DNA of 64,000 nucleotides from a virus, in the IMG/VR virus record IMGVR_UViG_3300046096_000189, positions 62,001-126,000 of that record; one strand, written 5' to 3'. The notes beneath the pieces are model-generated. The model did no database searches. It saw only the letters and a program-made list of their open reading frames with translations, and was not told the DNA's origin. This document shows positions 1 to 64,000 of the stretch, in pieces (position 1 is the stretch's first letter; every line of letters starts with the position of its first letter). Both the position numbers and the translations under genes were made by a program.

Positions 1-1436
1 AAAAAAGAAGAAGTTGAGTAAACAGGTATGACATGCGGCATGTCATCTAGTAAAGCTTGCGCTATCTGAGGCTTATCCGTAAAGATTTCTTTTTTAACAC
101 CTTTTAACATGGTGGTTAAAGAAGGTCTTGGATTCCTTACTTCCTTGATATTGATGAAATCAGGTACATATTCACTGTCTAACTTAAATCTCTTATGTAG
201 GATATAAGTATAGTAAATGAAAGCATCTGCTGTTTTCATTGTGTATATCTGAGAAGACTTAGGGTCCTTAAACGATGTATATACATCGTAGTATCCCATT
301 CTGGTCAGTTGTACCCAAGTTCTAACCAACACCTCTTCCATGGTGTCAGGTACTGAATCTGTGTAATCCAGCATAGACGACTGAAGATCCTTGCTCTGTA
401 TCACACTAGAGGAAGAAGTTTTCAACAGATGAGTAATCGTAGAAGTATTGTCATTCAGATAAGGTATGTTACCGACAGCTGTGGGTCTTTCGTATTCATA
501 CAACTTATCCAAAGAAAAATAATCTTTCTCAGGTACGTTGGTCTCTAGATTAAGAGGTTTCTTTCTAACCCTTACTTCTGGATAGATCTTATCATCAAAA
601 GCAGCTAACTGCCTTACAGACAGTTCAGCTAAAGGTATACCTCTATCTGAGAGTAACTTCTCTATCAGAAGTTTGAATTGCTCTACCTTACCAGAGTTTC
701 TTTCTAAATAGTTAATGTTTCTATAAAGAAACATCACTTGTTTGAAAGTCATGTACGGCATATACCTGTCTAATCTACCATGACTTGTCAAGTATTCTCT
801 GATGTGAAAACTATGAGCTTCAAAAGTTTTACATTTCTCAGCTCTTAGATTTAAAAGCTTGCTGACTAAGTTTAAACAAAGTATAGCAAACTGAGCTGCG
901 TTATATAAACTATCTGTCAAACCAAAAGCTTGCACATGCCATCTCTTCTGATAGTTCCAGATGTAGCTTTGCATTCTGGATATCAGGGTGGTTTCTTGTG
1001 GTTCTACAAGAGCGGGATCGTAACTGACTATAGTCCAATCAGGAGAAGCCAGTGTTTTAATCATATCAGCGGGTAGCAATATACCATTGATAAGCAACTC
1101 TTGTTCGGGATGATCTTTCAACAGACTGTAGTAGTATCTACTACCGTATCCGTATGCAGCCTTAGTGGCTGAGTGAGTAACCAGATTTTCCTTAGAAAAA
1201 ACTATGGATTCGAGCGTATCTAATGATGTGACATACATAACTGTGTCTGTGGAATGATAAATTCCACAGATGTTTTTGTAATACTTCCATTGAGATTTGT
1301 CGTCAGGTTTACCGATACCTTTCGAAGTCAAAAGGTAATCCTGCATCATTTCAGCTGCTGTTTCTGATTTGATGCATATAGTTTTCACAAGCTTCTTATT
1401 GGCCTCTAGGTACAGTTTAAAGAAGTTTGTATCCAA
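1..1436 (-). CDS. Partial virion-type protein of unknown function, runs off the left edge
   Basis: An open frame on the minus strand reads without a stop from a TTG codon at 1436 off the window edge (about 478 residues). No ATG lies near its beginning. An in-frame TAA is six codons upstream of the TTG, and a GGAG Shine-Dalgarno sits 6 nt before the TTG, so I chose that start. The early sequence includes the segments LDTNFFKLYLEANKKLVK and EAHSFHIREYLTSHGR; no recognisable domain or membrane segment was seen. It is divergent from the portal gene, with only 21 nt between the two starts. That position beside the portal suggests a virion or head-assembly role (inference). I do not recognise the family. 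Confidence 0.75.
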   Translation of the reverse strand, partial: MDTNFFKLYLEANKKLVKTICIKSETAAEMMQDYLLTSKGIGKPDDKSQWKYYKNICGIYHSTDTVMYVTSLDTLESIVFSKENLVTHSATKAAYGYGSRYYYSLLKDHPEQELLINGILLPADMIKTLASPDWTIVSYDPALVEPQETTLISRMQSYIWNYQKRWHVQAFGLTDSLYNAAQFAILCLNLVSKLLNLRAEKCKTFEAHSFHIREYLTSHGRLDRYMPYMTFKQVMFLYRNINYLERNSGKVEQFKLLIEKLLSDRGIPLAELSVRQLAAFDDKIYPEVRVRKKPLNLETNVPEKDYFSLDKLYEYERPTAVGNIPYLNDNTSTITHLLKTSSSSVIQSKDLQSSMLDYTDSVPDTMEEVLVRTWVQLTRMGYYDVYTSFKDPKSSQIYTMKTADAFIYYTYILHKRFKLDSEYVPDFINIKEVRNPRPSLTTMLKGVKKEIFTDKPQIAQALLDDMPHVIPVYSTSSF

Positions 1437-1442
1437 TTTGTT

Positions 1443-1451
1443 CTCCAGGAG
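1443..1451. promoter_or_regulatory. Palindromic double Shine-Dalgarno for two divergent genes
   Basis: The 9-nt palindrome CTCCAGGAG supplies AGGAG to the plus-strand portal ATG at 1458 and GGAG to the minus-strand TTG at 1436. The spacer is exactly 6 nt on each side. No promoter can fit between the two starts, so each transcript must begin inside the opposite gene. Confidence 0.7.
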
Positions 1452-1457
1452 TTCTTA

Positions 1458-4136
1458 ATGAGCGAGAAGATAAATCAAGTAATCAAATCTATTAACTCTG
1501 GTAAAAATTACCCAGCTGTGGATTTGGTTCAGAAGAATCCAGAGTTGGCTGCTCTGGTAAGTAAACTTACCAGATCAAGAGATAGAACAGAATCTCAAAT
1601 CATCAACTCAGATGGTAACTCAGCCATCGATCAGAGTCAGATGCTTGGCATATCTGATAAAATAAAAACCAAAAGAAAAGACAATGAAAACATCATTCAA
1701 CTCTTTCCGGATATTGAATTAGGCATTCAAATTCTGGTGAGTTCTATCTTGTCGCCAAAGGATATGGTCAAGACAGAACTTATTTACAAGCTAAAAGATA
1801 GTATTTTCCCTTCTGAAATCACGATGGGATTGCACGATATCGTTAGGAAACATCTGGAGAATCATTACGATTTGCTGAAAGATCTTCCTGTTCTTCTGAG
1901 AGAATCTTTGTTCGGTACAGGTAGTTACATCAAAACTGTAATACCAGAGTCTATTCTTGATGACATTATTCATCAGAGAACCATCTCAAAAGAATCTTTA
2001 AATCTAGCAAGTGAGTCTGGCTTCGCACAGATATCTAAGTCCATAGGTATCTTAGGCGGGTACGAACAAGATAAACGAATAGGTTTAGAATCTATCTTCA
2101 CAGGTAGTAAACCAGCAGCCTCTTCAGGCGCTCTGTTCCAAAGGCTGAATGGAAACGTGAGTGTGTTTGACGATAAGATCAACATCACGGACAGCATGGA
2201 GTTGCTTAAGTTCAGTAAGCTTAAAGAATCTGTCAGAAAGAAAGCCATACGCAAACTAGCTGTAGAGAGTAATAGACTAGACAACACCATCATGACCAAC
2301 ATCATGTTTGGTGAACCCACAGGTAAATCACAGAACCTATTAGTAGTTCCTGATAAAGGATCTTCTTCTAGAAAGTCTATCGGTAGACCCCTCACTATGA
2401 AAATGCCTAGTGAGGCTGTCATACCTGTATATATACCCGGTGACGAAACCAAACATATCGGATACTTTGTACTGATAGATAGCTCAGGTTATCCAGTATC
2501 CGCTAACAGTAATCTTCAGGGTACTCAGTCTTTGAGTTCTTTGTGGCAACAAGCCAATCAAGGTGGTAGCTCTTCAGGTTTGATTCAAAAAGCCAGACAG
2601 AACTTGATAGCTGGTAATTGTAACGACACCAACAACTTAGACCAGATAGTAAGGATCTATGGCAGTATTGTAGAAACCAATCTGGTAAACAGACTCAGGA
2701 ACGGTGTATATGAATCTGAGTATGAGATTTCTGAGAATGAAGAAGTCTATCGGATCATGTTAGCCAGATCTCTGGCCGGTAAATTTACCACCATGGTTTA
2801 TATACCTGAAGAGTTTATGACTTACTTTGCTTTTAAGTATCATCCAAACGGTACAGGTAAATCCTTACTGGATGATCTTAAGATCATTACAAGCATTCGT
2901 TCTATTCTTTTGTTTGCTCGTGTGATGGCTCTTACTAAAAGTGCCATTAACCTGACTCATGTCAATATGAATCTAGATCCTAATGATCCAGATCCAGAGA
3001 AGACTATCGAGATGGGCATGCATGAAGTATTGAAAATGCGTCAGAACTATCTACCTTTGGGCATTAACACACCCACGGATCTGGTAGATTGGATCAACAG
3101 AGCCGGATTTGAGTTTACATTTGACGGGCATCCTGGTATACCTCAGACCAAATTTGAATTTGAATCTAGAAATATTCAACATCAAGTACCTGATGATAGC
3201 TTAGATGAAAGTCTTCGTAAACAAACCTACATGGCATTTGGTATTAGTCCAGAGACTATTGACAATGGCTTCAACTCTGAGTTTGCTACTACAGTAGTGT
3301 CTAACAACATTCTTTTGTCTAAACGAGTGAGCCAGTATCAAGACATTCTCTGTAGACAACTTGTCGATTACGTACAGAAGTTGTTGTCGTGCGATGAAGT
3401 TTTCAAGAAAGAAGCTTTGGATTTCCTTAAGGAAAACAAAGGTCTGATGGAGAAAACTTTCAGCGCTCAGGAAGTTAAAGATTTAGATGAAGATACTGAA
3501 GATGGCAATCTGCTGTTTGCTATTGAAAAGTATCTGGAATATCTGGATATAGAACTACCCAAGCCTGATGAAACATCTGTAGACACACAGTTGGAAGCCT
3601 ATACCAAATATGAAGAAGCTTTGGATAAAGCTATTACAAGCTGGATCAGTCCAGATATCATAACGTCTGATGTCTCTGGTGAAATCAGTAGTTATGCTGA
3701 TACTATCAAGAACATTGTGCGTGCTCATTACTTAAGACAGTGGATGTCTGATAATAACTTCTTGTCTGAACTGGGAGATATGGTCACCAAGGATGAAGAT
3801 GGTAAAGCTAATATGGATGTCTTTGATATCAATAAAGCTCACATCGAAGGTTTGGTGAAAATGTCTGTGCGGTTTATTGACTCTATGAAGTCTGTTAAAG
3901 CTGCTGCTGATAAGGATATACAGAACCTAGGTACTGAACCTGCTCAGTCTAGCGGAGACAGTTCACAGTCAGGAGATGGCGGTGGATCACAAGACGGTGG
4001 TGCTCAGGATGGCGGTATGGATGATTTCTCTTTAGATGGAGAAGATGACATGTCAGCTCAAGATGGAGCAGCACAGGACGGTGGCACGCAAGATGGTGAA
4101 GAAGCACAACCTGCTCAAGAACCGCCTGCTCAGTAA
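1458..4136 (+). CDS. Portal protein, phiKZ type
   Basis: This 892-residue protein has the length and composition of the large portal proteins of phiKZ-like phages. Portals form the dodecameric ring at the head vertex through which DNA is packaged. The middle part (about residues 430-620) carries the mixed alpha/beta, Trp/Tyr-rich sequence typical of portals (for example EEFMTYFAFKYHPNGTGKS). The assignment rests on overall resemblance and on its place near the capsid and RNA polymerase genes; it is not proven by a short motif. The last ~60 residues are a disordered Asp/Gln/Gly/Ala tail with repeated QDGG units. The AGGAG site 6 nt upstream fixes the start. A bidirectional terminator follows. 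Confidence 0.75.
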   Translation: MSEKINQVIKSINSGKNYPAVDLVQKNPELAALVSKLTRSRDRTESQIINSDGNSAIDQSQMLGISDKIKTKRKDNENIIQLFPDIELGIQILVSSILSPKDMVKTELIYKLKDSIFPSEITMGLHDIVRKHLENHYDLLKDLPVLLRESLFGTGSYIKTVIPESILDDIIHQRTISKESLNLASESGFAQISKSIGILGGYEQDKRIGLESIFTGSKPAASSGALFQRLNGNVSVFDDKINITDSMELLKFSKLKESVRKKAIRKLAVESNRLDNTIMTNIMFGEPTGKSQNLLVVPDKGSSSRKSIGRPLTMKMPSEAVIPVYIPGDETKHIGYFVLIDSSGYPVSANSNLQGTQSLSSLWQQANQGGSSSGLIQKARQNLIAGNCNDTNNLDQIVRIYGSIVETNLVNRLRNGVYESEYEISENEEVYRIMLARSLAGKFTTMVYIPEEFMTYFAFKYHPNGTGKSLLDDLKIITSIRSILLFARVMALTKSAINLTHVNMNLDPNDPDPEKTIEMGMHEVLKMRQNYLPLGINTPTDLVDWINRAGFEFTFDGHPGIPQTKFEFESRNIQHQVPDDSLDESLRKQTYMAFGISPETIDNGFNSEFATTVVSNNILLSKRVSQYQDILCRQLVDYVQKLLSCDEVFKKEALDFLKENKGLMEKTFSAQEVKDLDEDTEDGNLLFAIEKYLEYLDIELPKPDETSVDTQLEAYTKYEEALDKAITSWISPDIITSDVSGEISSYADTIKNIVRAHYLRQWMSDNNFLSELGDMVTKDEDGKANMDVFDINKAHIEGLVKMSVRFIDSMKSVKAAADKDIQNLGTEPAQSSGDSSQSGDGGGSQDGGAQDGGMDDFSLDGEDDMSAQDGAAQDGGTQDGEEAQPAQEPPAQ

Positions 4137-4147
4137 TCTTTAAATAG

Positions 4148-4190
4148 AAAAAAAATAACACCCTGGCCTTTTGGGCTGGGGTGTTATTTT
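4148..4190. terminator. Bidirectional terminator closing portal gene and cassette 1
   Basis: A perfect-looking stem with arms AACACCCTGGCC and GGCTGGGGTGTT is flanked by A-runs on the left and T-runs on the right, so it can stop both converging genes. The same element recurs near-identically at 18895-18940. Confidence 0.85.
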
Positions 4191-4195
4191 AATTC

Positions 4196-4684
4196 TTATT
4201 TACTCAGGAGTTGTTTCAACTCCGTGATGTCTTTGGCAATACCGCCAGATCCATCCCAGGAATCACCTAGGAGCTGGATCATCGACGACAACCCAACCGC
4301 CCCTGTGGGAATTCCCAACAGGGTCAGTAGATTGTTTTGGGTAGTCTTGACAAAGACCCCCTCATTACCACTCTTGTAGCGCTCATGGACACATACGTGC
4401 CCGTATTCGCTACCTTGGACAATCAAGAGCCGATTAGTCTCCCAATCATAGGAGACGTACATGTCTCCGTCATTAATCTTCTCATACAGGACACCATCAT
4501 AGTATCCCGTACCATTTGCCCACTCTTGGCGATAAACCAGGATTTTGTTTTCTTTAACAAGTCTTTGACAGTGTCGGTAAAACACTGTCCCTGCTTCTGT
4601 CGTCGGAATGCGACCATTATTGTACAGGGTTTCATTGCCCTCACCCCAAAAGGTGAAAACGAATTTTTCGAATGTCTGTGCCAT
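4196..4684 (-). CDS. Unknown 162-residue protein, cargo of cassette 1
   Basis: A soluble, Trp/Tyr-rich 162-residue protein that I do not recognise. The N-terminal two thirds look beta-rich (segments EKFVFTFWGEGNE, DMYVSYDWETNRLLIVQGSE); the C-terminus is Gly/Leu-rich and ends in a helix. No signal peptide or membrane segment. It is the only gene between a long leader shared with three other loci and a terminator, so it forms an independent transcription unit. The AAGGAGATA ribosome site 3 nt before the ATG predicts strong translation. Its codons are richer in G and C than those of neighbouring virion genes. By analogy with the ring nuclease and protease carried by the sister cassettes it may act against host functions or defences (inference). 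Confidence 0.85.
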   Translation of the reverse strand: MAQTFEKFVFTFWGEGNETLYNNGRIPTTEAGTVFYRHCQRLVKENKILVYRQEWANGTGYYDGVLYEKINDGDMYVSYDWETNRLLIVQGSEYGHVCVHERYKSGNEGVFVKTTQNNLLTLLGIPTGAVGLSSMIQLLGDSWDGSGGIAKDITELKQLLSK

Positions 4685-4780
4685 GAGTATCTCCTTAACT
4701 GATAGTGTCGCAGAAAGAACGACTTAAACCACAGCGATAGCTCAAGTTAAGTGTACGTGATTGAAATATTTTCTAAGGCG
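4685..4780 (-). promoter_or_regulatory. Cassette leader A (promoter region, 5' UTR hairpin, strong RBS)
   Basis: Read on the minus strand, this block contains TTTCAATCACGTACACTTAA, then CTTGAGCTATCGCTGTGG, a small hairpin at 4723-4707 (GTCGT...GCGAC) and TTAAGGAGATACTC before the ATG at 4684. A 52-nt core matches leader B (10055-10150) with two differences, and the same order of elements occurs in leaders C and D. The upstream AT-rich part is the likely promoter (inference). Confidence 0.75.
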
Positions 4781-4782
4781 AG

Positions 4783-4814
4783 AAAAAGAAAAACACCGAG
4801 GTGTTTTTCTTTTT
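4783..4814 (-). terminator. Terminator of the small membrane-protein gene
   Basis: The inverted repeat AAAAAGAAAAACACC / GGTGTTTTTCTTTTT overlaps the stop codon region of the minus-strand gene at 4813-5070. It separates that gene from the cassette 1 leader. Confidence 0.75.
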
Positions 4815-5070
4815 AACCTTTTATTATCTTATTGTGTATCTTTTCCAAGACCAATAAAAAGATAATCAAAGCTATAAAACCTCTTAACACAAAAGCTGGA
4901 AAAGCCAACCAAGGATGTAACCCTTCCATGAAAACACTTATACCTTCAGTTACGCTAAAGATAAAGATAGCTGTGACTATAGATACAAAAGCTGTCAGGC
5001 TTAATAACAAACCATAAGCACTTACAGCTATAGCCAGAAGAAGCACAACCAGCATGAGAAGATAACCCAT
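4813..5070 (-). CDS. Small integral membrane protein
   Basis: An 85-residue, very hydrophobic protein with two or three predicted membrane segments (about residues 2-22, 24-45 and 56-76) and a basic C-terminal end, EKIHNKIIKG. No catalytic motif. It sits between the terminator of the 612-residue gene upstream and its own terminator, so it is probably transcribed by read-through or from a local promoter. A GGAAC sequence lies just before the ATG. The function is unknown; an inner-membrane role during infection is possible. Confidence 0.75.
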   Translation of the reverse strand: MGYLLMLVVLLLAIAVSAYGLLLSLTAFVSIVTAIFIFSVTEGISVFMEGLHPWLAFPAFVLRGFIALIIFLLVLEKIHNKIIKG

Positions 5071-5085
5071 TTGTTCCTTTCGGTT

Positions 5086-5120
5086 AAAAAAGATTACCCT
5101 GGCTTATGCCAGGGTAATCT
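5086..5120 (-). terminator. Terminator after the 612-residue protein gene
   Basis: A 13-bp stem, GATTACCCTGGCA / TGCCAGGGTAATC, is followed on the minus strand by a run of T. It lies directly after the stop codon at 5131. Confidence 0.85.
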
Positions 5121-5130
5121 GATTCTTCAC

Positions 5131-6969
5131 TTACACATCTTTACGGATGAGATAGCCACGACCGATGATGTTCTCGTATACACGATACACCACACCATCC
5201 TGAGTGATAATCAAATCATGGATACTGGTGTGCTGGCCTTGTTTCTTGTGAAGCACCAAAGAGTCTATGATCTTAGCAAGGATCGGAGTCTTACCGTGGT
5301 TCACAGAGCACAGCTGACCATCAAACTTGTAACCAAGCTCACGGTCTGTCATAGGCAGGTAAGTCAGAGTGTAGTTCTCCGACAAAGAGATGCATCCGAT
5401 CAGCTCACTGATGTCCAGGAGATTGCGAACTTCGTTGTCGATTTCATCACCCTCAGTTCGGAAGAACATGTTGATAACGTCATGACCGAAGTTACTCAAA
5501 CCCAGATTACCCATCTGACCACAGTTCTCATGGACATACGAAACCAAAGCTTCGTAGTCCTCAGTGAAACTGTCGATGGTCACATCTTTGAGTTGTAGGT
5601 TGTTAGCCAGAAACTCATTGATCAGATTGGTGATCCGGCGATCCACAGTCACCATCACAGAGATCTTGTCGTCCTGAGAACCTTCCACACCCCATTCATC
5701 ACTGGCTTGCTTGAAAGCTGCGGACAAAGATTTCATAGTAAGAGCGAGTTGCTCAAAGTTAGAAGCTTTAGCCAACATCTTCTTGTATTCAGTCATATCG
5801 TCTTTGGACAATATGGCGTTAGTAGCGATACCAAAGCACCTGAATACTTTACCACCAGCTGTGATACATTTGGATTTACCAGCTAAGATGACTGAATCCT
5901 CACTGATCTCCAAGATCATGTTGTTACCATCAACAACAGTGATATCAGCTTCATCAATCGCAGAGGCTTGTTTAAGAACCTCTACTTGCTGATTGAAGTT
6001 GTTGTTGCGTACCACAGAGTCCATAGGGTAAGCTTTACCCATGAACGTGATGGTGTGTTTGGATCGATCCATCTCATCTCCGTTGACATACACCACGTCT
6101 TTCAGACCTTGTGGTTCTGGTTTGCTGGCTGGTTTTTGGGCTTGTGGTTTTTCGTCTACCACATAACTCTTCTGTTGAACAGATACGTTACCGTATCGCT
6201 CGACGTTACCAGCGATGTTGGCAGCAGCAGGATTTTGCATCATACCTGGATTACCCTGATGCATGAACCCACCCACAGGACCCTGCTGCATAGGTTGCTG
6301 CATAGGCATCTGTTGCGGGAACTGCTGAGGCATCTGTTGCGGGTAGCTATGCATAGGTTGCTGCATAGGCATCTGCTGAGGATAGCTATGCTGCATAGGC
6401 ATTTGGAGCGGGCGTCCAAACTGATCTACAGGCTGACCCTGTTGATTATAGAAAATCTGTTGGTTTTGTTGGTTTTGCATGGGTTGTGACAATTGCTGTT
6501 GATACATTCTGTTTTGCAGATCCTGCAACTCCAATTTTAAGTTGTTGAAAAAGGCGGCGTTTTGCGCTGATGCGTCTACTACCCGTGAGTCTGAAGCATC
6601 ATGCACTGCGTCCACTGTAAGTACTAACATACTCGTATAGAGAGTCAAATACTTTTGAACGCAGTCTTTCATAGCCATGTCTGTAGAGGTATGATTTCTC
6701 TTCTCCACTTCTAAAGCCATGAATAATAATGTTTGGGTCAAAACTTCTTGAAACTGTGGGTTGTTCCAATTGTTCATAACCAAACTGTTGTAACAATACA
6801 TCCTGGCTCGGCTGTTGTTGGCTCTCATAGAAGCCTCATTAGCCATTGCAGCAGCTGTCTTGTGGACAAGATGCTGACAACCAGGTGGTGATGTCACTTG
6901 TACTGATAACGGGAAATTGTACTCCTCATACATAATCAGCGGTAGTATGGGAGCATCTGTAGGTAACAT
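5131..6969 (-). CDS. Large protein with Gln/Met/Pro-rich linker, unknown function
   Basis: A 612-residue protein. The start at 6969 is preceded by AAGGAG; a longer in-frame start 24 nt upstream has no such site. It has three parts: an N-terminal domain (about 1-150), a Gln/Met/Pro-rich low-complexity linker (about 150-270) with repeats such as SYPQQMPMQQPM, and a conserved-looking C-terminal domain (about 290-612) with mixed alpha/beta pattern. No enzyme motif was found. The gene lies between the RNA polymerase beta fragment and the portal, a neighbourhood that from memory resembles the phiKZ gp123-gp129 region. The linker suggests a flexible scaffold-like or multidomain early/structural protein (inference). 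Confidence 0.8.
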   Translation of the reverse strand: MLPTDAPILPLIMYEEYNFPLSVQVTSPPGCQHLVHKTAAAMANEASMRANNSRARMYCYNSLVMNNWNNPQFQEVLTQTLLFMALEVEKRNHTSTDMAMKDCVQKYLTLYTSMLVLTVDAVHDASDSRVVDASAQNAAFFNNLKLELQDLQNRMYQQQLSQPMQNQQNQQIFYNQQGQPVDQFGRPLQMPMQHSYPQQMPMQQPMHSYPQQMPQQFPQQMPMQQPMQQGPVGGFMHQGNPGMMQNPAAANIAGNVERYGNVSVQQKSYVVDEKPQAQKPASKPEPQGLKDVVYVNGDEMDRSKHTITFMGKAYPMDSVVRNNNFNQQVEVLKQASAIDEADITVVDGNNMILEISEDSVILAGKSKCITAGGKVFRCFGIATNAILSKDDMTEYKKMLAKASNFEQLALTMKSLSAAFKQASDEWGVEGSQDDKISVMVTVDRRITNLINEFLANNLQLKDVTIDSFTEDYEALVSYVHENCGQMGNLGLSNFGHDVINMFFRTEGDEIDNEVRNLLDISELIGCISLSENYTLTYLPMTDRELGYKFDGQLCSVNHGKTPILAKIIDSLVLHKKQGQHTSIHDLIITQDGVVYRVYENIIGRGYLIRKDV

Positions 6970-7012
6970 TTGAACTCCTTGTGATTTACTCAACTAAAGT
7001 AAATGTTACCAA

Positions 7013-8650
7013 TTATTTTTCCAGGACCCTGTTTGGAAGATAGAACATCTTCAAGGCTTTCTCTGTCTCAGAAAGAATATGCTCAAGCTCAGGGTTCTGA
7101 ATGAAGTTTCCTGTGTTGATATCTATCTTTGCATATGGATTCAAGCGGTTAGTCGGTGACGGATTGCTTTTACCCAGAAAGAGAATACTTCCTGTACTGA
7201 TCATACTGACATCCAAATGGTTGGCTTCAGAAATCACAGTTCTACCTTTACTCTCACGAGATCCATTACCTGTCGCTTCTTGCATGGCTGCTTTAGATGT
7301 GATCTTCAGGTACTTGTGGTCACCTGAGTACGACACTGCTTCAGCCACGATCCTTGACGATGCCAGTTTATAGATAGGTCCCGGATTGATCATTTTAGCC
7401 ATGGTGGTGCGAACGTCCTGAAACAACAGACGATTCCTCTTTTGAAGGATCTTGTTGATTTCAAACATGCATTTAATCATGCTTGAGGTAATGTCGTACA
7501 GCATGTAGTACATGACATCCAGGTTCTTTAGCCACATGTTGAGGTTACTGTTGGTATCCTCAAGCACCATCTGGTTAAAGCTCTTAACAATCACAGCCAA
7601 CAGATCGTAATATGTGTCTACACAGATATCTCTATCAGCCAACTTCTCAATAGCGATAGAGTCCATGCAATCATCCAGAGATATCAAGTGATCCTTGATA
7701 TCCATGATCAGTTTACTATGAGAATGATTACCCGAAAAGATAATGCTACCCAAAGTCATCATCCACTGTTCTCTGGTCTCCAGAAATGGAAGAGTCATCT
7801 GCAATGGGAAATGATCCACCACGTAAAAGAAACCAGCACAGAACTCACGAATGTTGTCATTCCAAAGGTGTCTTGGAATAGCCAGTCGAATCTCAGTCGG
7901 TTTATAAAACTTATCCTTACTGGTCTTTGGCTGAATCTTGGTAGACTCAACAATCACCCAATCACTCTCAGGAAAAGTCTCTGCATTAATCTCAGACCCA
8001 CCAGTTTTAGGTATACAGCCTGTATACCTTCTAAAGGTTTCTGAGAACCCATATTTAGCCAACAAGTAATGAATGTTGCAAGTGTTGGCTTTTGTAGTGG
8101 GTGGTAACTTTTTGGTGTTACTGTTTCTCCTATACAGACTGGCCCAGATGACGTGTGTCGTGATACGGACACTATCCACGGTGATGGAATGGTAACACCG
8201 ATAAAAACTGTTGCGATCACGAAGAACACGCACAAACACACTGGACTGCCCAGGAGATATCACCTTGTCAGATATCACTGGAGTGACATGGTACATCGTA
8301 CCGGACAAATGAAAAGTACCTGCTTCACCTATAATAGGCAAAGACAGATACCGATCAGGTAAACGCTCGCCTTCAAACTCAAACATGAACTTTACCAGGT
8401 AAAGATCAGATTGAGAAATGTCAGCGGTGCGTTTGTTATTCTTTACCCGAGTGTATTCAGTATACTCCTCAAGAGGCGTGCACCTTTTACAACCCAGATA
8501 ACGAAGTCCGGGGGGGTAACCTTTCAGATTCATGAAGACCTTATGCAAGTAGTCCTCAGGTCTCTGCATCACTGCTTGACCAACACCGTTCATGATCAAG
8601 GGATTTACCGGTGGTGTGTTCTGCACCAGAAAATCGTGAAATTGCCCCAT
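7013..8650 (-). CDS. RNA polymerase beta-subunit-like protein, N-terminal half
   Basis: A 545-residue protein resembling the N-terminal half of bacterial RNA polymerase beta. The clearest signal is residues 103-134 (LSLPIIGEAGTFHLSGTMY...ISPG), which follows the beta pattern 'P(L/M)M...GTFIINGTERV...SPG'. A second conserved block lies near 430-490 (GPIYKLASSRIVAEAVSYSG). phiKZ-like phages encode beta and beta' each as two or more polypeptides for virion and non-virion polymerases. From memory, the piece near the capsid gene in phiKZ (gp123) belongs to the non-virion enzyme, so this is probably its counterpart, transcribing late phage genes. The rest of beta and all of beta' lie outside the window. 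Downstream of the 408-residue gene by 18 nt, probably in the same transcript. Confidence 0.72.
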   Translation of the reverse strand: MGQFHDFLVQNTPPVNPLIMNGVGQAVMQRPEDYLHKVFMNLKGYPPGLRYLGCKRCTPLEEYTEYTRVKNNKRTADISQSDLYLVKFMFEFEGERLPDRYLSLPIIGEAGTFHLSGTMYHVTPVISDKVISPGQSSVFVRVLRDRNSFYRCYHSITVDSVRITTHVIWASLYRRNSNTKKLPPTTKANTCNIHYLLAKYGFSETFRRYTGCIPKTGGSEINAETFPESDWVIVESTKIQPKTSKDKFYKPTEIRLAIPRHLWNDNIREFCAGFFYVVDHFPLQMTLPFLETREQWMMTLGSIIFSGNHSHSKLIMDIKDHLISLDDCMDSIAIEKLADRDICVDTYYDLLAVIVKSFNQMVLEDTNSNLNMWLKNLDVMYYMLYDITSSMIKCMFEINKILQKRNRLLFQDVRTTMAKMINPGPIYKLASSRIVAEAVSYSGDHKYLKITSKAAMQEATGNGSRESKGRTVISEANHLDVSMISTGSILFLGKSNPSPTNRLNPYAKIDINTGNFIQNPELEHILSETEKALKMFYLPNRVLEK

Positions 8651-8668
8651 GTTACATTCCTTTGTTGG

Positions 8669-9895
8669 TTAAGAAAACTTACGCATAGCTGCCCATACAC
8701 CCAGTCCAGTTACCAAGCCAGCTCCCGCCATCTTGAGATACTCACTGCTGTCCTTACGTTCAGCTGACCTACTGTCATAATAATCATCTCTGACTCTAGA
8801 TTTTTGCTTAATATTATCTTCCAAAACCACAGTCTCGGTATTGAGTTTGTCTTTCAACATCTCATACTCCATTTTAGCCATCTTGGCTTTTGTCTCAAGC
8901 TCAGCGACTATCTTCTTGGTTTCAAGAAGAGTTTGTTCAAATGTGAAGCGTGTTTCGTTGAGTTCTGCTGTTTTCATTTCATTGGCTGCGCGCATAGATT
9001 CAGTTTCTTTTTTGGCCTGCTCAAGCAGAATGCTATTGCTTGCTTTTGAAGCCTCTAACTCATTTTGCATAATCAGAAGTTTCTGTTTGCTGAGTTGTTC
9101 AGCTTGGTCGTCAGACAAAGCTTGCTCAGCAGTTGGGTAAAGACCCAGTTTATCCTGAGCCTCATCCAAGCCCAGTATGCTAGGTATGGTGGTCATGCTA
9201 CCATCTTTGGACTTCAGTTCTGTGTAATAGACCCCGTTAGACCTGGATGGATCTTTAATAGGTTCAACCTCAATAAGAGACTTACCCATTTTTATGAACC
9301 TTTTACCATACCGGTTATCGTTGTCTACCACCTGTATGGTAGCGCCGCTGTAGATGTTTTCAAGACCCATGTCTTTAAACTGTCTAACGGTCCTACCTTC
9401 AGCACTGTAGGGATGGTGTATGTTAGCATGATAATCTTTACTCATGAGTAACAGATCCACACATGGCGCGTAACAAACTTTCAGCTTCGAGAGATTAGAA
9501 ATAGGATAACGACTATCCACCACAATCTCACAACTGAAGATAGACCTGTTAGTGTCAAATGCTTCAGTCAGAACCAGACGGATGGTTTCCAGTTCCTCAT
9601 TACCAGAACCATTCAACTTCTGATACTCAGTCAGCATGTTGATTACCTCAACGATAACCGCATTGTTCTGGAACTTGTAGATTGATCTGACGATAAACTC
9701 TTTGGAATGCACGACGCCATTAACAGCACGTCGAACAAACACAGGGAGATTATTCCTATTAACAACCACAACGTCTTCAGTTGTGTCGTTGATGAAGAAC
9801 ATTGTCTTGCGGAAAGGGCTGTGAAGCTCTTTCGTATTCTGTTCGTTTACCACCTTGGTTTCAGAACCGATATTTTGTACTTGGCTTGCCAGCAT
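8669..9895 (-). CDS. Coiled-coil protein with C-terminal membrane segment
   Basis: A 408-residue protein. The N-terminal part (about 1-235) is a beta-rich globular region, including the segment PFRKTMFFINDTTEDVVVVN. Residues about 240-370 form a long charged coiled coil (Glu/Lys/Ala heptads). The end (about 385-403) is a short hydrophobic stretch, YLKMAGAGLVTGLGVWAAM, that could insert in a membrane or pack in the virion. I do not recognise the family. It starts 18 nt upstream of the RNA polymerase beta fragment gene, suggesting a shared transcript. The ATG has GAGGAAC upstream. The sequence ahead of it (ACACATACTTTAATTGACC on the minus strand) resembles part of the cassette leaders and may be a promoter. 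Confidence 0.75.
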   Translation of the reverse strand: MLASQVQNIGSETKVVNEQNTKELHSPFRKTMFFINDTTEDVVVVNRNNLPVFVRRAVNGVVHSKEFIVRSIYKFQNNAVIVEVINMLTEYQKLNGSGNEELETIRLVLTEAFDTNRSIFSCEIVVDSRYPISNLSKLKVCYAPCVDLLLMSKDYHANIHHPYSAEGRTVRQFKDMGLENIYSGATIQVVDNDNRYGKRFIKMGKSLIEVEPIKDPSRSNGVYYTELKSKDGSMTTIPSILGLDEAQDKLGLYPTAEQALSDDQAEQLSKQKLLIMQNELEASKASNSILLEQAKKETESMRAANEMKTAELNETRFTFEQTLLETKKIVAELETKAKMAKMEYEMLKDKLNTETVVLEDNIKQKSRVRDDYYDSRSAERKDSSEYLKMAGAGLVTGLGVWAAMRKFS

Positions 9896-9983
9896 AAGTT
9901 CCTCTTTTTAAAAGTTGATTAAGCTCTTTGAGACAGAGCGGTCAATTAAAGTATGTGTGACTAACGATAGATACAAACAGAAC

Positions 9984-10030
9984 AAAAAAAAATAACACCC
10001 CCGGCCTGTAAGGGCTAGGGGTGTTAATTT
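9984..10030 (-). terminator. Terminator of empty cassette 2
   Basis: The stem AACACCCCTAGCC / GGCCGGGGGTGTT (minus strand) is followed by a long T-run. It is nearly identical to the cassette 4 terminator at 25671-25714. Confidence 0.85.
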
Positions 10031-10054
10031 ACGCCTCGATCACGCTCCAGCCAT
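10031..10054 (-). pseudogene. Deletion scar: start codon and gene tail of a lost cassette gene
   Basis: After leader B, the ATG at 10054 opens a frame of only four codons (Met-Ala-Gly-Ala-stop). The same 24 bases read one frame over as Gly-Trp-Ser-Val-Ile-Glu-Ala-stop, ending right before the terminator as the intact cassette genes do. I read this as the fusion of a start codon to the last codons of a former cargo gene after an internal deletion (inference). The unit may now make only a short RNA. Confidence 0.5.
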
Positions 10055-10150
10055 GATTATCTCCTTAACTGATAGTGTCGTAGAAAGAACGACTTAAACT
10101 ACAGCGATAGCTCAAATAGAATATATGTGATTGAAATTATTTACAAGAAC
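10055..10150 (-). promoter_or_regulatory. Cassette leader B, followed by no gene
   Basis: Same layout as leader A: TTTCAATCACATATATTCTA, CTTGAG-like TTTGAGCTATCGCTGTAG, hairpin at 10093-10077 (GTCGT...ACGAC) and TTAAGGAGATAATC. The hairpin closing pair is U-A where leader A has U-G. Confidence 0.75.
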
Positions 10151-10155
10151 TTATT

Positions 10156-10197
10156 TAGAAAAAAGATACACACAGCCTCATGGCTGTGTGTATTTTA
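10156..10197 (-). terminator. Terminator of the ribonucleotide reductase operon
   Basis: The stem ATACACACAGCC / GGCTGTGTGTAT with CATGA loop is followed by a T-rich run on the minus strand, six bases after the nrdB stop codon region. Confidence 0.85.
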
Positions 10198-10202
10198 ATC
10201 TA

Positions 10203-11309
10203 TCAGAAGTCAAACTCCATAGCCCCAGCTGGAACATCATGAGTATTCATACCCAGTAGATACCCACCTAAACGTTCTTCCTGAGCAGCACCTTGAATAC
10301 CATCAATAGTAATCCAATCAGCTGTAAAGGCCAAAGGTAGTTTCTTAGGAATATCAAACTCAGGTTGGATGCCAAAGAAACTGTAAACTTCACCTGCGTA
10401 ATAACAGACTTGTTGGCAAAGTTTCTCAGCTGTCAGACCAGATACTTCTCTTCCATTACGGAACAGAGTCTTATTAACCCAATCCAGTTCTGTCTGTATC
10501 ACAGCTTTGATCATCTCAGCTATCTGTGTGCGACACTGATTAAAAGCCATCAGACCTTTAGAAGTACGCATCATGGCATCAAGGATGATCATATCACCTT
10601 TAGAGTGAATATGATATTCATCCTGACAGATTTTCTGCACAGCTTTGGCAAATGGAATATATCTACCTGCTTCACCGTACGAGAAAGTCACTGTAAAGCT
10701 TGCCATGAACTGGATACGTTCCAGACACAAAAGAGCAGCTACATACATAAAGACCACGTTGTAGACTTCCTGACTGTTTCTATCCAGTTGGTTAAGAGCC
10801 AGTTTATGAGAGACCTCATAAGCTTTTTCAAGAACTGCGTTGATAACAGACATTCTTTCAAACGAAGGCTTTAGGGCCAGGATATCTCTCATGACCTTAT
10901 CAGGATCATCAAAAGCATTCTTGACCATCTCGCTGTATGTCAAAGCATGCACTTGCTCATTGTCACCCACACGCTGCCAATATGACCACAGAGTCGTATC
11001 GCTGGTAAAGTTAGCTCCAATACCGGAGATACCCTTACTCACCACACTGTCAGCTTCCCATTGCCAAGCAATAGTATCCAACATGATCTCGTAATCTGTG
11101 CGAGGGCAAGTCTTAAACTCTAACAAGCAAGATTGGAAATCGAATTCCATCTCATCCCAGTCCTGAGCTTTGAGTTTCTTATACAGATCTCTCAGCTCAG
11201 GTAACTGTACATTGATAGAGTCTGTCAATCCAGCATCTTCACCAAGTACAAGCTCAGTGCCGATATAGTCTTTCTTTTCATTGTTGAAAATCTTACTAGA
11301 ATAACTCAT
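10203..11309 (-). CDS. nrdB: Ribonucleotide reductase class Ia small subunit (R2)
   Basis: A 368-residue R2 subunit, which carries the diiron-tyrosyl radical used by NrdA to reduce ribonucleotides. Visible ligands are the Asp in QWEADSVVSK, the Glu/His pair and radical Tyr in NEQVHALTYSEM (E-x2-H-x3-Y), and the Glu in LLCLERIQF. The last ligand motif, normally D-E-x-x-H, reads QDEYHIH. Keeping the E-x2-H spacing puts Asp in the Glu position; otherwise the His is shifted by one. The start at 11309 (MSYSSK) has AGGTGAG upstream and lies 11 nt after the nrdA stop, so the two are one operon. The C-terminus GAMEFDF is the expected peptide that docks on NrdA. Confidence 0.93.
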   Translation of the reverse strand: MSYSSKIFNNEKKDYIGTELVLGEDAGLTDSINVQLPELRDLYKKLKAQDWDEMEFDFQSCLLEFKTCPRTDYEIMLDTIAWQWEADSVVSKGISGIGANFTSDTTLWSYWQRVGDNEQVHALTYSEMVKNAFDDPDKVMRDILALKPSFERMSVINAVLEKAYEVSHKLALNQLDRNSQEVYNVVFMYVAALLCLERIQFMASFTVTFSYGEAGRYIPFAKAVQKICQDEYHIHSKGDMIILDAMMRTSKGLMAFNQCRTQIAEMIKAVIQTELDWVNKTLFRNGREVSGLTAEKLCQQVCYYAGEVYSFFGIQPEFDIPKKLPLAFTADWITIDGIQGAAQEERLGGYLLGMNTHDVPAGAMEFDF

Positions 11310-11320
11310 ACTCACCTTTT

Positions 11321-13765
11321 TTAAAGTTTGCAACTATCGCCGCAGTTCTCTTCCACAGCCATCTCTTGAACTTCCCCGGAACCATCTTTGCTGTTGGTGA
11401 GTGTGTTACTGTAATACTTAGACTTAACCCCATACTTAATCATGGTAAAGTATTCAGTCAGAATCTGTTTATCACTGAGCATCACATTCTTAGATCTGTC
11501 TTTATAGGTATCCACGCTGATAGACTGATCAGTGAACTTTTGCATAACAGCATAAGCTTTGATCATATCCACACCAGGGATATCATAACCGATCTCGTAC
11601 TTATCACCCAACAGATCGCTGTCAGTAGCTACCCAATCCACTGTGTTGTTCTCATCAGACTTCTTCAAAGACAAAGCGCGGATAGGATAAGGACCGTTAG
11701 GCACACCTGAAGCTTTAGATGAGGATTCAGTAGGCATCAGGTTTATCAGACAGCTAAAACGAATACCGCCGTTTTTCACTATATCTGAACGAAGAGCTTC
11801 CCAATCATACTGAAGATCCACGGTAATCAACTCATCTACAGCTTTCTTATAGCTATCAATAGGCAACCATCCATTAGCCCATTTTGTTTTATGGATCCAA
11901 GGAGCATTACCTTTTTCAATACCTAATTCAAGAGCTGCTCTAATGACAAAGTAAGCATGGCGTTCAGAGATACGATGAATCTCATTACGACCTTCAAGTG
12001 TACTATACTTAAGACCTTTACGAGCAAGTAGTGTAGCCAGACCAATGTGACCGACACCAGCATTCAAACGACTCTTAGCAGTGAATCCAATATGCGGCAA
12101 AGCATAAGTAGACAGATGAATACATCTATCAATCATTCTCAGAGCTAGTTTACAGGTTTTATGGTATTGTTCGTCTGTATGAATGTTAGGAAGAACAACA
12201 GCACCAAGTGAACACAATGCTACCTCTCCTGGAATTTCTTTACTAACTATATCACCCACCACATAGTTCTTATAGGTGTTGCTATTAGGCACTGAGAAGA
12301 ACTCACCTTTTGTCAAACTACCTGCATAAGTCCTACCTCTACCAGTCACAGACACTTCAAGATTGTAAGGAAGCTTAACTATGTTACCGTTGGTCTGTGA
12401 GAATGAAATATGACCGTAATCACCAGTTCTGTACAGGTCTTGCACCGAGTTATAACCAGCTGTCGATTCGCAAACTTCCAAGCAGAGATTTGAGCTATGG
12501 ATGGGTTCTTGAAAAGGAGTATGGCGATTAGCTTCTTCAATGTTGAAGTGATACAGAGTAGACACCTCTTCAAACTGTGTCAGCATAGTCAAACACAGAT
12601 CACGAGCACTCACGTACTCTTTAACAAAGTTATCATCCTCTTCATACTTCTTATACAAAGCCTCAAACTTCTGAATATCACCGCTGAACATAGCTGCGTG
12701 AAGATCAGGAGCTGTATAACAATTAAAACAAAACATTTGTTCATCGTCTCTTGCTTTTCTAGCAAAGAAACTATTAGTCATCACCGCAAAGTGTACATCA
12801 CGATTGCGTTTGGCTTCAGGAGTCCTTGGGTTCTGAAGCATGATGAGATCTTTGGCTTCTTTTTCAAAGATGTCAAAGTAAAACGTAGCAGCCCCAGCAC
12901 GACCTGCTTGCACACCTTTAATAGTGTTCTTAGCTGTAGTAGCGAAGTAAGGACGCTTGCCACCATGAGGGAACCTACCACCGCGTACAGGATCACCGAT
13001 AGATCTCAGATTATGATGAGTACCAATGCCAGCAGAAGCAGCTGTCATCTTAGAAGCGATCATGTCACCACAATCGATAGACTCGTTGTTATCGGACACC
13101 TCGACGAGGCAACAACTGGCGTAGCCATTTAGAGGACTGCCTAAGTTCACATAGTTGGGTGTAGGCGCATTAAGACGATTCAGGCTAAACTCATCGTAGT
13201 ATTCTTGCACCAACTTAAGCTTCTCTTGACTGTCTTCGATATCATCAGACAAGCGCATAGCCATACGCATGAACGTATATTGAGGAGTCTCATACCTGAT
13301 ACCAGATACCAGATTAGAAATGCTGTACTTGTGATGGATTTGTTTGATCTGGCTGTGTGCGTAGTTAAAGTCACGCTTATGGTCTATGATACTTTCAATC
13401 GCTTCAAACTCAGCATCTGTATAACCCATGTCAATCACCAATCCGGTCTTAATAAGATCTTCATTGATCTTCTTAACCGAAGGCATCTCATCACCATAGA
13501 GAGCTTTATGTAACCAAGCAGCATACAATCGACCAGCCATCACGTTATGCGGCCAATCTTTCTTATACAAACAAGCGTTGATCAACTCTTTCTGAAGACT
13601 CTGGCTGTTTTCAATCTCTTTACAGTTACTCAGAGCATCAAGCACCACACCTGACCAATCCACGCGATCGCCTAAACTGTCAGTAGCCCATATAGCCCAT
13701 TTGTTGAGTTTAGAGGGTGTATATTCTTCTTTAGTTCCATCTCGCTTGATGATATACTTGATCAT
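11321..13765 (-). CDS. nrdA: Ribonucleotide reductase class Ia large subunit (R1)
   Basis: An 814-residue R1 subunit that reduces NDPs to dNDPs. Residues about 1-95 form an ATP-cone regulatory domain (MIKYIIKRDGTKEEYTPSKL). The active site is visible: the first redox Cys in GYASCCLVEV, the radical Cys and Glu in SSNLCLEVCES, the second redox Cys in EVALCSLGAVVLPNI. The C-terminal redox tail is ENCGDSCKL (C-x3-C). It is the first gene of the nrdAB operon and has AAGGA upstream of the ATG. With DHFR and thymidylate synthase in the same window it makes a phage-encoded dNTP supply, typical for a large lytic phage. Confidence 0.96.
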   Translation of the reverse strand: MIKYIIKRDGTKEEYTPSKLNKWAIWATDSLGDRVDWSGVVLDALSNCKEIENSQSLQKELINACLYKKDWPHNVMAGRLYAAWLHKALYGDEMPSVKKINEDLIKTGLVIDMGYTDAEFEAIESIIDHKRDFNYAHSQIKQIHHKYSISNLVSGIRYETPQYTFMRMAMRLSDDIEDSQEKLKLVQEYYDEFSLNRLNAPTPNYVNLGSPLNGYASCCLVEVSDNNESIDCGDMIASKMTAASAGIGTHHNLRSIGDPVRGGRFPHGGKRPYFATTAKNTIKGVQAGRAGAATFYFDIFEKEAKDLIMLQNPRTPEAKRNRDVHFAVMTNSFFARKARDDEQMFCFNCYTAPDLHAAMFSGDIQKFEALYKKYEEDDNFVKEYVSARDLCLTMLTQFEEVSTLYHFNIEEANRHTPFQEPIHSSNLCLEVCESTAGYNSVQDLYRTGDYGHISFSQTNGNIVKLPYNLEVSVTGRGRTYAGSLTKGEFFSVPNSNTYKNYVVGDIVSKEIPGEVALCSLGAVVLPNIHTDEQYHKTCKLALRMIDRCIHLSTYALPHIGFTAKSRLNAGVGHIGLATLLARKGLKYSTLEGRNEIHRISERHAYFVIRAALELGIEKGNAPWIHKTKWANGWLPIDSYKKAVDELITVDLQYDWEALRSDIVKNGGIRFSCLINLMPTESSSKASGVPNGPYPIRALSLKKSDENNTVDWVATDSDLLGDKYEIGYDIPGVDMIKAYAVMQKFTDQSISVDTYKDRSKNVMLSDKQILTEYFTMIKYGVKSKYYSNTLTNSKDGSGEVQEMAVEENCGDSCKL

Positions 13766-13862
13766 GAATGACTTCCTTATTAGGGTTAAATCTGTTAGTT
13801 TTCTCTAAGTATTTTGTACTGAGCCAAACTATAAGTCTGCTAGTTATTTAGATATTCGAGGC

Positions 13863-13902
13863 AAAAAAAAAAAGATACCAGGGATGTCCCTGGTATCCTT
13901 AA
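13863..13902 (-). terminator. Terminator after the 148-residue gene
   Basis: The stem GATACCAGGGA / TCCCTGGTATC is followed on the minus strand by a run of eleven T. It separates the 148-residue gene from nrdAB. Confidence 0.85.
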
Positions 13903-14349
13903 TTAAGATTCTGTCGGAAAGTCATATACCAAGGTTTCATCCTGTTTAGATACCTCAGGTGCCTTAGGCGTGATCTTAGTAACTTTCAGATCGATAGGTT
14001 CACAAGGCTTAGTGATATGCTCATACAAAGCACTCTCAAAGGCTGTTAGCATATTCTTAAACTGAGTCTTCAGTTTTTTATAGATAAAGATCCTCTGTTC
14101 TTTATCCCTAACGATAATAGTGAAGACATCACTGGTAACGTTGGCTGTGACGATGCTGTAGATATTCTTACGCTTCAGAAACTTATGTTCAGCTGAGTTA
14201 ACTTTGATGCTTCTCATCATACCTACAGACACAGGCTGTTTGTCATCGTAAGAGATAGAGATAGACATCTGATCGATATTCTTAACAGAAGCTTGAAACA
14301 GATTGCTAAAGGCCATTAAGTTAAGACCGTGAGATTTAAGGATTTGCAT
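13903..14349 (-). CDS. Unknown 148-residue protein
   Basis: A soluble protein with no recognisable family. A basic central segment (HKFLKRKNIYSIVTANVTSD, then IFIYKKLKTQFKNMLTAF) looks alpha/beta, and the C-terminal 35 residues are Pro/acid-rich and probably disordered. It has its own terminators on both sides, so it is a single-gene unit between the major capsid gene and nrdAB. Its ribosome-binding site is weak (AAGGATG lies 17 nt upstream of the ATG). In-frame Met codon at residue 12 is an alternative start. No function is assigned. Confidence 0.65.
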   Translation of the reverse strand: MQILKSHGLNLMAFSNLFQASVKNIDQMSISISYDDKQPVSVGMMRSIKVNSAEHKFLKRKNIYSIVTANVTSDVFTIIVRDKEQRIFIYKKLKTQFKNMLTAFESALYEHITKPCEPIDLKVTKITPKAPEVSKQDETLVYDFPTES

Positions 14350-14413
14350 AATATTTTACTAAGGATGAATTGAGACGACTAATCTATATAACTTTAGTCT
14401 AAATAAAAAAGGG

Positions 14414-14450
14414 AAAAAAGAAAAGGACCCCCGGAAGGGTCCTTTTCTTC
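14414..14450 (-). terminator. Terminator of the major capsid gene
   Basis: The stem AAAAGGACCC / GGGTCCTTTT with flanking A/T runs lies about 30 nt after the capsid gene stop codon. Confidence 0.85.
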
Positions 14451-14480
14451 TATTAGAGGCAATATTACTATCGCCTAAAC

Positions 14481-16622
14481 TCAAACGAGTTTGTAGTTGA
14501 TTTGCACTTTATTAAGTACAGCAGGTACGTTGTTCACAACGAAGGTCGTCATGATAGGCAGGTGTGTCACGAATGCGTAACGTGGCTGCACAACGGTCTC
14601 TTTGCTGTAGGTGTTACCACGGCTCAGATTAGCAGTCATCACCAACTCAGGACCCCAGATCATGTTGCCGAAGTTCAATGGGTTAGGAGCAGTGTTACGC
14701 TGCTCGTTGAACACACCGAAGGTCATGAAGATCTTACCAGCAACACGGCTATCAAGGGTAGAGACGATGCGAACATCAAACTCACCACCCAACGTACGCA
14801 GGTCACCAGACACGTTCAAGTAACGAGCCAACACTGGATCTGTGCCGATGATCACGACTGGTACAGCAGAGATACCACCGCTCAGAGCGTCGGCAGCAGC
14901 CTTGTACTCGGAGTCACGATACATGCGGTAAGCGTAATCACGCAGCTTGTTCACCAGAGCAGCTTGCATGTCTTGAGCGCGTTCGAACGACTTGATGGAG
15001 TCCACCATGGTCGCCATATCCAGAGTTTCCTGGAAGTAGGTAGGACGCACAAAGAAACGACCCACACCCAACACGTCAGGACCTTCACCCAACACGTCAG
15101 CAGCATCCACATATTGAGCCAAGGTACCAGCAGCGTCGATCAGAGCAGAAACTGCTTCGTTAGACACGCGGATACGAGTAGCGCTGATCAGAGCTTGCAC
15201 GTCGGTAGCGTCGACAGAAGCGTCGACCACAGCAGGATGCATAGCAGAGATAGGCGAACGCAATGGCACAGCGTACAGTTGCGTGAACTTGGTCACGTCG
15301 ATCAACTGACCGCGTTGACGACGGTTGATGTTCGTGTAGAAAGCAGTCAGGTCGTAACCTTCAATGGTACCAGCGTTGACCACTGCGACCACAGGAGCGG
15401 CAGGAGCAACAGCTTGATCCAATTGCTGACCAGTAGAGTCCAGAATGACGTGAGTCTGCACAGCGTTACCGTAGATAGAAGTCTTACCGGTTTCGATGTT
15501 CACAGAACCAGTCAACTTCAGCTCAACGCGAGCAATCAGGTTACCAGTAACCACACCAGCCAGATCCACCAGAGCAGAACCGTCAGCTTGCTTGGTATCG
15601 CGGTTGATCAGAACGCTCGTGGTTTCGAAGTTCAGAGTCATCACGCGATAATTGTTTTGCGTGCTGTATGTGAAGTTAGCCAAAGGTAGGTTCGACACAT
15701 TGAAGCGCAGAACGTCAGCACCGAACTTGACATACACGTTCTTGAGGTTCAAGAAGGTGTCCAGAGTGTCGGTGTTGTCCATCACGCCAGTGGCCAGCAG
15801 AGCATCAGTTTGACCCACGGCGATCAGGTTCAGTTCTTTACCGATCTTCAGAGGAGCGGTGGTGATAGATTGACCTTCGACGATCACAGCAGCAGGAGCT
15901 ACGACAGCAGGATCCACGAACTGAGCGGCGTTTTGAGGACGCACAGCTGGAATCACGCGGGTCTGTTCTTTCTTCAGGATCGAAGCATCGGCCACAGCAC
16001 GGATGATGTTCTTCTTACCAAAATCACGGAATGCGCCGTCGATGTTGTGTTGAGTTGCGTCAAACACAGTCATCAGATCCACGGTCACGCCAAAACCAAC
16101 TTGGTCAGGAGTCAGAACCAGAGTAGGGAAGAAGGTTTCGCCAAACTCGTCTTGACGAGCAGACTGCATGTTGTAAGCGATCGAGTAGATCGAAGCATTG
16201 CGGTTCTCGCGCTCGTCATAAGCTTCCAGACCGAATGCACGCTCAGACATACCTTCAGCAGCACCCATGGTTTGCACAACCACAGCACCTTCCATAGCCA
16301 CAGGGCTAGAGATGGTCTTGCGGCTCAGCAGATGGCGTGGGTCAGCAGCGATCATACCGCCGATAGAACCAGCAGCGATTTGAGCGGGGGTGAGTTTGTA
16401 ACCCAGACCCAGGTCAGCCACGATCGATTCGATAGCGGTGCTCAGACCTTCATGTACATTGTTCAGTTCAGCCAATTGGAAGTCTTGTGCAGATTCCAGG
16501 GCAAACATGGTCTTGGTAGACTCAGGAGTAACCATGCGACCACCTTCAACGGTGTTACGCAGATGCACCAGCAGTTGCTGAACTTGGGTTTTTTGTTGAC
16601 CCGTGGATTTACCAAATTTCAT
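14481..16622 (-). CDS. Major capsid protein, phiKZ type
   Basis: A 713-residue protein that resembles the phiKZ gp120 family, which builds the icosahedral head. The strongest segment is residues 131-160 (GLEAYDERENRN followed by SIYSIAYNMQ and QDEFGETFFPT), recalled as highly conserved in these capsid proteins. In that family a prohead protease removes an N-terminal propeptide after an (A/S/G)-x-E site; here GLE at 131-133 directly precedes the conserved AYDEREN, so the mature chain probably begins at Ala134 (inference). Codons are strongly GC-biased and regular, unlike most neighbours, as expected for the most highly expressed gene. AAGGAA precedes the ATG. Confidence 0.9.
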   Translation of the reverse strand: MKFGKSTGQQKTQVQQLLVHLRNTVEGGRMVTPESTKTMFALESAQDFQLAELNNVHEGLSTAIESIVADLGLGYKLTPAQIAAGSIGGMIAADPRHLLSRKTISSPVAMEGAVVVQTMGAAEGMSERAFGLEAYDERENRNASIYSIAYNMQSARQDEFGETFFPTLVLTPDQVGFGVTVDLMTVFDATQHNIDGAFRDFGKKNIIRAVADASILKKEQTRVIPAVRPQNAAQFVDPAVVAPAAVIVEGQSITTAPLKIGKELNLIAVGQTDALLATGVMDNTDTLDTFLNLKNVYVKFGADVLRFNVSNLPLANFTYSTQNNYRVMTLNFETTSVLINRDTKQADGSALVDLAGVVTGNLIARVELKLTGSVNIETGKTSIYGNAVQTHVILDSTGQQLDQAVAPAAPVVAVVNAGTIEGYDLTAFYTNINRRQRGQLIDVTKFTQLYAVPLRSPISAMHPAVVDASVDATDVQALISATRIRVSNEAVSALIDAAGTLAQYVDAADVLGEGPDVLGVGRFFVRPTYFQETLDMATMVDSIKSFERAQDMQAALVNKLRDYAYRMYRDSEYKAAADALSGGISAVPVVIIGTDPVLARYLNVSGDLRTLGGEFDVRIVSTLDSRVAGKIFMTFGVFNEQRNTAPNPLNFGNMIWGPELVMTANLSRGNTYSKETVVQPRYAFVTHLPIMTTFVVNNVPAVLNKVQINYKLV

Positions 16623-16658
16623 TTCGAGTTCCTTAGTTGGTTTCAGAAAAGTTAACTG

Positions 16659-17270
16659 TCACAAAACGCTACCTTGAAGTTCTTTCAGGTAAACAGAATA
16701 AATGCCGAGGCTGGATGCTCTGCCGGACGACATCATAGAATAGAACTGATCGACGCATTTTTTAGAAAAGTTAAATGCGCCTTTCTTGGTTTGGAGAGTA
16801 TTGATAATACCCTCGTCGACGATAATGTAAACGACGTGAGTGTCTTTTACGAATGTGTAAGTTTTAGACTCTATACCGAAAGCATCTTCAATCTCCACAA
16901 CAGGCATTCCATCCTGCATTGTGGTTAGTCTATTTCTCATGTATAGTTTATTTTCTTCCATACCAACTAAGGGTTGAACGGAATACTCCAGCTCTTTTAA
17001 TTGCTCTGTGGTGAGATTTTGGAAATGACAAGACAGTTTAAATCCATCGAACCAAAACAGATTCTTATTTCTGTATGTGGTGTATAAAGGACTAAAAGCC
17101 TCATCGACATAGGCCCAATCTCTCAGATCATTAAGCGATAGAACACCACGGACTTTACCGTAGTTTCTAAAATCCATAATATCTATTTTATTACGTATCA
17201 ATATCTGATATATCCATCTGGGGATTGGACACACAACAGATGAATTCAAAAAAGGTATGTCGGTACTCAT
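16659..17270 (-). CDS. Unknown 203-residue protein upstream of the capsid gene
   Basis: The start at 17270 (MSTDIPFLNSS) is preceded by CCGAGG; a longer frame of 20 more codons has no ribosome site. The protein is soluble and of mixed structure, with the segments PRWIYQILIRNKIDIMDFRN and THVVYIIVDEGIINTLQTKK. I do not recognise a domain. It ends 36 nt before the major capsid gene and no terminator lies between, so the two are probably co-transcribed. From memory phiKZ has a gene (gp119) at the same place. A role in head assembly or late expression is possible (inference). Confidence 0.72.
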   Translation of the reverse strand: MSTDIPFLNSSVVCPIPRWIYQILIRNKIDIMDFRNYGKVRGVLSLNDLRDWAYVDEAFSPLYTTYRNKNLFWFDGFKLSCHFQNLTTEQLKELEYSVQPLVGMEENKLYMRNRLTTMQDGMPVVEIEDAFGIESKTYTFVKDTHVVYIIVDEGIINTLQTKKGAFNFSKKCVDQFYSMMSSGRASSLGIYSVYLKELQGSVL

Positions 17271-17354
17271 GGTTAAACCTCGGTGAAGATTTTTATCAGA
17301 TAGGGCTATGTTATGTCTCGATCGTACCAAACACTTAAATAAGAAGATAAGTCC

Positions 17355-18893
17355 ATGGATGATAAACTGCTGCTTGCCAAAAGCATTACCCTCTTGTTTC
17401 GTGAAAGCCAGCTGAAACAGAAAACAGAAAACAGTTCAGATCTGGTCAGAACCGTACTGGAAAGCATCAAGATTATTGACGACGCTTCTACTTTGAATGT
17501 AAACACAGACAAAGAAATTATCGTTCGGTTAAAAACCACAGTCCTTGAGATGTGTGGTTATCCACCAGAACATGAATACGATACCAACGCTCTGATTCAA
17601 ACCATTAAGCACAACTGCATGTATGACAACAATCTGTTTGAAGTCATACAGTCTGGTTTGCAAGACAATATTCCTGAGAGCAATCTGAAGCGCTCTATCG
17701 TTAACATCAGGAAGACAATTAATAACTATTTCAGAGAACGTAAGATCGGTGAAGTACTGAGTAAGTACAGCATGGACTTTCGTTACAAAAGAGATAGTAT
17801 CAAAGATATCAACGGATATATCGCTGAACTCATTAGTCAACTAGAACCTTTACAGCTGAACACAAGCTCTAAAGATCCTGCTGTGATGGGTGAGGTGGAT
17901 CTGGGTAGCGATGAATCTTTGAGGGAAGTGTTCTCAGCTATCAAGCAGAATAATGAAGGTACTCGTATCTATAAGACAGGTTGGACTGATCTTAACGATA
18001 TGTTGCAAGGTGGTATACGCCCAGCTGAGTTTATCATAACCCCGGCACTCCAACATAAATACAAGACAGGTTTTAATCTTTCTTTATTTGCCCAAATTGC
18101 TAGATTGAACCAACCTAACAATATAGATCCGGGTAAGAAACCTTTATTGTTGAGGATCTCTTTTGAGGATGAGCTTGTAAACAATCTTCAGTTCTTGTAT
18201 CAGTATCTTAAGTACAACGAGACAAGAGAATACGTAAGTATGAAAGATCTGTCTGTTGAGGAGATGGCGTCTTACGTAAAGAAAGAGTTGCAACAAACTG
18301 GTTTCCATGTTAAAATGATGCGAGTGGACCCTACTCAGTGGTCTTATCGCAACATCTGTAACAAAGTTATTGAACTGGAAGCCCAGGGTTACAGCATCGA
18401 AGGTTTGTTTCTGGATTATTTAGCTATGGTGCCTACGACAGGATGTATTACATCTGGTCCTATCGGTACAGACATGAGAGATCTGATCAGACGAGTGAGA
18501 AACTTTTGCGCTCCTCGCGGTACATTCGTAGTTACGCCTCATCAACTTTCTCCTGAGGCTAAAGCTTTGGTAAGAGGTGGTGTTGCAGAAGATCAGTTTG
18601 TGAAAGAAGTGGCTGAGAAAGGTTATACCTCTGGAAGCAGGCAGCTAGATCAGGAAGTAGACTTAGAAATCTACATCCATCTGGTTAAACACAATAGAGA
18701 GACTTATTTGACAGTACAGCGTGGTAAACATCGTTTACCTACAGTGATCAACGACGACTATAAGTATTTCATTTTGAAGTTTCCTAAGGGCATGCCTATC
18801 CCTGAAGATATCAACGAAATACAACATATTCCAATTAGAAAGCTTAGGTCAGTAGCTACCAACACAGACGAATCTTTGTTTCTACCTAGCTAA
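17355..18893 (+). CDS. DnaB-like replicative helicase
   Basis: A 512-residue protein with a helical N-terminal half and a RecA-type ATPase C-terminal half, matching the DnaB superfamily that unwinds DNA at the replication fork. The domain starts at TGWTDLNDMLQGGIRPAEFI (residues 208-227). The P-loop is non-canonical: TPALQHKYKTGF (229-240) keeps only Lys-Thr of the usual G-x4-G-K-T. The catalytic acidic segment is ISFEDE (268-273), Walker B is GLFLDYLAMV (350-359), and the H3-like motif is VTPHQLSPEAK (393-403). It is one of few plus-strand genes. Its promoter must lie in the 84 nt shared with the divergent 203-residue gene (AACACTTAAATAAGA is a candidate). Confidence 0.85.
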   Translation: MDDKLLLAKSITLLFRESQLKQKTENSSDLVRTVLESIKIIDDASTLNVNTDKEIIVRLKTTVLEMCGYPPEHEYDTNALIQTIKHNCMYDNNLFEVIQSGLQDNIPESNLKRSIVNIRKTINNYFRERKIGEVLSKYSMDFRYKRDSIKDINGYIAELISQLEPLQLNTSSKDPAVMGEVDLGSDESLREVFSAIKQNNEGTRIYKTGWTDLNDMLQGGIRPAEFIITPALQHKYKTGFNLSLFAQIARLNQPNNIDPGKKPLLLRISFEDELVNNLQFLYQYLKYNETREYVSMKDLSVEEMASYVKKELQQTGFHVKMMRVDPTQWSYRNICNKVIELEAQGYSIEGLFLDYLAMVPTTGCITSGPIGTDMRDLIRRVRNFCAPRGTFVVTPHQLSPEAKALVRGGVAEDQFVKEVAEKGYTSGSRQLDQEVDLEIYIHLVKHNRETYLTVQRGKHRLPTVINDDYKYFILKFPKGMPIPEDINEIQHIPIRKLRSVATNTDESLFLPS

Positions 18894-18894
18894 A

Positions 18895-18940
18895 CAAAAA
18901 AAAATAACACCCTGGCCTTTTGGGCTGGGGTGTTATTTTT
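18895..18940. terminator. Bidirectional terminator between helicase and cassette 3
   Basis: The stem-loop is base-for-base the same as at 4148-4190 over its core (AACACCCTGGCC...GGCTGGGGTGTT) and has A- and T-runs on the two sides. It serves both the plus-strand helicase and the minus-strand protease. Confidence 0.85.
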
Positions 18941-18941
18941 A

Positions 18942-19583
18942 TCAGCAGAGCACAGGCTGCTGAGAAGCTTTGAACTTCTCACGCATAGCTTGTACTCGCT
19001 CTTCTAACGACTCCAGAATTTCTGGATGGCCCAGAAGAGTGTCCGTCATTACCTGACGAATTTCCATCAAAGCGTAATACGCTTGTTGGAAACCAACCAC
19101 AGATGCTGCGTAAGCATCTGCTTCCAGCTCAAAACGTTGAACGGATTTTGTTAATCCAGCATTTTCAAGACGGAACATATGCTGGTCTTTGAGATGGCCA
19201 AACTCATGTTCCGTGATGAACCTCAGTGTCTCTTCGGTATAGAGACCTTTCATGGTCAATACCAGATCGACCTTACCGATCGACATGGTCATCCCACCAC
19301 CGAAATTTTTAACAAGCTCTGTGAGGTTTGTCACAAAGACTTTCCCTGTTACAGGATGTCTTACCATAGTGGTCAGCCAATACCAATTTGGCATCTCGAC
19401 CCACTTCACTTTTCTCCCGTTAGGGAGCTTGGCGGTCTTGCACCACCAAGTGGTGCAGCAGATGGTCAGGACAAGCCTGACCACTTGACTCTCCTTCAAC
19501 CGGTCCCCGAACAGGGACCAACCGGTGGTCAAAGCCACAGCCGTGAAGAAAGTAACGCCAAGTACCAAAGAAAACTGTTCCAT
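18942..19583 (-). CDS. M48-like zinc metalloprotease, cargo of cassette 3
   Basis: A 213-residue protein. Residues 5-25 form a membrane segment, and a second hydrophobic stretch is at about 34-48. The zinc-protease motif HEFGH is at 126-130 and the third ligand motif FELEADAYA at 151-159, the arrangement of M48 peptidases (HtpX/Ste24 group). The protein is shorter than HtpX and keeps only one or two membrane segments. The start at 19583 has AAGGAGATA 4 nt upstream; a longer frame starting at 19601 overlaps this site. It is the single gene of a cassette with leader C and a terminator. A role in degrading host membrane or surface proteins, or a defence protein, is possible (inference). Confidence 0.82.
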   Translation of the reverse strand: MEQFSLVLGVTFFTAVALTTGWSLFGDRLKESQVVRLVLTICCTTWWCKTAKLPNGRKVKWVEMPNWYWLTTMVRHPVTGKVFVTNLTELVKNFGGGMTMSIGKVDLVLTMKGLYTEETLRFITEHEFGHLKDQHMFRLENAGLTKSVQRFELEADAYAASVVGFQQAYYALMEIRQVMTDTLLGHPEILESLEERVQAMREKFKASQQPVLC

Positions 19584-19680
19584 AACTATCTCCTTAGTCA
19601 CAAGTTCGAAAGATGTTTCGATTAAACTGTAACGATAGTCAAGTTAAGTATATGTGACCAAAATACTTTATAAGGATATC
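19584..19680 (-). promoter_or_regulatory. Cassette leader C
   Basis: On the minus strand: TTTTGGTCACATATACTTAA, CTTGACTATCGTTACAG, a 6-bp hairpin with CATC loop at 19621-19606 (TCGAAA...TTTCGA), then TAAGGAGATAGTT before the ATG. It is the most diverged copy in sequence but keeps the order and the hairpin. The same stretch must also hold the promoter of the plus-strand gene at 19729 (AAAATACTTTATAAGG is a candidate). Confidence 0.7.
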
Positions 19681-19728
19681 TAGTTAACCTGGATATCTTT
19701 TGACTATAAACCTTAAGGACTTTACAAT

Positions 19729-20652
19729 ATGAACGGTAAACTATATCAAGAAGAACAAAGTACAGCTTCTTCTAATGGTAAAGAGTACGATCTAAATATT
19801 CTATTTAAGAGAATTAAGAATAAACAATCTATAGACATACCTATTGATAAACTCATATGGGTGTTAGAATATACAGTTATAGACGAACTAAGAGTTAAAA
19901 ACGCTGATGTCTCAATTCCTATATTGATTTACAATGACAAAAAAGATGGATATGTGACTATAGACGGAGCGCACAGACTGACCAAAGCTTTTAGATTAAA
20001 GATGAAAGTTATACCTGGTGTGATGTTAAGTGATGAGGATATGGAAGCAGCTGAGATAAATAAAAAGAAAATAGCTTTGCTATCCGATAGTAATAATGTT
20101 TGGCAAATAGATTTTGGTCCTTCTTACACACCCAAAGAGATGTTAGAACTGGGTGTTTTTGAAGGTAAGTATGTCAACAACGTGAAAGGCATACCAGCTG
20201 ACTGGAAGAAAAGTGATAAAGTATTAGGCTCTGATGATGAACCTGATCCCAGTGTTAATAAGTACGGAGTTAAATCAAGACAACCTTTATCAGTTTGGAA
20301 AAAGAACGATTGGATAAAAACAGACCCTAACGGATGGTTCGCTTGGTACTGTAATTATTATCTAGGTAGAAGACTAGGTGAAGAAGATGAATGGCAGATC
20401 AAACGCTGGAGAAGTTTTGTAGCTAGACATCAGGCTCAGATCAAAGCAGATCCCAAAGGACATCTTAAAGACAGACGCTTAGCTCAAAAGCAAGGTTTGT
20501 TACAATGGGCGTGGGATTGGGAACAGAACTTCACTGATAAGAACGTAACTATCAACGCTAAAAGAATAGCTAAGTCTGCTGGCGCTAAGCTAGATAAAGA
20601 AGAACCAGCTTTAGAAAATATGATTCTGCCTGCTTTTGCCAGGTGGATTTAA
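19729..20652 (+). CDS. ParB/sulfiredoxin-like domain fused to a GWFxWY domain
   Basis: A 307-residue protein with two parts. Residues 35-120 look like a ParB/Srx-type N-terminal domain: conserved-looking positions include the hydrophobic core VSIPILIYNDKKDGYVTIDG followed by AHR (compare the 'IDGxHR' phosphate-binding motif). Residues about 180-285 contain PNGWFAWYCNYYLGRR and EDEWQIKRWRSFVARHQAQI, a Trp-rich module I have seen in other phage and viral proteins of unknown function. ParB-like domains bind CTP or ATP and often DNA; the second module may bind nucleic acid (inference). AAGGA lies before the ATG. The next plus-strand gene starts 54 nt downstream. Confidence 0.7.
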   Translation: MNGKLYQEEQSTASSNGKEYDLNILFKRIKNKQSIDIPIDKLIWVLEYTVIDELRVKNADVSIPILIYNDKKDGYVTIDGAHRLTKAFRLKMKVIPGVMLSDEDMEAAEINKKKIALLSDSNNVWQIDFGPSYTPKEMLELGVFEGKYVNNVKGIPADWKKSDKVLGSDDEPDPSVNKYGVKSRQPLSVWKKNDWIKTDPNGWFAWYCNYYLGRRLGEEDEWQIKRWRSFVARHQAQIKADPKGHLKDRRLAQKQGLLQWAWDWEQNFTDKNVTINAKRIAKSAGAKLDKEEPALENMILPAFARWI

Positions 20653-20706
20653 ATATCAAATAGATCATATGCTCTCACCCTTTTCCATAACACGTAAGGT
20701 TTACAA

Positions 20707-21231
20707 ATGGCTAACGTTTTAAATTTCTCTAAAGTAACTGCACTGCCTGTTACTTTCAGTCCTTCCACTCTGTACCTTATTCCAGGTACCCTACCTGATG
20801 AGATGCATGTATATGTGTCTGATTCTACCGGTACTTCTGTTAAGAAGATAATCGACAGAGATGACATCATCGGTCTGATTAACACCACAGCTCCCGCTGA
20901 CAACATTGTCGGCATCATTAATTGCTTTGGTTCTAATGAGGTTGTTGCTACTGGTAATTACGTTGGGTTTTTAAATGCTCATAAAGTCTTTACCTTTGAT
21001 AAAGTACGTGTGAGTCTTCGCACCCATAGCGCAGATGCTGATATTAACTTCACTCTTGAATCCAATATGGATCCAGCTTTTGCAGTAGGTACTTTACTAG
21101 CAGGTAATAAAACAGCTGAGTTAACAGGTCTTAACTACACCACGACTCTCAATGAGACTATCACTGTCTCTATAGCAAGCACAACCAATACCACAGGTAA
21201 AGGTTTGATAGCTCTTTTGATTAAATCATAA
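20707..21231 (+). CDS. Small virion-type protein with shared fiber N-module
   Basis: A 174-residue protein whose first ~60 residues (LNFSKVTALPVTFSPSTLYL, then HVYVSDSTGTSVKKI) match the start of the two proteins at 36840-37268 and 37328-37912. That module is common in small fiber-associated phage proteins and is probably an attachment or trimerisation unit. The rest (about 75-174) is Thr/Asn-rich and beta-rich, ending TGKGLIALLIKS. It lies far from the fiber cluster, on the opposite strand, behind the ParB-like gene. A decoration or fiber-tip function is likely (inference). Confidence 0.72.
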   Translation: MANVLNFSKVTALPVTFSPSTLYLIPGTLPDEMHVYVSDSTGTSVKKIIDRDDIIGLINTTAPADNIVGIINCFGSNEVVATGNYVGFLNAHKVFTFDKVRVSLRTHSADADINFTLESNMDPAFAVGTLLAGNKTAELTGLNYTTTLNETITVSIASTTNTTGKGLIALLIKS

Positions 21232-21243
21232 TCAGACATAAAC

Positions 21244-21273
21244 TCCTATCTAGCTCCCTAGGGAGCTAGATAG
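21244..21273. terminator. Terminator between convergent genes
   Basis: A 15-bp perfect palindrome, CCTATCTAGCTCCCT / AGGGAGCTAGATAGG, lies between a plus-strand and a minus-strand gene that converge. The flanking T-runs are short, so its strength is uncertain. Confidence 0.65.
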
Positions 21274-21287
21274 GATTATGCTGTTAT

Positions 21288-21701
21288 TTAAAACGGTGGG
21301 TTGCTGTTCTGATGAGCGCGACGCATCAATTCACTGAAAGAGATTTTGGCTCCATTCGAAGAACTATCTTGTTTGATAGCTTGACTAACAGGCGTCTGGA
21401 TCTTGCTAGGTGGTACTTGCACGTATTCAGAATCAGGCAATACTTTAGTTTCTTTGACCAAAGTCTTTACCTTGGGTTCTTTACGAGCCAGATCTTTAGC
21501 TGTTCGAGTAGGGGCTTTAGTGACCTCTACTTTAATAGCTTTTTTAGGGACTTTAGCAGCTGCTCCTAGTTTAGCAGCAGCTTTGACCACAGCTTTTTTC
21601 ACAGCCGCTTTAGCAGCAGCTTTACTGATCTCACTGATCATAGCTGCTTCGCTTACTTGTTTCTTAGCAGCTGGTTTAGCAATTTTCTTTGCGGTAGTCA
21701 T
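21288..21701 (-). CDS. Histone-H1-like Lys/Ala-rich protein
   Basis: A 137-residue basic protein. The N-terminal 85 residues are made of Ala/Lys/Pro/Val blocks (KIAKPAAKKQVSEAAM, AKAAVKKAVVKAAAKL, VPKKAIKVEVTKAPTR) like the C-terminal tails of histone H1 and bacterial H1-like proteins. The last 50 residues are neutral and less repetitive (AKISFSELMRRAHQN). Such proteins bind DNA non-specifically and may compact or shield phage DNA (inference). It is followed on the minus strand by a terminator and lies 1 nt downstream of the DHFR gene, so it shares a transcript with folA-thyA. AGGAGA lies upstream of the ATG. Confidence 0.78.
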   Translation of the reverse strand: MTTAKKIAKPAAKKQVSEAAMISEISKAAAKAAVKKAVVKAAAKLGAAAKVPKKAIKVEVTKAPTRTAKDLARKEPKVKTLVKETKVLPDSEYVQVPPSKIQTPVSQAIKQDSSSNGAKISFSELMRRAHQNSNPPF

Positions 21702-21702
21702 T

Positions 21703-22263
21703 TCATCTTCTCCTATAGGTGATGAAGTTATATGTTAATAAGCCCTCACCTGTGAAGATAGGTGTTTGACTTTCCAGTTTAAAAAGATCATGAGGTACGG
21801 TAGGTACATAGACCGCATCCGTGAACATGTCTACAAGATGTTGATGGTTCTTATAGATTTGTGTCAGATGTATAACATCTGCGTATTTAAATCCTTCATT
21901 GACAATCAGATCTCTACCGCCTATGATAAACAGCTTAGAGTCTTTACCCGTACGAGGGTTATTAGCAGTGAGTTTTAAAGCTTTGAACGCTTTGATGTAT
22001 TCAACAGGATCACTTACTTTAAAAGTGAGTAAAGTGTTTACATTTTCATCTATGGGAATATCCCTAGATGTAACTATTGCATTTACACGATCTGGTAGAG
22101 ATTTACCTATAGAGTCAAAGGTTTTTCTACCCATCAAGACAGTTTCAAAAATAGTCATATCTTTGAAACGTTTGAGATCAGCAGATAGTTTCCAAGGGAT
22201 CTTACCATCGATCCCTATAAGACCATCTACATCCCTGGCGTAAATAAGTTCTACTGATGGCAT
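21703..22263 (-). CDS. folA: Dihydrofolate reductase
   Basis: A 186-residue DHFR, which uses NADPH to regenerate tetrahydrofolate from the dihydrofolate made by thymidylate synthase. Motifs: the N-terminal strand VELIYARDVDGLIG, the substrate loop DGKIPWKLSADLKRFK with Trp and the catalytic Asp, the NADPH loop VLMGRKTFDSIGKSLPDRVN, and FIIGGRDL near residue 125. A short insert, NNPRTGKDS, precedes the last motif. It starts 1 nt after the stop codon of thyA, so the genes are translationally linked and act in the same cycle. Confidence 0.95.
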   Translation of the reverse strand: MPSVELIYARDVDGLIGIDGKIPWKLSADLKRFKDMTIFETVLMGRKTFDSIGKSLPDRVNAIVTSRDIPIDENVNTLLTFKVSDPVEYIKAFKALKLTANNPRTGKDSKLFIIGGRDLIVNEGFKYADVIHLTQIYKNHQHLVDMFTDAVYVPTVPHDLFKLESQTPIFTGEGLLTYNFITYRRR

Positions 22264-22264
22264 G

Positions 22265-22561
22265 TTAAGTAGCTACCGGGTAAGGTATGTGTGGATGTGG
22301 GTCGTATCCTTCCAGTTCAATATCTTCAGATTTGATCTTAAAGATATCTGTCTCGTCTGTTTTAAAGACAAGTCGTGGAAGAGATCTGGGCTCACGAGAG
22401 ATTTGTTCATCTACCAAATGCAATTGATCTGTGTAGATATGTGTATCTCCAGTAGACCAAATGAACTCATTAGGTTCCATATCAACATGTCGGGCAATCA
22501 AATGCAACAGCAATGAATACTGAGCTATGTTGTAAGGGCTCCCTATAGGTGTATCGACTGA
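22265..22561 (-). CDS. thyA: Thymidylate synthase, exon 2 (C-terminal 98 residues)
   Basis: The 3' exon begins with TCAGTCGAT after the intron and continues the exon 1 frame as Gln-Arg|Ser-Val-Asp. This restores the family signature in which 'QRSxD...PxNIAxY' is continuous (here TPIGSPYNIAQYSLLLHLIA). The dUMP-binding Asp/Asn and the His/Tyr of GDTHIYTDQLHL are present. The stop is 1 nt before folA. An ATG overlapping the intron end gives a false independent start; the product would lack the catalytic Cys. Spliced length is 283 + 98 = 381 residues. Confidence 0.92.
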   Translation of the reverse strand, partial: SVDTPIGSPYNIAQYSLLLHLIARHVDMEPNEFIWSTGDTHIYTDQLHLVDEQISREPRSLPRLVFKTDETDIFKIKSEDIELEGYDPHPHIPYPVAT

Positions 22562-23693
22562 CATTAATTAACTTCGGTGTGGTAAAACCAATCTTTGTAT
22601 TTATCCTTTTTAACCCTGTGTGTCACTAAACCTTGCGATATTTTGAAATATCTAGAAGCATCAGCACATGAGTTAAAAAGAATTCCACCTGCAAATACCT
22701 TACGAGTGTTTGTTGGTGGGATACCTATTCTGTTTTCCCTAAGTTTTCTTTTTGTTTCTTCAGTATGTTTTCTATTGAAGAAAGAATTCTTAGAACCGGT
22801 TCTTAAACGTTGACGTGCTCTGATTTTTTCAATTTGTTCTTCAGAAAGTTTACAACCTTTGTTGTAGCTATGACCTTTATGCATTAAAGATATAAGCTTT
22901 CTGGTTTCAACTGAATGTTGTCTTCCAAACATTCCATTAGCTGAACCATTTTTACCCCAAAGGTTTTTTCTTTCTAAAACAGACATTGACGCTATATTTT
23001 TAGCTTGTGTTTTGTTTCTTCTGTCTAATATGTCATCACGTTTTGGATGATTAGATAAAGAATTGCCAAATTTAGAATTTAAACTTATATTAGCCAGTAG
23101 GTTTTTATTCAGACCTGTGTATGACTTTATTATAAGCTTTTCCTCTAATTGAAAAGCTTCTTCCCTAGAACTACACGGAATAGAGGAAACTTTATAATCA
23201 GTTCCTTCACACCATGCTTCTTGTAAACGCAGATTATGGTGATTGTTTCTTTTCAACGACCTAAAATGAGTTCGAAGTCTTTTCTTTAAATTTGACGTAC
23301 TACCTATATAAAACACACCTGTTTTTGTTAATGTGAGTATATAAACACAAAAATCATTACTGTTCATATAGATTCCTCGTTAGGATTACCATATAATGAA
23401 CACAGCACTGCTTTACATCTCTGTAAAGATAGATCATATCACCACCTTCAGCCTTACCTGTTAAGGGTTCCCCGTTTCGAAGCGATTCACATCGGTTCTA
23501 CGTCTTTCGACTGATCGTTGAACTTTCTCCAGTTTAAAGGAGCTTAGCTGCTGATTGTCTCTACCTACTAATTTTCAAACACGTTACGTATGTGTTTTCA
23601 CACTCCGCTTTGGTTTAGTAGTCTAACAAGGGTTTCCAGCAATTAGAGGAATTTTCAAATAGGTATTTCTACCTATACAGCGCTCAGTTATTA
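22562..23693 (-). other. Group I intron in thyA, 1132 nt
   Basis: The boundaries are supported by two pairings read on the minus strand. P1: exon end CAGCGT pairs with intron nt 11-16, GCGCTG, with the expected U-G at the splice site. P10: exon 2 start TCAGT pairs with intron nt 6-10, ACTGA. The intron ends in G. The core is in the first 330 nt: a P-like segment AATTGCTGGAAACC, an R-like segment GTTCAACGATCAG and an S-like segment GATATGATCTA, with GATCA/TGATC forming P7. The homing endonuclease gene follows the core and runs to 2 nt from the 3' splice site. T4 td has an intron in the same gene but at a different codon and with its ORF in P6. Confidence 0.9.
22564..23367 (-). CDS. GIY-YIG homing endonuclease, I-TevI type, in the thyA intron
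   Basis: A 267-residue protein. Residues 1-90 form the nuclease: CVYILTLTKTGVFYIGSTS is the GIY-YIG core (VYI...YIG), the catalytic Arg is in LKKRLRTH, and the metal-binding Glu is in FQLEEKLIIKS. Residues about 140-200 hold two NUMOD3-like DNA-binding repeats (NGMFGRQHSVETRKLIS and NSFFNRKHTEETKRKLREN). The end (225-262) has a helix-turn-helix NUMOD1-like unit (FNSCADASRYFKISQGLVTH). It probably cuts intronless thyA alleles to spread the intron. GAGG lies before the ATG; its stop codon sits 2 nt from the exon 2 junction. Confidence 0.93.
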   Translation of the reverse strand: MNSNDFCVYILTLTKTGVFYIGSTSNLKKRLRTHFRSLKRNNHHNLRLQEAWCEGTDYKVSSIPCSSREEAFQLEEKLIIKSYTGLNKNLLANISLNSKFGNSLSNHPKRDDILDRRNKTQAKNIASMSVLERKNLWGKNGSANGMFGRQHSVETRKLISLMHKGHSYNKGCKLSEEQIEKIRARQRLRTGSKNSFFNRKHTEETKRKLRENRIGIPPTNTRKVFAGGILFNSCADASRYFKISQGLVTHRVKKDKYKDWFYHTEVN

Positions 23694-24542
23694 ACGCTGG
23701 AACATAAGTAGGTTCAAACGCTTCTTACCACCTTCATTGAGAGCAGGTTGTACAAAGCATTGGAACATAACATGGCATGGTGCCAAAGCACCCATACCCA
23801 ACAATACATTCAGATCAGGAGAAATCTTATTGTCAGGAATGAATTGTGGTAACCATGAGCTTACCACAAGACGTGAAGAATAAGGATTGTTTTTCAGTTC
23901 AGCCAGAAGAATACCTAATTGATCTACCTTAGAGACATAAGTCTTCTGAATGAAATCAGTCTCTGTGACGGGATCTGTTCCATCATCTTCTGCTTCTTTA
24001 TAAGCAAGATATTCTTTATAAGCTTCTTTAAAAGCTTCTACTTTATCAGAAGGAATATCTTCGATAGGTGGTTTGTTTCTGAGAAGTTGGTGAATGTTAC
24101 TCATCTCATCAGCAGGGGCATGGCGCCAGTTAAAGCCGTACAAAGGACCGATAGATCCGATACGCTCACTGATCTGTTCACGAAGTTTAGCCATGAGCAT
24201 TTCATTACCGGCCATACTCTGACGATCTTCTTCTGATTCAAACTTAGACAAGAAATATTCCATGAACTTATCCACTGTTTTTTCAGTGACAGCCCAGTTA
24301 TCCCAGATATGCACATTTGCTTCATTCAGCAAAGTGTTATCAATCTCACCAGCGATAAACCAAAGCAATTCTTCTTTCATACCTCGAAAGAAGATCTTAC
24401 GAGTAGTGACCAAAGGAAAACCATCACTCATGTTGAATCGGACTTGTCTACCGAAGATAGATCGACGACCTACGCCGGTACGATCGGGATGATCATGTCC
24501 ATTGTCACGGATATCCTTGAGGAGTTCTATATAAGTCTTCAT
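23694..24542 (-). CDS. thyA: Thymidylate synthase, exon 1 (N-terminal 283 residues)
   Basis: The enzyme methylates dUMP to dTMP with methylene-tetrahydrofolate. Visible motifs: HPDRTGVGRRSIFGRQVRF (phosphate-binding Arg), FPLVTTRKIFFRGMKEELLW, VHIWDNW, GPLYGFNWRHAP, SSRLVVSSW, and the catalytic Cys in GALAPCHVMFQ. Two insertions (about residues 86-128 and 150-200) make the protein longer than the usual 260-290 residues. Exon 1 ends in CAGCGT; the frame hits TAA at once in the intron, so splicing is needed. It is the first gene of a thyA-folA-H1-like unit, 6 nt downstream of a tail-anchored protein gene. Confidence 0.95.
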
Positions 24543-24548
24543 GGTGGT

Positions 24549-24872
24549 TTATATGTTTTTAAAGATGATGTAAGAACCAAGACTGATGATTATCCAAGAC
24601 AACAACATCAGCCAATAAATCATTTTCTCTCTTTGGTCTAACAGATAGCTTATGTCATCTTTAAGATCCAAAAGCTGATTAAGATCAGCAAGTTGAGATT
24701 CAATTTCAACGATGTCTGATGTCAGAGCATCTATTTTCTTGTAACTCTGATTGATTCTTGTGTCTATACGTTTGCTATCTTTACCAATAGCAGCTTTAAG
24801 ACCAGCCATAGATCTCTGCAGAGATGTTACATCTACACCCACGTCAGCTTTATAACGATGATGTCTGGACAT
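24549..24872 (-). CDS. Tail-anchored coiled-coil membrane protein (107 residues)
   Basis: The N-terminal ~25 residues are basic (MSRHHRYKADVGVDV), residues about 35-80 form a coiled coil (DIVEIESQLADLNQLL), and residues 86-104 are a membrane segment (YWLMLLSWIIISLGSYIIF) ending in KNI. There is no signal peptide, so the bulk faces the cytoplasm. It is 2 nt from the similarly built 95-residue protein, suggesting that they work together. A host membrane target or phage-induced structure is possible; no family was recognised. Confidence 0.75.
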   Translation of the reverse strand: MSRHHRYKADVGVDVTSLQRSMAGLKAAIGKDSKRIDTRINQSYKKIDALTSDIVEIESQLADLNQLLDLKDDISYLLDQREKMIYWLMLLSWIIISLGSYIIFKNI

Positions 24873-24874
24873 AG

Positions 24875-25162
24875 TTAGTTAAAGTAAAGATTGACGACAA
24901 GAGCTGCAAAAATAGAACTTGTTATCGCCAGTGCAATAAGCATTCTTCTGACATTATCCAGCTGTTCCTGAAGAGCGTAGACGCTATTGCCCAATGATTC
25001 TAGTTTGAGGTTGGTACCTGCTTCAACAGTCGACGCGTTGGTTTGGAGAATTATCAGCTTCGACTCCAGGTCTGTGATAGCTTTATTCAATTCTTCTTTA
25101 CTAGCTGCTAAAGGTTTAGTTGTGGTGTTGCCGTTTGCTTCTTCAATAATGAGGTTTTCCAT
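24875..25162 (-). CDS. Tail-anchored coiled-coil membrane protein (95 residues)
   Basis: Residues about 20-70 are a charged coiled coil (KEELNKAITDLESKLIILQ, LGNSVYALQEQLDNVRR) and residues 73-93 are a C-terminal membrane segment (MLIALAITSSIFAALVVNLY). Same architecture as its neighbour at 24549-24872 but with little sequence identity, so either a distant paralog or convergence. AAGGAAAC lies before the ATG. Its upstream gene, the macro-like protein, ends 11 nt away. Function unknown. Confidence 0.75.
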   Translation of the reverse strand: MENLIIEEANGNTTTKPLAASKEELNKAITDLESKLIILQTNASTVEAGTNLKLESLGNSVYALQEQLDNVRRMLIALAITSSIFAALVVNLYFN

Positions 25163-25172
25163 GATTGTTTCC

Positions 25173-25634
25173 TTAGGTTAAAAAACGTTTCCATTCATAA
25201 GGCATCCAGCATCTCTCTATGCCTTTAAACATAGGAGCTATCTGCTCATGCTTATATCCAGCTAACCCTGTGCCTACCGCTGTGACAAAAAAAGTTTTGT
25301 CTTTGAGTATAGTGGTTACTATTCTAAAGGTCTCTACTCTTTTCTCTATTTCTTCTAGCGGTAGAGGTTGCAGCATATGTGACTTAGTAGGTAAGGCATA
25401 ACAGTTACCCATTCTACCCTCACCTACACCGTAGATAGCTCCATAGTCTGTAGCAGCTTTAAGAGCAGCACCTTTACCATGTCTACCAGCTAGGTTAGAA
25501 CCAAATACAAAAAGTATACTTGGGTAGAGGATAATGTTGTTCTCAGGAAAGTAATATTTGACACCTTTTTCAATAGGTAGAAGTACAGTGTCATACTTCT
25601 TCATCATCTCAAAATCTATTTCAAAATTTGACAT
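25173..25634 (-). CDS. Macro-like phage protein (A1S_2505-type)
   Basis: A 153-residue protein with the features of the macro-like phage family often annotated as A1S_2505-like: ILFVFGSNLAGRHGKGAALK, GAIYGVGEGRMGNCYALPTK and FFVTAVGTGLAGYKHEQIAP. Those Gly-rich loops correspond to the ADP-ribose-binding loops of macro domains. Binding or removal of ADP-ribose or a related signal nucleotide is therefore possible (inference). It follows the cassette 4 terminator and begins the cluster macro - two membrane proteins - thyA - folA. The upstream sequence has no strong Shine-Dalgarno. Confidence 0.8.
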   Translation of the reverse strand: MSNFEIDFEMMKKYDTVLLPIEKGVKYYFPENNIILYPSILFVFGSNLAGRHGKGAALKAATDYGAIYGVGEGRMGNCYALPTKSHMLQPLPLEEIEKRVETFRIVTTILKDKTFFVTAVGTGLAGYKHEQIAPMFKGIERCWMPYEWKRFLT

Positions 25635-25670
25635 ATTTGTTTTCCATAATCAAAAAATGAAAGCTGTGAA

Positions 25671-25714
25671 TAAAAAAATAACACCCCCGGCCTGTGAGGG
25701 CTAGGGGTGTTATT
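25671..25714 (-). terminator. Terminator of cassette 4
   Basis: The stem AACACCCCTAGCC / GGCCGGGGGTGTT is followed by a T-run, 3 nt after the ring-nuclease gene. It differs from the cassette 2 terminator by a single base in the loop region. Confidence 0.88.
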
Positions 25715-25716
25715 TA

Positions 25717-26115
25717 TCAAGCTTGATGTGTGATCCAAGCTTGAAGAGCCTGACCCATGGCCAGCTCTTCAGCACGTCCTGATCTCACATCAGGGAACTT
25801 TACATGGACCATGAACCACTTGATCGTGGCTCCTTCGGGCAATGTGGTTGCCCCTTCGGGCAGTCGTGGTCCAGAATATTGACCAACAATGATTGTCTCA
25901 TTGCTGGTCAGGTCCACGGTCACCCGTGCAGCGGGGATTTCCACCCCCAGCTGCTGAGAAAATACAGAAGCTGTGTCGGCATGACCGACACAGCTTTCCA
26001 CCCCTACCTCCAAAAACTCCTTGACTTCAGCCGGAGTGATTTGGATCACTTTGATGTCGGCGATGAGCGCCGACACCATGTTGAGACTGAAAGCGTTGCA
26101 AATTTTAATTGCCAT
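25717..26115 (-). CDS. DUF1874 / AcrIII-1-like viral ring nuclease candidate, cargo of cassette 4
   Basis: A 132-residue protein matching the DUF1874 (STIV B116 / AcrIII-1) family. Shared features: ICNAFSLNM at the N-terminus, VGHADTA with the candidate catalytic His45 (His47 in SIRV1 gp29), Arg64 in AARVTVDL, and QYSGPRLPEGAT (Gln79, Arg84, Glu87), compare 'SQRLEEGKVLS' in B116. Characterised members bind and cleave cyclic tetra-adenylate, disarming type III CRISPR defence. The second half-repeat TLPEGATIKW and a helical end are typical of the larger bacterial/phage forms. It is the single gene of a cassette with leader D, which has GGGGATA instead of GGAGATA. Some family members have no link with CRISPR, so activity is inferred. 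Confidence 0.85.
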   Translation of the reverse strand: MAIKICNAFSLNMVSALIADIKVIQITPAEVKEFLEVGVESCVGHADTASVFSQQLGVEIPAARVTVDLTSNETIIVGQYSGPRLPEGATTLPEGATIKWFMVHVKFPDVRSGRAEELAMGQALQAWITHQA

Positions 26116-26210
26116 GAGTATCCCCTTAACCAGCAGTGTTACAGATGTGTAACTTAAACCACTAGCGATATCTCAAGTTAAGTTTATGTGATTGAAATAT
26201 TCTCTAAGGG
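26116..26210 (-). promoter_or_regulatory. Cassette leader D
   Basis: On the minus strand: TTTCAATCACATAAACTTAA, CTTGAGATATCGCTAGTGG, a 6-bp hairpin with CATC loop at 26153-26138 (GTTACA...TGTAAC) and TTAAGGGGATACTC before the ATG. The stem sequence differs from the other leaders but pairs perfectly. Confidence 0.75.
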
Positions 26211-26214
26211 ATAT

Positions 26215-26250
26215 AAGAGATATCCTACCCTTAAGGGTAGGATATCTCTT
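26215..26250 (-). terminator. Terminator of the lysis gene unit
   Basis: An 18-bp perfect palindrome, AAGAGATATCCTACCCTT / AAGGGTAGGATATCTCTT, directly follows the endolysin gene stop. It separates it from leader D. Confidence 0.8.
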
Positions 26251-26980
26251 ATTCTTGAAAAGCTATTTTGTACTTAGGTAACTTAAGCTGTAGAACATCG
26301 TGTACGTGATGTCTATTGATATCGCAAGCAGATCTTAATCCGTATAAAGCTTTCTTGCTTTTTAAACAATAGTTCTCTACGTTATTGAACCACTTGGTAG
26401 AATCACAACCCTTAGCCAATCCACAAGCTCTACGCTCATTGAACAACCCACCGATACCGCCATTGTAAGCAGCATCAGCCATGGCTATACGATCCATGTT
26501 GTCAGGTATCATAGACAGCTTGTTAAAGTTAGTCTTAGTTAGCAACACCATAGCTCTGATCTGTAGATCAGGTCTTTGATATACGTTAGACCAACTCAGC
26601 TCTTTCAGATCACTATGTCTGGTTTTCATTTCTGATAACAGATCGAATCTGACAGATCCATCTTGATTATAGGCTTTGGTGATTTGGCCTAAACCTGCTC
26701 CTTCTTCTCTGTCTGTTTTAAGACGAGAAGCTGGATTCCAACATTTACTGTGCTTTAAGCTTATGCAGCTTTCATGTTCTATAAGAGCGCCGAAATATGC
26801 TTGAGGTTTAAATCCAGGCATATAAAGATTGGCTTGATCTTTTACAACAGGGAAATACTGTTTGGCTTGTTCAGGGATGTAAAGACTCTGAGAAAAGGCA
26901 AGGGCTGACGTCATGGTGAGAGTCAGCCCTAATCCCATCAGTGCACCGCTGCGAAGATAAGGATGGCGATAGCTAAACAT
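26249..26980 (-). CDS. Lytic transglycosylase-like endolysin with signal peptide
   Basis: Up to 243 residues. Residues about 11-29 are hydrophobic and end in TSALA, a likely signal-peptidase site, so the enzyme may reach the periplasm by Sec. The lysozyme-like (SLT) fold is indicated by the catalytic Glu in LIEHESC (residue 70), GAGLGQITKAYNQDG (94-108) and MADAAYNGGIGGL. It would cleave peptidoglycan glycan strands at lysis. Two starts are possible: 26980 gives a better basic N-region, while 26938 overlaps the stop of the upstream holin-like gene as TGATG and would couple translation. A terminator follows. Confidence 0.85.
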   Translation of the reverse strand: MFSYRHPYLRSGALMGLGLTLTMTSALAFSQSLYIPEQAKQYFPVVKDQANLYMPGFKPQAYFGALIEHESCISLKHSKCWNPASRLKTDREEGAGLGQITKAYNQDGSVRFDLLSEMKTRHSDLKELSWSNVYQRPDLQIRAMVLLTKTNFNKLSMIPDNMDRIAMADAAYNGGIGGLFNERRACGLAKGCDSTKWFNNVENYCLKSKKALYGLRSACDINRHHVHDVLQLKLPKYKIAFQE

Positions 26981-27300
26981 ACGACACTCATCGCTATAGC
27001 GATTTTACCAGATCCATCTGCTGTCGTGATAGCTTTCTTAAACACTCGCTCCATGTCGATATAATCGAAAAGAGCTTTGCGTGAAAGATGCAGGATGGCT
27101 ACGTATACGATAACCTTGAGGGTAATTACGATAGTAGCTAATGTAGACCCACCAAAAGGCAGGTTACCAAGGATACCCAGATCAGGATCTGTCAGCATCC
27201 AAATAGCTAATACCAGTAAAGAACCCACACCCATGTAGTAATGACGAAAACGCATAGAAGGTTCCTTCTTGACTTTAGGTTTCTTAAATAAACCGATCAT
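26938..27300 (-). CDS. Holin-like three-segment membrane protein
   Basis: A 120-residue protein with a basic N-terminus (MIGLFKKPKVKKEPSMRFRH) and three membrane segments (about residues 21-40, 50-70 and 96-118). Size, topology and overlap with the endolysin gene suit a holin or antiholin that lets or times endolysin release (inference from context). The stop TGA overlaps an in-frame ATG of the endolysin. Confidence 0.68.
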   Translation of the reverse strand: MIGLFKKPKVKKEPSMRFRHYYMGVGSLLVLAIWMLTDPDLGILGNLPFGGSTLATIVITLKVIVYVAILHLSRKALFDYIDMERVFKKAITTADGSGKIAIAMSVVCLAIAILIFAAVH

Positions 27301-27309
27301 GCTCTAAAA

Positions 27310-27963
27310 TTAAGCTGCTTGGGTTGAATACTTCAGTTCAGGAAGCATGGTTGCAAACTCAAGCAGAGTCTTAGGCACAGGCTTAGCACCAGCACGCAAC
27401 TCATTCTGCATAGTAATGCAGGTGGTCCACATCAGATCACGAAGAACAATAAAGTCATTAGCCATACTTGCCCATTCTGGAACTGTAGAGTCTTTATAAC
27501 TCACCAGAGAAATAACGCTGTCAAAACCGCTGGATTTGGCAAAGTCGTTCAGGATACCAGAAACATGCTTATCCACAGCAGTGGTCAATGCATCCATATA
27601 GCCTTCAGGAGCTGTAGAGATAAACTGATCAGCCACAGGGGCCACAGGAGAACCAGTGACAGGCAAAGCCATGCCAAAGCTGGTACCGTCCAAAGGACCT
27701 GGTATCCGATCACTGCGATTATACATCATGGAGAACAGATGTTCTAAACCATGATCCACCACGGTGTACTCCACAGCCACCGCATCACCAGCCAACTTCA
27801 AAGTCTCTTTGACGTATTGATAGATAGTGGTTACAGGACGGACAGGTTTAACCACCTTTTTGTACCAGCTGAAAGGATGAGCGCGATTGCGGATGTGCAT
27901 TTCATACACGGGGTACTCGATGATTTTGTCGTTATCGACACGAGCGTAAACGGTTTGTTCCAT
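27310..27963 (-). CDS. Fiber-assembly-like protein with DUF4376-type C-terminal region
   Basis: A 217-residue protein. The N-terminal part (about 1-60) is a beta-rich segment with the pattern VDNDKIIEYPVYEMHIRNRA seen in tail fiber assembly proteins. The C-terminal part (about 120-217) is helical: VDKHVSGILNDFAKSSGFDS, SYKDSTVPEWASMANDFIVL and WTTCITMQNELRAGAKPVPK, matching the DUF4376 pattern. It lies directly downstream of the beta-propeller fiber gene, the usual place of fiber chaperones. Codon use is GC-richer than neighbours. Its initiation region (AAGGATTTTCAAATGGAAC) is almost the same as that of the gene at 35703-36527. Confidence 0.72.
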   Translation of the reverse strand: MEQTVYARVDNDKIIEYPVYEMHIRNRAHPFSWYKKVVKPVRPVTTIYQYVKETLKLAGDAVAVEYTVVDHGLEHLFSMMYNRSDRIPGPLDGTSFGMALPVTGSPVAPVADQFISTAPEGYMDALTTAVDKHVSGILNDFAKSSGFDSVISLVSYKDSTVPEWASMANDFIVLRDLMWTTCITMQNELRAGAKPVPKTLLEFATMLPELKYSTQAA

Positions 27964-27998
27964 TTGAAAATCCTTTTGGAGAAAGTTAAAGAGTTACT

Positions 27999-29957
27999 TT
28001 AAGCAAAGATATAGGCTTTGCTGTTTTTAGACGCTATAGGTGCCACCACACTATCGCCTGAAAGAGAAACAGAAGTACCAAACTGTTTATTGGCAGCTTT
28101 GTCACTTGCAAATAAACGATTACGTTCTACCCAAGAAACTCCTACCTTACTAAAGATATAAGCTTCACCACATTCAAACATAGAAGGTATGCTTTGCTTA
28201 GGAGCACCAACAATCAAAACATTGCCTTCAAAGTTAGTCTTCATAGATAACCCAAACAGGTTACTCATCAGACCATCAGAAGCCTGTATCTTGTTAGACA
28301 CGCTCCAACTAGAGCCAGATCTCACGTAGTTATACACAGCACCAAATCTCAAAGGAGCTGAACTCTCAGTAAAGGGCTGGCCTGTTGCAGATACAAACAT
28401 GCTGCTTCCATCACTGTTTATTTCTACGCACGAACCAAAACTTCCTCTGGAAATATTCTCAGCACCAGCAGGAGAAATTCTTTGCTCCAACAACCAGGAC
28501 GAGGCACTAGCTACGTAGACATAAGCAGCGCCAGACTGTTGAATGCTATCGTTAGTTTCACCTGAAGATCCAAAGATGACTCTTAAACCATCGCCGGATA
28601 CAGCAACTGATTGACCAGCTGAGAAAGGTGGGCTTGCGGCTATTACGCTATTAGGCAACAGTTTAATCTGTTCTTGCCAAGAAGAACCTGTGCGTTTGTA
28701 CATAACGCAAGCGCCTATTTTCAAAGCACCTGAAGAAGTATGTGTTTGACCAGGCGCACCAGCTGCTAATACAGATCCATTTTCAGATAGATCTAAAGAC
28801 CAACCAAAATAACTGCCTACCTGAGACTCACTAAAGGTTAACTTAGCTTGTTGGTTCCAGTTGGTTCCTGATCTTGCAAAGATGTAAACAGATCCACTGC
28901 TGTTATTGTCATAAGGACATCCCACAGCTATGGTGTTACCATCTCCGGAAATACCTACGGTGTGTCCAAACATATCGTAAGAACCACCGTCACCAGCCAA
29001 TAACTTAGAAGACTGTATCCAGTTACTGCCAGACTTGGTATAGATCAAAACAGCACCAGCGTCAAAACCATTACTGGTATCTGCAAAATTACCAAATACA
29101 ACAGTATTACCATTGTCAGACACAGCAACGGATACTCTGCTTCTATCTTCAGCCATGTAAGCTTGTATTTCTACAGTAGGTAGATAGCTGTCTTTGGTTC
29201 TGAATTGCACAGGTCTTGACCAAATGCTGTCTGTGTAACCAGAAGCTTTATATCTCACTCTTACCCAGAAGTCTGTGTTTGCTATTAAGCTTGCACTAAA
29301 ACTGGTTAAGTTACTGTTAGAGTTGTAAGATGAAGCTACTATGTTAGCCAAACTAAAGTTAGAGTTCGTAGCCACTTCCCAATCAGATTGAGCATGTGTA
29401 CCAGTGCCGCTATCTACTTCAAAAGGGGAAGAATAGAATGTAACACCAGGACCTAAGCTACCAGTACCCATTTGAGGAGCCAATAGCTGGGGTTGTATAA
29501 CTGCATTGCTACCACTGGCTTTAACAGTAACATCTATAGCCCTACCGTTAATTAAAAAACCAGCTTGGCCCACTGCGCCAGGAGCTATATAAGTTATCTC
29601 ACCTGGATTGGTAGTCGTATTTAAAGTCACAGTACCTGTAGGGGCTGTGACTGTATAGTCTTTATCACTGCTATAGTCTGTTATTAAGTAAGTATTGGTA
29701 GAAGAAATGACTACACTTCTTGGACCTTTAACACTTACAGATAACAAATAAAGAGGTAAAAGATGATTAGGTAAATTACCAGCGTTGTCCAAACGTATAG
29801 GTTTGTTGATGTTGTCTATTTCAGATAGAGGCACACCACCCAGTTTGATCAACGCATTAGGAGCTGTAGATGCATCAGTACCACCTAAGTCGATACCTAC
29901 TGTCACACCTGGATCAAAATCCAAACCAGCTCTTAAGATGCTGCGTTTCATTCCCAT
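27999..29957 (-). CDS. Fiber protein with a seven-bladed FG-GAP-like beta-propeller
   Basis: A 652-residue protein. The N-terminal ~80 residues (ALIKLGGVPLSEIDNINKPI) are a virion-attachment type region, followed by an Ig-like beta domain (about 95-160) and a fibronectin-like region (165-260). From about residue 275 to the end I count seven repeats of the form 'FGxSVxxSGDGNTxxVGAPxx...GAxYIYxRSGxxWxxxxKLxA', which would make a closed seven-bladed propeller as in integrin alpha chains. Such a tip suits binding to host surface sugars or proteins (inference). It lies in a fiber operon, 10 nt downstream of the 360-residue virion gene. Confidence 0.82.
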   Translation of the reverse strand: MGMKRSILRAGLDFDPGVTVGIDLGGTDASTAPNALIKLGGVPLSEIDNINKPIRLDNAGNLPNHLLPLYLLSVSVKGPRSVVISSTNTYLITDYSSDKDYTVTAPTGTVTLNTTTNPGEITYIAPGAVGQAGFLINGRAIDVTVKASGSNAVIQPQLLAPQMGTGSLGPGVTFYSSPFEVDSGTGTHAQSDWEVATNSNFSLANIVASSYNSNSNLTSFSASLIANTDFWVRVRYKASGYTDSIWSRPVQFRTKDSYLPTVEIQAYMAEDRSRVSVAVSDNGNTVVFGNFADTSNGFDAGAVLIYTKSGSNWIQSSKLLAGDGGSYDMFGHTVGISGDGNTIAVGCPYDNNSSGSVYIFARSGTNWNQQAKLTFSESQVGSYFGWSLDLSENGSVLAAGAPGQTHTSSGALKIGACVMYKRTGSSWQEQIKLLPNSVIAASPPFSAGQSVAVSGDGLRVIFGSSGETNDSIQQSGAAYVYVASASSWLLEQRISPAGAENISRGSFGSCVEINSDGSSMFVSATGQPFTESSAPLRFGAVYNYVRSGSSWSVSNKIQASDGLMSNLFGLSMKTNFEGNVLIVGAPKQSIPSMFECGEAYIFSKVGVSWVERNRLFASDKAANKQFGTSVSLSGDSVVAPIASKNSKAYIFA

Positions 29958-29967
29958 GACACTTACC

Positions 29968-31050
29968 TCAGTTAGACCATTCGTTATGACCGACGATAAA
30001 CATCGTTTCAGGCGTAATGGCGATGTTGGGACTCATCATACAACAAGCCATCATAGCTGCGATCTCATCTGTTTCAACAAAAGAACGCACTGTAATAGTG
30101 GTGGACTTAGCCAACACAGGTCCAGTAACACTTTGTTTACGCAATAAGATTCTGAACCTTTCTTCTTGTTCGCCTTCAAAACCAGGTCTTAAAGATACGT
30201 TAAAAGAAGCTCTGCCTGCTGTAATACCTAGAGGACCAGACAACATGTTAAAATCAGAAGCATCTGTCGTAACGTGTTCTATGGTCCAGAAGAGATTGGT
30301 ACCGTCTGGTATGTTGGTACAAGAGATAGAAACATTCAAGTTGTCATCATTAGACATTATAGTTTTACTATAAGTCCAAGTAACCCCATTGAAGTTAAGC
30401 TGATCTAAGGCAAACAACAATTTGTCAAACGTAACTACTTTTTCAACAGGCAAACTGTTTCTGATTTCTATTTCAGTCACAGCTTCATATCTGTTAGCCA
30501 TCACCCAGTCTATCAATGCCTGGAATGCAGGTACATCAGACAAAGTAATAGCGTTGCGTATGCGTTCAAGTGCTACAATAACAGGTTCAAATCCAACCAC
30601 ATCTTCCAGCATGTGTCTGTGAAGAGTTGGCGGGTATTCAAAAGGTTTATTTAAAACACTATCCCAAGGTACAGGACGATTGTCATTGATCAAAGTCTGA
30701 TATAGACTCTCAACACCTTCAGCATTATGCTGAAACAATCCGCCTAGGACCTGGTAATTAATACGAACAGTAGAAGATACATCCGGTTTCTTAATGAGGA
30801 TGACCTCACAAATTTCTTTACCGAATCTTAACGTTGCTTCTTGCAACATCTGAACGCAGGAATAATCTACGTTCTTTACCAAAGGTGCGTTAGTAACAGT
30901 GTCTATAACGACCAACCCATCTGTATAGATAGGGCCGTAAGTAGGCACCACTGCTTTGACCTGTGTGTTGGCTAAAGTTTTAACTTCGCCAACGACCCTA
31001 TTGTCTGGATTTAAACCAGTCGGGTCGAGAGGATATCTTATCAGCGGCAT
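29968..31050 (-). CDS. Fiber or baseplate-periphery virion protein
   Basis: A 360-residue protein upstream of the propeller fiber gene. The N-terminal segment MPLIRYPLDPTGLNPDNRVV and a following beta-rich domain (about 20-115) resemble proteins that join fibers to the baseplate in jumbo phages. The middle (155-215) is helical and the rest (225-330) is an Ig-like beta domain (YSKTIMSNDDNLNVSISC, RASFNVSLRPGFEGEQEERF). No enzyme motif. GGAG lies 8 nt before the ATG. A structural connector role is likely (inference). Confidence 0.72.
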   Translation of the reverse strand: MPLIRYPLDPTGLNPDNRVVGEVKTLANTQVKAVVPTYGPIYTDGLVVIDTVTNAPLVKNVDYSCVQMLQEATLRFGKEICEVILIKKPDVSSTVRINYQVLGGLFQHNAEGVESLYQTLINDNRPVPWDSVLNKPFEYPPTLHRHMLEDVVGFEPVIVALERIRNAITLSDVPAFQALIDWVMANRYEAVTEIEIRNSLPVEKVVTFDKLLFALDQLNFNGVTWTYSKTIMSNDDNLNVSISCTNIPDGTNLFWTIEHVTTDASDFNMLSGPLGITAGRASFNVSLRPGFEGEQEERFRILLRKQSVTGPVLAKSTTITVRSFVETDEIAAMMACCMMSPNIAITPETMFIVGHNEWSN

Positions 31051-31120
31051 TGAATAACTCCGTTTGCTCTATGGCGACCATTCGATTTGTAGTTTAAACA
31101 GATCGTTTTACATCATAAGT

Positions 31121-31150
31121 TATAGAGTCGGTCCTAGGACCGACTCTATA
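31121..31150 (-). terminator. Palindromic terminator after the papain-like gene
   Basis: A 15-bp perfect palindrome, TATAGAGTCGGTCCT / AGGACCGACTCTATA, lies after the stop of the minus-strand gene at 31161. The T-rich tail is weak, so it may act partly as an RNA-stabilising hairpin. Confidence 0.65.
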
Positions 31151-31160
31151 ACCATGACGA

Positions 31161-31679
31161 TTACTCTAATTCACTTTCGACAGCAGAAATCAAAAGACAT
31201 GGATCGTATCTCCATGCATCTTTATAACCCAACGCCATAGCGCAAATTTCAGAGCAAATAGTTTTACTCTTAGTATCACGCATCAGGAAGTTGATGTATC
31301 CAGATATCAATTTGTAATCATAACAAGATCCTTCATACTTACGAAATATTTCCGCAGCCGCGATAGGATTTTTACCTGATACATCTAAAATGATCCACTT
31401 AGACGGAGAAGGTTTGATTCGTTTGAATCTTACACCACCAAACTTATTGGCTCGCCTGTTAGAGTAGAAAGGCATACGATCCATTCCACTACTAGAAGCA
31501 CACCAATAACCATCTTCATTAGGTTCTAGATTACCATCTGGCATGTATTGTTCTACACCGTCGCCTGGTTCAAACATAATCTCGGTATGAGAATATTTAC
31601 CGTTTAAACGAAAGCGAATAAGTCTATCCACCAAACCAGATAGACCTTTGCCGGTGCCTTTAAATCCCAACAGTTTCAT
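31161..31679 (-). CDS. Papain-like (YiiX/NlpC-type permuted) hydrolase candidate
   Basis: A 172-residue protein with the circularly permuted papain-like order: His31 in NGKYSHTEIMFEPGDG comes first and the Cys follows at 142 in TICSEICAMALGYKD, with the downstream WRYDPCLLISAVE typical of this family. Homologs of this type are amidases or peptidases, and phage members often lie near fibers or lysis genes. The likely substrate is a peptide or lipid amide bond; the true substrate is unknown. It is 12 nt downstream of the 1027-residue fiber gene, in the same operon. Confidence 0.75.
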   Translation of the reverse strand: MKLLGFKGTGKGLSGLVDRLIRFRLNGKYSHTEIMFEPGDGVEQYMPDGNLEPNEDGYWCASSSGMDRMPFYSNRRANKFGGVRFKRIKPSPSKWIILDVSGKNPIAAAEIFRKYEGSCYDYKLISGYINFLMRDTKSKTICSEICAMALGYKDAWRYDPCLLISAVESELE

Positions 31680-31690
31680 TTAAGACTCAC

Positions 31691-34600
31691 TTATATAGAT
31701 GCAGCTATAGCTACAGCTGTTTCAGCAGACGTCTTAGCACCCAACAAGTTATTCTCAGCTGTCAATCCGTTAGCTTGACTGAATGACCATACAGCAGCTG
31801 CAAAGTCATTGAGTGTATACACAGGTTGATTGTCGAGTTTATAGGTTCTCACAGACCTTGCTTTAAAGTCAATAGAACCGTTGGTCTCGTCATCAGGAGA
31901 GGCGTTGGGCTGGCCATCCACCACAGGCAGGGCATCTATACCAGCGCTTGTATAAGACAGAGAGCCTCTTCTGAATCTCCAGTTAGTAGGAAGAAGCAAA
32001 TCGGTACCGTCAAATCTAAGCACTTCAGGGTATCTCATACCCAAAGGAGTAGCTTGCCATTCAGCAATCACATCGTAAACATCTTCTGCGATAGCCTTAC
32101 CATTACCGATATCGATACGTAAGTCTGTCGGAGAAAGAGTCACTAAGTGTTTGGTGGTGTTAGGACCTCGTCCAAAGACAGGTTGTCCAAAACCATCCTT
32201 ATTTTCTTGCTGCGCTACAGGTATGCTGATCTCAACAAGGTTATCAAATACCAGAGAAAGTGTGTCGTAGCCTTTCTTGCGAATTTCTAATCTGCACTTC
32301 AGTCTGGCTTCATCATATTCGTAGACAAGTTTAGCACTTGTGGCTACGTTCTCCACTATAGTCAACGGTTGAGCACCAGGTGCTGCATTTTCATCAAAAA
32401 CAGCCACTGTAGATCCAGCTACTAAACCCGAAAGAGTAAGTTCAGCTTCATCTAAAGGATACAGGGCTGCATTCTGTAAGGCAAGAGTAGTAGTTCCGTC
32501 TATACGGAATGCATCTAGTCTGTTTGTGAGGGCTGAAGTAACAGCAGCTATCTTAACAGAAAGCTTAAATCCATTTACTGGATCTATTGCTTCACTAGCC
32601 AGATTGGTAGGACTACAAGTTTTCCACACACCCGTAAAACCAGAACCTGTGTCTAAATCATACTCGTAAGAATGATTATTGACATTGATGCCTTGAGGAG
32701 TGCTGGAAGTCAATCCAGTCCATCCCAATATCTTCCAAGGCCATGTCCAGATGATAGAATCGCCCACAGTGTTCATAACCACGGCACCCTGGCTGGTAAA
32801 TTCTGGCGTACCAGTAGCTACATAAGAACTACCTGTATTGTTTGTCTTTTCGACAAATACCAAAGCAGCTCTGGCGGTGGTATCGCTTGTGAAGCTATCC
32901 CACATACAAGTACCGTAAACAGACAGATAAGACATAGGTACACTACCGCCATTACCACGATTACCATGGTAATAAGATTCAAGCTGTTGAGGACCAATGG
33001 TCTTGGTTGCGTCTACTGTGTAGTTATTAACCATCTCTAAGCCCTTGGTGGTGTTAGTACCACTAGAGATAGAGTTATTAAGAGCCGTTACCCAATTGCG
33101 TTTAACTTTAATGGTGTCGTTGTTACCACCATCAGAAAAGATATACTTCATTAAGTTAATGGTACCGGCATTAAACGGTGCTGCTGCGGTGCCTGTATTT
33201 CTAAACTTAAGTTTCTTTCCACTGTTGGCAAAGAACAACCCGTTTAAAGGATGTGTATTAGGAGCATCTGGCCAGTTACATGTATTTGCAGAAACACAAT
33301 CTTCACTCATGCCAGTGTATTCAATAGCATGTGTTGCTTGTGTTGTGCCTGTGGTGCCTAAAGGCACATCTGCATATGTGTGTTTAAGAATACGAAGCTT
33401 CTTACACGACATCACCAATATACGTTTAGTGGTAGTCAGAGCGTGTTCTATAAGTAGATCAGGACATGTGTTGATCTGAATAGCGCCGCTAATGGCAGTG
33501 GCCGGTCCTACGTTACCAGCTCTTACTTGTTTAAAGGTCCACTTACCATACAAGTTAACCAACACCATTGGGTAGCCACTTAAGCTGTTAGATTTCATTC
33601 TGAGAGCAGAAATGTTACCTACCTTACCACCGAAATAATTTTGCTGAAACAGAATACCGTAACCGTCAGCATATGTACCGCTGTAGTTACTAAGACCTTG
33701 ATGAAGGTCGTCGATATCTGGCTCAGAATAGATCTCCTGGATGACGGCTTGATCGGCGCAGTGTATGTGCCGCATGTAACAAGTATATGCCTGAGCCACT
33801 GTCCAAAACCAATCGCCAGTTACCCATTCAGCAGTCAAATTACCAGCACTTGTAAAGATACTCTTATATCTTTGCGACATGTTGGTGTCGGGTAATTTAT
33901 TAACATTAAACGCTGTGTTGTTACTGGTTTGTGTGATAATAGTAGGTATTCTGATTTTACAACCGGACAATGGCATATGACCACACGGTTGGCCATCCAA
34001 ACCCATACCTATAGTTAACACACCTGTATTAGAGATATGTACGTTGTTACATCTAGAATCTAAAGAATGATTAGCAGATGTGAAACTATTAGCAGCATTG
34101 GGCCAGAACGTGTAAGTATCACTTCCTGGGCTATCTTCTATTTCTACGCCAGGATAGGCTATTATAGATTCAGCCACTATGTATGGCAACTGATGAGTTT
34201 GACCTCTGGAACCTGTGGTTAAACCTATTTCAAAAGGGTGTCCTTTAAAGACACAAGTACCTAACCTAGGATGGCTATGGCCTTTTTGCTCAACACCTGT
34301 AATAAAGATCCAGCCTTGCTCATCAGCAGCTATGGCATTGCATCCGATGCCTGAAATAGAACCAGCTGTAAAATCACCACTGATTTTTCTTACTTTCAGA
34401 TAACCAGATGTTGGCATGGGTTGACCAGGGGTATAAACTATTCCTCCAGTCCTGGCTGACATCACTAATAGTAACTGCCCGTCTGCACCAGCTTGAGACA
34501 ATGTAGTTTCATATGCAGGTACAGTGCCAGACCCACCGTTGAAAGGTATGAGTCTGCACTGAGTAGTATCTACTCTAAAGTTACCAGCCAAAGAAGCTGA

Positions 34601-34774
34601 CACTGTGATGCTTCCAAAAGGACAAGTGTTACCGCCTGTACTTAAAGAGTTTTTACCGTAACGAGTATCGCTATCTAACAACAACGTACCGCCGTTGATG
34701 TTATATGTATCGTTACCTGTTTTCAACGTAAGATCGGTAAAGTTCTTAGCGTCTGTGATGGTATATGTAGTCAT
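31691..34774 (-). CDS. Large tail fiber or spike protein
   Basis: A 1027-residue, Thr/Ser/Asn/Gly-rich, beta-rich protein with no membrane segment. The first ~600 residues have the repetitive pattern of a beta-helix (for example YADGYGILFQQNYFGGKVGN, and the Asn/Ile-rich 440-600). The region 640-760 looks like an Ig/lectin-type domain. The last ~250 residues (PVFGRGPNTTKHLVTLSPTD, then helical TLNDFAAAVWSFSQANGL) look like a C-terminal assembly segment. Long beta-helical proteins of this kind are tailspikes that may bind or degrade host polysaccharide; I see no clear catalytic triad. It heads a cluster with a papain-like protein and a small zinc protein. Confidence 0.78.
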   Translation of the reverse strand: MTTYTITDAKNFTDLTLKTGNDTYNINGGTLLLDSDTRYGKNSLSTGGNTCPFGSITVSASLAGNFRVDTTQCRLIPFNGGSGTVPAYETTLSQAGADGQLLLVMSARTGGIVYTPGQPMPTSGYLKVRKISGDFTAGSISGIGCNAIAADEQGWIFITGVEQKGHSHPRLGTCVFKGHPFEIGLTTGSRGQTHQLPYIVAESIIAYPGVEIEDSPGSDTYTFWPNAANSFTSANHSLDSRCNNVHISNTGVLTIGMGLDGQPCGHMPLSGCKIRIPTIITQTSNNTAFNVNKLPDTNMSQRYKSIFTSAGNLTAEWVTGDWFWTVAQAYTCYMRHIHCADQAVIQEIYSEPDIDDLHQGLSNYSGTYADGYGILFQQNYFGGKVGNISALRMKSNSLSGYPMVLVNLYGKWTFKQVRAGNVGPATAISGAIQINTCPDLLIEHALTTTKRILVMSCKKLRILKHTYADVPLGTTGTTQATHAIEYTGMSEDCVSANTCNWPDAPNTHPLNGLFFANSGKKLKFRNTGTAAAPFNAGTINLMKYIFSDGGNNDTIKVKRNWVTALNNSISSGTNTTKGLEMVNNYTVDATKTIGPQQLESYYHGNRGNGGSVPMSYLSVYGTCMWDSFTSDTTARAALVFVEKTNNTGSSYVATGTPEFTSQGAVVMNTVGDSIIWTWPWKILGWTGLTSSTPQGINVNNHSYEYDLDTGSGFTGVWKTCSPTNLASEAIDPVNGFKLSVKIAAVTSALTNRLDAFRIDGTTTLALQNAALYPLDEAELTLSGLVAGSTVAVFDENAAPGAQPLTIVENVATSAKLVYEYDEARLKCRLEIRKKGYDTLSLVFDNLVEISIPVAQQENKDGFGQPVFGRGPNTTKHLVTLSPTDLRIDIGNGKAIAEDVYDVIAEWQATPLGMRYPEVLRFDGTDLLLPTNWRFRRGSLSYTSAGIDALPVVDGQPNASPDDETNGSIDFKARSVRTYKLDNQPVYTLNDFAAAVWSFSQANGLTAENNLLGAKTSAETAVAIAASI

Positions 34775-34780
34775 GTGCTA

Positions 34781-34990
34781 TCACCACTTAGGGACTTTAT
34801 CAGGACAAGTACTAGATTGAAAGTAAGACTTGGTTGCCAAAGGACAACTACACAAGCCACATACTTCAACCTCTCGTTTGATGTAAGGTATCGTTGTGAT
34901 TTTGATATTCACACATGCCTTACATATAGCTAACCTATTAGCTACAGTCTCAGCCGAAGCTGGTCTGGGATCTAAAATAGCATTTAACAT
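34781..34990 (-). CDS. Small Cys-rich, probably zinc-binding protein
   Basis: A 69-residue protein with Cys at 23, 26, 44, 47, 49 and 62 (AICKACVNIK, EVCGLCSCPLATK, TCPDKVPKW). This can form one zinc-ribbon-like site. Similar small proteins with a 'C-x2-C...C-x2-C-x-C-x-L...CP...W' pattern are common next to phage fiber genes. It overlaps the end of the glycosyltransferase gene by 7 nt and precedes the 1027-residue fiber gene by 6 nt, implying coupled translation. Function unknown. Confidence 0.78.
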   Translation of the reverse strand: MLNAILDPRPASAETVANRLAICKACVNIKITTIPYIKREVEVCGLCSCPLATKSYFQSSTCPDKVPKW

Positions 34991-35655
34991 CTCATGTTTC
35001 CTTTATAGACCACATTCTTTTCATTTTCATAAGATGGCATGTTTATCATATTTACATACCTAAAGAAGTAATTTGACACAACATAATGTAACATTCTGTC
35101 TTTGGTATGTAAATTGTCATGACCTATTATCCACTCATATGTAACAAACGGATAATAAGTCCAACCTGATTCTAAACTTATAAGAACCCTGAACACATAA
35201 TCGAATACATTGTCAGGCCATCCTTTATAAACCAATAACTCTTTTGTCATTCTCAGATAACAAATAGAGTCATCTTTTTTAAGTATCATGGTCTGATGAG
35301 GCTTGGTCTTTTTTGTTTTTTCATTCTCAAAAGACCAATGTTTGATTCGCTCATCTGTTAAAAGCTCTTTACCGTGACTGTATACTTTGTAGCTGTTGGT
35401 ATAAACAGGTCTTATATATTCAGGTAGTATCATGTCTAAATGTTCAGGAGCGAGTAAACTGATATCATCATCATCTACAAACGAAACATATTTACTATCT
35501 GTTTCGCTATAGCCTTTTTCCCGACCGTAAGCCACAGACTTATTCTTATTATCTATAACGCTAAAAGGGATCTGTAAAGAATCAAAATGTTCTTTATTCT
35601 TAGTGACTGTATTTAGCTCTCTGGTCACTAAGGTGAAAATTGAAAATTGCGTCAT
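34984..35655 (-). CDS. GT-A-type glycosyltransferase candidate among fiber genes
   Basis: A 223-residue protein starting at 35655 (MTQFSIFTLVTRELN). The N-terminal half fits a GT-A fold: a Rossmann-like start, then YVSFVDDDDISLLAPEHLDM, whose Asp cluster matches the metal-binding DxD site. The C-terminal half is aromatic-rich (YYPFVTYEWIIGHDN). It may modify a virion protein or host surface glycan (inference). The gene begins two codons after a terminator T-run, and the only Shine-Dalgarno-like sequence (GGGG) is within the hairpin 3' arm. A GTG five codons upstream is a less likely start. Confidence 0.7.
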   Translation of the reverse strand: MTQFSIFTLVTRELNTVTKNKEHFDSLQIPFSVIDNKNKSVAYGREKGYSETDSKYVSFVDDDDISLLAPEHLDMILPEYIRPVYTNSYKVYSHGKELLTDERIKHWSFENEKTKKTKPHQTMILKKDDSICYLRMTKELLVYKGWPDNVFDYVFRVLISLESGWTYYPFVTYEWIIGHDNLHTKDRMLHYVVSNYFFRYVNMINMPSYENEKNVVYKGNMRC

Positions 35656-35656
35656 A

Positions 35657-35697
35657 ATAAAAAACCCCACCCCCCTGTTACAGAGGATGGGGTTTAA
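35657..35697 (-). terminator. Terminator overlapping the leader of the glycosyltransferase gene
   Basis: The stem AACCCCATCCTCTG / CAGGGGGGTGGGGTT is followed by TTTTTTATT and then the ATG of the next gene at 35655. It ends the Ala-rich gene and may attenuate the next. Confidence 0.8.
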
Positions 35698-35702
35698 GTT
35701 AC

Positions 35703-36527
35703 TTAGTAACCACCGGCTTTGCCAAGGGTGATACCAGCTTCGAACATACCACGCAGGTTGGTGCAGCTCTGGTTCAGGAAAGCAGTTTTAAATGCTTGCA
35801 AGCTGGCGATCTGACCACCGTGGTTGTTGTGGTTGCTGTGCTCACGAGCATCCAAGGATGCGATAGCTGTAGCGTTGGCGTCAGCCGTAGCCTGAGCTGC
35901 GGCGGCTGCAGAAGCAGCAGCAGAAGCAGTAGCTTGAGCAACAGCAGCGGCAGTAGCAGCGGCAGTGATCTGAGCAGACAAGTCACCGATGGAAGTCTGC
36001 AGAGCAGCGATCTGAACAGCGGTCTGTGCGTCAGCAGCTTGCAGGTTGGTGATGGTGGTTTGCAGAGCAGTGATCTGAGCCTGCAGAGCAGCGCAGTCAC
36101 AACCGTTGCCGGCGGGCAGGTTGTCAAGAGCGGTTTGCAGAGTCGTGACTTGCGTTTGCAGGCCGTCGATCAGGTCTTGCAGAGCTTGCTCAGCAGCTTG
36201 AGCACGGTTGACTTCAGCAGCCAGATCCACAGCCAGGCTGTTGACCATGGTTTGCAGAGTGGCAACGACGGTGTCGTTTTCCAGAGCGGTGATGCGATCG
36301 CCCAGACTAACCAGTTGGGTGATGATGTTCTGACCAACTTGGAAGCCTTCGGTGTTAGGATCAGCATCCAGCAGAGCTTGGATCTGAGTAACAGCAGCTT
36401 GCAGAGCAGTGATGTTTACGTTAGGCAAGCCCAACAGCGCATCAATCTCAGACTTGATGGCGGCGCCAGTGGCGATACCGAATTGCGTGGCAATACAGCC
36501 AAACAGTTCTTCAACAGTTTGTTCCAT
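35703..36527 (-). CDS. Ala/Gln-rich coiled-coil fiber-like protein, highly expressed
   Basis: A 274-residue protein. The N-terminal ~40 residues (FGCIATQFGIATGAAIKSEI) resemble the 84-residue protein next to it (LERAFFAIGVETGKQIREML). Residues about 45-225 are heptad repeats of Ala, Leu, Gln and Thr (LQAQITALQTTITNLQAADA; then a nearly pure Ala/Thr/Gln stretch), a long trimeric or dimeric coiled coil. The tail has an HSNHNNHG cluster and ends in a Gly-rich segment. The GC-rich, uniform codon use resembles the capsid gene, suggesting high expression. Probably a fibrous virion component (inference). Confidence 0.78.
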   Translation of the reverse strand: MEQTVEELFGCIATQFGIATGAAIKSEIDALLGLPNVNITALQAAVTQIQALLDADPNTEGFQVGQNIITQLVSLGDRITALENDTVVATLQTMVNSLAVDLAAEVNRAQAAEQALQDLIDGLQTQVTTLQTALDNLPAGNGCDCAALQAQITALQTTITNLQAADAQTAVQIAALQTSIGDLSAQITAAATAAAVAQATASAAASAAAAAQATADANATAIASLDAREHSNHNNHGGQIASLQAFKTAFLNQSCTNLRGMFEAGITLGKAGGY

Positions 36528-36581
36528 TTGAAATCCTTAATATTAAAGAGAGGTACCTTACCCCCATCTGATAATAGGTAT

Positions 36582-36836
36582 TTATTCAGAAGGTGGTGTA
36601 GGAGTGGGTTGTGGGTTACAAAGCGACGCAGGATCGATCAACGGACCGTTTAAAGTGGTAATGACCTGCTTTAAATTATCTATAGAGGATTGATGATTAG
36701 CGATTTGGAGTTGCAACATTTCTCTTATCTGTTTACCAGTTTCTACGCCTATGGCAAAGAAAGCTCGTTCTAGACAAGAGCAGTTTTCAAGATCAACGAC
36801 AGGCAGAGGTGGATTAGTGGTTGTTTCGCCGGACAT
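36582..36836 (-). CDS. Small protein related to the N-terminus of the Ala-rich coiled-coil protein
   Basis: An 84-residue protein with a Pro/Thr-rich start, a central helix (SCLERAFFAIGVETGKQIRE) and a Pro-rich end (NPQPTPTPPSE). The helix resembles residues 8-30 of the adjacent 274-residue protein in spacing of Cys, Phe, Gly and the GxxIxxE pattern. Both could share a docking site on the virion. It lies 3 nt after the 142-residue gene on the minus strand, in the same operon. Function unknown. Confidence 0.7.
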   Translation of the reverse strand: MSGETTTNPPLPVVDLENCSCLERAFFAIGVETGKQIREMLQLQIANHQSSIDNLKQVITTLNGPLIDPASLCNPQPTPTPPSE

Positions 36837-36839
36837 TTC

Positions 36840-37268
36840 TTAACTCACTGTTTCGTTTACTCTATTCAGAGTACCGTTTGTATTATAAAGGAAGTCTTTA
36901 ACAATGGTGAAATATGTGCCAAATGTAGATATCTTCTTAACGTTGTTGTTAGGAAAATATTCAAAGGTTTTATAAACACCGTTGCTATAGTCTATGCGTA
37001 TAGCGTTCTTACTATTAGCACCAGATCCATACGTGTAGATCGGATTGGGATTCCGCATCATCAAGTAAGGATGACTGTTGATAAGGTTCGTAACGGCTGT
37101 TAACACATCTGTGCTATTGTTGGTCTTGTAATATACAGTACCATTAGCATCTGTCATGTAAATAGTCAATTCACTATTTACATCGTTTTTAACAAAGTAT
37201 ACACTTGAAGGTTCTGGATTAACAGGAACTGTGTTAACTTTGTAGAACTTAAGTTCTTGTAAAGCCAT
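36840..37268 (-). CDS. Small fiber-associated protein with shared N-module
   Basis: A 142-residue protein. The first ~55 residues (LKFYKVNTVPVNPEPSSVYF, LTIYMTDANGTVYY) match the module of the proteins at 20707-21231 and 37328-37912. The rest is Asn/Tyr-rich and probably beta structure (IRIDYSNGVYKTFEYFPNNN). Likely a fiber or decoration subunit with its own distal domain (inference). Confidence 0.75.
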   Translation of the reverse strand: MALQELKFYKVNTVPVNPEPSSVYFVKNDVNSELTIYMTDANGTVYYKTNNSTDVLTAVTNLINSHPYLMMRNPNPIYTYGSGANSKNAIRIDYSNGVYKTFEYFPNNNVKKISTFGTYFTIVKDFLYNTNGTLNRVNETVS

Positions 37269-37287
37269 TTTTGTTATAACTCAGTTT

Positions 37288-37320
37288 AAAAGCATCAGAG
37301 AACCGAAGTTCTCTGATGCA
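37288..37320 (-). terminator. Terminator after the 194-residue fiber protein gene
   Basis: The stem GCATCAGAGAAC / GTTCTCTGATGC with a tight TTCG-type loop is followed on the minus strand by CTTTTAAAC, just after the stop codon at 37328. Confidence 0.8.
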
Positions 37321-37327
37321 ATTATTT

Positions 37328-37912
37328 TTACCAAGCTTCTTCTTCGAGGAAGCCACGGATAGGCTCGCCACCAGACAACAGACGGTTAGAACCACCCGAA
37401 GCGATAGACAGACCATCCAACACAGGCTTGTTACCGTGGTTGTGGTTACCGGTCACAGCTGCATCGATCTGAGCAGGAGTGGACGTAGGACGACCCACGA
37501 TGTTAGACCATTGCAGAACCACATCCAGCGATTCATATTCAGCAATCTTGATCCAGGCGGTGGTGGCGGTGTTGTACACATAAGTAGCAGCACCGTTAGC
37601 CACGCTAGTGTCAGCAGTGGCGTTCAGCACCAAAGCCAGAGACACAGTAGCTGGGTTCAGAGCATCACGAGCAGCGATGTCGGTCACCACAGACATGGTG
37701 CCCATACCAGCGATACTACCAGCCACGCTGGTGTTGATCATGGTCTGGATTTCAGACTTGTTCAACAGATGACGAACCGTCGTGCCATCAGCAGACGACA
37801 AATACATTTCAAACAGAGCGGCGTTGACACTGTCAGCCACCATGTACATCGTTGAGCCTTCATACGTGGCTGGCAACGAGGCTACTTTACGAAACTTCAA
37901 AACTTGATCCAT
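37328..37912 (-). CDS. Fiber-associated protein with shared N- and C-modules
   Basis: A 194-residue protein. Residues 1-60 (LKFRKVASLPATYEGSTMYM, FEMYLSSADGTTVRHLL) are the N-module also found at 20707 and 36840. Residues about 150-194 (TGNHNHGNKPVLDGLSIASG and the EEEAW end) match the C-terminal part of the 82-residue protein at 37949. The NHNH motif is the metal-binding H-x-H type seen in phage fibers. Codons are GC-rich, suggesting high expression. Likely a trimeric fiber tip or decoration protein. Confidence 0.8.
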   Translation of the reverse strand: MDQVLKFRKVASLPATYEGSTMYMVADSVNAALFEMYLSSADGTTVRHLLNKSEIQTMINTSVAGSIAGMGTMSVVTDIAARDALNPATVSLALVLNATADTSVANGAATYVYNTATTAWIKIAEYESLDVVLQWSNIVGRPTSTPAQIDAAVTGNHNHGNKPVLDGLSIASGGSNRLLSGGEPIRGFLEEEAW

Positions 37913-37948
37913 GATTGGTCCTTGTTAAAAGAGAGAGAAAACAGAAAA

Positions 37949-38197
37949 TCACCACGCTTCTTCATGCATGTGTGTAGCTACCGCCACACCATTCACCAAG
38001 AGCTTATTTTGCGGTGTTATAGACAAGTCATCTAATAAGGGCTTATTGGCGTGAGTATGATTAGTACCACTTCCGCCAGTTCCACCTGTGCCATTAGACC
38101 CAGATTCACCTTCTATGTTCTTGGCTGAGTCATCAGTAGGCTTGATAACTCCAGAACGAAGTATGCGCCTTCTGCCAGAGTCGTATCGTATATACAT
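37949..38197 (-). CDS. Short fiber-associated protein with H-x-H C-module
   Basis: An 82-residue protein. The N-terminal 28 residues (MYIRYDSGRRRILRSGVIKP) are basic, followed by a Gly/Ser/Thr-rich linker (about 30-45) and the module NHTHANKPLLDDLSIT ending in HEEAW, shared with the 194-residue neighbour. It lacks the N-module, so the two genes differ by exchange of whole modules. AGGAG lies before the ATG. Function inferred as virion decoration. Confidence 0.75.
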   Translation of the reverse strand: MYIRYDSGRRRILRSGVIKPTDDSAKNIEGESGSNGTGGTGGSGTNHTHANKPLLDDLSITPQNKLLVNGVAVATHMHEEAW

Positions 38198-38208
38198 ACA
38201 AAACTCCT

Positions 38209-38610
38209 TTAAGCAGCAGGTCTGTCATCAAAGCCATCTAATCTGATAACATTATCAGCCACATCACACACAGCGAACAAAGCTTCATTTCTGGAGAGAA
38301 GAATAAAGCTTCTGTTATAAACGGCATCAGGGTCTAGAATGATACCGCTTTCATACAAATCTTCTAAAGTAGGCTGGGTCTTATCACTGACCCAGATTTT
38401 TACTTTAGACTGATTGGTATTGGCATTGGTGATGTTGATGGTTACATACACACTTAAAGACAACGCGTGTGTTCTGTAAATTTCTTCGATCTGATTAACA
38501 GGTAAGACAGCCTTAGCTAAAAGACCTGTCTTGTTCTTATAGTCTTCAGAATCTATCTTGGTTACTCTAGAAGTAAACGGATCTTGATATCTAGAATTCA
38601 AACTACTCAT
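38209..38610 (-). CDS. Probable virion protein, 133 residues
   Basis: A beta-rich 133-residue protein (LSLSVYVTINITNANTNQSK, NRSFILLSRNEALFAVCDVA) without recognisable domain or membrane segment. It lies in the operon of small fiber proteins, 11 nt upstream of the 82-residue gene. AAGGATCCC before the ATG is a good ribosome site. Probably a head- or fiber-decoration protein (inference from place). Confidence 0.72.
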   Translation of the reverse strand: MSSLNSRYQDPFTSRVTKIDSEDYKNKTGLLAKAVLPVNQIEEIYRTHALSLSVYVTINITNANTNQSKVKIWVSDKTQPTLEDLYESGIILDPDAVYNRSFILLSRNEALFAVCDVADNVIRLDGFDDRPAA

Positions 38611-38666
38611 AGGGATCCTTTTGTTTTAAACGTCAGGTTTTCTTAAATTTGTCATAAGATTGATTA

Positions 38667-39269
38667 TTAAGACATGAACTTATGCGAACCAAACAGCACC
38701 GCAGTATCATGATCAAAGTGTATTCTTGATCTGATATCGTCTAGTATATCCATGCTTAACCAAGAATGAGTAGATGGATCATAGTTTTGACTGTCAGATA
38801 CCTGACTTATATCCACAGGTAAAGTCAAAGCTAGAGTAAGATCTATACTCTCATTGGTGGGTTTCTTCTTATCAACATACAGCGCATAGTTGAGGCTTTC
38901 CAACTTATCTGTAATTACCTTCTCTATTGCAGAGTGAGGTATGCCATAACGGTCATTTAAGTCTTTAGTGACGTTGTGAGTTATCAGGAACGTAAGATCG
39001 TCGTTGCTTACTAAGTTATGCTGGATATCCTTAGCAAAGCAGATGGTGACCATAGGTTCTGGTTTGTCTTTAAAGACCGCCAACACCCTCTGACTTACTT
39101 TATCGAAAAGAGTCGTAACTATAGATAGTTTAAAATGTTTATTTCTAACCATTTTATTCTTGTGTACAAGTTTAAACTCTAGATACTTCAGTGAGTCAGG
39201 CATTAAAAAATGCAGATCATTGTTTTTGACTTTCTGAAGTCTTTTGTCAGAGGTGGTGAGTGTTGGCAT
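38667..39269 (-). CDS. Unknown 200-residue protein, virion region
   Basis: A mixed alpha/beta protein with a basic N-terminal half (FKLVHKNKMVRNKHFKLSIV) and a beta/helix C-terminal half (YGIPHSAIEKVITDKLESLN). No known motif. It follows the 458-residue inner-body-like gene by 8 nt, so it is probably co-transcribed with the virion operon. I do not recognise it. Confidence 0.7.
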   Translation of the reverse strand: MPTLTTSDKRLQKVKNNDLHFLMPDSLKYLEFKLVHKNKMVRNKHFKLSIVTTLFDKVSQRVLAVFKDKPEPMVTICFAKDIQHNLVSNDDLTFLITHNVTKDLNDRYGIPHSAIEKVITDKLESLNYALYVDKKKPTNESIDLTLALTLPVDISQVSDSQNYDPSTHSWLSMDILDDIRSRIHFDHDTAVLFGSHKFMS

Positions 39270-39277
39270 GGTGCTTA

Positions 39278-40654
39278 TTAACGAGATTCTGTTTGACTTT
39301 GCTTAACAGCGGTTTTATGAACGTCGATAATTTCTTTTAGTAAATCTCTAACGTCTGCAAGAGTTCGATTGCAATATGTAACATACAACGTAAAAACTTT
39401 ACTATGATCAGCTGAAAAACTCGCTACAGCAGTCATCACTTTTGTGACAATGTGTTTCACACTATCGCTTGCCTCTTTAAATGCTTCCATATTTGACAGA
39501 GCTTCCAAACTTTTCTCAACTGCTGCGTATTTTATCTGCGAGGCAGTTATTTGCTGTGCTAAGCCTAAGTTAAAGATTCCTAAATCATGAATAGCCGTTT
39601 CCAAACGGTTGTAAACACTCTCGGCTTCATGCAGTGTCATTGCGTGACTTACAGTATCGCTATATGAAACCTTAGCTTTATCATCGGTAACTTTAAAATT
39701 AAGTCCGGTGTATAAATAACATTCATCTATGGCGGGAACTTTTCTTTTTACATAAGCTATAATTTCATTTCTTGAAAACATATTAAGAGCTTTAATAGTT
39801 TCAGGAATGAAGATGAAACTTTGACCGATATGCTCTTCTACTTTTTTATGAAAGTCTGTCTGCGATTTAAAACCATCTAACGTGCGAGCAAAGCTACTAT
39901 GTCCGTCTACACTACTGAAATATTCCTGTAATGTGGCGAATTGTACAAGCATTTCACCTTCAGGAGTTGGTATATTATCTTTTAATTTTGAGATAAAAGT
40001 TTCAAAATCCCTAGACAACTCTTTTATAAGATTATGACCAGAATAAACATCTTCAATAATCTTAAGTAAATCAGAAATATTTATTTGTTTATTTAAGATA
40101 TCAAAATGCCTGAGTTTAGAATTTTCATCGGCATTTTTAATCTGTAAAGCACTATTGATTCTTGATATGATATCAGGATCGTAATGATTACCTGCTTGCT
40201 GCATCAAAGTTTTTAAAGCTTCGGCGTCTCGTTTTGTGACCTCTTCATTTTTCTTGATGTCGTCTTTTTTCTTAGAGAACAAACCTTTAATCCAACCCCA
40301 GATCTTGGCAAAAAAGTTTTTGATGGCTTTCCAAACTCTGGTAAAGAACCCATCTTCATTCTTCTCGTCTTTGTCTTCATCATCACTTTCAAGACTGACA
40401 GACGTAGCAGGTATATTCAATCTGGCTCTTATAGACTCTATAGCGATATCTGCGATCTGTTGAGCTTGATCAGAAGGATTATCACCAAGGGCGTTTTGGA
40501 TATCGTAATAGGTATCAGCCCCTTCAGACATATCTTCCATTTCCATATAGTCGTCAAAGATAGCATCTAAACTATCATCGGTGTCTATAACGGGTCTGGA
40601 ATCGGCTTCTGTCAATTCTACTTCTTCTAAAGCAACGGTATCAAAGAGTTTCAT
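39278..40654 (-). CDS. Internal head (inner-body-like) protein, paralog 4
   Basis: A 458-residue member of a family of four. Residues 1-89 are an acidic propeptide-like part ending in the candidate protease site VSLE|S (87-90). After a short acidic stretch comes the family's amphipathic, Trp-rich module GFFTRVWKAIKNFFAKIWG (102-120), then helical sequence to the end. In phiKZ such proteins (gp93-95, gp97 from memory) are cleaved by the prohead protease and ejected or form the inner body. It overlaps the upstream gene by 4 nt (ATGA). Confidence 0.76.
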   Translation of the reverse strand: MKLFDTVALEEVELTEADSRPVIDTDDSLDAIFDDYMEMEDMSEGADTYYDIQNALGDNPSDQAQQIADIAIESIRARLNIPATSVSLESDDEDKDEKNEDGFFTRVWKAIKNFFAKIWGWIKGLFSKKKDDIKKNEEVTKRDAEALKTLMQQAGNHYDPDIISRINSALQIKNADENSKLRHFDILNKQINISDLLKIIEDVYSGHNLIKELSRDFETFISKLKDNIPTPEGEMLVQFATLQEYFSSVDGHSSFARTLDGFKSQTDFHKKVEEHIGQSFIFIPETIKALNMFSRNEIIAYVKRKVPAIDECYLYTGLNFKVTDDKAKVSYSDTVSHAMTLHEAESVYNRLETAIHDLGIFNLGLAQQITASQIKYAAVEKSLEALSNMEAFKEASDSVKHIVTKVMTAVASFSADHSKVFTLYVTYCNRTLADVRDLLKEIIDVHKTAVKQSQTESR

Positions 40655-40965
40655 TTTTTCACCTTAATTTTTACGAACAGCAAATCAAAAGCTGTCTTGT
40701 CGATACAAATTATTTCACCTGTCTCTACACAACGAAGTTCATAGATAGATTTTCCTGAACCATTTCGCTTCATACTCACCAGCTCAAAATAGATATCCAT
40801 AGCTTTGGTATCTACTTCATACTTAGCGCTATACGAAGAAACAGGCAGAGCTTTGGCAGAAGCCAGTGTTTCACCAGATATCTTGTCTGAATTGAAACTG
40901 ACAGATATACCCATATCCACAGGTTTACCTGTCAAGTGACTTTGAAGTCTTTTTATAAAATTCAT
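40651..40965 (-). CDS. Unknown 104-residue protein, virion operon
   Basis: A basic, beta-rich protein (SVSFNSDKISGETLASAKAL, IDKTAFDLLFVKIKVKK). Starts 2 nt after the 469-residue gene and ends overlapping the start of the paralog-4 gene, so translation is coupled across three genes. No family recognised. Possibly a small tail or head component. Confidence 0.72.
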   Translation of the reverse strand: MNFIKRLQSHLTGKPVDMGISVSFNSDKISGETLASAKALPVSSYSAKYEVDTKAMDIYFELVSMKRNGSGKSIYELRCVETGEIICIDKTAFDLLFVKIKVKK

Positions 40966-40967
40966 GA

Positions 40968-42377
40968 TCAGAACTTACCTAAGGTTTCGCCAAAGACTTT
41001 TTTAGGTTTCTTTGGGTTGGGTTTCACAGCCAGAGTCAATGAAGCTGATGTGGCATGTTTGTATGAGGTTGATATGTTACCAGATAGACTTATCATCACA
41101 TGCACATGTAATACCACACCTTCTAACTGAACCAGATCGTCGCCCTCATAGTAAACATATTTACATGGCATGCCAGGATAAATCAATTCATGTTTACAGT
41201 TTTCCCACACTAGATCTAACCTAGCTGTGCTTTTATAAGCTAGCTTGGTGTATTCTAAGTATGGATTCTGAGAGATTCTTCCAGAAGTCACAGGACCATA
41301 GTTCAGATCATCATCTCTTTCTTTTATAGCTGACTCGTGGTTAAGAGAAGCCCTCTTACCTATAGGACCCTCTTCCTGCATTTCTACAGGCTTAGTCATA
41401 AAGGCTCTGGCGTCAGCCATCCTAAATCCCACCCCTTGGTTCATATAGTTGACTTCAGCATCATCAGAGTATTGCTTACTAGATGTAGCTATGATCTTCA
41501 ACCCATCGCCTTCTTTCTTGAAGGTTCTGTTTATACCAGGTAGTTTAAAGTTAGGTACAGAGAAGATAGTCAGATTAGGTTTACCTGATTTAAATCTACC
41601 TGTGTCGTACAGAGGATAGACAAACCAAAGTCTTTTATCATCCCACACTTGAAAATACGTACCTAAACCTTCAGGATAAACACCACCCATTTTCTCTTGT
41701 AGAAACGTAGGTAATGCTGTTATGCCAGTAAAGCTAGGTATGGTGACGTGATCACGTTTGGCTGAGTTATTGCTCTTGATGATATCTAAGCCATCCAAAG
41801 CAGGTTTACCATCTATAGTGATCTTTTTACTTTCACTTACAAGTACGGCTTCAAGCACATCGGCTGTGCTTGTTTTTTTGAACACGCCGGATGTGGTCTT
41901 GATACGGAGTACTTCTAGAGATCTGTTATAGATCTCTAGCTTAACAGTAGTGAAATCACTGCGGTTAAGAGTATCTATAGACATTCCGTCGTACTGGGAA
42001 CCTGATACCTTCATATTAGCATCAGTTAGGAATATAGCTTTATATTTCTCTATTCTAATCTTTTCATCAGGTCTAACAGAAGCTGACTCATCTTCAAGCT
42101 GTATTCTCTTTACAGTAACTTCAAGGTTATTCCTAAAAGGGAATACTCTTTTAACGTAGTCACCAAGAGGCACTTGCATCTGGATGATAGTCCTGTCAGC
42201 TATGTTGTTGACATAGTCTCTCTCTATATCCAGAGACACAAGTTTATGTACATTGATGTCATCTACTTCTGTACTGATGATAACTCTGTATTCAAAAGAT
42301 GTCTTACCTGTGCCATTACCCAATATAGCAGACACATCTTTCCATATGGGTGTTTGTTCTATGCTTTCATAAGGCAT
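40968..42377 (-). CDS. Tail/baseplate-type virion protein, 469 residues
   Basis: A beta-rich protein with domains typical of baseplate hub or tail components: an N-terminal part (MPYESIEQTPIWKDVSAILG, VISTEVDDINVHKLVSLDIE), and a C-terminal beta domain (DLVWENCKHELIYPGMPCKY, HVHVMISLSGNISTSYKHAT) ending in a basic tail. The layout recalls hub proteins of myophages, but I cannot prove it. Its ATG shares a base with the TGA of the upstream gene (TGATG) and has AGGAG 9 nt before it. Confidence 0.68.
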   Translation of the reverse strand: MPYESIEQTPIWKDVSAILGNGTGKTSFEYRVIISTEVDDINVHKLVSLDIERDYVNNIADRTIIQMQVPLGDYVKRVFPFRNNLEVTVKRIQLEDESASVRPDEKIRIEKYKAIFLTDANMKVSGSQYDGMSIDTLNRSDFTTVKLEIYNRSLEVLRIKTTSGVFKKTSTADVLEAVLVSESKKITIDGKPALDGLDIIKSNNSAKRDHVTIPSFTGITALPTFLQEKMGGVYPEGLGTYFQVWDDKRLWFVYPLYDTGRFKSGKPNLTIFSVPNFKLPGINRTFKKEGDGLKIIATSSKQYSDDAEVNYMNQGVGFRMADARAFMTKPVEMQEEGPIGKRASLNHESAIKERDDDLNYGPVTSGRISQNPYLEYTKLAYKSTARLDLVWENCKHELIYPGMPCKYVYYEGDDLVQLEGVVLHVHVMISLSGNISTSYKHATSASLTLAVKPNPKKPKKVFGETLGKF

Positions 42378-42991
42378 CAGTATCTCCTATACCCTATCAT
42401 GCGATCTTTAAAGAACTCACCCAGACTTTCTCTTTCCGGTACTTTTTCTTGTTCATTAATATTGCTGATATGAGTTACACCATTTTCATCTACTTTGACA
42501 TTATCAGTACCTAGGTACTTATTCAGACTATCCTGTCTAAAGAAGTTCTGTCTGGTAACAGCTGACAAACCAGCCATATGTCTGGCTATCAAAGAGTTAG
42601 CCTGGTCTCTTGAAAATTGATGCACAGCATGCTCATAGACAGCTGTGGCAAAGGTATCCATGTCAACAAGATCATCTATAGGAGCGTTACCTATATTGAT
42701 ACCATACTCCAACTGTTCTTTCCAAGCAGATAGATGCTTGCTGATAAAGTCATAGATGATAGGTAGATCAGAGTAATTAACTATCTTAACCAAAGTACCT
42801 TCTCGATGGTAATCCACCATCTTAGAGATAGATAGGTAAGTAGTCAACCACTCTTTCTTGATGTTTTCATCATCTCTTTTATTACCAGAGACTCTGACAC
42901 CAGTTCTCCTCAGTTGTTCCACAGACATGGATTCCAACAAAGGCACCCTGGCCAAAAATAAATATTCCCAGATGTTCTTTGTGGTATCCAT
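42377..42991 (-). CDS. Virion-region protein, 204 residues
   Basis: A mostly helical protein (LSAWKEQLEYGINIGNAPID, ATAVYEHAVHQFSRDQANSL) of unknown family. It is the middle gene of a tightly packed set: 8 nt after the 457-residue gene and overlapping the 469-residue gene. Probably a tail assembly or structural protein (inference). Confidence 0.7.
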   Translation of the reverse strand: MDTTKNIWEYLFLARVPLLESMSVEQLRRTGVRVSGNKRDDENIKKEWLTTYLSISKMVDYHREGTLVKIVNYSDLPIIYDFISKHLSAWKEQLEYGINIGNAPIDDLVDMDTFATAVYEHAVHQFSRDQANSLIARHMAGLSAVTRQNFFRQDSLNKYLGTDNVKVDENGVTHISNINEQEKVPERESLGEFFKDRMIGYRRY

Positions 42992-42999
42992 GATTGATC

Positions 43000-44373
43000 T
43001 TAGCTGTAAAGTGAAATGGAAGCTTCTTTCAGAAGTGTTAACAGGATAGGTCCGTAATAGAACTGCTCCAAACGAGACCAGCTTCTGTACTTGTCTATCA
43101 GTTTCTGTAACATATCCATATCCAAAGCGTTTCCCTGTAGATAATCTTTAGTGAGTATCTCAAGTACAGACTTTGAAGCTGTGTTGTTATAGAACGCAGC
43201 AGACAGCACATAGTAGTCATCTATCAATACAGGATGGATGACAGGTATAGAAGCTGTAGCTGTTACGTAGCTATCTGTGATCAGACTAGCTAAAGATCCC
43301 TGACGACTCTTGGTTTCTTTGATCAGAAGAGTTGCATCTACAGTCTTAGGTAAGACATCGTAGGTTCCAAAAGTAGTTTCATCTGGTTGAACAGGGTAAA
43401 CTAACTGCTGAATGCTGCTCAAAGCAAAACCGTGTAGATAACTGTTTCTGGTCAGTATTTTCTTACTTATCAGACCCATACGGGCATTACCATAAGAGAG
43501 TAGGTCAAAGTCTCTCTCAACCATGGCTTTCCAGAACTGATTTTGAGACATGTAGTATTCACGCTCATTAGGTAATTCTCTCAGTTCTTTAAGCTCAGGT
43601 GCGTCTTGACTGTCTACTATCTGTGTCAGATAGCCTACTATAAAAGTATCGTAGATAGATACCTCTTGACCAGGTAATACCAGAGTACCATGTTTAATGC
43701 TAAAGAACTGTTTGAAGTAGTCTCTTACAATAGTTACGTAAGCATCAGATACATTCAGCAGTTTTTGATTTTCTTCAGCTTTCAATAGAGGCTGGAGTCC
43801 ATCTATCAGTCTGTCTTTTCTGAAAAAGAATTCTCTGGTAACTTTATTACCAAGAGAAGTAACCAGATCAGCTATGGTAGTAGAGTCTGTATATCCTACC
43901 ATCACGTAATCCATGTAAAACACAGAGTCTCTGTTAAAAGACTTTCTCTCTGTGTTAGTTACACGGAACAGACCCATCTTCTTATCGCCAGCGTCTGATG
44001 TGAAGTAGTCATTCACATTAGGTAGCACAGATCCATACACGTTACCGCTGCCAGTCACTGACATAAAACCAGTGGTGGTATCGTTAGATTCTGTCAGAGG
44101 TGTAGTTACCCTGATTTCAAAATTATGGATCTTGGTGTATTGTTGGTAGATATCTGGTTCAGCAGCATCTACCTCTCTAAGGTCATTGTGCTCAGCTACC
44201 ACTTGACTGAAGTAATCCACAGTCCATGGGGCACCTTCTACATAAGCTATCAGTGATTTAACAGCCGTTACTTTATCATCTGTGACAAGACCTTGATAGC
44301 TTGTAGGTTCTATCTTAGGTATATTAATCTTGACACTGGGGGATGATGCAGGGTTGTGTTTAGCGATACCCAT
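43000..44373 (-). CDS. Tail/baseplate-type virion protein, 457 residues
   Basis: The protein begins MGIAKHNPASSPSVKINIPK and is beta-rich in the first 160 residues (EIRVTTPLTESNDTTTGFMS), then mixed, with the segment HGTLVLPGQEVSIYDTFIVG in the middle. No enzyme motif. AAGGA precedes the ATG. It lies between a terminator and the 204- and 469-residue genes, so this is the first gene of a four- or five-gene virion operon. Confidence 0.72.
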   Translation of the reverse strand: MGIAKHNPASSPSVKINIPKIEPTSYQGLVTDDKVTAVKSLIAYVEGAPWTVDYFSQVVAEHNDLREVDAAEPDIYQQYTKIHNFEIRVTTPLTESNDTTTGFMSVTGSGNVYGSVLPNVNDYFTSDAGDKKMGLFRVTNTERKSFNRDSVFYMDYVMVGYTDSTTIADLVTSLGNKVTREFFFRKDRLIDGLQPLLKAEENQKLLNVSDAYVTIVRDYFKQFFSIKHGTLVLPGQEVSIYDTFIVGYLTQIVDSQDAPELKELRELPNEREYYMSQNQFWKAMVERDFDLLSYGNARMGLISKKILTRNSYLHGFALSSIQQLVYPVQPDETTFGTYDVLPKTVDATLLIKETKSRQGSLASLITDSYVTATASIPVIHPVLIDDYYVLSAAFYNNTASKSVLEILTKDYLQGNALDMDMLQKLIDKYRSWSRLEQFYYGPILLTLLKEASISLYS

Positions 44374-44423
44374 ATCTCGTCCTTTAAAAATACGTCATAA
44401 CATTGCTGGACTCAATAAAGAAA

Positions 44424-44465
44424 TTAAAGACACACCCGGCCTCTATGGCTCGGGTGTGTCTTTAA
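44424..44465 (-). terminator. Terminator after the 559-residue virion gene
   Basis: The stem AAAGACACACCCG / CGGGTGTGTCTTT with loop GCCATAGAGGC lies at the stop codon of the minus-strand gene. Its upper stem and loop resemble the terminator at 59665-59705. Confidence 0.85.
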
Positions 44466-46145
44466 TCAGTCGTTGAGATGATTATCTCTAATAGTGATAA
44501 TGCCGTTTACTTGAACAGTGTTAAAACCTATTCGATTACGTCTGTAGTTTTCCACCATAAGTGGATCCAGTCCGTCAAATATAGAATTAAACTGAGTGCT
44601 CGGGAAATAGTTACCCTGCAATCCAGTTCCGTGATAGTTAGCACCAGGGTTAATCTGATAATTATTATTACCAGGTCTATATCCTGTCAGTATGCGATAG
44701 GTCTCACTAAAGTGGAAATCAGAGATTCTATTTAAATCACCAAGATTATTAAAATCAGGATGGTTTTTCAGAAGTTCATTCAGAGCACCTATGATCTTAA
44801 CAAAGACTTTGGGATTGTTCCTTAGCCTTCGTATGGCATCACTATCTAAGTAACTGATGTCAGTCACTAAAGACAGCCTGATGCGATGTTGGTTTCTGAG
44901 ATTAAGGTCAGTAAGTGATTTTATATTTAAACTGCTATCACATGTCAGAATAGGTGACGTGGTTAAAGTATCATTTCTATACAGATTCACTTGAACTATA
45001 GACCTAAACCTCTGGCATATGTACTGATACTCACCAGCTATTAACCAATCTAAAAGATCCTGATCTAAGACTATTGGATCTAGTTCTTTTAAATTCAGTA
45101 AAGTTTTTCTATCATTCTCTACTTGAGTAAGAGCCATTAGGACAGTACCTGTACCAGGCATAGCCTGAGGTATGACATAATCATCAAACTCAGGTAGCTT
45201 AATATAAGCTTGTGGATCTACTATGGCATTCATAGTGGTATCGTATTCGAAGGCTCTCATGGCGTAGAGACTGCCTTGGAAACTCAAAACCATCTTATTC
45301 AAATCCACACTTGTGTCTGTAAAGGCTGTATAGGCAAAGGGTAGTAACTGGTTATGCACCATGACTGGATATCTTACATGACAAGCATAAGGTTTGTCAT
45401 ACGTAAGCTTATAGTTCAAAGTAACAGTCCAGATACCTTTGTCATTATCTTTCTCTGGTTTGTCAGGTAAAGGTTCAAAATCGTAATAACCAAAGACCCT
45501 GGTTTGAGTTTCAGCTATGCCTAATCTGGCATCTTTACCTACCAGATCACCTATCAGGGTAAGTCTATCTGTGGATTTACTCTTAAAGTATTCCACAAAA
45601 CCTTCGTTATAGGGTTCTATGGCTTCTCTCTGAGTGTAGATATCTTTAAGCAATATCAGTATTTCAGCAGGTAATAGATAGTGATACTTGATCACATGTG
45701 TATTGACATCCCTCATCTGAGATATCCTTAACCGCATGTCATCTCTCCACCTCATAGCCTCAGTCCTGCTATGAGTCCTGTACCGCATGGTGATCTTAAG
45801 CTCTACCTTGGTATATAGAGGTACCACAGCCACGCCTAGGGCTTTGTCTAAGAAAACAGGCTGAGCGCCATAACCATGCACAGACGAAGTAGCTACGTTA
45901 TCTATGTCGTGATCTTCTTCTACTTCAATAAAGATAGCTTTAGTAGTATCGAAAGAAGCAAATCTATCAGCAGATGAGTTTAACTCACTACCTGCTGTCC
46001 TCATACGCTCAGTTTCACCAGGATAAAACACAGGTGTATCGGTGGGTATCTTGGTGACAGCTTTAACTTGATTAACGATATCTATAACCACAGGTCTGGA
46101 TATAGCCTGAGATGTCTCAGGTAAAGTCATGCTGATCTTAGGCAT
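44466..46145 (-). CDS. Virion protein, 559 residues, tail/baseplate region
   Basis: A large mixed protein with an N-terminal part MPKISMTLPETSQAISRPVV, a central region containing YDFEPLPDKPEKDNDKGIWT and KPYACHVRYPVMVHNQLLPF, and a helical late part (LNELLKNHPDFNNLGDLNRI). No motif of an enzyme. Its place between the 171-residue protein and the four-gene tail set suggests a tail or baseplate subunit; its family in phiKZ is not certain from memory. A strong terminator follows. Confidence 0.74.
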   Translation of the reverse strand: MPKISMTLPETSQAISRPVVIDIVNQVKAVTKIPTDTPVFYPGETERMRTAGSELNSSADRFASFDTTKAIFIEVEEDHDIDNVATSSVHGYGAQPVFLDKALGVAVVPLYTKVELKITMRYRTHSRTEAMRWRDDMRLRISQMRDVNTHVIKYHYLLPAEILILLKDIYTQREAIEPYNEGFVEYFKSKSTDRLTLIGDLVGKDARLGIAETQTRVFGYYDFEPLPDKPEKDNDKGIWTVTLNYKLTYDKPYACHVRYPVMVHNQLLPFAYTAFTDTSVDLNKMVLSFQGSLYAMRAFEYDTTMNAIVDPQAYIKLPEFDDYVIPQAMPGTGTVLMALTQVENDRKTLLNLKELDPIVLDQDLLDWLIAGEYQYICQRFRSIVQVNLYRNDTLTTSPILTCDSSLNIKSLTDLNLRNQHRIRLSLVTDISYLDSDAIRRLRNNPKVFVKIIGALNELLKNHPDFNNLGDLNRISDFHFSETYRILTGYRPGNNNYQINPGANYHGTGLQGNYFPSTQFNSIFDGLDPLMVENYRRNRIGFNTVQVNGIITIRDNHLND

Positions 46146-46146
46146 A

Positions 46147-46662
46147 TCACCAACTTTCTAAGGCTGTTTGTGTTTTCTGTACAAACGGAGAAGACTTGGT
46201 CACACCGTAGTTTTCCCTGTCTTTGATATTTACTTCACAGAGATTCAACTTCTTAAAGACTTTTTTGAAAAAAGAAATGTCGTAGATCTCTGGAAAATCG
46301 AATTGACCTGAAGTCAAATCATAGATGGTCGTATTGATTAAAACCACTACGTGACCTGATCTAGGGTTAAGCCTACCAAACTTAAGAGCGTCGTTCTTAA
46401 CTCTAACCAATCTTTTATTCTCATCGTCATCTGGTATCTCAGTGATGAGTTTAAAAGCATAGTCGTGAGCTGCTTCACCTTCAATTGTTTTATTAAAAGA
46501 AGATCCGCCTAATATGTCACAGGGTATGTCTTTAGTGACTAACTTTCTTCTGAGATATTCGGATGCATAAGAGCAGTAACCGGTACCTCTGTGATCTGCT
46601 ATATAAGGATGTTCTTCCCTGACTTCTTTCATAGAAGCAAGGACTTCTTCGTGTTGTATCAT
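46147..46662 (-). CDS. Transglutaminase/papain-like Cys-His-Asp protein
   Basis: A 171-residue protein with a probable catalytic triad in the order Cys30 (HRGTGYCSYASEYLRRKL), His104 (RSGHVVVLINTTIYDLTSGQ) and Asp115 (in YDLTSG), the order of papain-like and transglutaminase folds. The residue spacing and the 'GHxxxxI...YDxTxGQ' pattern are convincing. It could be a protease or amidase that acts on virion or host proteins (inference). It lies 1 nt upstream of the 559-residue gene and follows a terminator after the inner-body set. Confidence 0.72.
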   Translation of the reverse strand: MIQHEEVLASMKEVREEHPYIADHRGTGYCSYASEYLRRKLVTKDIPCDILGGSSFNKTIEGEAAHDYAFKLITEIPDDDENKRLVRVKNDALKFGRLNPRSGHVVVLINTTIYDLTSGQFDFPEIYDISFFKKVFKKLNLCEVNIKDRENYGVTKSSPFVQKTQTALESW

Positions 46663-46711
46663 GTCTATCCAAGCCTATTAGATTTGTTCATAGGATAGCT
46701 TAGAAATAAAT

Positions 46712-46745
46712 GACTGTAAAGAGACGGATATCCGTCTCTTTACAG
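46712..46745 (-). terminator. Terminator after paralog 3
   Basis: A 17-bp perfect palindrome, ACTGTAAAGAGACGGAT / ATCCGTCTCTTTACAGT, overlaps the end of the gene at 46746. The stem itself includes the T-run. Confidence 0.78.
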
Positions 46746-48131
46746 TCAGTGTTTAGCAAGTGCTAGCTCTATTTCGTGTCTGTCTTCTAATAAATGAACT
46801 AAAGGTCCAAGTATACTTGACATCATAAGATTCTGTTCTTGTATAATAGCCACTATGTGAAGTATGGAAACCAGTATGTTCAGATTTTGTCTGACTCTAG
46901 CGGCTATATACTGACCTGTAAATGTTTCATCTATCTTTGCCTTATCAGACATTTTTTCTAATTCTTTTTGACAGTCTTTTAACAAAGGCAGAGTATATTT
47001 GGTCGCATCATTTATTTCATTTTGATTTTCTTGTATAGTCCTGATTCGATCTATAATGGTTAGTCTCATGGGGCTGATTCCATTACCATTATGCAAATCA
47101 GGTAAATGTTTATAAATAACCTCACCTATTTTATAAATGTCATCGTTTTTAGGATCAGCTCTGAGTTTTTTAAACTCCAATCTAGAGACAGGATTTTTAT
47201 TTTCATTGATGCATGTCAGTTGACACCATCCAAATACATCTGGTAAATAAAATACAATTTTTTTACCATTTGTTACATTTTCCAATTTGCTGTCTTTTAT
47301 TCTGCTTAAGGCTTCGAACACAACAGCCGCCACTTGCAGGTTCTTGCTATATGCAAACTCTCCACCTCTGAAACTCTCTAATTTACCGTGTTGTGTATAT
47401 ATGTCAGATTCTTTTAAATAATTTTCATAGTTAAAAGGAATAGTTTTCACCAGACTCAGAAGCGGTTTAATTTCCTTAACCAAAGCTTCTAATCTGTTAA
47501 TAGAAAGATTAAAACTTTTATGGGGATCATTATCATGTTCTCTTAGGTAATCTCTGAATCTAGAAAGACCTCTGATAGTTATATCTTTTTCTTTGAGAAG
47601 ATCTTCCTTGCTTCTTTCAGCGCGTGGTTTCCAGTCAGAATCTGAATTTTTACCAGCTGATGGTTTGGCGTGTGAGGTATTTTTAGAACTGCTTTTTTCA
47701 GTTTTCCTAACAACTTCCTCAGCTTTTTTTAAATTTTTATCAACCTTTTCAGACGGAGATCCACCACCGCCCCCGCCACCAGACGATCCACCACCGAATA
47801 AATTAGCAAACCAATCTATAATTTTAGATATAATTGAGACTATTGTGTCCCAAACACCTTTTAGAAAAGTACCTATACCTTCTTCAGCATAGCTTAAATC
47901 AGTATTGAGTCCGTATTTACCACCGATCTCTTTCAGCTGATTACATTCCGATTCTAAAGATAAATTATTTTTAGCATCTGTTTTAAACTCACAAAGTCTA
48001 TTCAGATCGGATATAGACTCCATCATTAAGTTATAATTAGTTGTAATTTCTTCAGAGGTGTCAACATAGTTTTCTAATGATGTATTAATCTGAGAAATTT
48101 CTTCTTGAAACATAGTTGTAAACTTTAACAT
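46746..48131 (-). CDS. Internal head (inner-body-like) protein, paralog 3
   Basis: A 461-residue paralog. Candidate prohead-protease sites are LSLE|S (57-61) and YAEE|G (81-85). The module GIGTFLKGVWDTIVSIISKI (85-104), followed by IDWFANLF, is followed by a Gly/Ser linker with a run of seven Gly, as in paralog 2 (48235). The long remainder is helical, ending VHLLEDRHEIELALAKH. It is probably cleaved and packed inside the head with the others. A strong terminator follows it. Confidence 0.76.
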   Translation of the reverse strand: MLKFTTMFQEEISQINTSLENYVDTSEEITTNYNLMMESISDLNRLCEFKTDAKNNLSLESECNQLKEIGGKYGLNTDLSYAEEGIGTFLKGVWDTIVSIISKIIDWFANLFGGGSSGGGGGGGSPSEKVDKNLKKAEEVVRKTEKSSSKNTSHAKPSAGKNSDSDWKPRAERSKEDLLKEKDITIRGLSRFRDYLREHDNDPHKSFNLSINRLEALVKEIKPLLSLVKTIPFNYENYLKESDIYTQHGKLESFRGGEFAYSKNLQVAAVVFEALSRIKDSKLENVTNGKKIVFYLPDVFGWCQLTCINENKNPVSRLEFKKLRADPKNDDIYKIGEVIYKHLPDLHNGNGISPMRLTIIDRIRTIQENQNEINDATKYTLPLLKDCQKELEKMSDKAKIDETFTGQYIAARVRQNLNILVSILHIVAIIQEQNLMMSSILGPLVHLLEDRHEIELALAKH

Positions 48132-48180
48132 GTCGAGTTCTTTCTTTGAAATTGAGAGAGGATCATAAAATACAGATAGG

Positions 48181-48220
48181 TAAAATAAACATCTGGATAT
48201 TTATCCAGATGTTTATTTTA
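48181..48220 (-). terminator. Terminator after paralog 2
   Basis: The long stem TAAAATAAACATCTGGATA / TATCCAGATGTTTATTTTA lies after the stop at 48235 and ends in a T/A-rich run. Confidence 0.78.
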
Positions 48221-48234
48221 CAAGTAAATAGTTT

Positions 48235-49626
48235 TCACTTAACTAAATTAACGTAACATTTTGCCAGACCATTTAATATTTCTATTATCTTTCTCAGTTC
48301 ACTGACAAGTAGTGTATTCATTTTTATCCCTATAGTTAACCCAGATAATCTTTCATGCAAAGCTTCTTTCAGCGCTGTTGTTTCCCCGTTGTTATCTTGG
48401 AAACGATCTTCTTTTAGCAATGATTCTATTTCCTTTTGCTGTCTTTTAAGTCCTGTTGAGAATTTCACACCATCTATTTTTAAACCCTTACTAAATTCTC
48501 TTAAATGACTTACTGCATCTTTAAACGAGTTGCTATTAGAGTCAACTGAAAAATGTTGAAAATCGCTAAAATTGACACTTAGTTTAGATATGTTAGCAAG
48601 ACCGATTGGAGTTATTTCTAATGTTGTCTGTGCGGTGTTGTTATCTTTTTCAGTAATGTTAAAGTTACAATTATGAAATACTGAGCTGAAGCTGGCGCCT
48701 GTTTCAGTACGATGAAAATCCGGTAGTTTACTTAGTTCGTCAGTAATACCTATATTAATATCTCGTTCACTGTCAACCGATATATCTTGAATCTTGAAGC
48801 TGTCGTACACAACACAAATAGTACCCACAGCTGTCTGAAGTTTCGCGTATTTTTCTAAAGCGGTCGTTACAGAATCTTTCACATTGTATGTTATTCCTAA
48901 TTTTTTCATTAGGTTGGTATAGACAGCATATTGTTTCGATATAACACCAGTGTCATTTCCGTTAACATCATGTCCTTCTTTAGGACCACCGTTAACCAAA
49001 TCTACAGTAGTCAGCGGTCCGGCTTCGGCTCGCTTTTTATTCATAGCTTCAGTTTGTCTTTTCATCTCAGGGGCTTCAAGCTCCATTTGCTGACGACAGC
49101 GGTCTACAGCTTCTTGATCTATTTCTTTTATCTCCTGAGTGGTATTTTCCACCTCTTCTATTTTTCTCTCTATTACAGCTATAGAAGAACCACCACCGCC
49201 ACCACCGGACGACCCACCACCGAATAAATTACTCATCCAGTCTATCATTCGTTTTATGGCTGAGATAATAGCGTCCCAGATGGATTTTAGAAAACTACCG
49301 ATACCTTCAACCGCATAATTAATACCCCCATTTATGTTTTCAAGTGCAAAATAACTAGGTTTATAATCCATACCCTGGCGTTGACAAATACTCCCAACTG
49401 TTATTCCAATTTGCTCTAAACCAAATTTGTCGATATTTTGCTTTTCAACTAAATGAGATAACCTCATAAGCGTATTTGCGTCTTCTACCGCGACATCCAC
49501 CATGGTAGACAGAGTTTGAATATTCTGAATATCGCTATTTACATTCTCTTCTTCAATTAACTGTTCTATAGCTAGTTGGAAATCAGATTTATTATGGACA
49601 AACAAAGTGTTAAATGACTTATTCAT
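48235..49626 (-). CDS. Internal head (inner-body-like) protein, paralog 2
   Basis: A 463-residue paralog. Candidate cleavage sites: FALE|N (93-97) and YAVE|G (104-108). The module GIGSFLKSIWDAIISAIKRM (108-127) with IDWMSNLF is followed by a Gly-rich linker nearly identical to that of paralog 3. The rest is helical. Its two closest relatives are paralogs 3 and 1. It has its own terminator, so each paralog is a separate transcript. Confidence 0.76.
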   Translation of the reverse strand: MNKSFNTLFVHNKSDFQLAIEQLIEEENVNSDIQNIQTLSTMVDVAVEDANTLMRLSHLVEKQNIDKFGLEQIGITVGSICQRQGMDYKPSYFALENINGGINYAVEGIGSFLKSIWDAIISAIKRMIDWMSNLFGGGSSGGGGGGSSIAVIERKIEEVENTTQEIKEIDQEAVDRCRQQMELEAPEMKRQTEAMNKKRAEAGPLTTVDLVNGGPKEGHDVNGNDTGVISKQYAVYTNLMKKLGITYNVKDSVTTALEKYAKLQTAVGTICVVYDSFKIQDISVDSERDINIGITDELSKLPDFHRTETGASFSSVFHNCNFNITEKDNNTAQTTLEITPIGLANISKLSVNFSDFQHFSVDSNSNSFKDAVSHLREFSKGLKIDGVKFSTGLKRQQKEIESLLKEDRFQDNNGETTALKEALHERLSGLTIGIKMNTLLVSELRKIIEILNGLAKCYVNLVK

Positions 49627-49653
49627 GATTTTGTATAAAAAAGTTTAGGAAAT

Positions 49654-49683
49654 AAAGAGTTAGACCCAAGGGTCTAACTCTTT
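49654..49683 (-). terminator. Terminator after paralog 1
   Basis: A 15-bp perfect palindrome, AAAGAGTTAGACCCA / TGGGTCTAACTCTTT, with T-rich arms lies after the stop at 49700. Confidence 0.78.
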
Positions 49684-49699
49684 ATATTTTTATAAAGAC

Positions 49700-51082
49700 T
49701 TAAGCGTCTTTATACTGAGCCATAGATTGAGCGCAATAGCTCAAAGCCTCTTTACCGGCCTTAACGTTCCATGCAGGCGTTTGTGTATAAACACGAGTCA
49801 GGGTAGCGTTCAGTCCGTTGAACAAGTCACGAATGTCACCAGTAGCTTTTTTAGCATCGTAATGCTCTTTGGTAGCCGTGGCATCAGCATCACTCTTAAG
49901 TTGGTTGACAACATCGGCTCTGCTAATTGCTACGTCAACAGTTTTACTCAGTTGTGTGGAAAGTTTTTCAATATCGGCTTTCTTTTTACCAAAACTGATA
50001 GTCTCGTCCATCAACTTAATGACGCTATCACAAATATTGAAAATACCACTGCTGTCTAAAGTCTTGACAGTTTTCTCACCCTGAGATTCAACAGGTCGGG
50101 TAGCAAACTCAACAGTAAAAGACGCCACGTCAACATTATTGTTTTTGGTGGTAGATTTGATAAAGTTAAGTGTGGCACCACCCACGTAACCACCCACGGA
50201 AGACACTTCCACAAGTTTCTTATCGTTAGATGCTTTATTGTCTTTTGTGTAAGCGACAGTGTGTTCACCAGCTTTCATGATGCCGCCTACGTACGCTTCA
50301 GCAGCTTTAGACGCGTTCTCAACCTTGTCACCGGTCGCACTGCCTTGTGCTGTGATGGCGACTTCGAGAGTACTGATGTTTTTATACGCATCAGCGCTAC
50401 TATCGCTAACAGATTTCGTCAGCTTAAAATGATTTTCAAGAACTGTTGTCACGCTATTGTCTGCTATTTTACCACCTTGTGCAAAGGCAGCGAAAACAGA
50501 CTTTGAGGTAAAAGTGTCTTTTTCTTTACGCTTACTACCCATTTTGGAAGCTTTTTCCTTCATAGCTTCAGCAGCTTTTTTAACTTTCTCAGCATTCACG
50601 AAAAAGCGAGAGAAGAAGTCTTTGATTTTCGTCCAGGTATTCTTGACGAATTTCTTGATGGCTTCCCAGATACGCTTGATGGTGTCGGTGAAACCGTTTT
50701 CCAGAGCGACTTTGGTGGCAGCCAGACGGGTGTTGCTGGAACCGAAAGATTCGGTAGCAGGCATCAGACGATGTGCGTGTGGGATACCCAGGCGGTTGCA
50801 GATCGACTCAACGACCACTTGAGCCACTTGAGCGGTGGTCTCGTCCATACCTTGACCAGACTGAACAGTCTGAGCCACCACGTCCTGAACTTTTTCCAGG
50901 GTTTCAGCATCAGCAGCAGCAGCGACGGTGTCGTCAGCAGCTTGTGCGATTTCTTGTGCTTCGGTAGCCACTTCTTGAGCAGCGTCCGTTGCCTCAGCCA
51001 TGGCTTGTGCGACGCCTTCGTCGGTACCAACCACTTGAGACACTTCATCGTTTTCCATTGCGAAAACTAAACCTTTAGCCAT
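49700..51082 (-). CDS. Internal head (inner-body-like) protein, paralog 1
   Basis: A 460-residue paralog, starting at 51082 (MAKGLVFAMENDEVSQ), where GGAG lies 9 nt upstream; a longer frame to 51166 has no ribosome site. The N-terminal 128 residues are an Ala/acid-rich propeptide ending in VALE|N (126-129), preceded by other candidate sites (FAME|N at 7-11, PATE|S). The module NGFTDTIKRIWEAIKKFVKN (129-148) with WTKIKDFFSRF follows. The N-terminal third uses GC-rich codons as in the capsid gene. It is the most basic of the four (many Lys). Confidence 0.76.
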   Translation of the reverse strand: MAKGLVFAMENDEVSQVVGTDEGVAQAMAEATDAAQEVATEAQEIAQAADDTVAAAADAETLEKVQDVVAQTVQSGQGMDETTAQVAQVVVESICNRLGIPHAHRLMPATESFGSSNTRLAATKVALENGFTDTIKRIWEAIKKFVKNTWTKIKDFFSRFFVNAEKVKKAAEAMKEKASKMGSKRKEKDTFTSKSVFAAFAQGGKIADNSVTTVLENHFKLTKSVSDSSADAYKNISTLEVAITAQGSATGDKVENASKAAEAYVGGIMKAGEHTVAYTKDNKASNDKKLVEVSSVGGYVGGATLNFIKSTTKNNNVDVASFTVEFATRPVESQGEKTVKTLDSSGIFNICDSVIKLMDETISFGKKKADIEKLSTQLSKTVDVAISRADVVNQLKSDADATATKEHYDAKKATGDIRDLFNGLNATLTRVYTQTPAWNVKAGKEALSYCAQSMAQYKDA

Positions 51083-51187
51083 TTTGAGCACTCCAAAATT
51101 AAAATTTAACAAACGTTTGTCGGCTAACTTAACAAATAAAGCATAGATCTTTATCTGCTCTATCACCAGCCATGTAATAGATAAAAA

Positions 51188-52684
51188 TCACTGAAGGTGC
51201 GTCAGATTGTCTTGAGCGAACTTAATATTTGCTTTCAAAACTCTAACAGCAAAATCATGGATATCCATACTGCCCTTGATATAAACCTTTTCAGCGAAGA
51301 TGGTCTTAACGTAAATTAGCTCTATGAGACTTGTCTTTACGTCCAACTTATTAGAAGAGTGGAAGATTTGATTTAGATAAGCTTTGAAGCTATACCTTAA
51401 TTTCATCTTGCTGCTCATAAGCTGTTCAAACAACTTCTTATGTTCTATACAAGCCAGCATCAGTTTATTCAATTCTTCTAAGTAAGCTTTTAACTCACTC
51501 TTAGAAAGATAAGCTATGCTATTAACATGCTTATAACTGCTGGTGTCTGCAACCAAAGCTGCATAACTATGCTGGTATGCTTTTACATAAGCATCTTCAT
51601 CTGCTATACCGTTAACAGGCACCACGAGCATTAACTTGACATCGCCAGGTAGAATTGCATCGCTTATTAAGCTATGTGTGTTCTCTGGTATGTCTGTATA
51701 ACCCTCTAGGTTACCTGGCTTCACTATAGATCCAAGTTCATTCAGCTTCAATATATTAGAAGGTTTTGCATTTACAGTACCAAGATCTTGTTGTACAAAG
51801 TTCATGGTCTGTGTGAAATCATCTAAAGAAGACTTCACCAAAACACTCATTGTGTTGTTCATGAAAGAAGAAAAAGCTTTGTTGTTTGCTTTTAAATCTA
51901 CTGAACTTCCTATCTTAAGCTGATCTATGACTTTGGCTGAGGTGTAACTTCCTTCGGCTTTGTCTTTTTTAACGCTATCCAGGCTTTTATGCAAAGCCAC
52001 AAGTTGGTGTTGTAGATCTTCATAGCTATCAAACCTTCTGCTAATATAGTCTTTAAGATCACCCATGCTGTTAAACAGAAACTTTACCAAATGCACCGCA
52101 GTGAATAACACGGCTGACCCCACATTCTTAAGCACGACCAAGCCGTACTTAAGTCCTAACATACCGAACCATTTCATGAAGTCAAGCGTCTTACTGCCTA
52201 ACTCCTGATCGTCCATGTATTCTTTAGCGATCTGAGCTTTAGGTAAGACATAGGCTTCAGAAGCCACTTGAGCTTTCTGAGGCGTGCTAACAGGCTCTTC
52301 TGTGTCCTGAGCTTTGTCTTTATCTTTACCGTCTTCAGACTTATCCTTTTCACCATCCTGAGTTTTCTGAGTCTTCTCAGGTTCTTGAGCTTTCTGACTT
52401 TCGTCACCAGCGTCTTGGCCAGCTGGCTCCTGTGCAGACTGACCAGTCTGAGCAGAACCATCTTGACTACCAGCATCCTGAGCATTAGCGTCTTGTGATC
52501 CTGTATCCTGCGTTGGTTGTGCAGTCTGTCCTGCATCAGGCTCTTCAGCAGCCTGTTGAGCTTTAGAGGATTCTTCTATGTCGAAAGCCAGCAAATGAGA
52601 AGAACTGGTCTTGCGGGCCAGTTCTTCTTGTTTTTCTAGTTCGTCGACAGCAAGTTCCTCTATGACGTATTTGAATTGTGTCAT
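51188..52684 (-). CDS. Internal head protein candidate with Gln/Asp-rich linker
   Basis: A 498-residue protein. Residues about 40-140 are a low-complexity Gln/Asp/Ala/Lys region (TGSQDANAQDAGSQDGSAQT, then Lys/Glu/Asp-rich). A candidate protease site VASE|A (141-145) precedes a helical domain with hydrophobic segments (LGLKYGLVVLKNVGSAVLFT, about residues 173-192). The layout 'acidic part, E-site, hydrophobic helices' is like the four paralogs, but the sequence is different. It is in the same operon region and probably also inside the head (inference). Confidence 0.72.
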   Translation of the reverse strand: MTQFKYVIEELAVDELEKQEELARKTSSSHLLAFDIEESSKAQQAAEEPDAGQTAQPTQDTGSQDANAQDAGSQDGSAQTGQSAQEPAGQDAGDESQKAQEPEKTQKTQDGEKDKSEDGKDKDKAQDTEEPVSTPQKAQVASEAYVLPKAQIAKEYMDDQELGSKTLDFMKWFGMLGLKYGLVVLKNVGSAVLFTAVHLVKFLFNSMGDLKDYISRRFDSYEDLQHQLVALHKSLDSVKKDKAEGSYTSAKVIDQLKIGSSVDLKANNKAFSSFMNNTMSVLVKSSLDDFTQTMNFVQQDLGTVNAKPSNILKLNELGSIVKPGNLEGYTDIPENTHSLISDAILPGDVKLMLVVPVNGIADEDAYVKAYQHSYAALVADTSSYKHVNSIAYLSKSELKAYLEELNKLMLACIEHKKLFEQLMSSKMKLRYSFKAYLNQIFHSSNKLDVKTSLIELIYVKTIFAEKVYIKGSMDIHDFAVRVLKANIKFAQDNLTHLQ

Positions 52685-52696
52685 AGAGCCTCTTTC

Positions 52697-53341
52697 TTAA
52701 TAACCACGGATATTGTTAGACACATCCACGATATCATATCTGCTACCAAAGATAGTAAACAGAGACAACAACATATCAGCAAATCGTTCAGTATCCCCAG
52801 ACCAATGCTGCACCAACTCTAAAGTAGTGATGTTTTCAAGCACTGCTTGATTATGCGTAAAAGCGTTCTTATACTTACCAGCATAAGTATTCTTAAAGTA
52901 ATAATCAAAGTCAACCAACGTAGCTTTACTAGCCAAGTTGTTTTCAAGCATACGATGCCATTGAACAGCCTGTATTTTACGCGGCTGTTTGTAAATGGCA
53001 AACTCAATAGTCTCAGTTAAGAAAACTGTGTGTAGTTGAGATATGTTTCCCGATTTATACTGAATATTAATCCAGTCGTAGAAATACATCTTTGGGAATT
53101 GTCCAAAAGCAAATTTTAAAACACTCTCGATAAACTCAGTAGAATTTAACAGCTGTTTATTCTTAGATGCTCTTTTGTAAAAGTTAGTAATCTCTTCACT
53201 GTAAAAGAAATCATTTCTGTTTTTCAAATGATCTTTATTAAGAGTGAAGTCAACAAAGGGGTCTTTTTCCATTTGGGTTTTGGTCAGACCTTTTTCCCGC
53301 ATGGCTATAAACCCTGATTGAAGTATGGCGTATCGTTCCAT
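52697..53341 (-). CDS. Virion-region protein, 214 residues
   Basis: A helical, aromatic-rich protein (FAFGQFPKMYFYDWINIQYK, DTERFADMLLSLFTIFGSRY). No known motif. It lies 12 nt upstream of the 498-residue gene and 9 nt downstream of the 303-residue gene, in one operon. Likely a virion or assembly protein (inference); family not recognised. Confidence 0.72.
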   Translation of the reverse strand: MERYAILQSGFIAMREKGLTKTQMEKDPFVDFTLNKDHLKNRNDFFYSEEITNFYKRASKNKQLLNSTEFIESVLKFAFGQFPKMYFYDWINIQYKSGNISQLHTVFLTETIEFAIYKQPRKIQAVQWHRMLENNLASKATLVDFDYYFKNTYAGKYKNAFTHNQAVLENITTLELVQHWSGDTERFADMLLSLFTIFGSRYDIVDVSNNIRGY

Positions 53342-53350
53342 TTATATACC

Positions 53351-54262
53351 TCAATCTTCGTTAAGATCTTCTTCCACACGCTTCAGTTCGCGTTCGATCT
53401 TGTCGATACGACTCTGAAGATATGTGATTTCCTGTTCCAGTTTAGGGTCGCTTTTGTTCTCAGCTTTTAATTTTAGATGCAGAAGACGAAGTTCAAGGAC
53501 TTTCTTTTTGTCCTTGTTAGCCTTATAACGACCGGCTTGCCATTCAGAGATAGCCAAACGAACATGATAGATAGGGTTGTAATAGAACCCGGACATCATA
53601 TACCCTGTGCTAAAAGGATCTAAAGTAGATTCCTTGTAGACGCCAGACACAGACATCTGAGTCTTTTCATTTACAACCACCTCAGGAATCTCTTTGATGA
53701 CTTTTCTGAACTCATTAGGTTGAACAGCATACTCACCCAGAACCTTAGCAAAGCGACTCATGTTGTTTTCGACGTGTTTGATCTTAACAACAGAGAGATC
53801 AAAAGCATCGCTGTCTTCAGAAACCACAGCAGTTTCCTGAACATAAGCATAGTTCAACAGATCGAGCATGTAGCCAGATAAGAAAGAAATGCTTTCAGCA
53901 GCTCTGACCATCAAGACTTTACGAGCCGTCATGCCATCACGTATAACGTCTTGTTCCATCTCAGCTTCTATAAGAGTAGCCAGATACTTGGTGTTTTCCA
54001 CCAGGTTAGGCAAACGTCTATAGATATCAGCGATAACACTGCTTTGCTTAATAGACTTGTCGTTGATATTTCTATAGAACTCATCAGAGATATCTTTGAC
54101 TTCAGAAGATTTGACTCTGTTCATCTTAAAGAACTCTGTAGCTACAGAGTAATTAGGAACCACAGAGTTCTCGATCTCAGCCAGAGTCACACGCAGATCT
54201 TCTATGATCCTATTCTTTTCTAAGCTGGGTAGAAGACGTTTTGCAAAATCGTACAGTTTCAT
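53351..54262 (-). CDS. Virion-region protein with C-terminal coiled coil, 303 residues
   Basis: A helical protein. Residues 1-240 contain many Glu/Val/Lys helices (KVLMVRAAESISFLSGYMLD). Residues about 245-303 form a charged coiled coil (KKVLELRLLHLKLKAENKSD, LQSRIDKIERELKRVEEDLN). No catalytic motif. It is downstream of the 382-residue gene by 19 nt. Virion location is inferred from the operon. Confidence 0.72.
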   Translation of the reverse strand: MKLYDFAKRLLPSLEKNRIIEDLRVTLAEIENSVVPNYSVATEFFKMNRVKSSEVKDISDEFYRNINDKSIKQSSVIADIYRRLPNLVENTKYLATLIEAEMEQDVIRDGMTARKVLMVRAAESISFLSGYMLDLLNYAYVQETAVVSEDSDAFDLSVVKIKHVENNMSRFAKVLGEYAVQPNEFRKVIKEIPEVVVNEKTQMSVSGVYKESTLDPFSTGYMMSGFYYNPIYHVRLAISEWQAGRYKANKDKKKVLELRLLHLKLKAENKSDPKLEQEITYLQSRIDKIERELKRVEEDLNED

Positions 54263-54281
54263 TTTTTAACTTTCTTTTGAT

Positions 54282-55430
54282 TTAGAACACAGGAGCATGA
54301 CCGGTGTTCAACGACTTCAGGATATCCATGATGTCAGGACCTTTGTCTTTACCGACAGACTTCAGTTCTTTATAAGACAGATCAGTATAGGACTGGATAC
54401 CGCGTGTGTAGAAAGTCACACGCTGCCATTCACGGTCGATCACCACGATAACCATGGCGTAGGTGTTCTCAAATGCTTGTTCGCGGGTCTTGAAGTTAGT
54501 CAGGCGACCGCCTAACTTACCTTCTAGTTCACGAGCGATTTCTTCAGTCACCACAAACAGATTAGAAGCAGAAACCAAAGAAGGGTTCTTGGTCAGAAGA
54601 CCGTACTTCTTAGAGTTATTCACACGACGCATGATTTCAAGCATGGTGCCTGTCTCATCACCGATCATAGCGCGTTTGTTCTCATCTATCAAATCTTGAC
54701 AGAAAATCAAATCACGAATGAAAGAGATGCGGCCGGATCTCCAAGCATGGAAACGTTCTACGATAGAAGTATCGTCCTTATGCACAGCCAGCAAATGTCC
54801 AATCGTGCTATTAGGTACAGCAGAAACCATCAATCTGAAGTTAACAGGGATTGTAACCTGACTAGCACAATCATCTTTAACACCTTCAACAGACTTGTTA
54901 TAGGTGATGCTGATGTTAACCAGCTTGCCCACAGACAAGTTAGAGATATCCATGATGACTTCACTGGGGTCTTTACCTTTAGGGCCAGAAGGACCTTTAC
55001 CACCGTCTTTGTCACCTGGGGCTTCTAAAGCCAATCGAGTAGAGGTAGGCAAGCTATATTTATAAGACTCTAGAGAAAGAGTAGATAAAGACTCACGAGA
55101 GACTTTCTCTTCTAACAGAAAACCTGTCTCATCCCGATCTGGGTTGAGCTTATCCAGAATTCTAACTACTTCTACATCGTTCACTGTGGTCAACATGTGT
55201 ACAGCTTGCAGGTAGTAACCAGCAAACATATTCAACAAAACATTGTTGACATCAGACATGCATTCAATATTAAGGCAGTCTTTAGATACTATAGTCAATG
55301 GCTCCACTCTGGTCAGCCGGGTTGCATCTGAAAGCGATTTTGTCGTGTAGTAATTTGTGAAGCTGTCTTTGACTGTATTGATCGCTTTAGCGATCGAGGT
55401 CAAAGCCGTATTGATAAGACCTAGTTCCAT
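54282..55430 (-). CDS. Head/inner-body-region protein with protease-type sites, 382 residues
   Basis: A protein starting MELGLINTALTSIAKAINTV. Candidate prohead-protease sites are LSLE|S (119-122) and LALE|A (133-137), followed by the Gly/Lys/Asp-rich linker PGDKDGGKGPSGPKGKD (137-153). The second half is alpha/beta (ETGTMLEIMRRVNNSKKYGL). The site pattern suggests processing in the maturing head, as for the capsid protein and paralogs 1-4. From memory the phiKZ counterpart is near gp89. Divergent from the plus-strand gene at 55461, with 30 nt between the starts. Confidence 0.72.
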   Translation of the reverse strand: MELGLINTALTSIAKAINTVKDSFTNYYTTKSLSDATRLTRVEPLTIVSKDCLNIECMSDVNNVLLNMFAGYYLQAVHMLTTVNDVEVVRILDKLNPDRDETGFLLEEKVSRESLSTLSLESYKYSLPTSTRLALEAPGDKDGGKGPSGPKGKDPSEVIMDISNLSVGKLVNISITYNKSVEGVKDDCASQVTIPVNFRLMVSAVPNSTIGHLLAVHKDDTSIVERFHAWRSGRISFIRDLIFCQDLIDENKRAMIGDETGTMLEIMRRVNNSKKYGLLTKNPSLVSASNLFVVTEEIARELEGKLGGRLTNFKTREQAFENTYAMVIVVIDREWQRVTFYTRGIQSYTDLSYKELKSVGKDKGPDIMDILKSLNTGHAPVF

Positions 55431-55460
55431 GTTGACTCCGATTTCAGAAAGAATGAAAAA

Positions 55461-56720
55461 ATGGCAAAAACGATTGTTCCGTATACGTTAGATGATTACT
55501 TTGCATCTACGCCTATAGGATCTGTGGATAGGGCGTCTGGTAATAACCTTTTCGGTATCAATCATCAGCAAACACCTGGTGCGGTACCTGCTAATAAAGA
55601 TACTTTTGGTCTGACTTTTTTCACCAGACCTCAGTTGAATCTTCAAGCTGATAACTTAAGAAATGAAAGAAGATTCTATTCTTTATTGACTAATCAACCT
55701 TTGAGCATACAACGGTATATACGCTGTATGTTGGATCCCAGAGCGCAATTAGGTCATCAACCCAAGTCTTCAAATAACGTTGAAGCTTTATATCCGCCTA
55801 TACCATGTCCTTTGGTGGATTCTTCACAGGCGTTTATACCTGTGCTTACAAACAATTTACTCACATTATCAGGCTGGCCTGATGTGGTAGCTCCTGTCTT
55901 TGAATCTGAAAGTGGGATGTATAAAGAATCTTACGCTCAGGTTGATGGGCTGTCAAGGAATTACGAGTCATTCGATTTGGACGCTTCCTTTAGAAATACC
56001 AGAGGAGATCCTATCCTCTATATGTTCTACATATGGTTACAGTACATGAGTGATGTCTTTGAAGGTAAACTTGTACCTTACATGGACTATCTGGTAGAAA
56101 ACGTTATTGACTACAACACTAGGATCTACAGATTGGTTTTAGATGTCAATAAACAGAAGGTCAAAAAGATAGCCGCCACAGGCGCTTCGTTTCCTGTCTC
56201 TGTACCCACAGGCAGTTTCTTTGACTTTAACTCTGAGACACCTTACTCTGACCAGAATAAGGATATCACGATTCGATTCAGATGTATGGGTGCTGACTAT
56301 TTAGACGATATACTAATCAAAGAGTTTAACGACACAGTCAAGATCTTCAATCCTTCTATGTTTAATAGATACAGAGATCAAGAGATGGTAAGAGTCAGTC
56401 AGAAGACTTTACCTTTGTTTAACAACAGAGGTTACCCAAGGATAGATGAAACCACCTATGACCTAGAGTGGTGGGTCAGTAAAGATATGTATGCTTCTGT
56501 GATAACTGGCACACATCCAGATCTTCTGTCCTTCTATCCTTCAGCATCTGTAGGTAGTGATACTGAAAGAAATGCTGATATAGATGTGCCTATGGATACA
56601 GCTGATCAGACTTATCAGGACATAGAGAAAGCTGCTGGGACAAATAGTCCAGCTATACAAGCTGCTAAAGATGCAGCTACTCAAGCAGCTAAAGATGAAT
56701 ATGACAACACAGGCGAATAA
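55461..56720 (+). CDS. Virion structural protein, 419 residues
   Basis: A protein with the start MAKTIVPYTLDDYFASTPIG and a Pro/Tyr/Arg-rich body (PQLNLQADNLRNERRFYSLL). The end (about 385-419) is helical and acidic/Ala-rich (SPAIQAAKDAATQAAKDEYD). No enzyme motif. It is 9 nt upstream of the baseplate wedge gene, so it is probably a baseplate or tail component. AGAAAGAAT before the ATG is a weak ribosome site. Confidence 0.75.
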   Translation: MAKTIVPYTLDDYFASTPIGSVDRASGNNLFGINHQQTPGAVPANKDTFGLTFFTRPQLNLQADNLRNERRFYSLLTNQPLSIQRYIRCMLDPRAQLGHQPKSSNNVEALYPPIPCPLVDSSQAFIPVLTNNLLTLSGWPDVVAPVFESESGMYKESYAQVDGLSRNYESFDLDASFRNTRGDPILYMFYIWLQYMSDVFEGKLVPYMDYLVENVIDYNTRIYRLVLDVNKQKVKKIAATGASFPVSVPTGSFFDFNSETPYSDQNKDITIRFRCMGADYLDDILIKEFNDTVKIFNPSMFNRYRDQEMVRVSQKTLPLFNNRGYPRIDETTYDLEWWVSKDMYASVITGTHPDLLSFYPSASVGSDTERNADIDVPMDTADQTYQDIEKAAGTNSPAIQAAKDAATQAAKDEYDNTGE

Positions 56721-56729
56721 GGAATAAAC

Positions 56730-59654
56730 ATGCCAACTTTAACAGATCTGCAAGCAGGTGTGGAAAGATACAAATTCAGTCCTGTGGATATACAGAGAAC
56801 TGTACTTGAACATCTTGACGCAGTCACAGACGGTAAAATCAATCTGGTAGATGCCACCTCACCTTTTATGTTTCTTCTGGATGCAAGCTGTGTTAATACA
56901 GCTACAGCCATACAAGAATATGAAATTAACCTCAGAAGACAATATCCTAGTTTAGCACAAACTGAATTAGATCTCTATAGCCATATGGCTGATGTAGACT
57001 ATTTAGATAGATTCGCCAAACCATCTTCTGTGACCTATACATTAGCTATCTCTGTAGCCGACATCAAATCTAAATTGGTCAGAAATGATGCTGAAGAGTG
57101 CTACCAGGCTACTATACCTAGGGATACCTATTTCACAGTAGATGAATATACCTTTACTTTGGAATACCCTATAGACATCAGAAGGTTCTCTAACGGAGCC
57201 TATCAGTTTAGTTATAACGGAGAATTAGAATCTCCTTTGGGTCCTCTGACCAACAACATCATAGACTACGTGGTCAGAAGAGACGCAGACGGTAATGATT
57301 GGGTGTTTCTGACTGTTCCTTTGAAACAGTTCAAGATAGAAACGCACTATCAGACTGTGCTCAGATCCACACCTTACGAAGAAAATATTGTATTTAACGA
57401 TCAGTATTATTACTGCCGTGTGTTCTACAAGAATGAAAACACCCCAACGTGGGTGGAGATGAAGACCACTCACAGCGACCAGATCTTTGACCCTTACCAT
57501 CCAACAGCTTTACTGAGTGTTATAAACAACCAGGTTACTGTATCTGTACCTATGGTCTATATCACCACAGAACAAGTCTATGGTAATGTTCGTGTGGATG
57601 TTTATACAACCAAAGGACCTATAGCAGTTAACATGTCGAACTATAAGGTGAACTTCTTTGGTTATAAGCTTAAGGCTATAAACGAAGAAAGAGACCTGAA
57701 TATATATACAGCGGCTATGACTGAAATAGGTCTGTTGTCGTTTAGTGATCAGATCACTTATGGCGGTAGTGACCAAATTGAATTCTTAGAGCTTAGAGAT
57801 CGTGTCATACAGAACTCTATCGGTGACAGACAGCTACCTGTCACTAATGCACAAGCTACCAGCTATATAGAGAACAGAGGTTTTGAATTAGTGAAGAACG
57901 TGGATGTGGTTACTAACCGTGTCTTCTTAGCTATTAAGAAACTACCTATACCTAATAACCTTAAGTTGCTGACATCTGCTAACATCGGTATGTCCACAAC
58001 CAACATGGATTTAGGCTATATCAGAACTCTTGAAACAGCCACAGATAACTTCAACAGAATCACAGTACATAGCAACAACCTGTTCATCAACGAAAACGGT
58101 GTGGTGCGTATCGTGACTGCTTCTGAGTTGATTAGTTTAAGAGGTATGTCTAAAACAGCTTTGGCTGTGGAAGTCAATAGTAAACAGTATATCTATAACC
58201 CTTTCTACTACGTGCTTGATAGTTCTGAATCTGAGTTTGATTCAAGAGCCTATCATCTAGATCAACCTTTTGCCAAGAACTTAAGTTTCATTTACCAGAA
58301 TGAAACCATGATGTTGCCTGTCAATACCAAGACTTTCAGTTTGACAAAGACATCTGTGGGTTATAATCTTATTATCAGTACCAAGTCTGGTAATCAATAC
58401 AAAGCCGTGGCTGATAACGACATAACCGTGGTGCTAGGTTATGTACCTGTCAATGAAACCAATGCAGCTTTTATTAAAGGTATCTATCAAGGTAGAAGCG
58501 ACGCAGCTTCTGGTAATGAGCGTATCTTTAAATTTGAGATCAAGACCAACCACGATATAGATACAGATGACTATATCACTTTGACATCAGGTAAGATGTT
58601 CTCTACTTCAGAGATCAAAACCAAATGTCTGTTGAGTAAGTCGTTTAAAATCTACCACATGTCGTCTTCCATTACCGTAGGGTTTAAACCCAGCGAAGCG
58701 GATGGTGATGCTCCTATATTCCTAACAGGACCAGGCTTTAAGGTTATCACACACGAAACCTTAGATCTTACCTTTGGTTATGCTTTAAAGAACCTCTGGT
58801 CCAGATCAAGGACTCTACCAGGCGGTACTGTATATAAAAAGCACTCTGCAGACATACCTCTTTTATACACAGAAGATGTTTACAGAACAGATCCTATCAC
58901 AGGTTCTATCTTTAGTATAAATGCATCTGGTAATGTGGTTTACGATAAACTTCATACAGCTGGAGATATAGTAAGAGATAACTCTGGTGCTGTGATATAT
59001 AAATACAAAGCTGGCGATACAGTCATAGATGCTGATGGTAACCCTGTACCTGATGAGATAGCTTCTATGGATAAAGAGTTAGACATCCTCTTTGTGGATG
59101 GTCGATACTACTTTACGACAGATGCTAACTTTATAGCATACAGAGCTGAGATAGCTGAAACTATCAGAACCTGGATCACTGAAGATCTTAAAGAAAGTCA
59201 AAAGAAACTGTTAGAGCAGACTAAGTTGTTCTTCTATCCTAAGACTACCTTAGGTAAAGTAAGAGTCTATCCAGACAGTTACACAGAAGACATCGTAGAC
59301 GCTGAACAGTCTTTGACTATAGATCTCTATGTAAATAACAAAGTCTATCACGACAATGATATTAGAAACAGATTGACGTCTGGTATCGTTAAGCTGGTAG
59401 ATGAGTGGATAGATGATCCTGTTGTTAATATAACTGAGCTGCATAAACAGATCACGGTATTCTCAAGCGCCTCTGTGGTGAGTGTGAGTATCAAAGGTTT
59501 GGCTGGTGATAAGAACTATCAGATATTGACTCTGGCGCAGAACGAAAGTCGTTTATGTGTTAAGAAGAAACTGTTTGTTCAACCAGATGGTACGACTATT
59601 ATTAAAGAAGACATCACAGTCAACTTCACTAACGTAGAAAAACTGGCAGTTTAA
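56730..59654 (+). CDS. Baseplate wedge protein, gp6/J-like
   Basis: A 974-residue protein. The N-terminal ~120 residues (LTDLQAGVERYKFSPVDIQR, SPFMFLLDASCVNTATAIQE, LYSHMADVDYLDRFAKPSSV) follow the start of T4 gp6-like baseplate wedge proteins of large myophages. The rest is beta-rich, with several domains, and the final 120 residues (TELHKQITVFSSASVVSVSI) resemble the C-terminal J-domain. Wedge proteins form the contractile-tail baseplate ring. Together with the gene before it, this is a plus-strand structural pair amid minus-strand genes. A bidirectional terminator follows. Confidence 0.8.
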   Translation: MPTLTDLQAGVERYKFSPVDIQRTVLEHLDAVTDGKINLVDATSPFMFLLDASCVNTATAIQEYEINLRRQYPSLAQTELDLYSHMADVDYLDRFAKPSSVTYTLAISVADIKSKLVRNDAEECYQATIPRDTYFTVDEYTFTLEYPIDIRRFSNGAYQFSYNGELESPLGPLTNNIIDYVVRRDADGNDWVFLTVPLKQFKIETHYQTVLRSTPYEENIVFNDQYYYCRVFYKNENTPTWVEMKTTHSDQIFDPYHPTALLSVINNQVTVSVPMVYITTEQVYGNVRVDVYTTKGPIAVNMSNYKVNFFGYKLKAINEERDLNIYTAAMTEIGLLSFSDQITYGGSDQIEFLELRDRVIQNSIGDRQLPVTNAQATSYIENRGFELVKNVDVVTNRVFLAIKKLPIPNNLKLLTSANIGMSTTNMDLGYIRTLETATDNFNRITVHSNNLFINENGVVRIVTASELISLRGMSKTALAVEVNSKQYIYNPFYYVLDSSESEFDSRAYHLDQPFAKNLSFIYQNETMMLPVNTKTFSLTKTSVGYNLIISTKSGNQYKAVADNDITVVLGYVPVNETNAAFIKGIYQGRSDAASGNERIFKFEIKTNHDIDTDDYITLTSGKMFSTSEIKTKCLLSKSFKIYHMSSSITVGFKPSEADGDAPIFLTGPGFKVITHETLDLTFGYALKNLWSRSRTLPGGTVYKKHSADIPLLYTEDVYRTDPITGSIFSINASGNVVYDKLHTAGDIVRDNSGAVIYKYKAGDTVIDADGNPVPDEIASMDKELDILFVDGRYYFTTDANFIAYRAEIAETIRTWITEDLKESQKKLLEQTKLFFYPKTTLGKVRVYPDSYTEDIVDAEQSLTIDLYVNNKVYHDNDIRNRLTSGIVKLVDEWIDDPVVNITELHKQITVFSSASVVSVSIKGLAGDKNYQILTLAQNESRLCVKKKLFVQPDGTTIIKEDITVNFTNVEKLAV

Positions 59655-59664
59655 AAATTAAAAA

Positions 59665-59705
59665 TATCTATACACCCGGCCTATATGGCTCGGGTGTATA
59701 GATAA
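59665..59705. terminator. Bidirectional terminator between wedge gene and 368-residue gene
   Basis: The stem TATCTATACACCCGGCC / GGCTCGGGTGTATAGATA is flanked by A and T runs and lies between converging genes. Its ACACCCGGCC / GGCTCGGGTGT core is shared with 44424-44465. Confidence 0.88.
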
Positions 59706-59711
59706 ATCTTT

Positions 59712-60818
59712 TTAAGCTCTTTTAAGCTCTTCAAATAATACGTGTGTGTTAAAGTTCAATTGACCTAAGCTGTATAAAGCACTAGCAGCTGAGACAGAAG
59801 CACGTATAGTGCGCATCAACTCAGCATTGTGCGTTAACAGATAGTTATGTAATTCAGCTGGTGTGGCAGTATCTACATTAGCACTGTTCTTCATGAACTC
59901 AAGCTTACCAGCTATATCGTTCAAACAAGTACCTATAGATTCTAACAAAGAAGCATACTTTTCACTGGTGTAGAACGTTAACAGATCTTTAAACGTCAGA
60001 TCGTGTACAGTTTCACCGCGCATGTTCTCATCGCTGAATAGATTATCCATAGACTTACCGTAGATAACAGTAGCTATACACATCTTTAAAGCTCTGCATT
60101 CATAAGCTGTCTTTATATTTAAAACAGCTTTAGTGAACTCAGCTCCATCCATGGTACCACCCTTGAACATATCTGGGATAAGTTCAGACACAGGTATCTC
60201 TAAGAAAGATTTGAACTCTTCCTTGTACTGCACTATGGTGTTTTTAGATCCCTCTAATTTAGAAGAGATATCTTTTCCATTGACATGCAGATCGTTACCT
60301 GTAGCTCTGATAGCTGGAAGATGTTCACCTGAAAGCACACTTACAGTAGCTATAGCTGCTTCAAGTGGTTCTTTTAAGAATGTCTTTGCGTCTTCAAATA
60401 ACAAAGCTTGTTCAACAGCAATAGAACGTTTCATATTAGAAACAGTCGCATCAAAGTTGACTTTGGTTTTATTGACGGAGAATTGCTCAAGTGTAAGTCT
60501 TGTACCCAGTAGAGCTGGAAACTGTTCAAGAGCATATGAAACATCTGCTCTACATACAGCACCTTCTGTACTGATCTCATCATGTACAGCTTGCATTTCT
60601 ACTATTTTAACTGTCTTACCATCTAAAGCAGCAAAGTTAACTTGAGCTGTAGCTAAAGCTTGACCTGCTTGAGTAGTCGTTTGTGGATTAACAGGTTGGG
60701 AAGGAGCACCGACTATGACTGTGGACTTATCTGTGGATTGCACAGAAGATGGACCTTTGATTAAATCATGATCCACCACAGTGTTGTCGATGTCGTCCAT
60801 GACGTCATCATTTAACAT
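59712..60818 (-). CDS. Virion-region protein, 368 residues
   Basis: An alpha-helical protein with an acidic, disordered N-terminal 60 residues (MLNDDVMDDIDNTVVDHDLI) and then a helix-rich domain (VKIVEMQAVHDEISTEGAVC, SSKLEGSKNTIVQYKEEFKS). It resembles the internal or scaffold-like proteins of jumbo phages whose sequence includes 'VHDEISTEGAV', but no enzyme motif is present. It is 1 nt from the 154-residue gene and ends at the bidirectional terminator. Confidence 0.72.
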   Translation of the reverse strand: MLNDDVMDDIDNTVVDHDLIKGPSSVQSTDKSTVIVGAPSQPVNPQTTTQAGQALATAQVNFAALDGKTVKIVEMQAVHDEISTEGAVCRADVSYALEQFPALLGTRLTLEQFSVNKTKVNFDATVSNMKRSIAVEQALLFEDAKTFLKEPLEAAIATVSVLSGEHLPAIRATGNDLHVNGKDISSKLEGSKNTIVQYKEEFKSFLEIPVSELIPDMFKGGTMDGAEFTKAVLNIKTAYECRALKMCIATVIYGKSMDNLFSDENMRGETVHDLTFKDLLTFYTSEKYASLLESIGTCLNDIAGKLEFMKNSANVDTATPAELHNYLLTHNAELMRTIRASVSAASALYSLGQLNFNTHVLFEELKRA

Positions 60819-60819
60819 A

Positions 60820-61284
60820 TCAGACGACCTTCTTACTGAGTTGTTCCAACACCTTCTTAAAGCCGTTGTTCATCACAGAGACTTCAGTAGCATTGTCTTT
60901 CATGAAACAAAGAGTTTCTTCAGAGAAGTGTTTATACAGCTTGAAGATATCTACGATACCGTTGGCTGTACCACTTTGACTGTGGAACATGCTGTTGTCG
61001 TAGCAGCTCTGGTATCTGAACATATAGAAAGATATAACCTCCTTCATGACAGCGTCTGTGTCTAACAAACAGACTTCCATGATGCGACCCACCAAAGTAG
61101 ATACAGTCTGAAGGTGTTCAGATCTGTAGTACATGTGAGGATCTTCAACAGGAGCCTGTGGTAATTCAAGATCGTAAGCCAAGACACGAGCTAAACCCAA
61201 AGTCACAGACTTGGTCTTAGATTTACCTGTAGAACCAATGCCTACCAGAAAGGTATTGGATTCTTGATTGATAGAAAGCAACAT
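60820..61284 (-). CDS. Unknown 154-residue protein
   Basis: The protein contains GIGSTGKSKTKSVTLGLARVL split by Thr, which looks like a P-loop (GxxGTGKS-type: GIGSTGKSKT) near residues 16-25, but no Walker B could be assigned. Later segments are helical (YYRSEHLQTVSTLVGRIMEV). It is translated from AAGGAAAATTAAAA-ATG and is linked with the 368-residue gene. A nucleotide-binding role is possible but weak. Confidence 0.68.
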   Translation of the reverse strand: MLLSINQESNTFLVGIGSTGKSKTKSVTLGLARVLAYDLELPQAPVEDPHMYYRSEHLQTVSTLVGRIMEVCLLDTDAVMKEVISFYMFRYQSCYDNSMFHSQSGTANGIVDIFKLYKHFSEETLCFMKDNATEVSVMNNGFKKVLEQLSKKVV

Positions 61285-61299
61285 TTTTAATTTTCCTTA

Positions 61300-62652
61300 T
61301 CAGGACTGAAGTCTTAACTCAGCAGATTTAATAAACAAAGGATTCGCCGAAAGCTCTTCCAACAACTGTTCTTCACGGATGCTTCTACCTGCATTGCGAT
61401 CAGAAGACCAGAACACATTTAAGAATCCATCTAGGATAGTGTTGTATTCCATCGTGTCTTTTATGATACCGTCCATGACGTAGATGTTATCCACGATAGG
61501 CTTCATCTCTTTAGGAGACAACTTCTGGTCTTTCAAAGACTCGATCATGTCGTTACGCAGCCTCACATACCGAAGTTTAAGCTTGTCGTATGTGTAATCT
61601 CTTCCAGATTCGCCTGAATCACCAAGCATACTTGTTACAATAAGCGCAGAGATGATAGCATAAAAGATCCAACCGCTGCCAATAGCAACAGCTAAGCAAG
61701 TAACACCCAAGCAGAACCAAAGAAGATTTAACAGCTGGAAGAACACCCAAGCAGATCTTTGTTTCTCAGGACTCCAGCCAGCTTTGGTTAGTTTATCTAA
61801 AGCGATAGTAACTTCTCTGCCGTATCCAAATCTGCTGGAGAAAGTATCCGCCATCTGTTCAAAGCTGGTTTTAGAATAAGTGCCATTATCCATCTGTGTA
61901 CCAGTGCCTGTGTCAGCAGCATCCACAATGAACTTAAACCAGTGATAAGAAGCGATAGTTCTGTTGTCAGACATCATCTTATCGACTTCCTCACGCTTGA
62001 TCTTAGGCGTTACGGTCTTCAGTTCTCTGAAGATATAGTCAGAATCTGCTTTAGACTTCTTACCTAAGCAAACTTTAGCCGTATTAGCTAAGACTTGGTT
62101 GTTGGTGTCAAGACGATCAGAGTATTCAAATGCATAGAAAGCATGACCTAATTCATGAAGGATCACACCAGTAGTTTCAGCTGGTGTTAGTTTATAATCA
62201 CGCTTAAGGCTAGTGAAATTAAGATACAGGTTTACCACCACATCAGAGAATACACCACCCACAGTAGCATCAGCTACATTAACACTACCTTTGACCTTAC
62301 CCTTTTTCAGAAGATCACCTATTTGCTCTTGAACATAGTCTTCAGCTGGTTTACCTTGCCACATCTTAGGTATAAATACATGATGAGACTGAGCATAGAA
62401 AGGCTGAACAGCTGCTAGAGCCAGAATAGTATTTATTTTAACACCAAAGCCTAAACGGCTCTTTACCAACATTTCCAACTGTTTAGTCTCAGGCCACATA
62501 GCCAGCTCTTCAGCGTTGACAGCCACAGAAGTCTCAATCTTCTTATAGATATCAGATACGATAACTTCTATCCGACTACCGAAGTTATCTTTTTGGAAAT
62601 CGATCGTTTCCATAGCGAAGCTCATTAGCTTCTTTCTCTTGTTAAAAAACAT
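61300..62652 (-). CDS. Membrane zinc metalloprotease (HELGH)
   Basis: A 450-residue protein starting at 62652, where AGGAG lies 9 nt upstream of the ATG. HELGH is at 166-170 (TTGVILHELGHAFYAFEYSD), and EQMADTFSSRFGYG (about 275) supplies a likely third ligand. Residues about 305-345 are two adjacent membrane segments (WVFFQLLNLLWFCLGVTCLA, SGWIFYAIISALIVTSML). It is the second zinc protease in the window (the other is in cassette 3). The substrate is unknown; it may act on membrane or virion proteins. Confidence 0.8.
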   Translation of the reverse strand: MFFNKRKKLMSFAMETIDFQKDNFGSRIEVIVSDIYKKIETSVAVNAEELAMWPETKQLEMLVKSRLGFGVKINTILALAAVQPFYAQSHHVFIPKMWQGKPAEDYVQEQIGDLLKKGKVKGSVNVADATVGGVFSDVVVNLYLNFTSLKRDYKLTPAETTGVILHELGHAFYAFEYSDRLDTNNQVLANTAKVCLGKKSKADSDYIFRELKTVTPKIKREEVDKMMSDNRTIASYHWFKFIVDAADTGTGTQMDNGTYSKTSFEQMADTFSSRFGYGREVTIALDKLTKAGWSPEKQRSAWVFFQLLNLLWFCLGVTCLAVAIGSGWIFYAIISALIVTSMLGDSGESGRDYTYDKLKLRYVRLRNDMIESLKDQKLSPKEMKPIVDNIYVMDGIIKDTMEYNTILDGFLNVFWSSDRNAGRSIREEQLLEELSANPLFIKSAELRLQS

Positions 62653-62744
62653 GGGTGTAACTCCTGCGGCGTGGGTGTTTGGAAAAAAAGAAAAACCAGG
62701 TTTCGGCGAGATGTTATGTATTAACACCCAACCTATTCTGTACC

Positions 62745-64000
62745 ATGGCTAATATCAAAGGCAAAGAATGTAAATTTGTCGTACACGTTCCGAGTAATCA
62801 CCCGGATGTGGAAGACGTCCATTTGATTAAAGAAGTCACTCATTATGATGATGGTAGCACCATACCTGGTATCAGGATGATTAAAAATTACAAGAGACCT
62901 TTCTATGTAACTAAGAGATCTTACAGAAATCACAAACAGAAAAAAGAATGTGAGCATATCTCTAAGTTGGATAGGTTTGATTGTACTGAATCAGAGCTGA
63001 GAAACCAAATAGCTAGAGTTCTTGATAAAGCTTGGTCTAAGGATCATCTTAAAGAACTGTTGGTTTCACCATACATCTACGGAGCTGATGTAACTTCTAC
63101 TTCGTTTATCAAGAATGATTATAAGAACAAGTACCCTGGTATAGCTTCTGCCAACTCTTTGGCTTTTCTTGATATTGAGACTGACATGGTGCATGGACAC
63201 AAGAAAACTGTGTTGATCACTGTTGTTATGAAAGGTATCTGCTTTACAGCTGTGACAGAAGAGTTTGCCAAAGGGATAGGGGATATCCAATCTCTCTACA
63301 ACCTGGGTAAAAAGAAGTATATACAAGAGTACATAGATAAACATCAACTTGAATGTCAGTTGGTTGTGGTCAAAGACAACATCGAAGCTATTAAAGCCGC
63401 TTTTAAATTACTCCATGAAAAGAAACCAGATCTTCTTGCTATCTGGAACATCAACTACGACGTTCCTAAGATGATAGGTGAGATAGAGGATGAAGGTTTG
63501 GACCCTGCTGATATCTTTTGTGATCCTGCTGTGCCTAAGGCTTATAGACTCTGTAAGTACAAGATGGGGAAAACCAAAAAGGTCACAGCCTCTGGTAAAG
63601 TATCGGGCATCAACATCGCTGCTCAGTGGCATACATTGTTTCTGACAGCTTCTTTCTATATGGTAGATGCCATGTGTATCTATAAACTACTTAGATTGGC
63701 TAAGGCTGAACAACCTCATTACTCCTTAGATTGGATACTTGGTGTTGAGCTAGGGATCAGAAAACTTAAGTTCAAAGAAGCTGATGGTTATGAAAAGGAA
63801 CAATGGCACAGCTTTATGCAGTCTCAATATAAAGTAGAATACATCATCTACAACATGTTTGACTGTATATCCATGATGGAATTAGATGCCAAGACCACAG
63901 ACATGGCTTTTGCGTTTACATCTTCTTGCGATACCACTGACTTCAGTAAGTTTAACTCACAACCTAAGAAGATCGCTGATGCTTTTTATTACTTCATTCA
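62745..64000 (+). CDS. Family-B DNA polymerase, N-terminal part (runs off right edge)
   Basis: At least 418 residues are present from the ATG at 62745. The 3'-5' exonuclease motifs of family B are visible: Exo I AFLDIETDM (140-148), Exo II LLAIWNINYDVPKM (230-243) and Exo III YNMFDC (Y-x3-D, 369-374). The polymerase palm domain lies beyond the window. This is the phage replicase; with the DnaB-like helicase at 17.4-18.9 kb it forms the replication set. It is divergent from the zinc-protease gene, with 92 nt between the starts. TTATGTATTAACACCC upstream may be part of its promoter. Confidence 0.85.
   Translation, partial: MANIKGKECKFVVHVPSNHPDVEDVHLIKEVTHYDDGSTIPGIRMIKNYKRPFYVTKRSYRNHKQKKECEHISKLDRFDCTESELRNQIARVLDKAWSKDHLKELLVSPYIYGADVTSTSFIKNDYKNKYPGIASANSLAFLDIETDMVHGHKKTVLITVVMKGICFTAVTEEFAKGIGDIQSLYNLGKKKYIQEYIDKHQLECQLVVVKDNIEAIKAAFKLLHEKKPDLLAIWNINYDVPKMIGEIEDEGLDPADIFCDPAVPKAYRLCKYKMGKTKKVTASGKVSGINIAAQWHTLFLTASFYMVDAMCIYKLLRLAKAEQPHYSLDWILGVELGIRKLKFKEADGYEKEQWHSFMQSQYKVEYIIYNMFDCISMMELDAKTTDMAFAFTSSCDTTDFSKFNSQPKKIADAFYYFI

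Follow-up and report, generated by a model that had tools for sequence, protein, structure and literature searches.

One and the same unit recurs on the minus strand of a giant phage with a different gene inside it each time, and the question it raises is what so uniform a frame does for such unlike cargo. The original prediction placed four such units in the window, that is, the whole 64,000-nucleotide stretch analysed (cassette coordinates are window positions unless marked as record). All four were present, and their cargo (a 162-aa protein, nothing, an M48-like protease and a DUF1874 protein) was confirmed by sequence and Pfam; leaders A and B matched over about 58 nt with two mismatches, and the terminators of A and C were seen to have one common core and those of B and D another (Table 1). 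The count itself was too low: nine leaders were found in the record containing the window (window 4.7, 10.1, 19.6 and 26.2 kb; record 8.5, 31.5, 44.9, 48.9 and 160.4 kb), and an overlapping contig of the same phage carries two more cassettes, a micro-cassette whose ORF has 18 aa and a second cassette whose leader has diverged. The recurrence lies far outside chance expectation: a search of the record with the leader alone gave eight places (E = 2.4e-59 to 2.6e-6), and the covariance-model search of the whole genome and its relatives that had been proposed gave 33 matches at E <= 7e-6 across three related phages, the best score being that of cassette B (99.4 bits over 10055-10137). The relatives G003 and G004 together hold about 25 further cassettes, and 322 kb of Burkholderia phage FLC9 gave zero matches to the model.

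The 164 kb record belongs to a nucleus-forming, phiKZ-like phage that encodes a chimallin/PhuN homologue (record 156028-157896; PDB 8fne, 5e-27, and 7sqq, 9e-21), the mark of the Chimalliviridae. It also encodes a phiKZ-like major head protein and RNAP beta, and carries RNAP subunits of its own. The 612-aa protein at 5131-6969, considered as a candidate chimallin, had no match to chimallin. By blastn, the cassette and a window segment had no match among annotated phages. Our comparison set was the three related phages known, namely the record phage (G000), G003 and G004; contigs G001 and G002, considered as relatives, overlap with the record at 99.998-100%, are therefore the same phage and were left out of independent counts.

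Table 1. Cassette features in the window
Feature	Position	Strand	Evidence
Cassette A terminator (AATAACACCCCAGCCC..GGGTGTTATTTTTTTT)	4148..4191	-	sequence, terminator scan
Cassette A cargo, 162-aa protein, hairpin-rich CDS	4196..4684	-	
Cassette A 5' UTR with helices P0-P1-P2; SD lies within an internal loop; +1 predicted at 4743	4685..4743	-	
Cassette A promoter (ATTTCAATCACGTACACTTAACTTGA)	4742..4767	-	
Stem-loop upstream of promoter A	4783..4814	.	
Promoter of cassette type without UTR structure, before ordinary gene 8669-9895	9941..9967	-	
Cassette B terminator (AACACCCCTAGCCC..GGGGGTGTTATTTTTTTTT)	9986..10028	-	sequence
Cassette B residual ORF MAGA*, no cargo	10040..10054	-	
Cassette B 5' UTR (P0-P1-P2)	10055..10113	-	covariance model
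Cassette B promoter	10112..10137	-	
Terminator-like stem-loop upstream of promoter B	10166..10193	-	
Cassette C terminator (core as in A)	18895..18940	-	sequence
Cassette C cargo, M48-like metalloprotease of 213 aa with HEFGH motif; CDS rich in hairpins	18942..19583	-	
Cassette C 5' UTR (P0-P1-P2)	19584..19640	-	covariance model
Cassette C promoter	19639..19664	-	
Cassette D terminator (core as in B)	25671..25716	-	sequence
Cassette D cargo, 132-aa DUF1874/STIV_B116-like (putative AcrIII-1 type ring nuclease family), hairpin-rich CDS	25717..26115	-	
Cassette D 5' UTR (P0-P1-P2)	26116..26174	-	
Cassette D promoter	26173..26198	-	
Stem-loop upstream of promoter D (AGAGATATCCTACCCTTAAGGGTAGGATATCTCT)	26207..26248	.	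sequence

Each cassette runs in the order stem-loop, phage-type promoter, a 5' UTR specific to cassettes, a single small ORF, lacking in some, and terminator. The upstream stem-loops, absent from the original description, precede most cassette promoters and lie 20-60 nt upstream of most leaders in the three phages; a clear one was missing at a few of the leaders examined, e.g., G003 26.8 kb. The cassette A terminator also faces the convergent plus-strand gene 1458-4136. The leader, originally described as one element, was found to be composed of a promoter (the first ~26 nt) and a structured 5' UTR. The promoter half, with its TANACTTTAYTTGA-like motif, also precedes ordinary genes, as at 9941..9967, where the UTR structure is lacking, so that the promoter is general; the full leader was not found before ordinary genes, and the UTR is restricted to cassettes. 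No match to a sigma-70-like promoter was obtained at leaders A-C in a scan of window 1-20000 (leader D lies outside it). Early promoters of virion RNA polymerases (vRNAPs) follow the rule AT-rich + 6N + G(+1) (PMC5312081, PMC7598289), and the cassette promoter fits this rule, which would place +1 at the first base of P0. It is thus probably an early-type promoter of the virion RNA polymerase, and cassette transcripts would be made early.

The 5' UTR is built of the nested helices P0-P1-P2, which leave the Shine-Dalgarno (SD) sequence in an internal loop. Two-sided compensatory change was found in 14 of 20 pairs; in the alignment of 28 sequences, 88.4% of cells were paired as against 22-52% when the alignment was slid, and 82 double-change cells were counted versus 27 in shuffles, with 0 of 500 shuffles reaching 82. 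A regulatory switch (protein operator, thermosensor or riboswitch) with the cassettes as its regulon and stability secondary might account for a UTR found at cassettes only, and since the 5' end is held by P0 to the spacer between SD and AUG, opening of P0 could control initiation; we nevertheless consider a switch unlikely, because the SD core is open in all five predicted folds, loop sequences vary and the UTR holds no conserved unpaired ligand- or protein-like motif beyond GTTTAA and the SD. In an Rfam scan of the window, the UTR was without a family match, a group I intron alone reaching the gathering score.

We found that cargo is swapped, deleted or relocated between relatives while promoter and flanks stay, which bears out the idea of a reusable accessory slot. 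At five of the eight sites common to G000 and G003 (site positions here are those of the record) the cargo differs, with the promoter 0.88-0.92 identical or the leader left (8.5 kb). Unrelated cargo sits between retained flanks and behind a retained promoter at the 31.4, 44.9 (second ORF) and 48.9 kb sites, and at the last of these the flanks are 94-97% and the promoter 92% identical, whereas cargo identity is at chance level. The 72.1-kb site (cassette B), cargo-less in the record with only ATG GCT GGA GCG TGA between leader and terminator, holds a 112-aa DUF1874 gene in G003; the 8.5-kb site is either occupied by two cassettes or empty, the empty form joining the leader directly to the terminator tail. 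M48-like cargo related to that of cassette C lies at a different locus in G004, and the cassette A cargo has a homologue of 77% identity at the corresponding G003 site. Recombination would be the route of these exchanges.

The cargo families recognised are putative ring nucleases of the DUF1874 type and M48-like proteases, and most cargo is without known function. The cassette C protein matches PF01435 (Peptidase M48) at 22.3 bits (cut-off 20.3), with HExxH present as HEFGH, and its G004 homologue stays under that cut-off at 18.4 bits. The cassette D protein matches PF08960 (DUF1874/STIV_B116-like) above cut-off at 9.7e-8 and contains His45 in GHADTA as well as PRLPEGA; DUF1874 cargo matches AFV3-109 (PDB 2j6b) at 1.1e-5, and the GHADTA and PR..LPEGA regions, kept in three phage copies, align with GHQATA and RLPEG of AFV3-109. 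The cassette D and G003 proteins match the DUF1874/AcrIII-1 viral ring nuclease family and have its conserved GH and PRLPEG motifs. When bacterial genomes were scanned for DUF1874, a single distant relative came up; the family is known, and its packaging in a structured cassette was not found described. The anti-defence role proposed for the cargo is backed by DUF1874 at two sites, and a lone CARF-linked protein of G004 gives a hint of it, but most of the cargo does not. The cassette A cargo has no Pfam or PHROG family match, neither it nor a 208-aa G003 cargo gave tblastn matches, and its predicted fold was too poor to use (pLDDT 41); a 98-aa cargo modelled at pLDDT 74 gave no convincing PDB or viral match.

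The coding sequences themselves carry a feature that the original prediction missed. Perfect stems of at least 7 bp number 18 in 2.65 kb of cargo versus a mean of 2.5 (max 6) in synonymous shuffles, hairpin density is 6.8/kb in cargo versus 0.83/kb in other genes, and the local folding excess of cargo CDS is -3.6 to -7.0 kcal per 60 nt versus a mean of -1.28 (p = 8e-13). The folding excess was replicated in G003 (p = 1e-6) and in the non-repeat cargo of G004 (p = 5e-7), and a hairpin lies over the stop codon in 14/35 versus 6/143. Such structure is lacking in ordinary genes that the same promoter precedes, and hairpin richness without the cassette UTR occurs in gene 7834-8307 of the record. 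It is very unlikely that the structure, with the codon use, is a signature of recent import from elements with hairpin-rich, GC-rich genes: cargo GC is indeed 0.46-0.55, above the 0.41 of the whole record, and its codon scores are low, but GC-matched resident genes show no comparable excess, unrelated cargo proteins have the hairpin richness in common, and DUF1874 homologues elsewhere (unrelated viruses, one bacterium) reach -1.4 to -2.8 as against -4.8 to -8.8 in cassette copies.

A mutational origin is harder to dismiss, although we regard it as rather unlikely. Strand switching in replication or repair would perfect imperfect palindromes in weakly constrained, recombination-prone DNA, without any RNA function; most stems are perfect in their Watson-Crick pairing and almost symmetric between the strands, single hairpins come and go from one relative to the next, and cassettes are recombination hot spots. 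The raw gap between sense and antisense folding was mostly compositional, but a small excess survived the shuffle control (-4.58 sense versus -4.12 antisense, p = 0.008), and stems are interrupted by G.T in 6 and A.C in 0 distinct hairpins. This sense-strand preference is modest and so leaves room for DNA-level palindromes or a mutational origin, even though it is significant. Against such an origin, eight repeat-protein cargoes of G004 occupy the same slots behind the same leader and are not hairpin-rich, the phage's remaining small genes (n = 55, none above 220 aa) lack the hairpins (mean folding excess -1.43), and ORFs are still open with functional motifs intact. Examined position by position, compensatory change in CDS hairpins was no better than in ordinary genes; the hairpins are not individually kept, and selection would therefore have to act on overall structure.

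Bacterial mRNAs can be protected by 5'-terminal stem-loops of the ompA type, in which, as here, the 5' end is sequestered in a helix and the Shine-Dalgarno sequence is open; in the cassettes, by contrast, pairing runs around it to the base before AUG, is common to about 30 genes and is combined with hairpins along the CDS. The explanation to which we give modest preference is that these are PeSL-like accessory cassettes exchanged by recombination, with mRNAs closed off at either end and protected internally from ribonucleases. The promoter would start a short transcript whose first nucleotide is already paired in P0 with bases just before the start codon; P1 and P2 would stack above, leaving the Shine-Dalgarno core alone open; the CDS would be packed with local hairpins, often one covering the stop codon, and the RNA would end in a strong terminator hairpin. 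With no free 5' or 3' end and little single-stranded RNA between, such an mRNA should resist host or defence ribonucleases and still be well translated, and the cassette anatomy suggests strong, independent expression. Near-identical promoters, UTRs and terminators would serve as homologous ends where recombination replaces, removes or moves cargo, so that the phage could swap anti-defence and other takeover genes.

Instead of general ribonucleases, the hairpins might ward off RNA-guided or antisense recognition (type III CRISPR, Cas13) of the first anti-defence messages. The phage encodes chimallin, and the export of transcripts exposes nucleus-forming phages to RNA-targeting systems (PMC13282480); DUF1874 genes and the CARF-linked protein point to type III, and escape would favour the fast turnover of hairpin sequences. 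Most cargo has no CRISPR link, however, ordinary genes behind the same promoter are unstructured and local hairpins leave other genes visible to spacers, which makes such a shield distinctly unlikely.

Arbiol 2010 and Comeau 2014 reportedly described PeSLs (promoter early stem-loops) in T4-type phages such as RB49/phi1. The original prediction that no such set had been published was too strong, as promoter-terminator cassettes mediating gene shuffling are described in T4-like phages (cited in PMC4503421). Compared with PeSLs as far as that citing paper and the titles describe them, the cassettes likewise repeat a terminator stem-loop and early promoter between accessory genes that are shuffled between close relatives, but the phage is of the phiKZ-like, not the T4 type and has polymerases of its own. 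Its cassette promoter, moreover, does not resemble the sigma-70 promoters used by host RNA polymerase, a covarying, cassette-restricted 5' UTR and a common 3' terminator are part of the unit, and hairpins tile the cargo CDS (in 41 kb of RB49 there are 0.63 hairpins/kb, at most 1 per 400 nt). To that extent, the RNA structure and hairpin-tiled CDS go beyond published PeSL descriptions. Like the morons of temperate phages, each cassette is a single accessory gene with its own promoter and terminator, atypical composition and variable presence (absent from close relatives); unlike morons, the cassettes are in a lytic-type jumbo phage, in many copies with one leader and terminator set, and are, by all appearances, not expressed from a prophage.

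More tentatively, and with some doubt, the transcripts may form an "armoured" message class, selected as a whole (5' end, CDS, stop codon and 3' end) for generic local structure that lets them outlive ribonuclease attack, so that any incoming protein gene would over time be recoded into a chain of hairpins. In its dense local structure the cargo CDS appears to bear a constraint beyond that of the protein, and since the genes are small (70-210 codons), how mRNA structure affects the survival of messages in infection is directly testable. The leader model also offers a rule for finding takeover and anti-defence genes of giant phages, as exemplified by DUF1874 at two sites.

The original prediction described four minus-strand units, each a leader, cargo gene and terminator, as a reusable accessory slot with interchangeable cargo. 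All four are present at the positions given, and the observation was confirmed and extended. A search of the whole record with the 25-mer TTTCAATCACATATACTTAACTTGA, and then with a profile built from its matches, brought the number of leaders to nine, each of them on the minus strand (Table). Every leader is followed by a small ORF, with two exceptions: at 72.1 kb the ORF has four codons, and at 8.5 kb there is no ORF. The 8.5-kb site (L009:8441-8525, in a piece of the record) is a leader fused to the tail, or 3' half, of a terminator, at the junction of CTATC with GGCTGGGGTTTATTTTTTTT; this junction is a deletion scar, and the relative G003 has complete cassettes there. Eight cassettes are closed, directly or past a second small ORF, by terminators that carry a long T run and belong to the AACACCCC...GGGGTGTT family, in which ATCATCCCC...GGGGATGAT is the one variant.

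The full record of 163,977 bases, of which the window is bases 62001-126000, was read piecewise. Its major head protein, RNAP beta and tail sheath matched phiKZ-type PHROGs, the 7013-8650 protein matched phiKZ gp123 of solved RNAP structures (2.5e-50), and the gene at record 156028-157896 matched chimallin/PhuN (5e-27), which together show that the phage is of the nucleus-forming type. Among named phages, Burkholderia phage FLC9 has the closest head protein (42.5% aa). A search of IMG/VR with exact leader patterns yielded two contigs of the same phage (G001 and G002, the latter adding 44 kb to the genome) as well as a pair of genuine relatives: G003, at 70-95% nt (120 kb), and the further removed G004 (113 kb).

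The promoter is not confined to cassettes: the first 26 nt of the leader were also found, without the downstream part, 20-55 nt upstream of ordinary genes such as window 5131-6969 and 8669-9895, and the chimallin gene has a weaker match approximately 100 nt upstream. One threshold gave 50 sites in the record and G003 versus 19 in reversed sequence, and hence weak sites carry no meaning. Early promoters of the vRNAP of phiKZ-like phages consist of an AT-rich element, six bases, and then G(+1) (PMC5312081; PMC7598289). The cassette sequence TATACT-TAACTT-G agrees with this pattern, which places +1 at the G of TTGA, and we infer that the promoter probably acts early. The 612-aa protein of window 5131-6969 (minus strand) has a Q/M-rich low-complexity stretch, found no match in family searches, is 55% identical in G003, and has a weak C-terminal match in FLC9.

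The 57-60 nt past the promoter fold into helices P0, P1 and P2, with P0 pairing the 5' end with the bases directly before AUG. Among 28 leaders from three phages, 88.4% of cells were paired, compared with 22-52% in slid alignments; changes were two-sided at 14 of 20 pairs, and none of 500 shuffles reached any of the covariation measures. P2 (5/5 pairs with two-sided change) and P1 (6/8) were best supported, and P0 was paired in 79%, a value lowered partly by a one-base alignment shift of one subgroup. The Shine-Dalgarno core is predicted to lie in an internal loop between P0 and P1. A model of the leader returned 33 strong sites, all in cassettes, and no site in FLC9; an Rfam search gave no match.

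A feature absent from the original prediction is that cargo coding sequences are tiled with hairpins. The eight cargo ORFs of the record had local folding energies between -16 and -23 kcal/mol per 60 nt, versus -10.4 in other genes. Measured against synonymous shuffles preserving protein and codon counts, the folding excess was -3.6 to -7.0, versus a mean of -1.28 in 142 other genes (p = 8e-13), and perfect stems of at least 7 bp numbered 18 where 2.5 were expected (maximum 6 over 30 shuffles). GC-matched genes such as that of the head protein (GC 0.52, -0.88) had no such excess; outside the cargo, only record 7834-8307 was comparable (-3.95), and this gene lies beside the empty cassette at 8.5 kb. 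The same pattern was found in G003 (median -4.3 versus -1.35, p = 1e-6; for example, ACACTAGAGTTGTC-CGAA-GACAACTCTAGTGT in a 208-aa cargo, as CGGCTGCGAC-GAT-GTCGCAGCCG in a 98-aa cargo of the record) and in non-repeat cargo of G004 (p = 5e-7), and was not found in G004 repeat-protein cargo. Hairpins over or adjoining the stop codon occur in 14 of 35 cargo ORFs, homologues included, versus 6 of 143 others. Cargo-like hairpin density was absent from FLC9 and from the stretches examined of phiKZ (50 kb) and RB49 (41 kb), and DUF1874 genes of other sources showed no such folding excess.

In homologous cargo, compensation keeping individual stems was no better than in ordinary genes, and fresh hairpins arise near the same place, as in an alignment of three DUF1874 copies, so that either generic structure is selected or a mutational process generates palindromes in these sequences. 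The excess was slightly larger on the sense than on the antisense strand (-4.58 versus -4.12, p = 0.008), and single stem interruptions took the form of G.T in six distinct hairpins but never of A.C, which modestly favours RNA-level selection.

The interpretation given in the original prediction is supported in part; the interchange of cargo is borne out by comparison with relatives. At 48.9 kb, the record and G003 agree in flanks (0.97/0.94), promoter (0.92) and terminator (0.89), whereas cargo identity (0.26; 66 versus 208 aa) is that of the chance-level control (0.25). At 44.9 kb (flanks 0.96 and 0.94), the first ORF is kept at 0.71 and the second is at chance level (0.52/0.52). The 31.4-kb cargo is also at chance level (98 versus 70 aa), with a 46% identical homologue at this site in G004. 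Empty sites of the record hold a 112-aa DUF1874 gene (72.1 kb) and two cassettes (8.5 kb) in G003, and cargo is kept at 66.7, 81.7 and 88.2 kb. The 160-kb site encodes a small protein in the record and a protein of HREDGPA repeats in G004, where this family (L051:12111-13984, plus other sites) occupies eight cassettes, three in tandem, and several of its genes carry a palindrome such as TTAAACAGGATCCACCTGTTTAA across the stop codon. The M48-like cargo of G004 lies between homologues of record 126.5 and 127.1 kb, not at the 81.7-kb site. Cargo is thus replaced, lost, multiplied and moved, and promoters and terminators stay.

One G004 cargo resembles PADLOC 'Unk_01, small protein sometimes fused to CARF' (4.5e-14) and may be an additional gene for countering type III defence. 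All three phages carry a micro-cassette with the cassette leader and an ORF of only 18 residues (e.g., MEVREITLTEVEWLFYFG), most of which is spanned by one hairpin. The phage also has a group I intron that looks to split its thymidylate synthase gene, with a GIY-YIG/I-TevI-like homing endonuclease gene at the site, and at least seven further introns, a dispersed family of ~300-nt repeats, unusually many for one phage and present in G004 too.

Table. Positions of leaders, introns and selected cassettes
Feature	Position	Strand	Source
Leaders	record 160.4, 88.2 (D), 81.7 (C), 72.1 (B), 66.8 (A), 48.9, 44.9, 31.5, 8.5 kb	-	25-mer + profile search
Group I intron adjoining thymidylate synthase gene	window 23411-23703, with 22564-23367 and 23691-24431	-	
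Further group I introns	record 12154, 14698, 19400, 19747 (L009), 139912 (L013:13912), 152347, 152718 (L014:6347, 6718)		
Micro-cassette, G002	61313-61460	-	
Micro-cassette, G003	111803-111946		
Micro-cassette, G004	46838-46985		
CARF-linked cargo, G004	L054:18075-18431		

In their modularity the cassettes resemble promoter early stem-loops (PeSLs) of T4-type phages and morons; what is new is the structured, cassette-specific UTR together with hairpin-tiled cargo. Resistance of cassette mRNA to ribonucleases is plausible, since RNA structure protects T4 messages from RegB and T4 mRNA decay is driven by RNase E (PMC3014915). Chimallin, the DUF1874 cargo and the CARF-linked protein provide a type III link, which suggests that hairpins might instead shield the message from RNA-guided defence. 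The most parsimonious overall view is of recombining cassettes with a sealed and structured mRNA: both ends would be closed and the body would offer little single-stranded RNA, with the Shine-Dalgarno sequence open, so that messages of accessory genes may last long and be translated well, and cassettes would be exchanged through recombination at their common ends.
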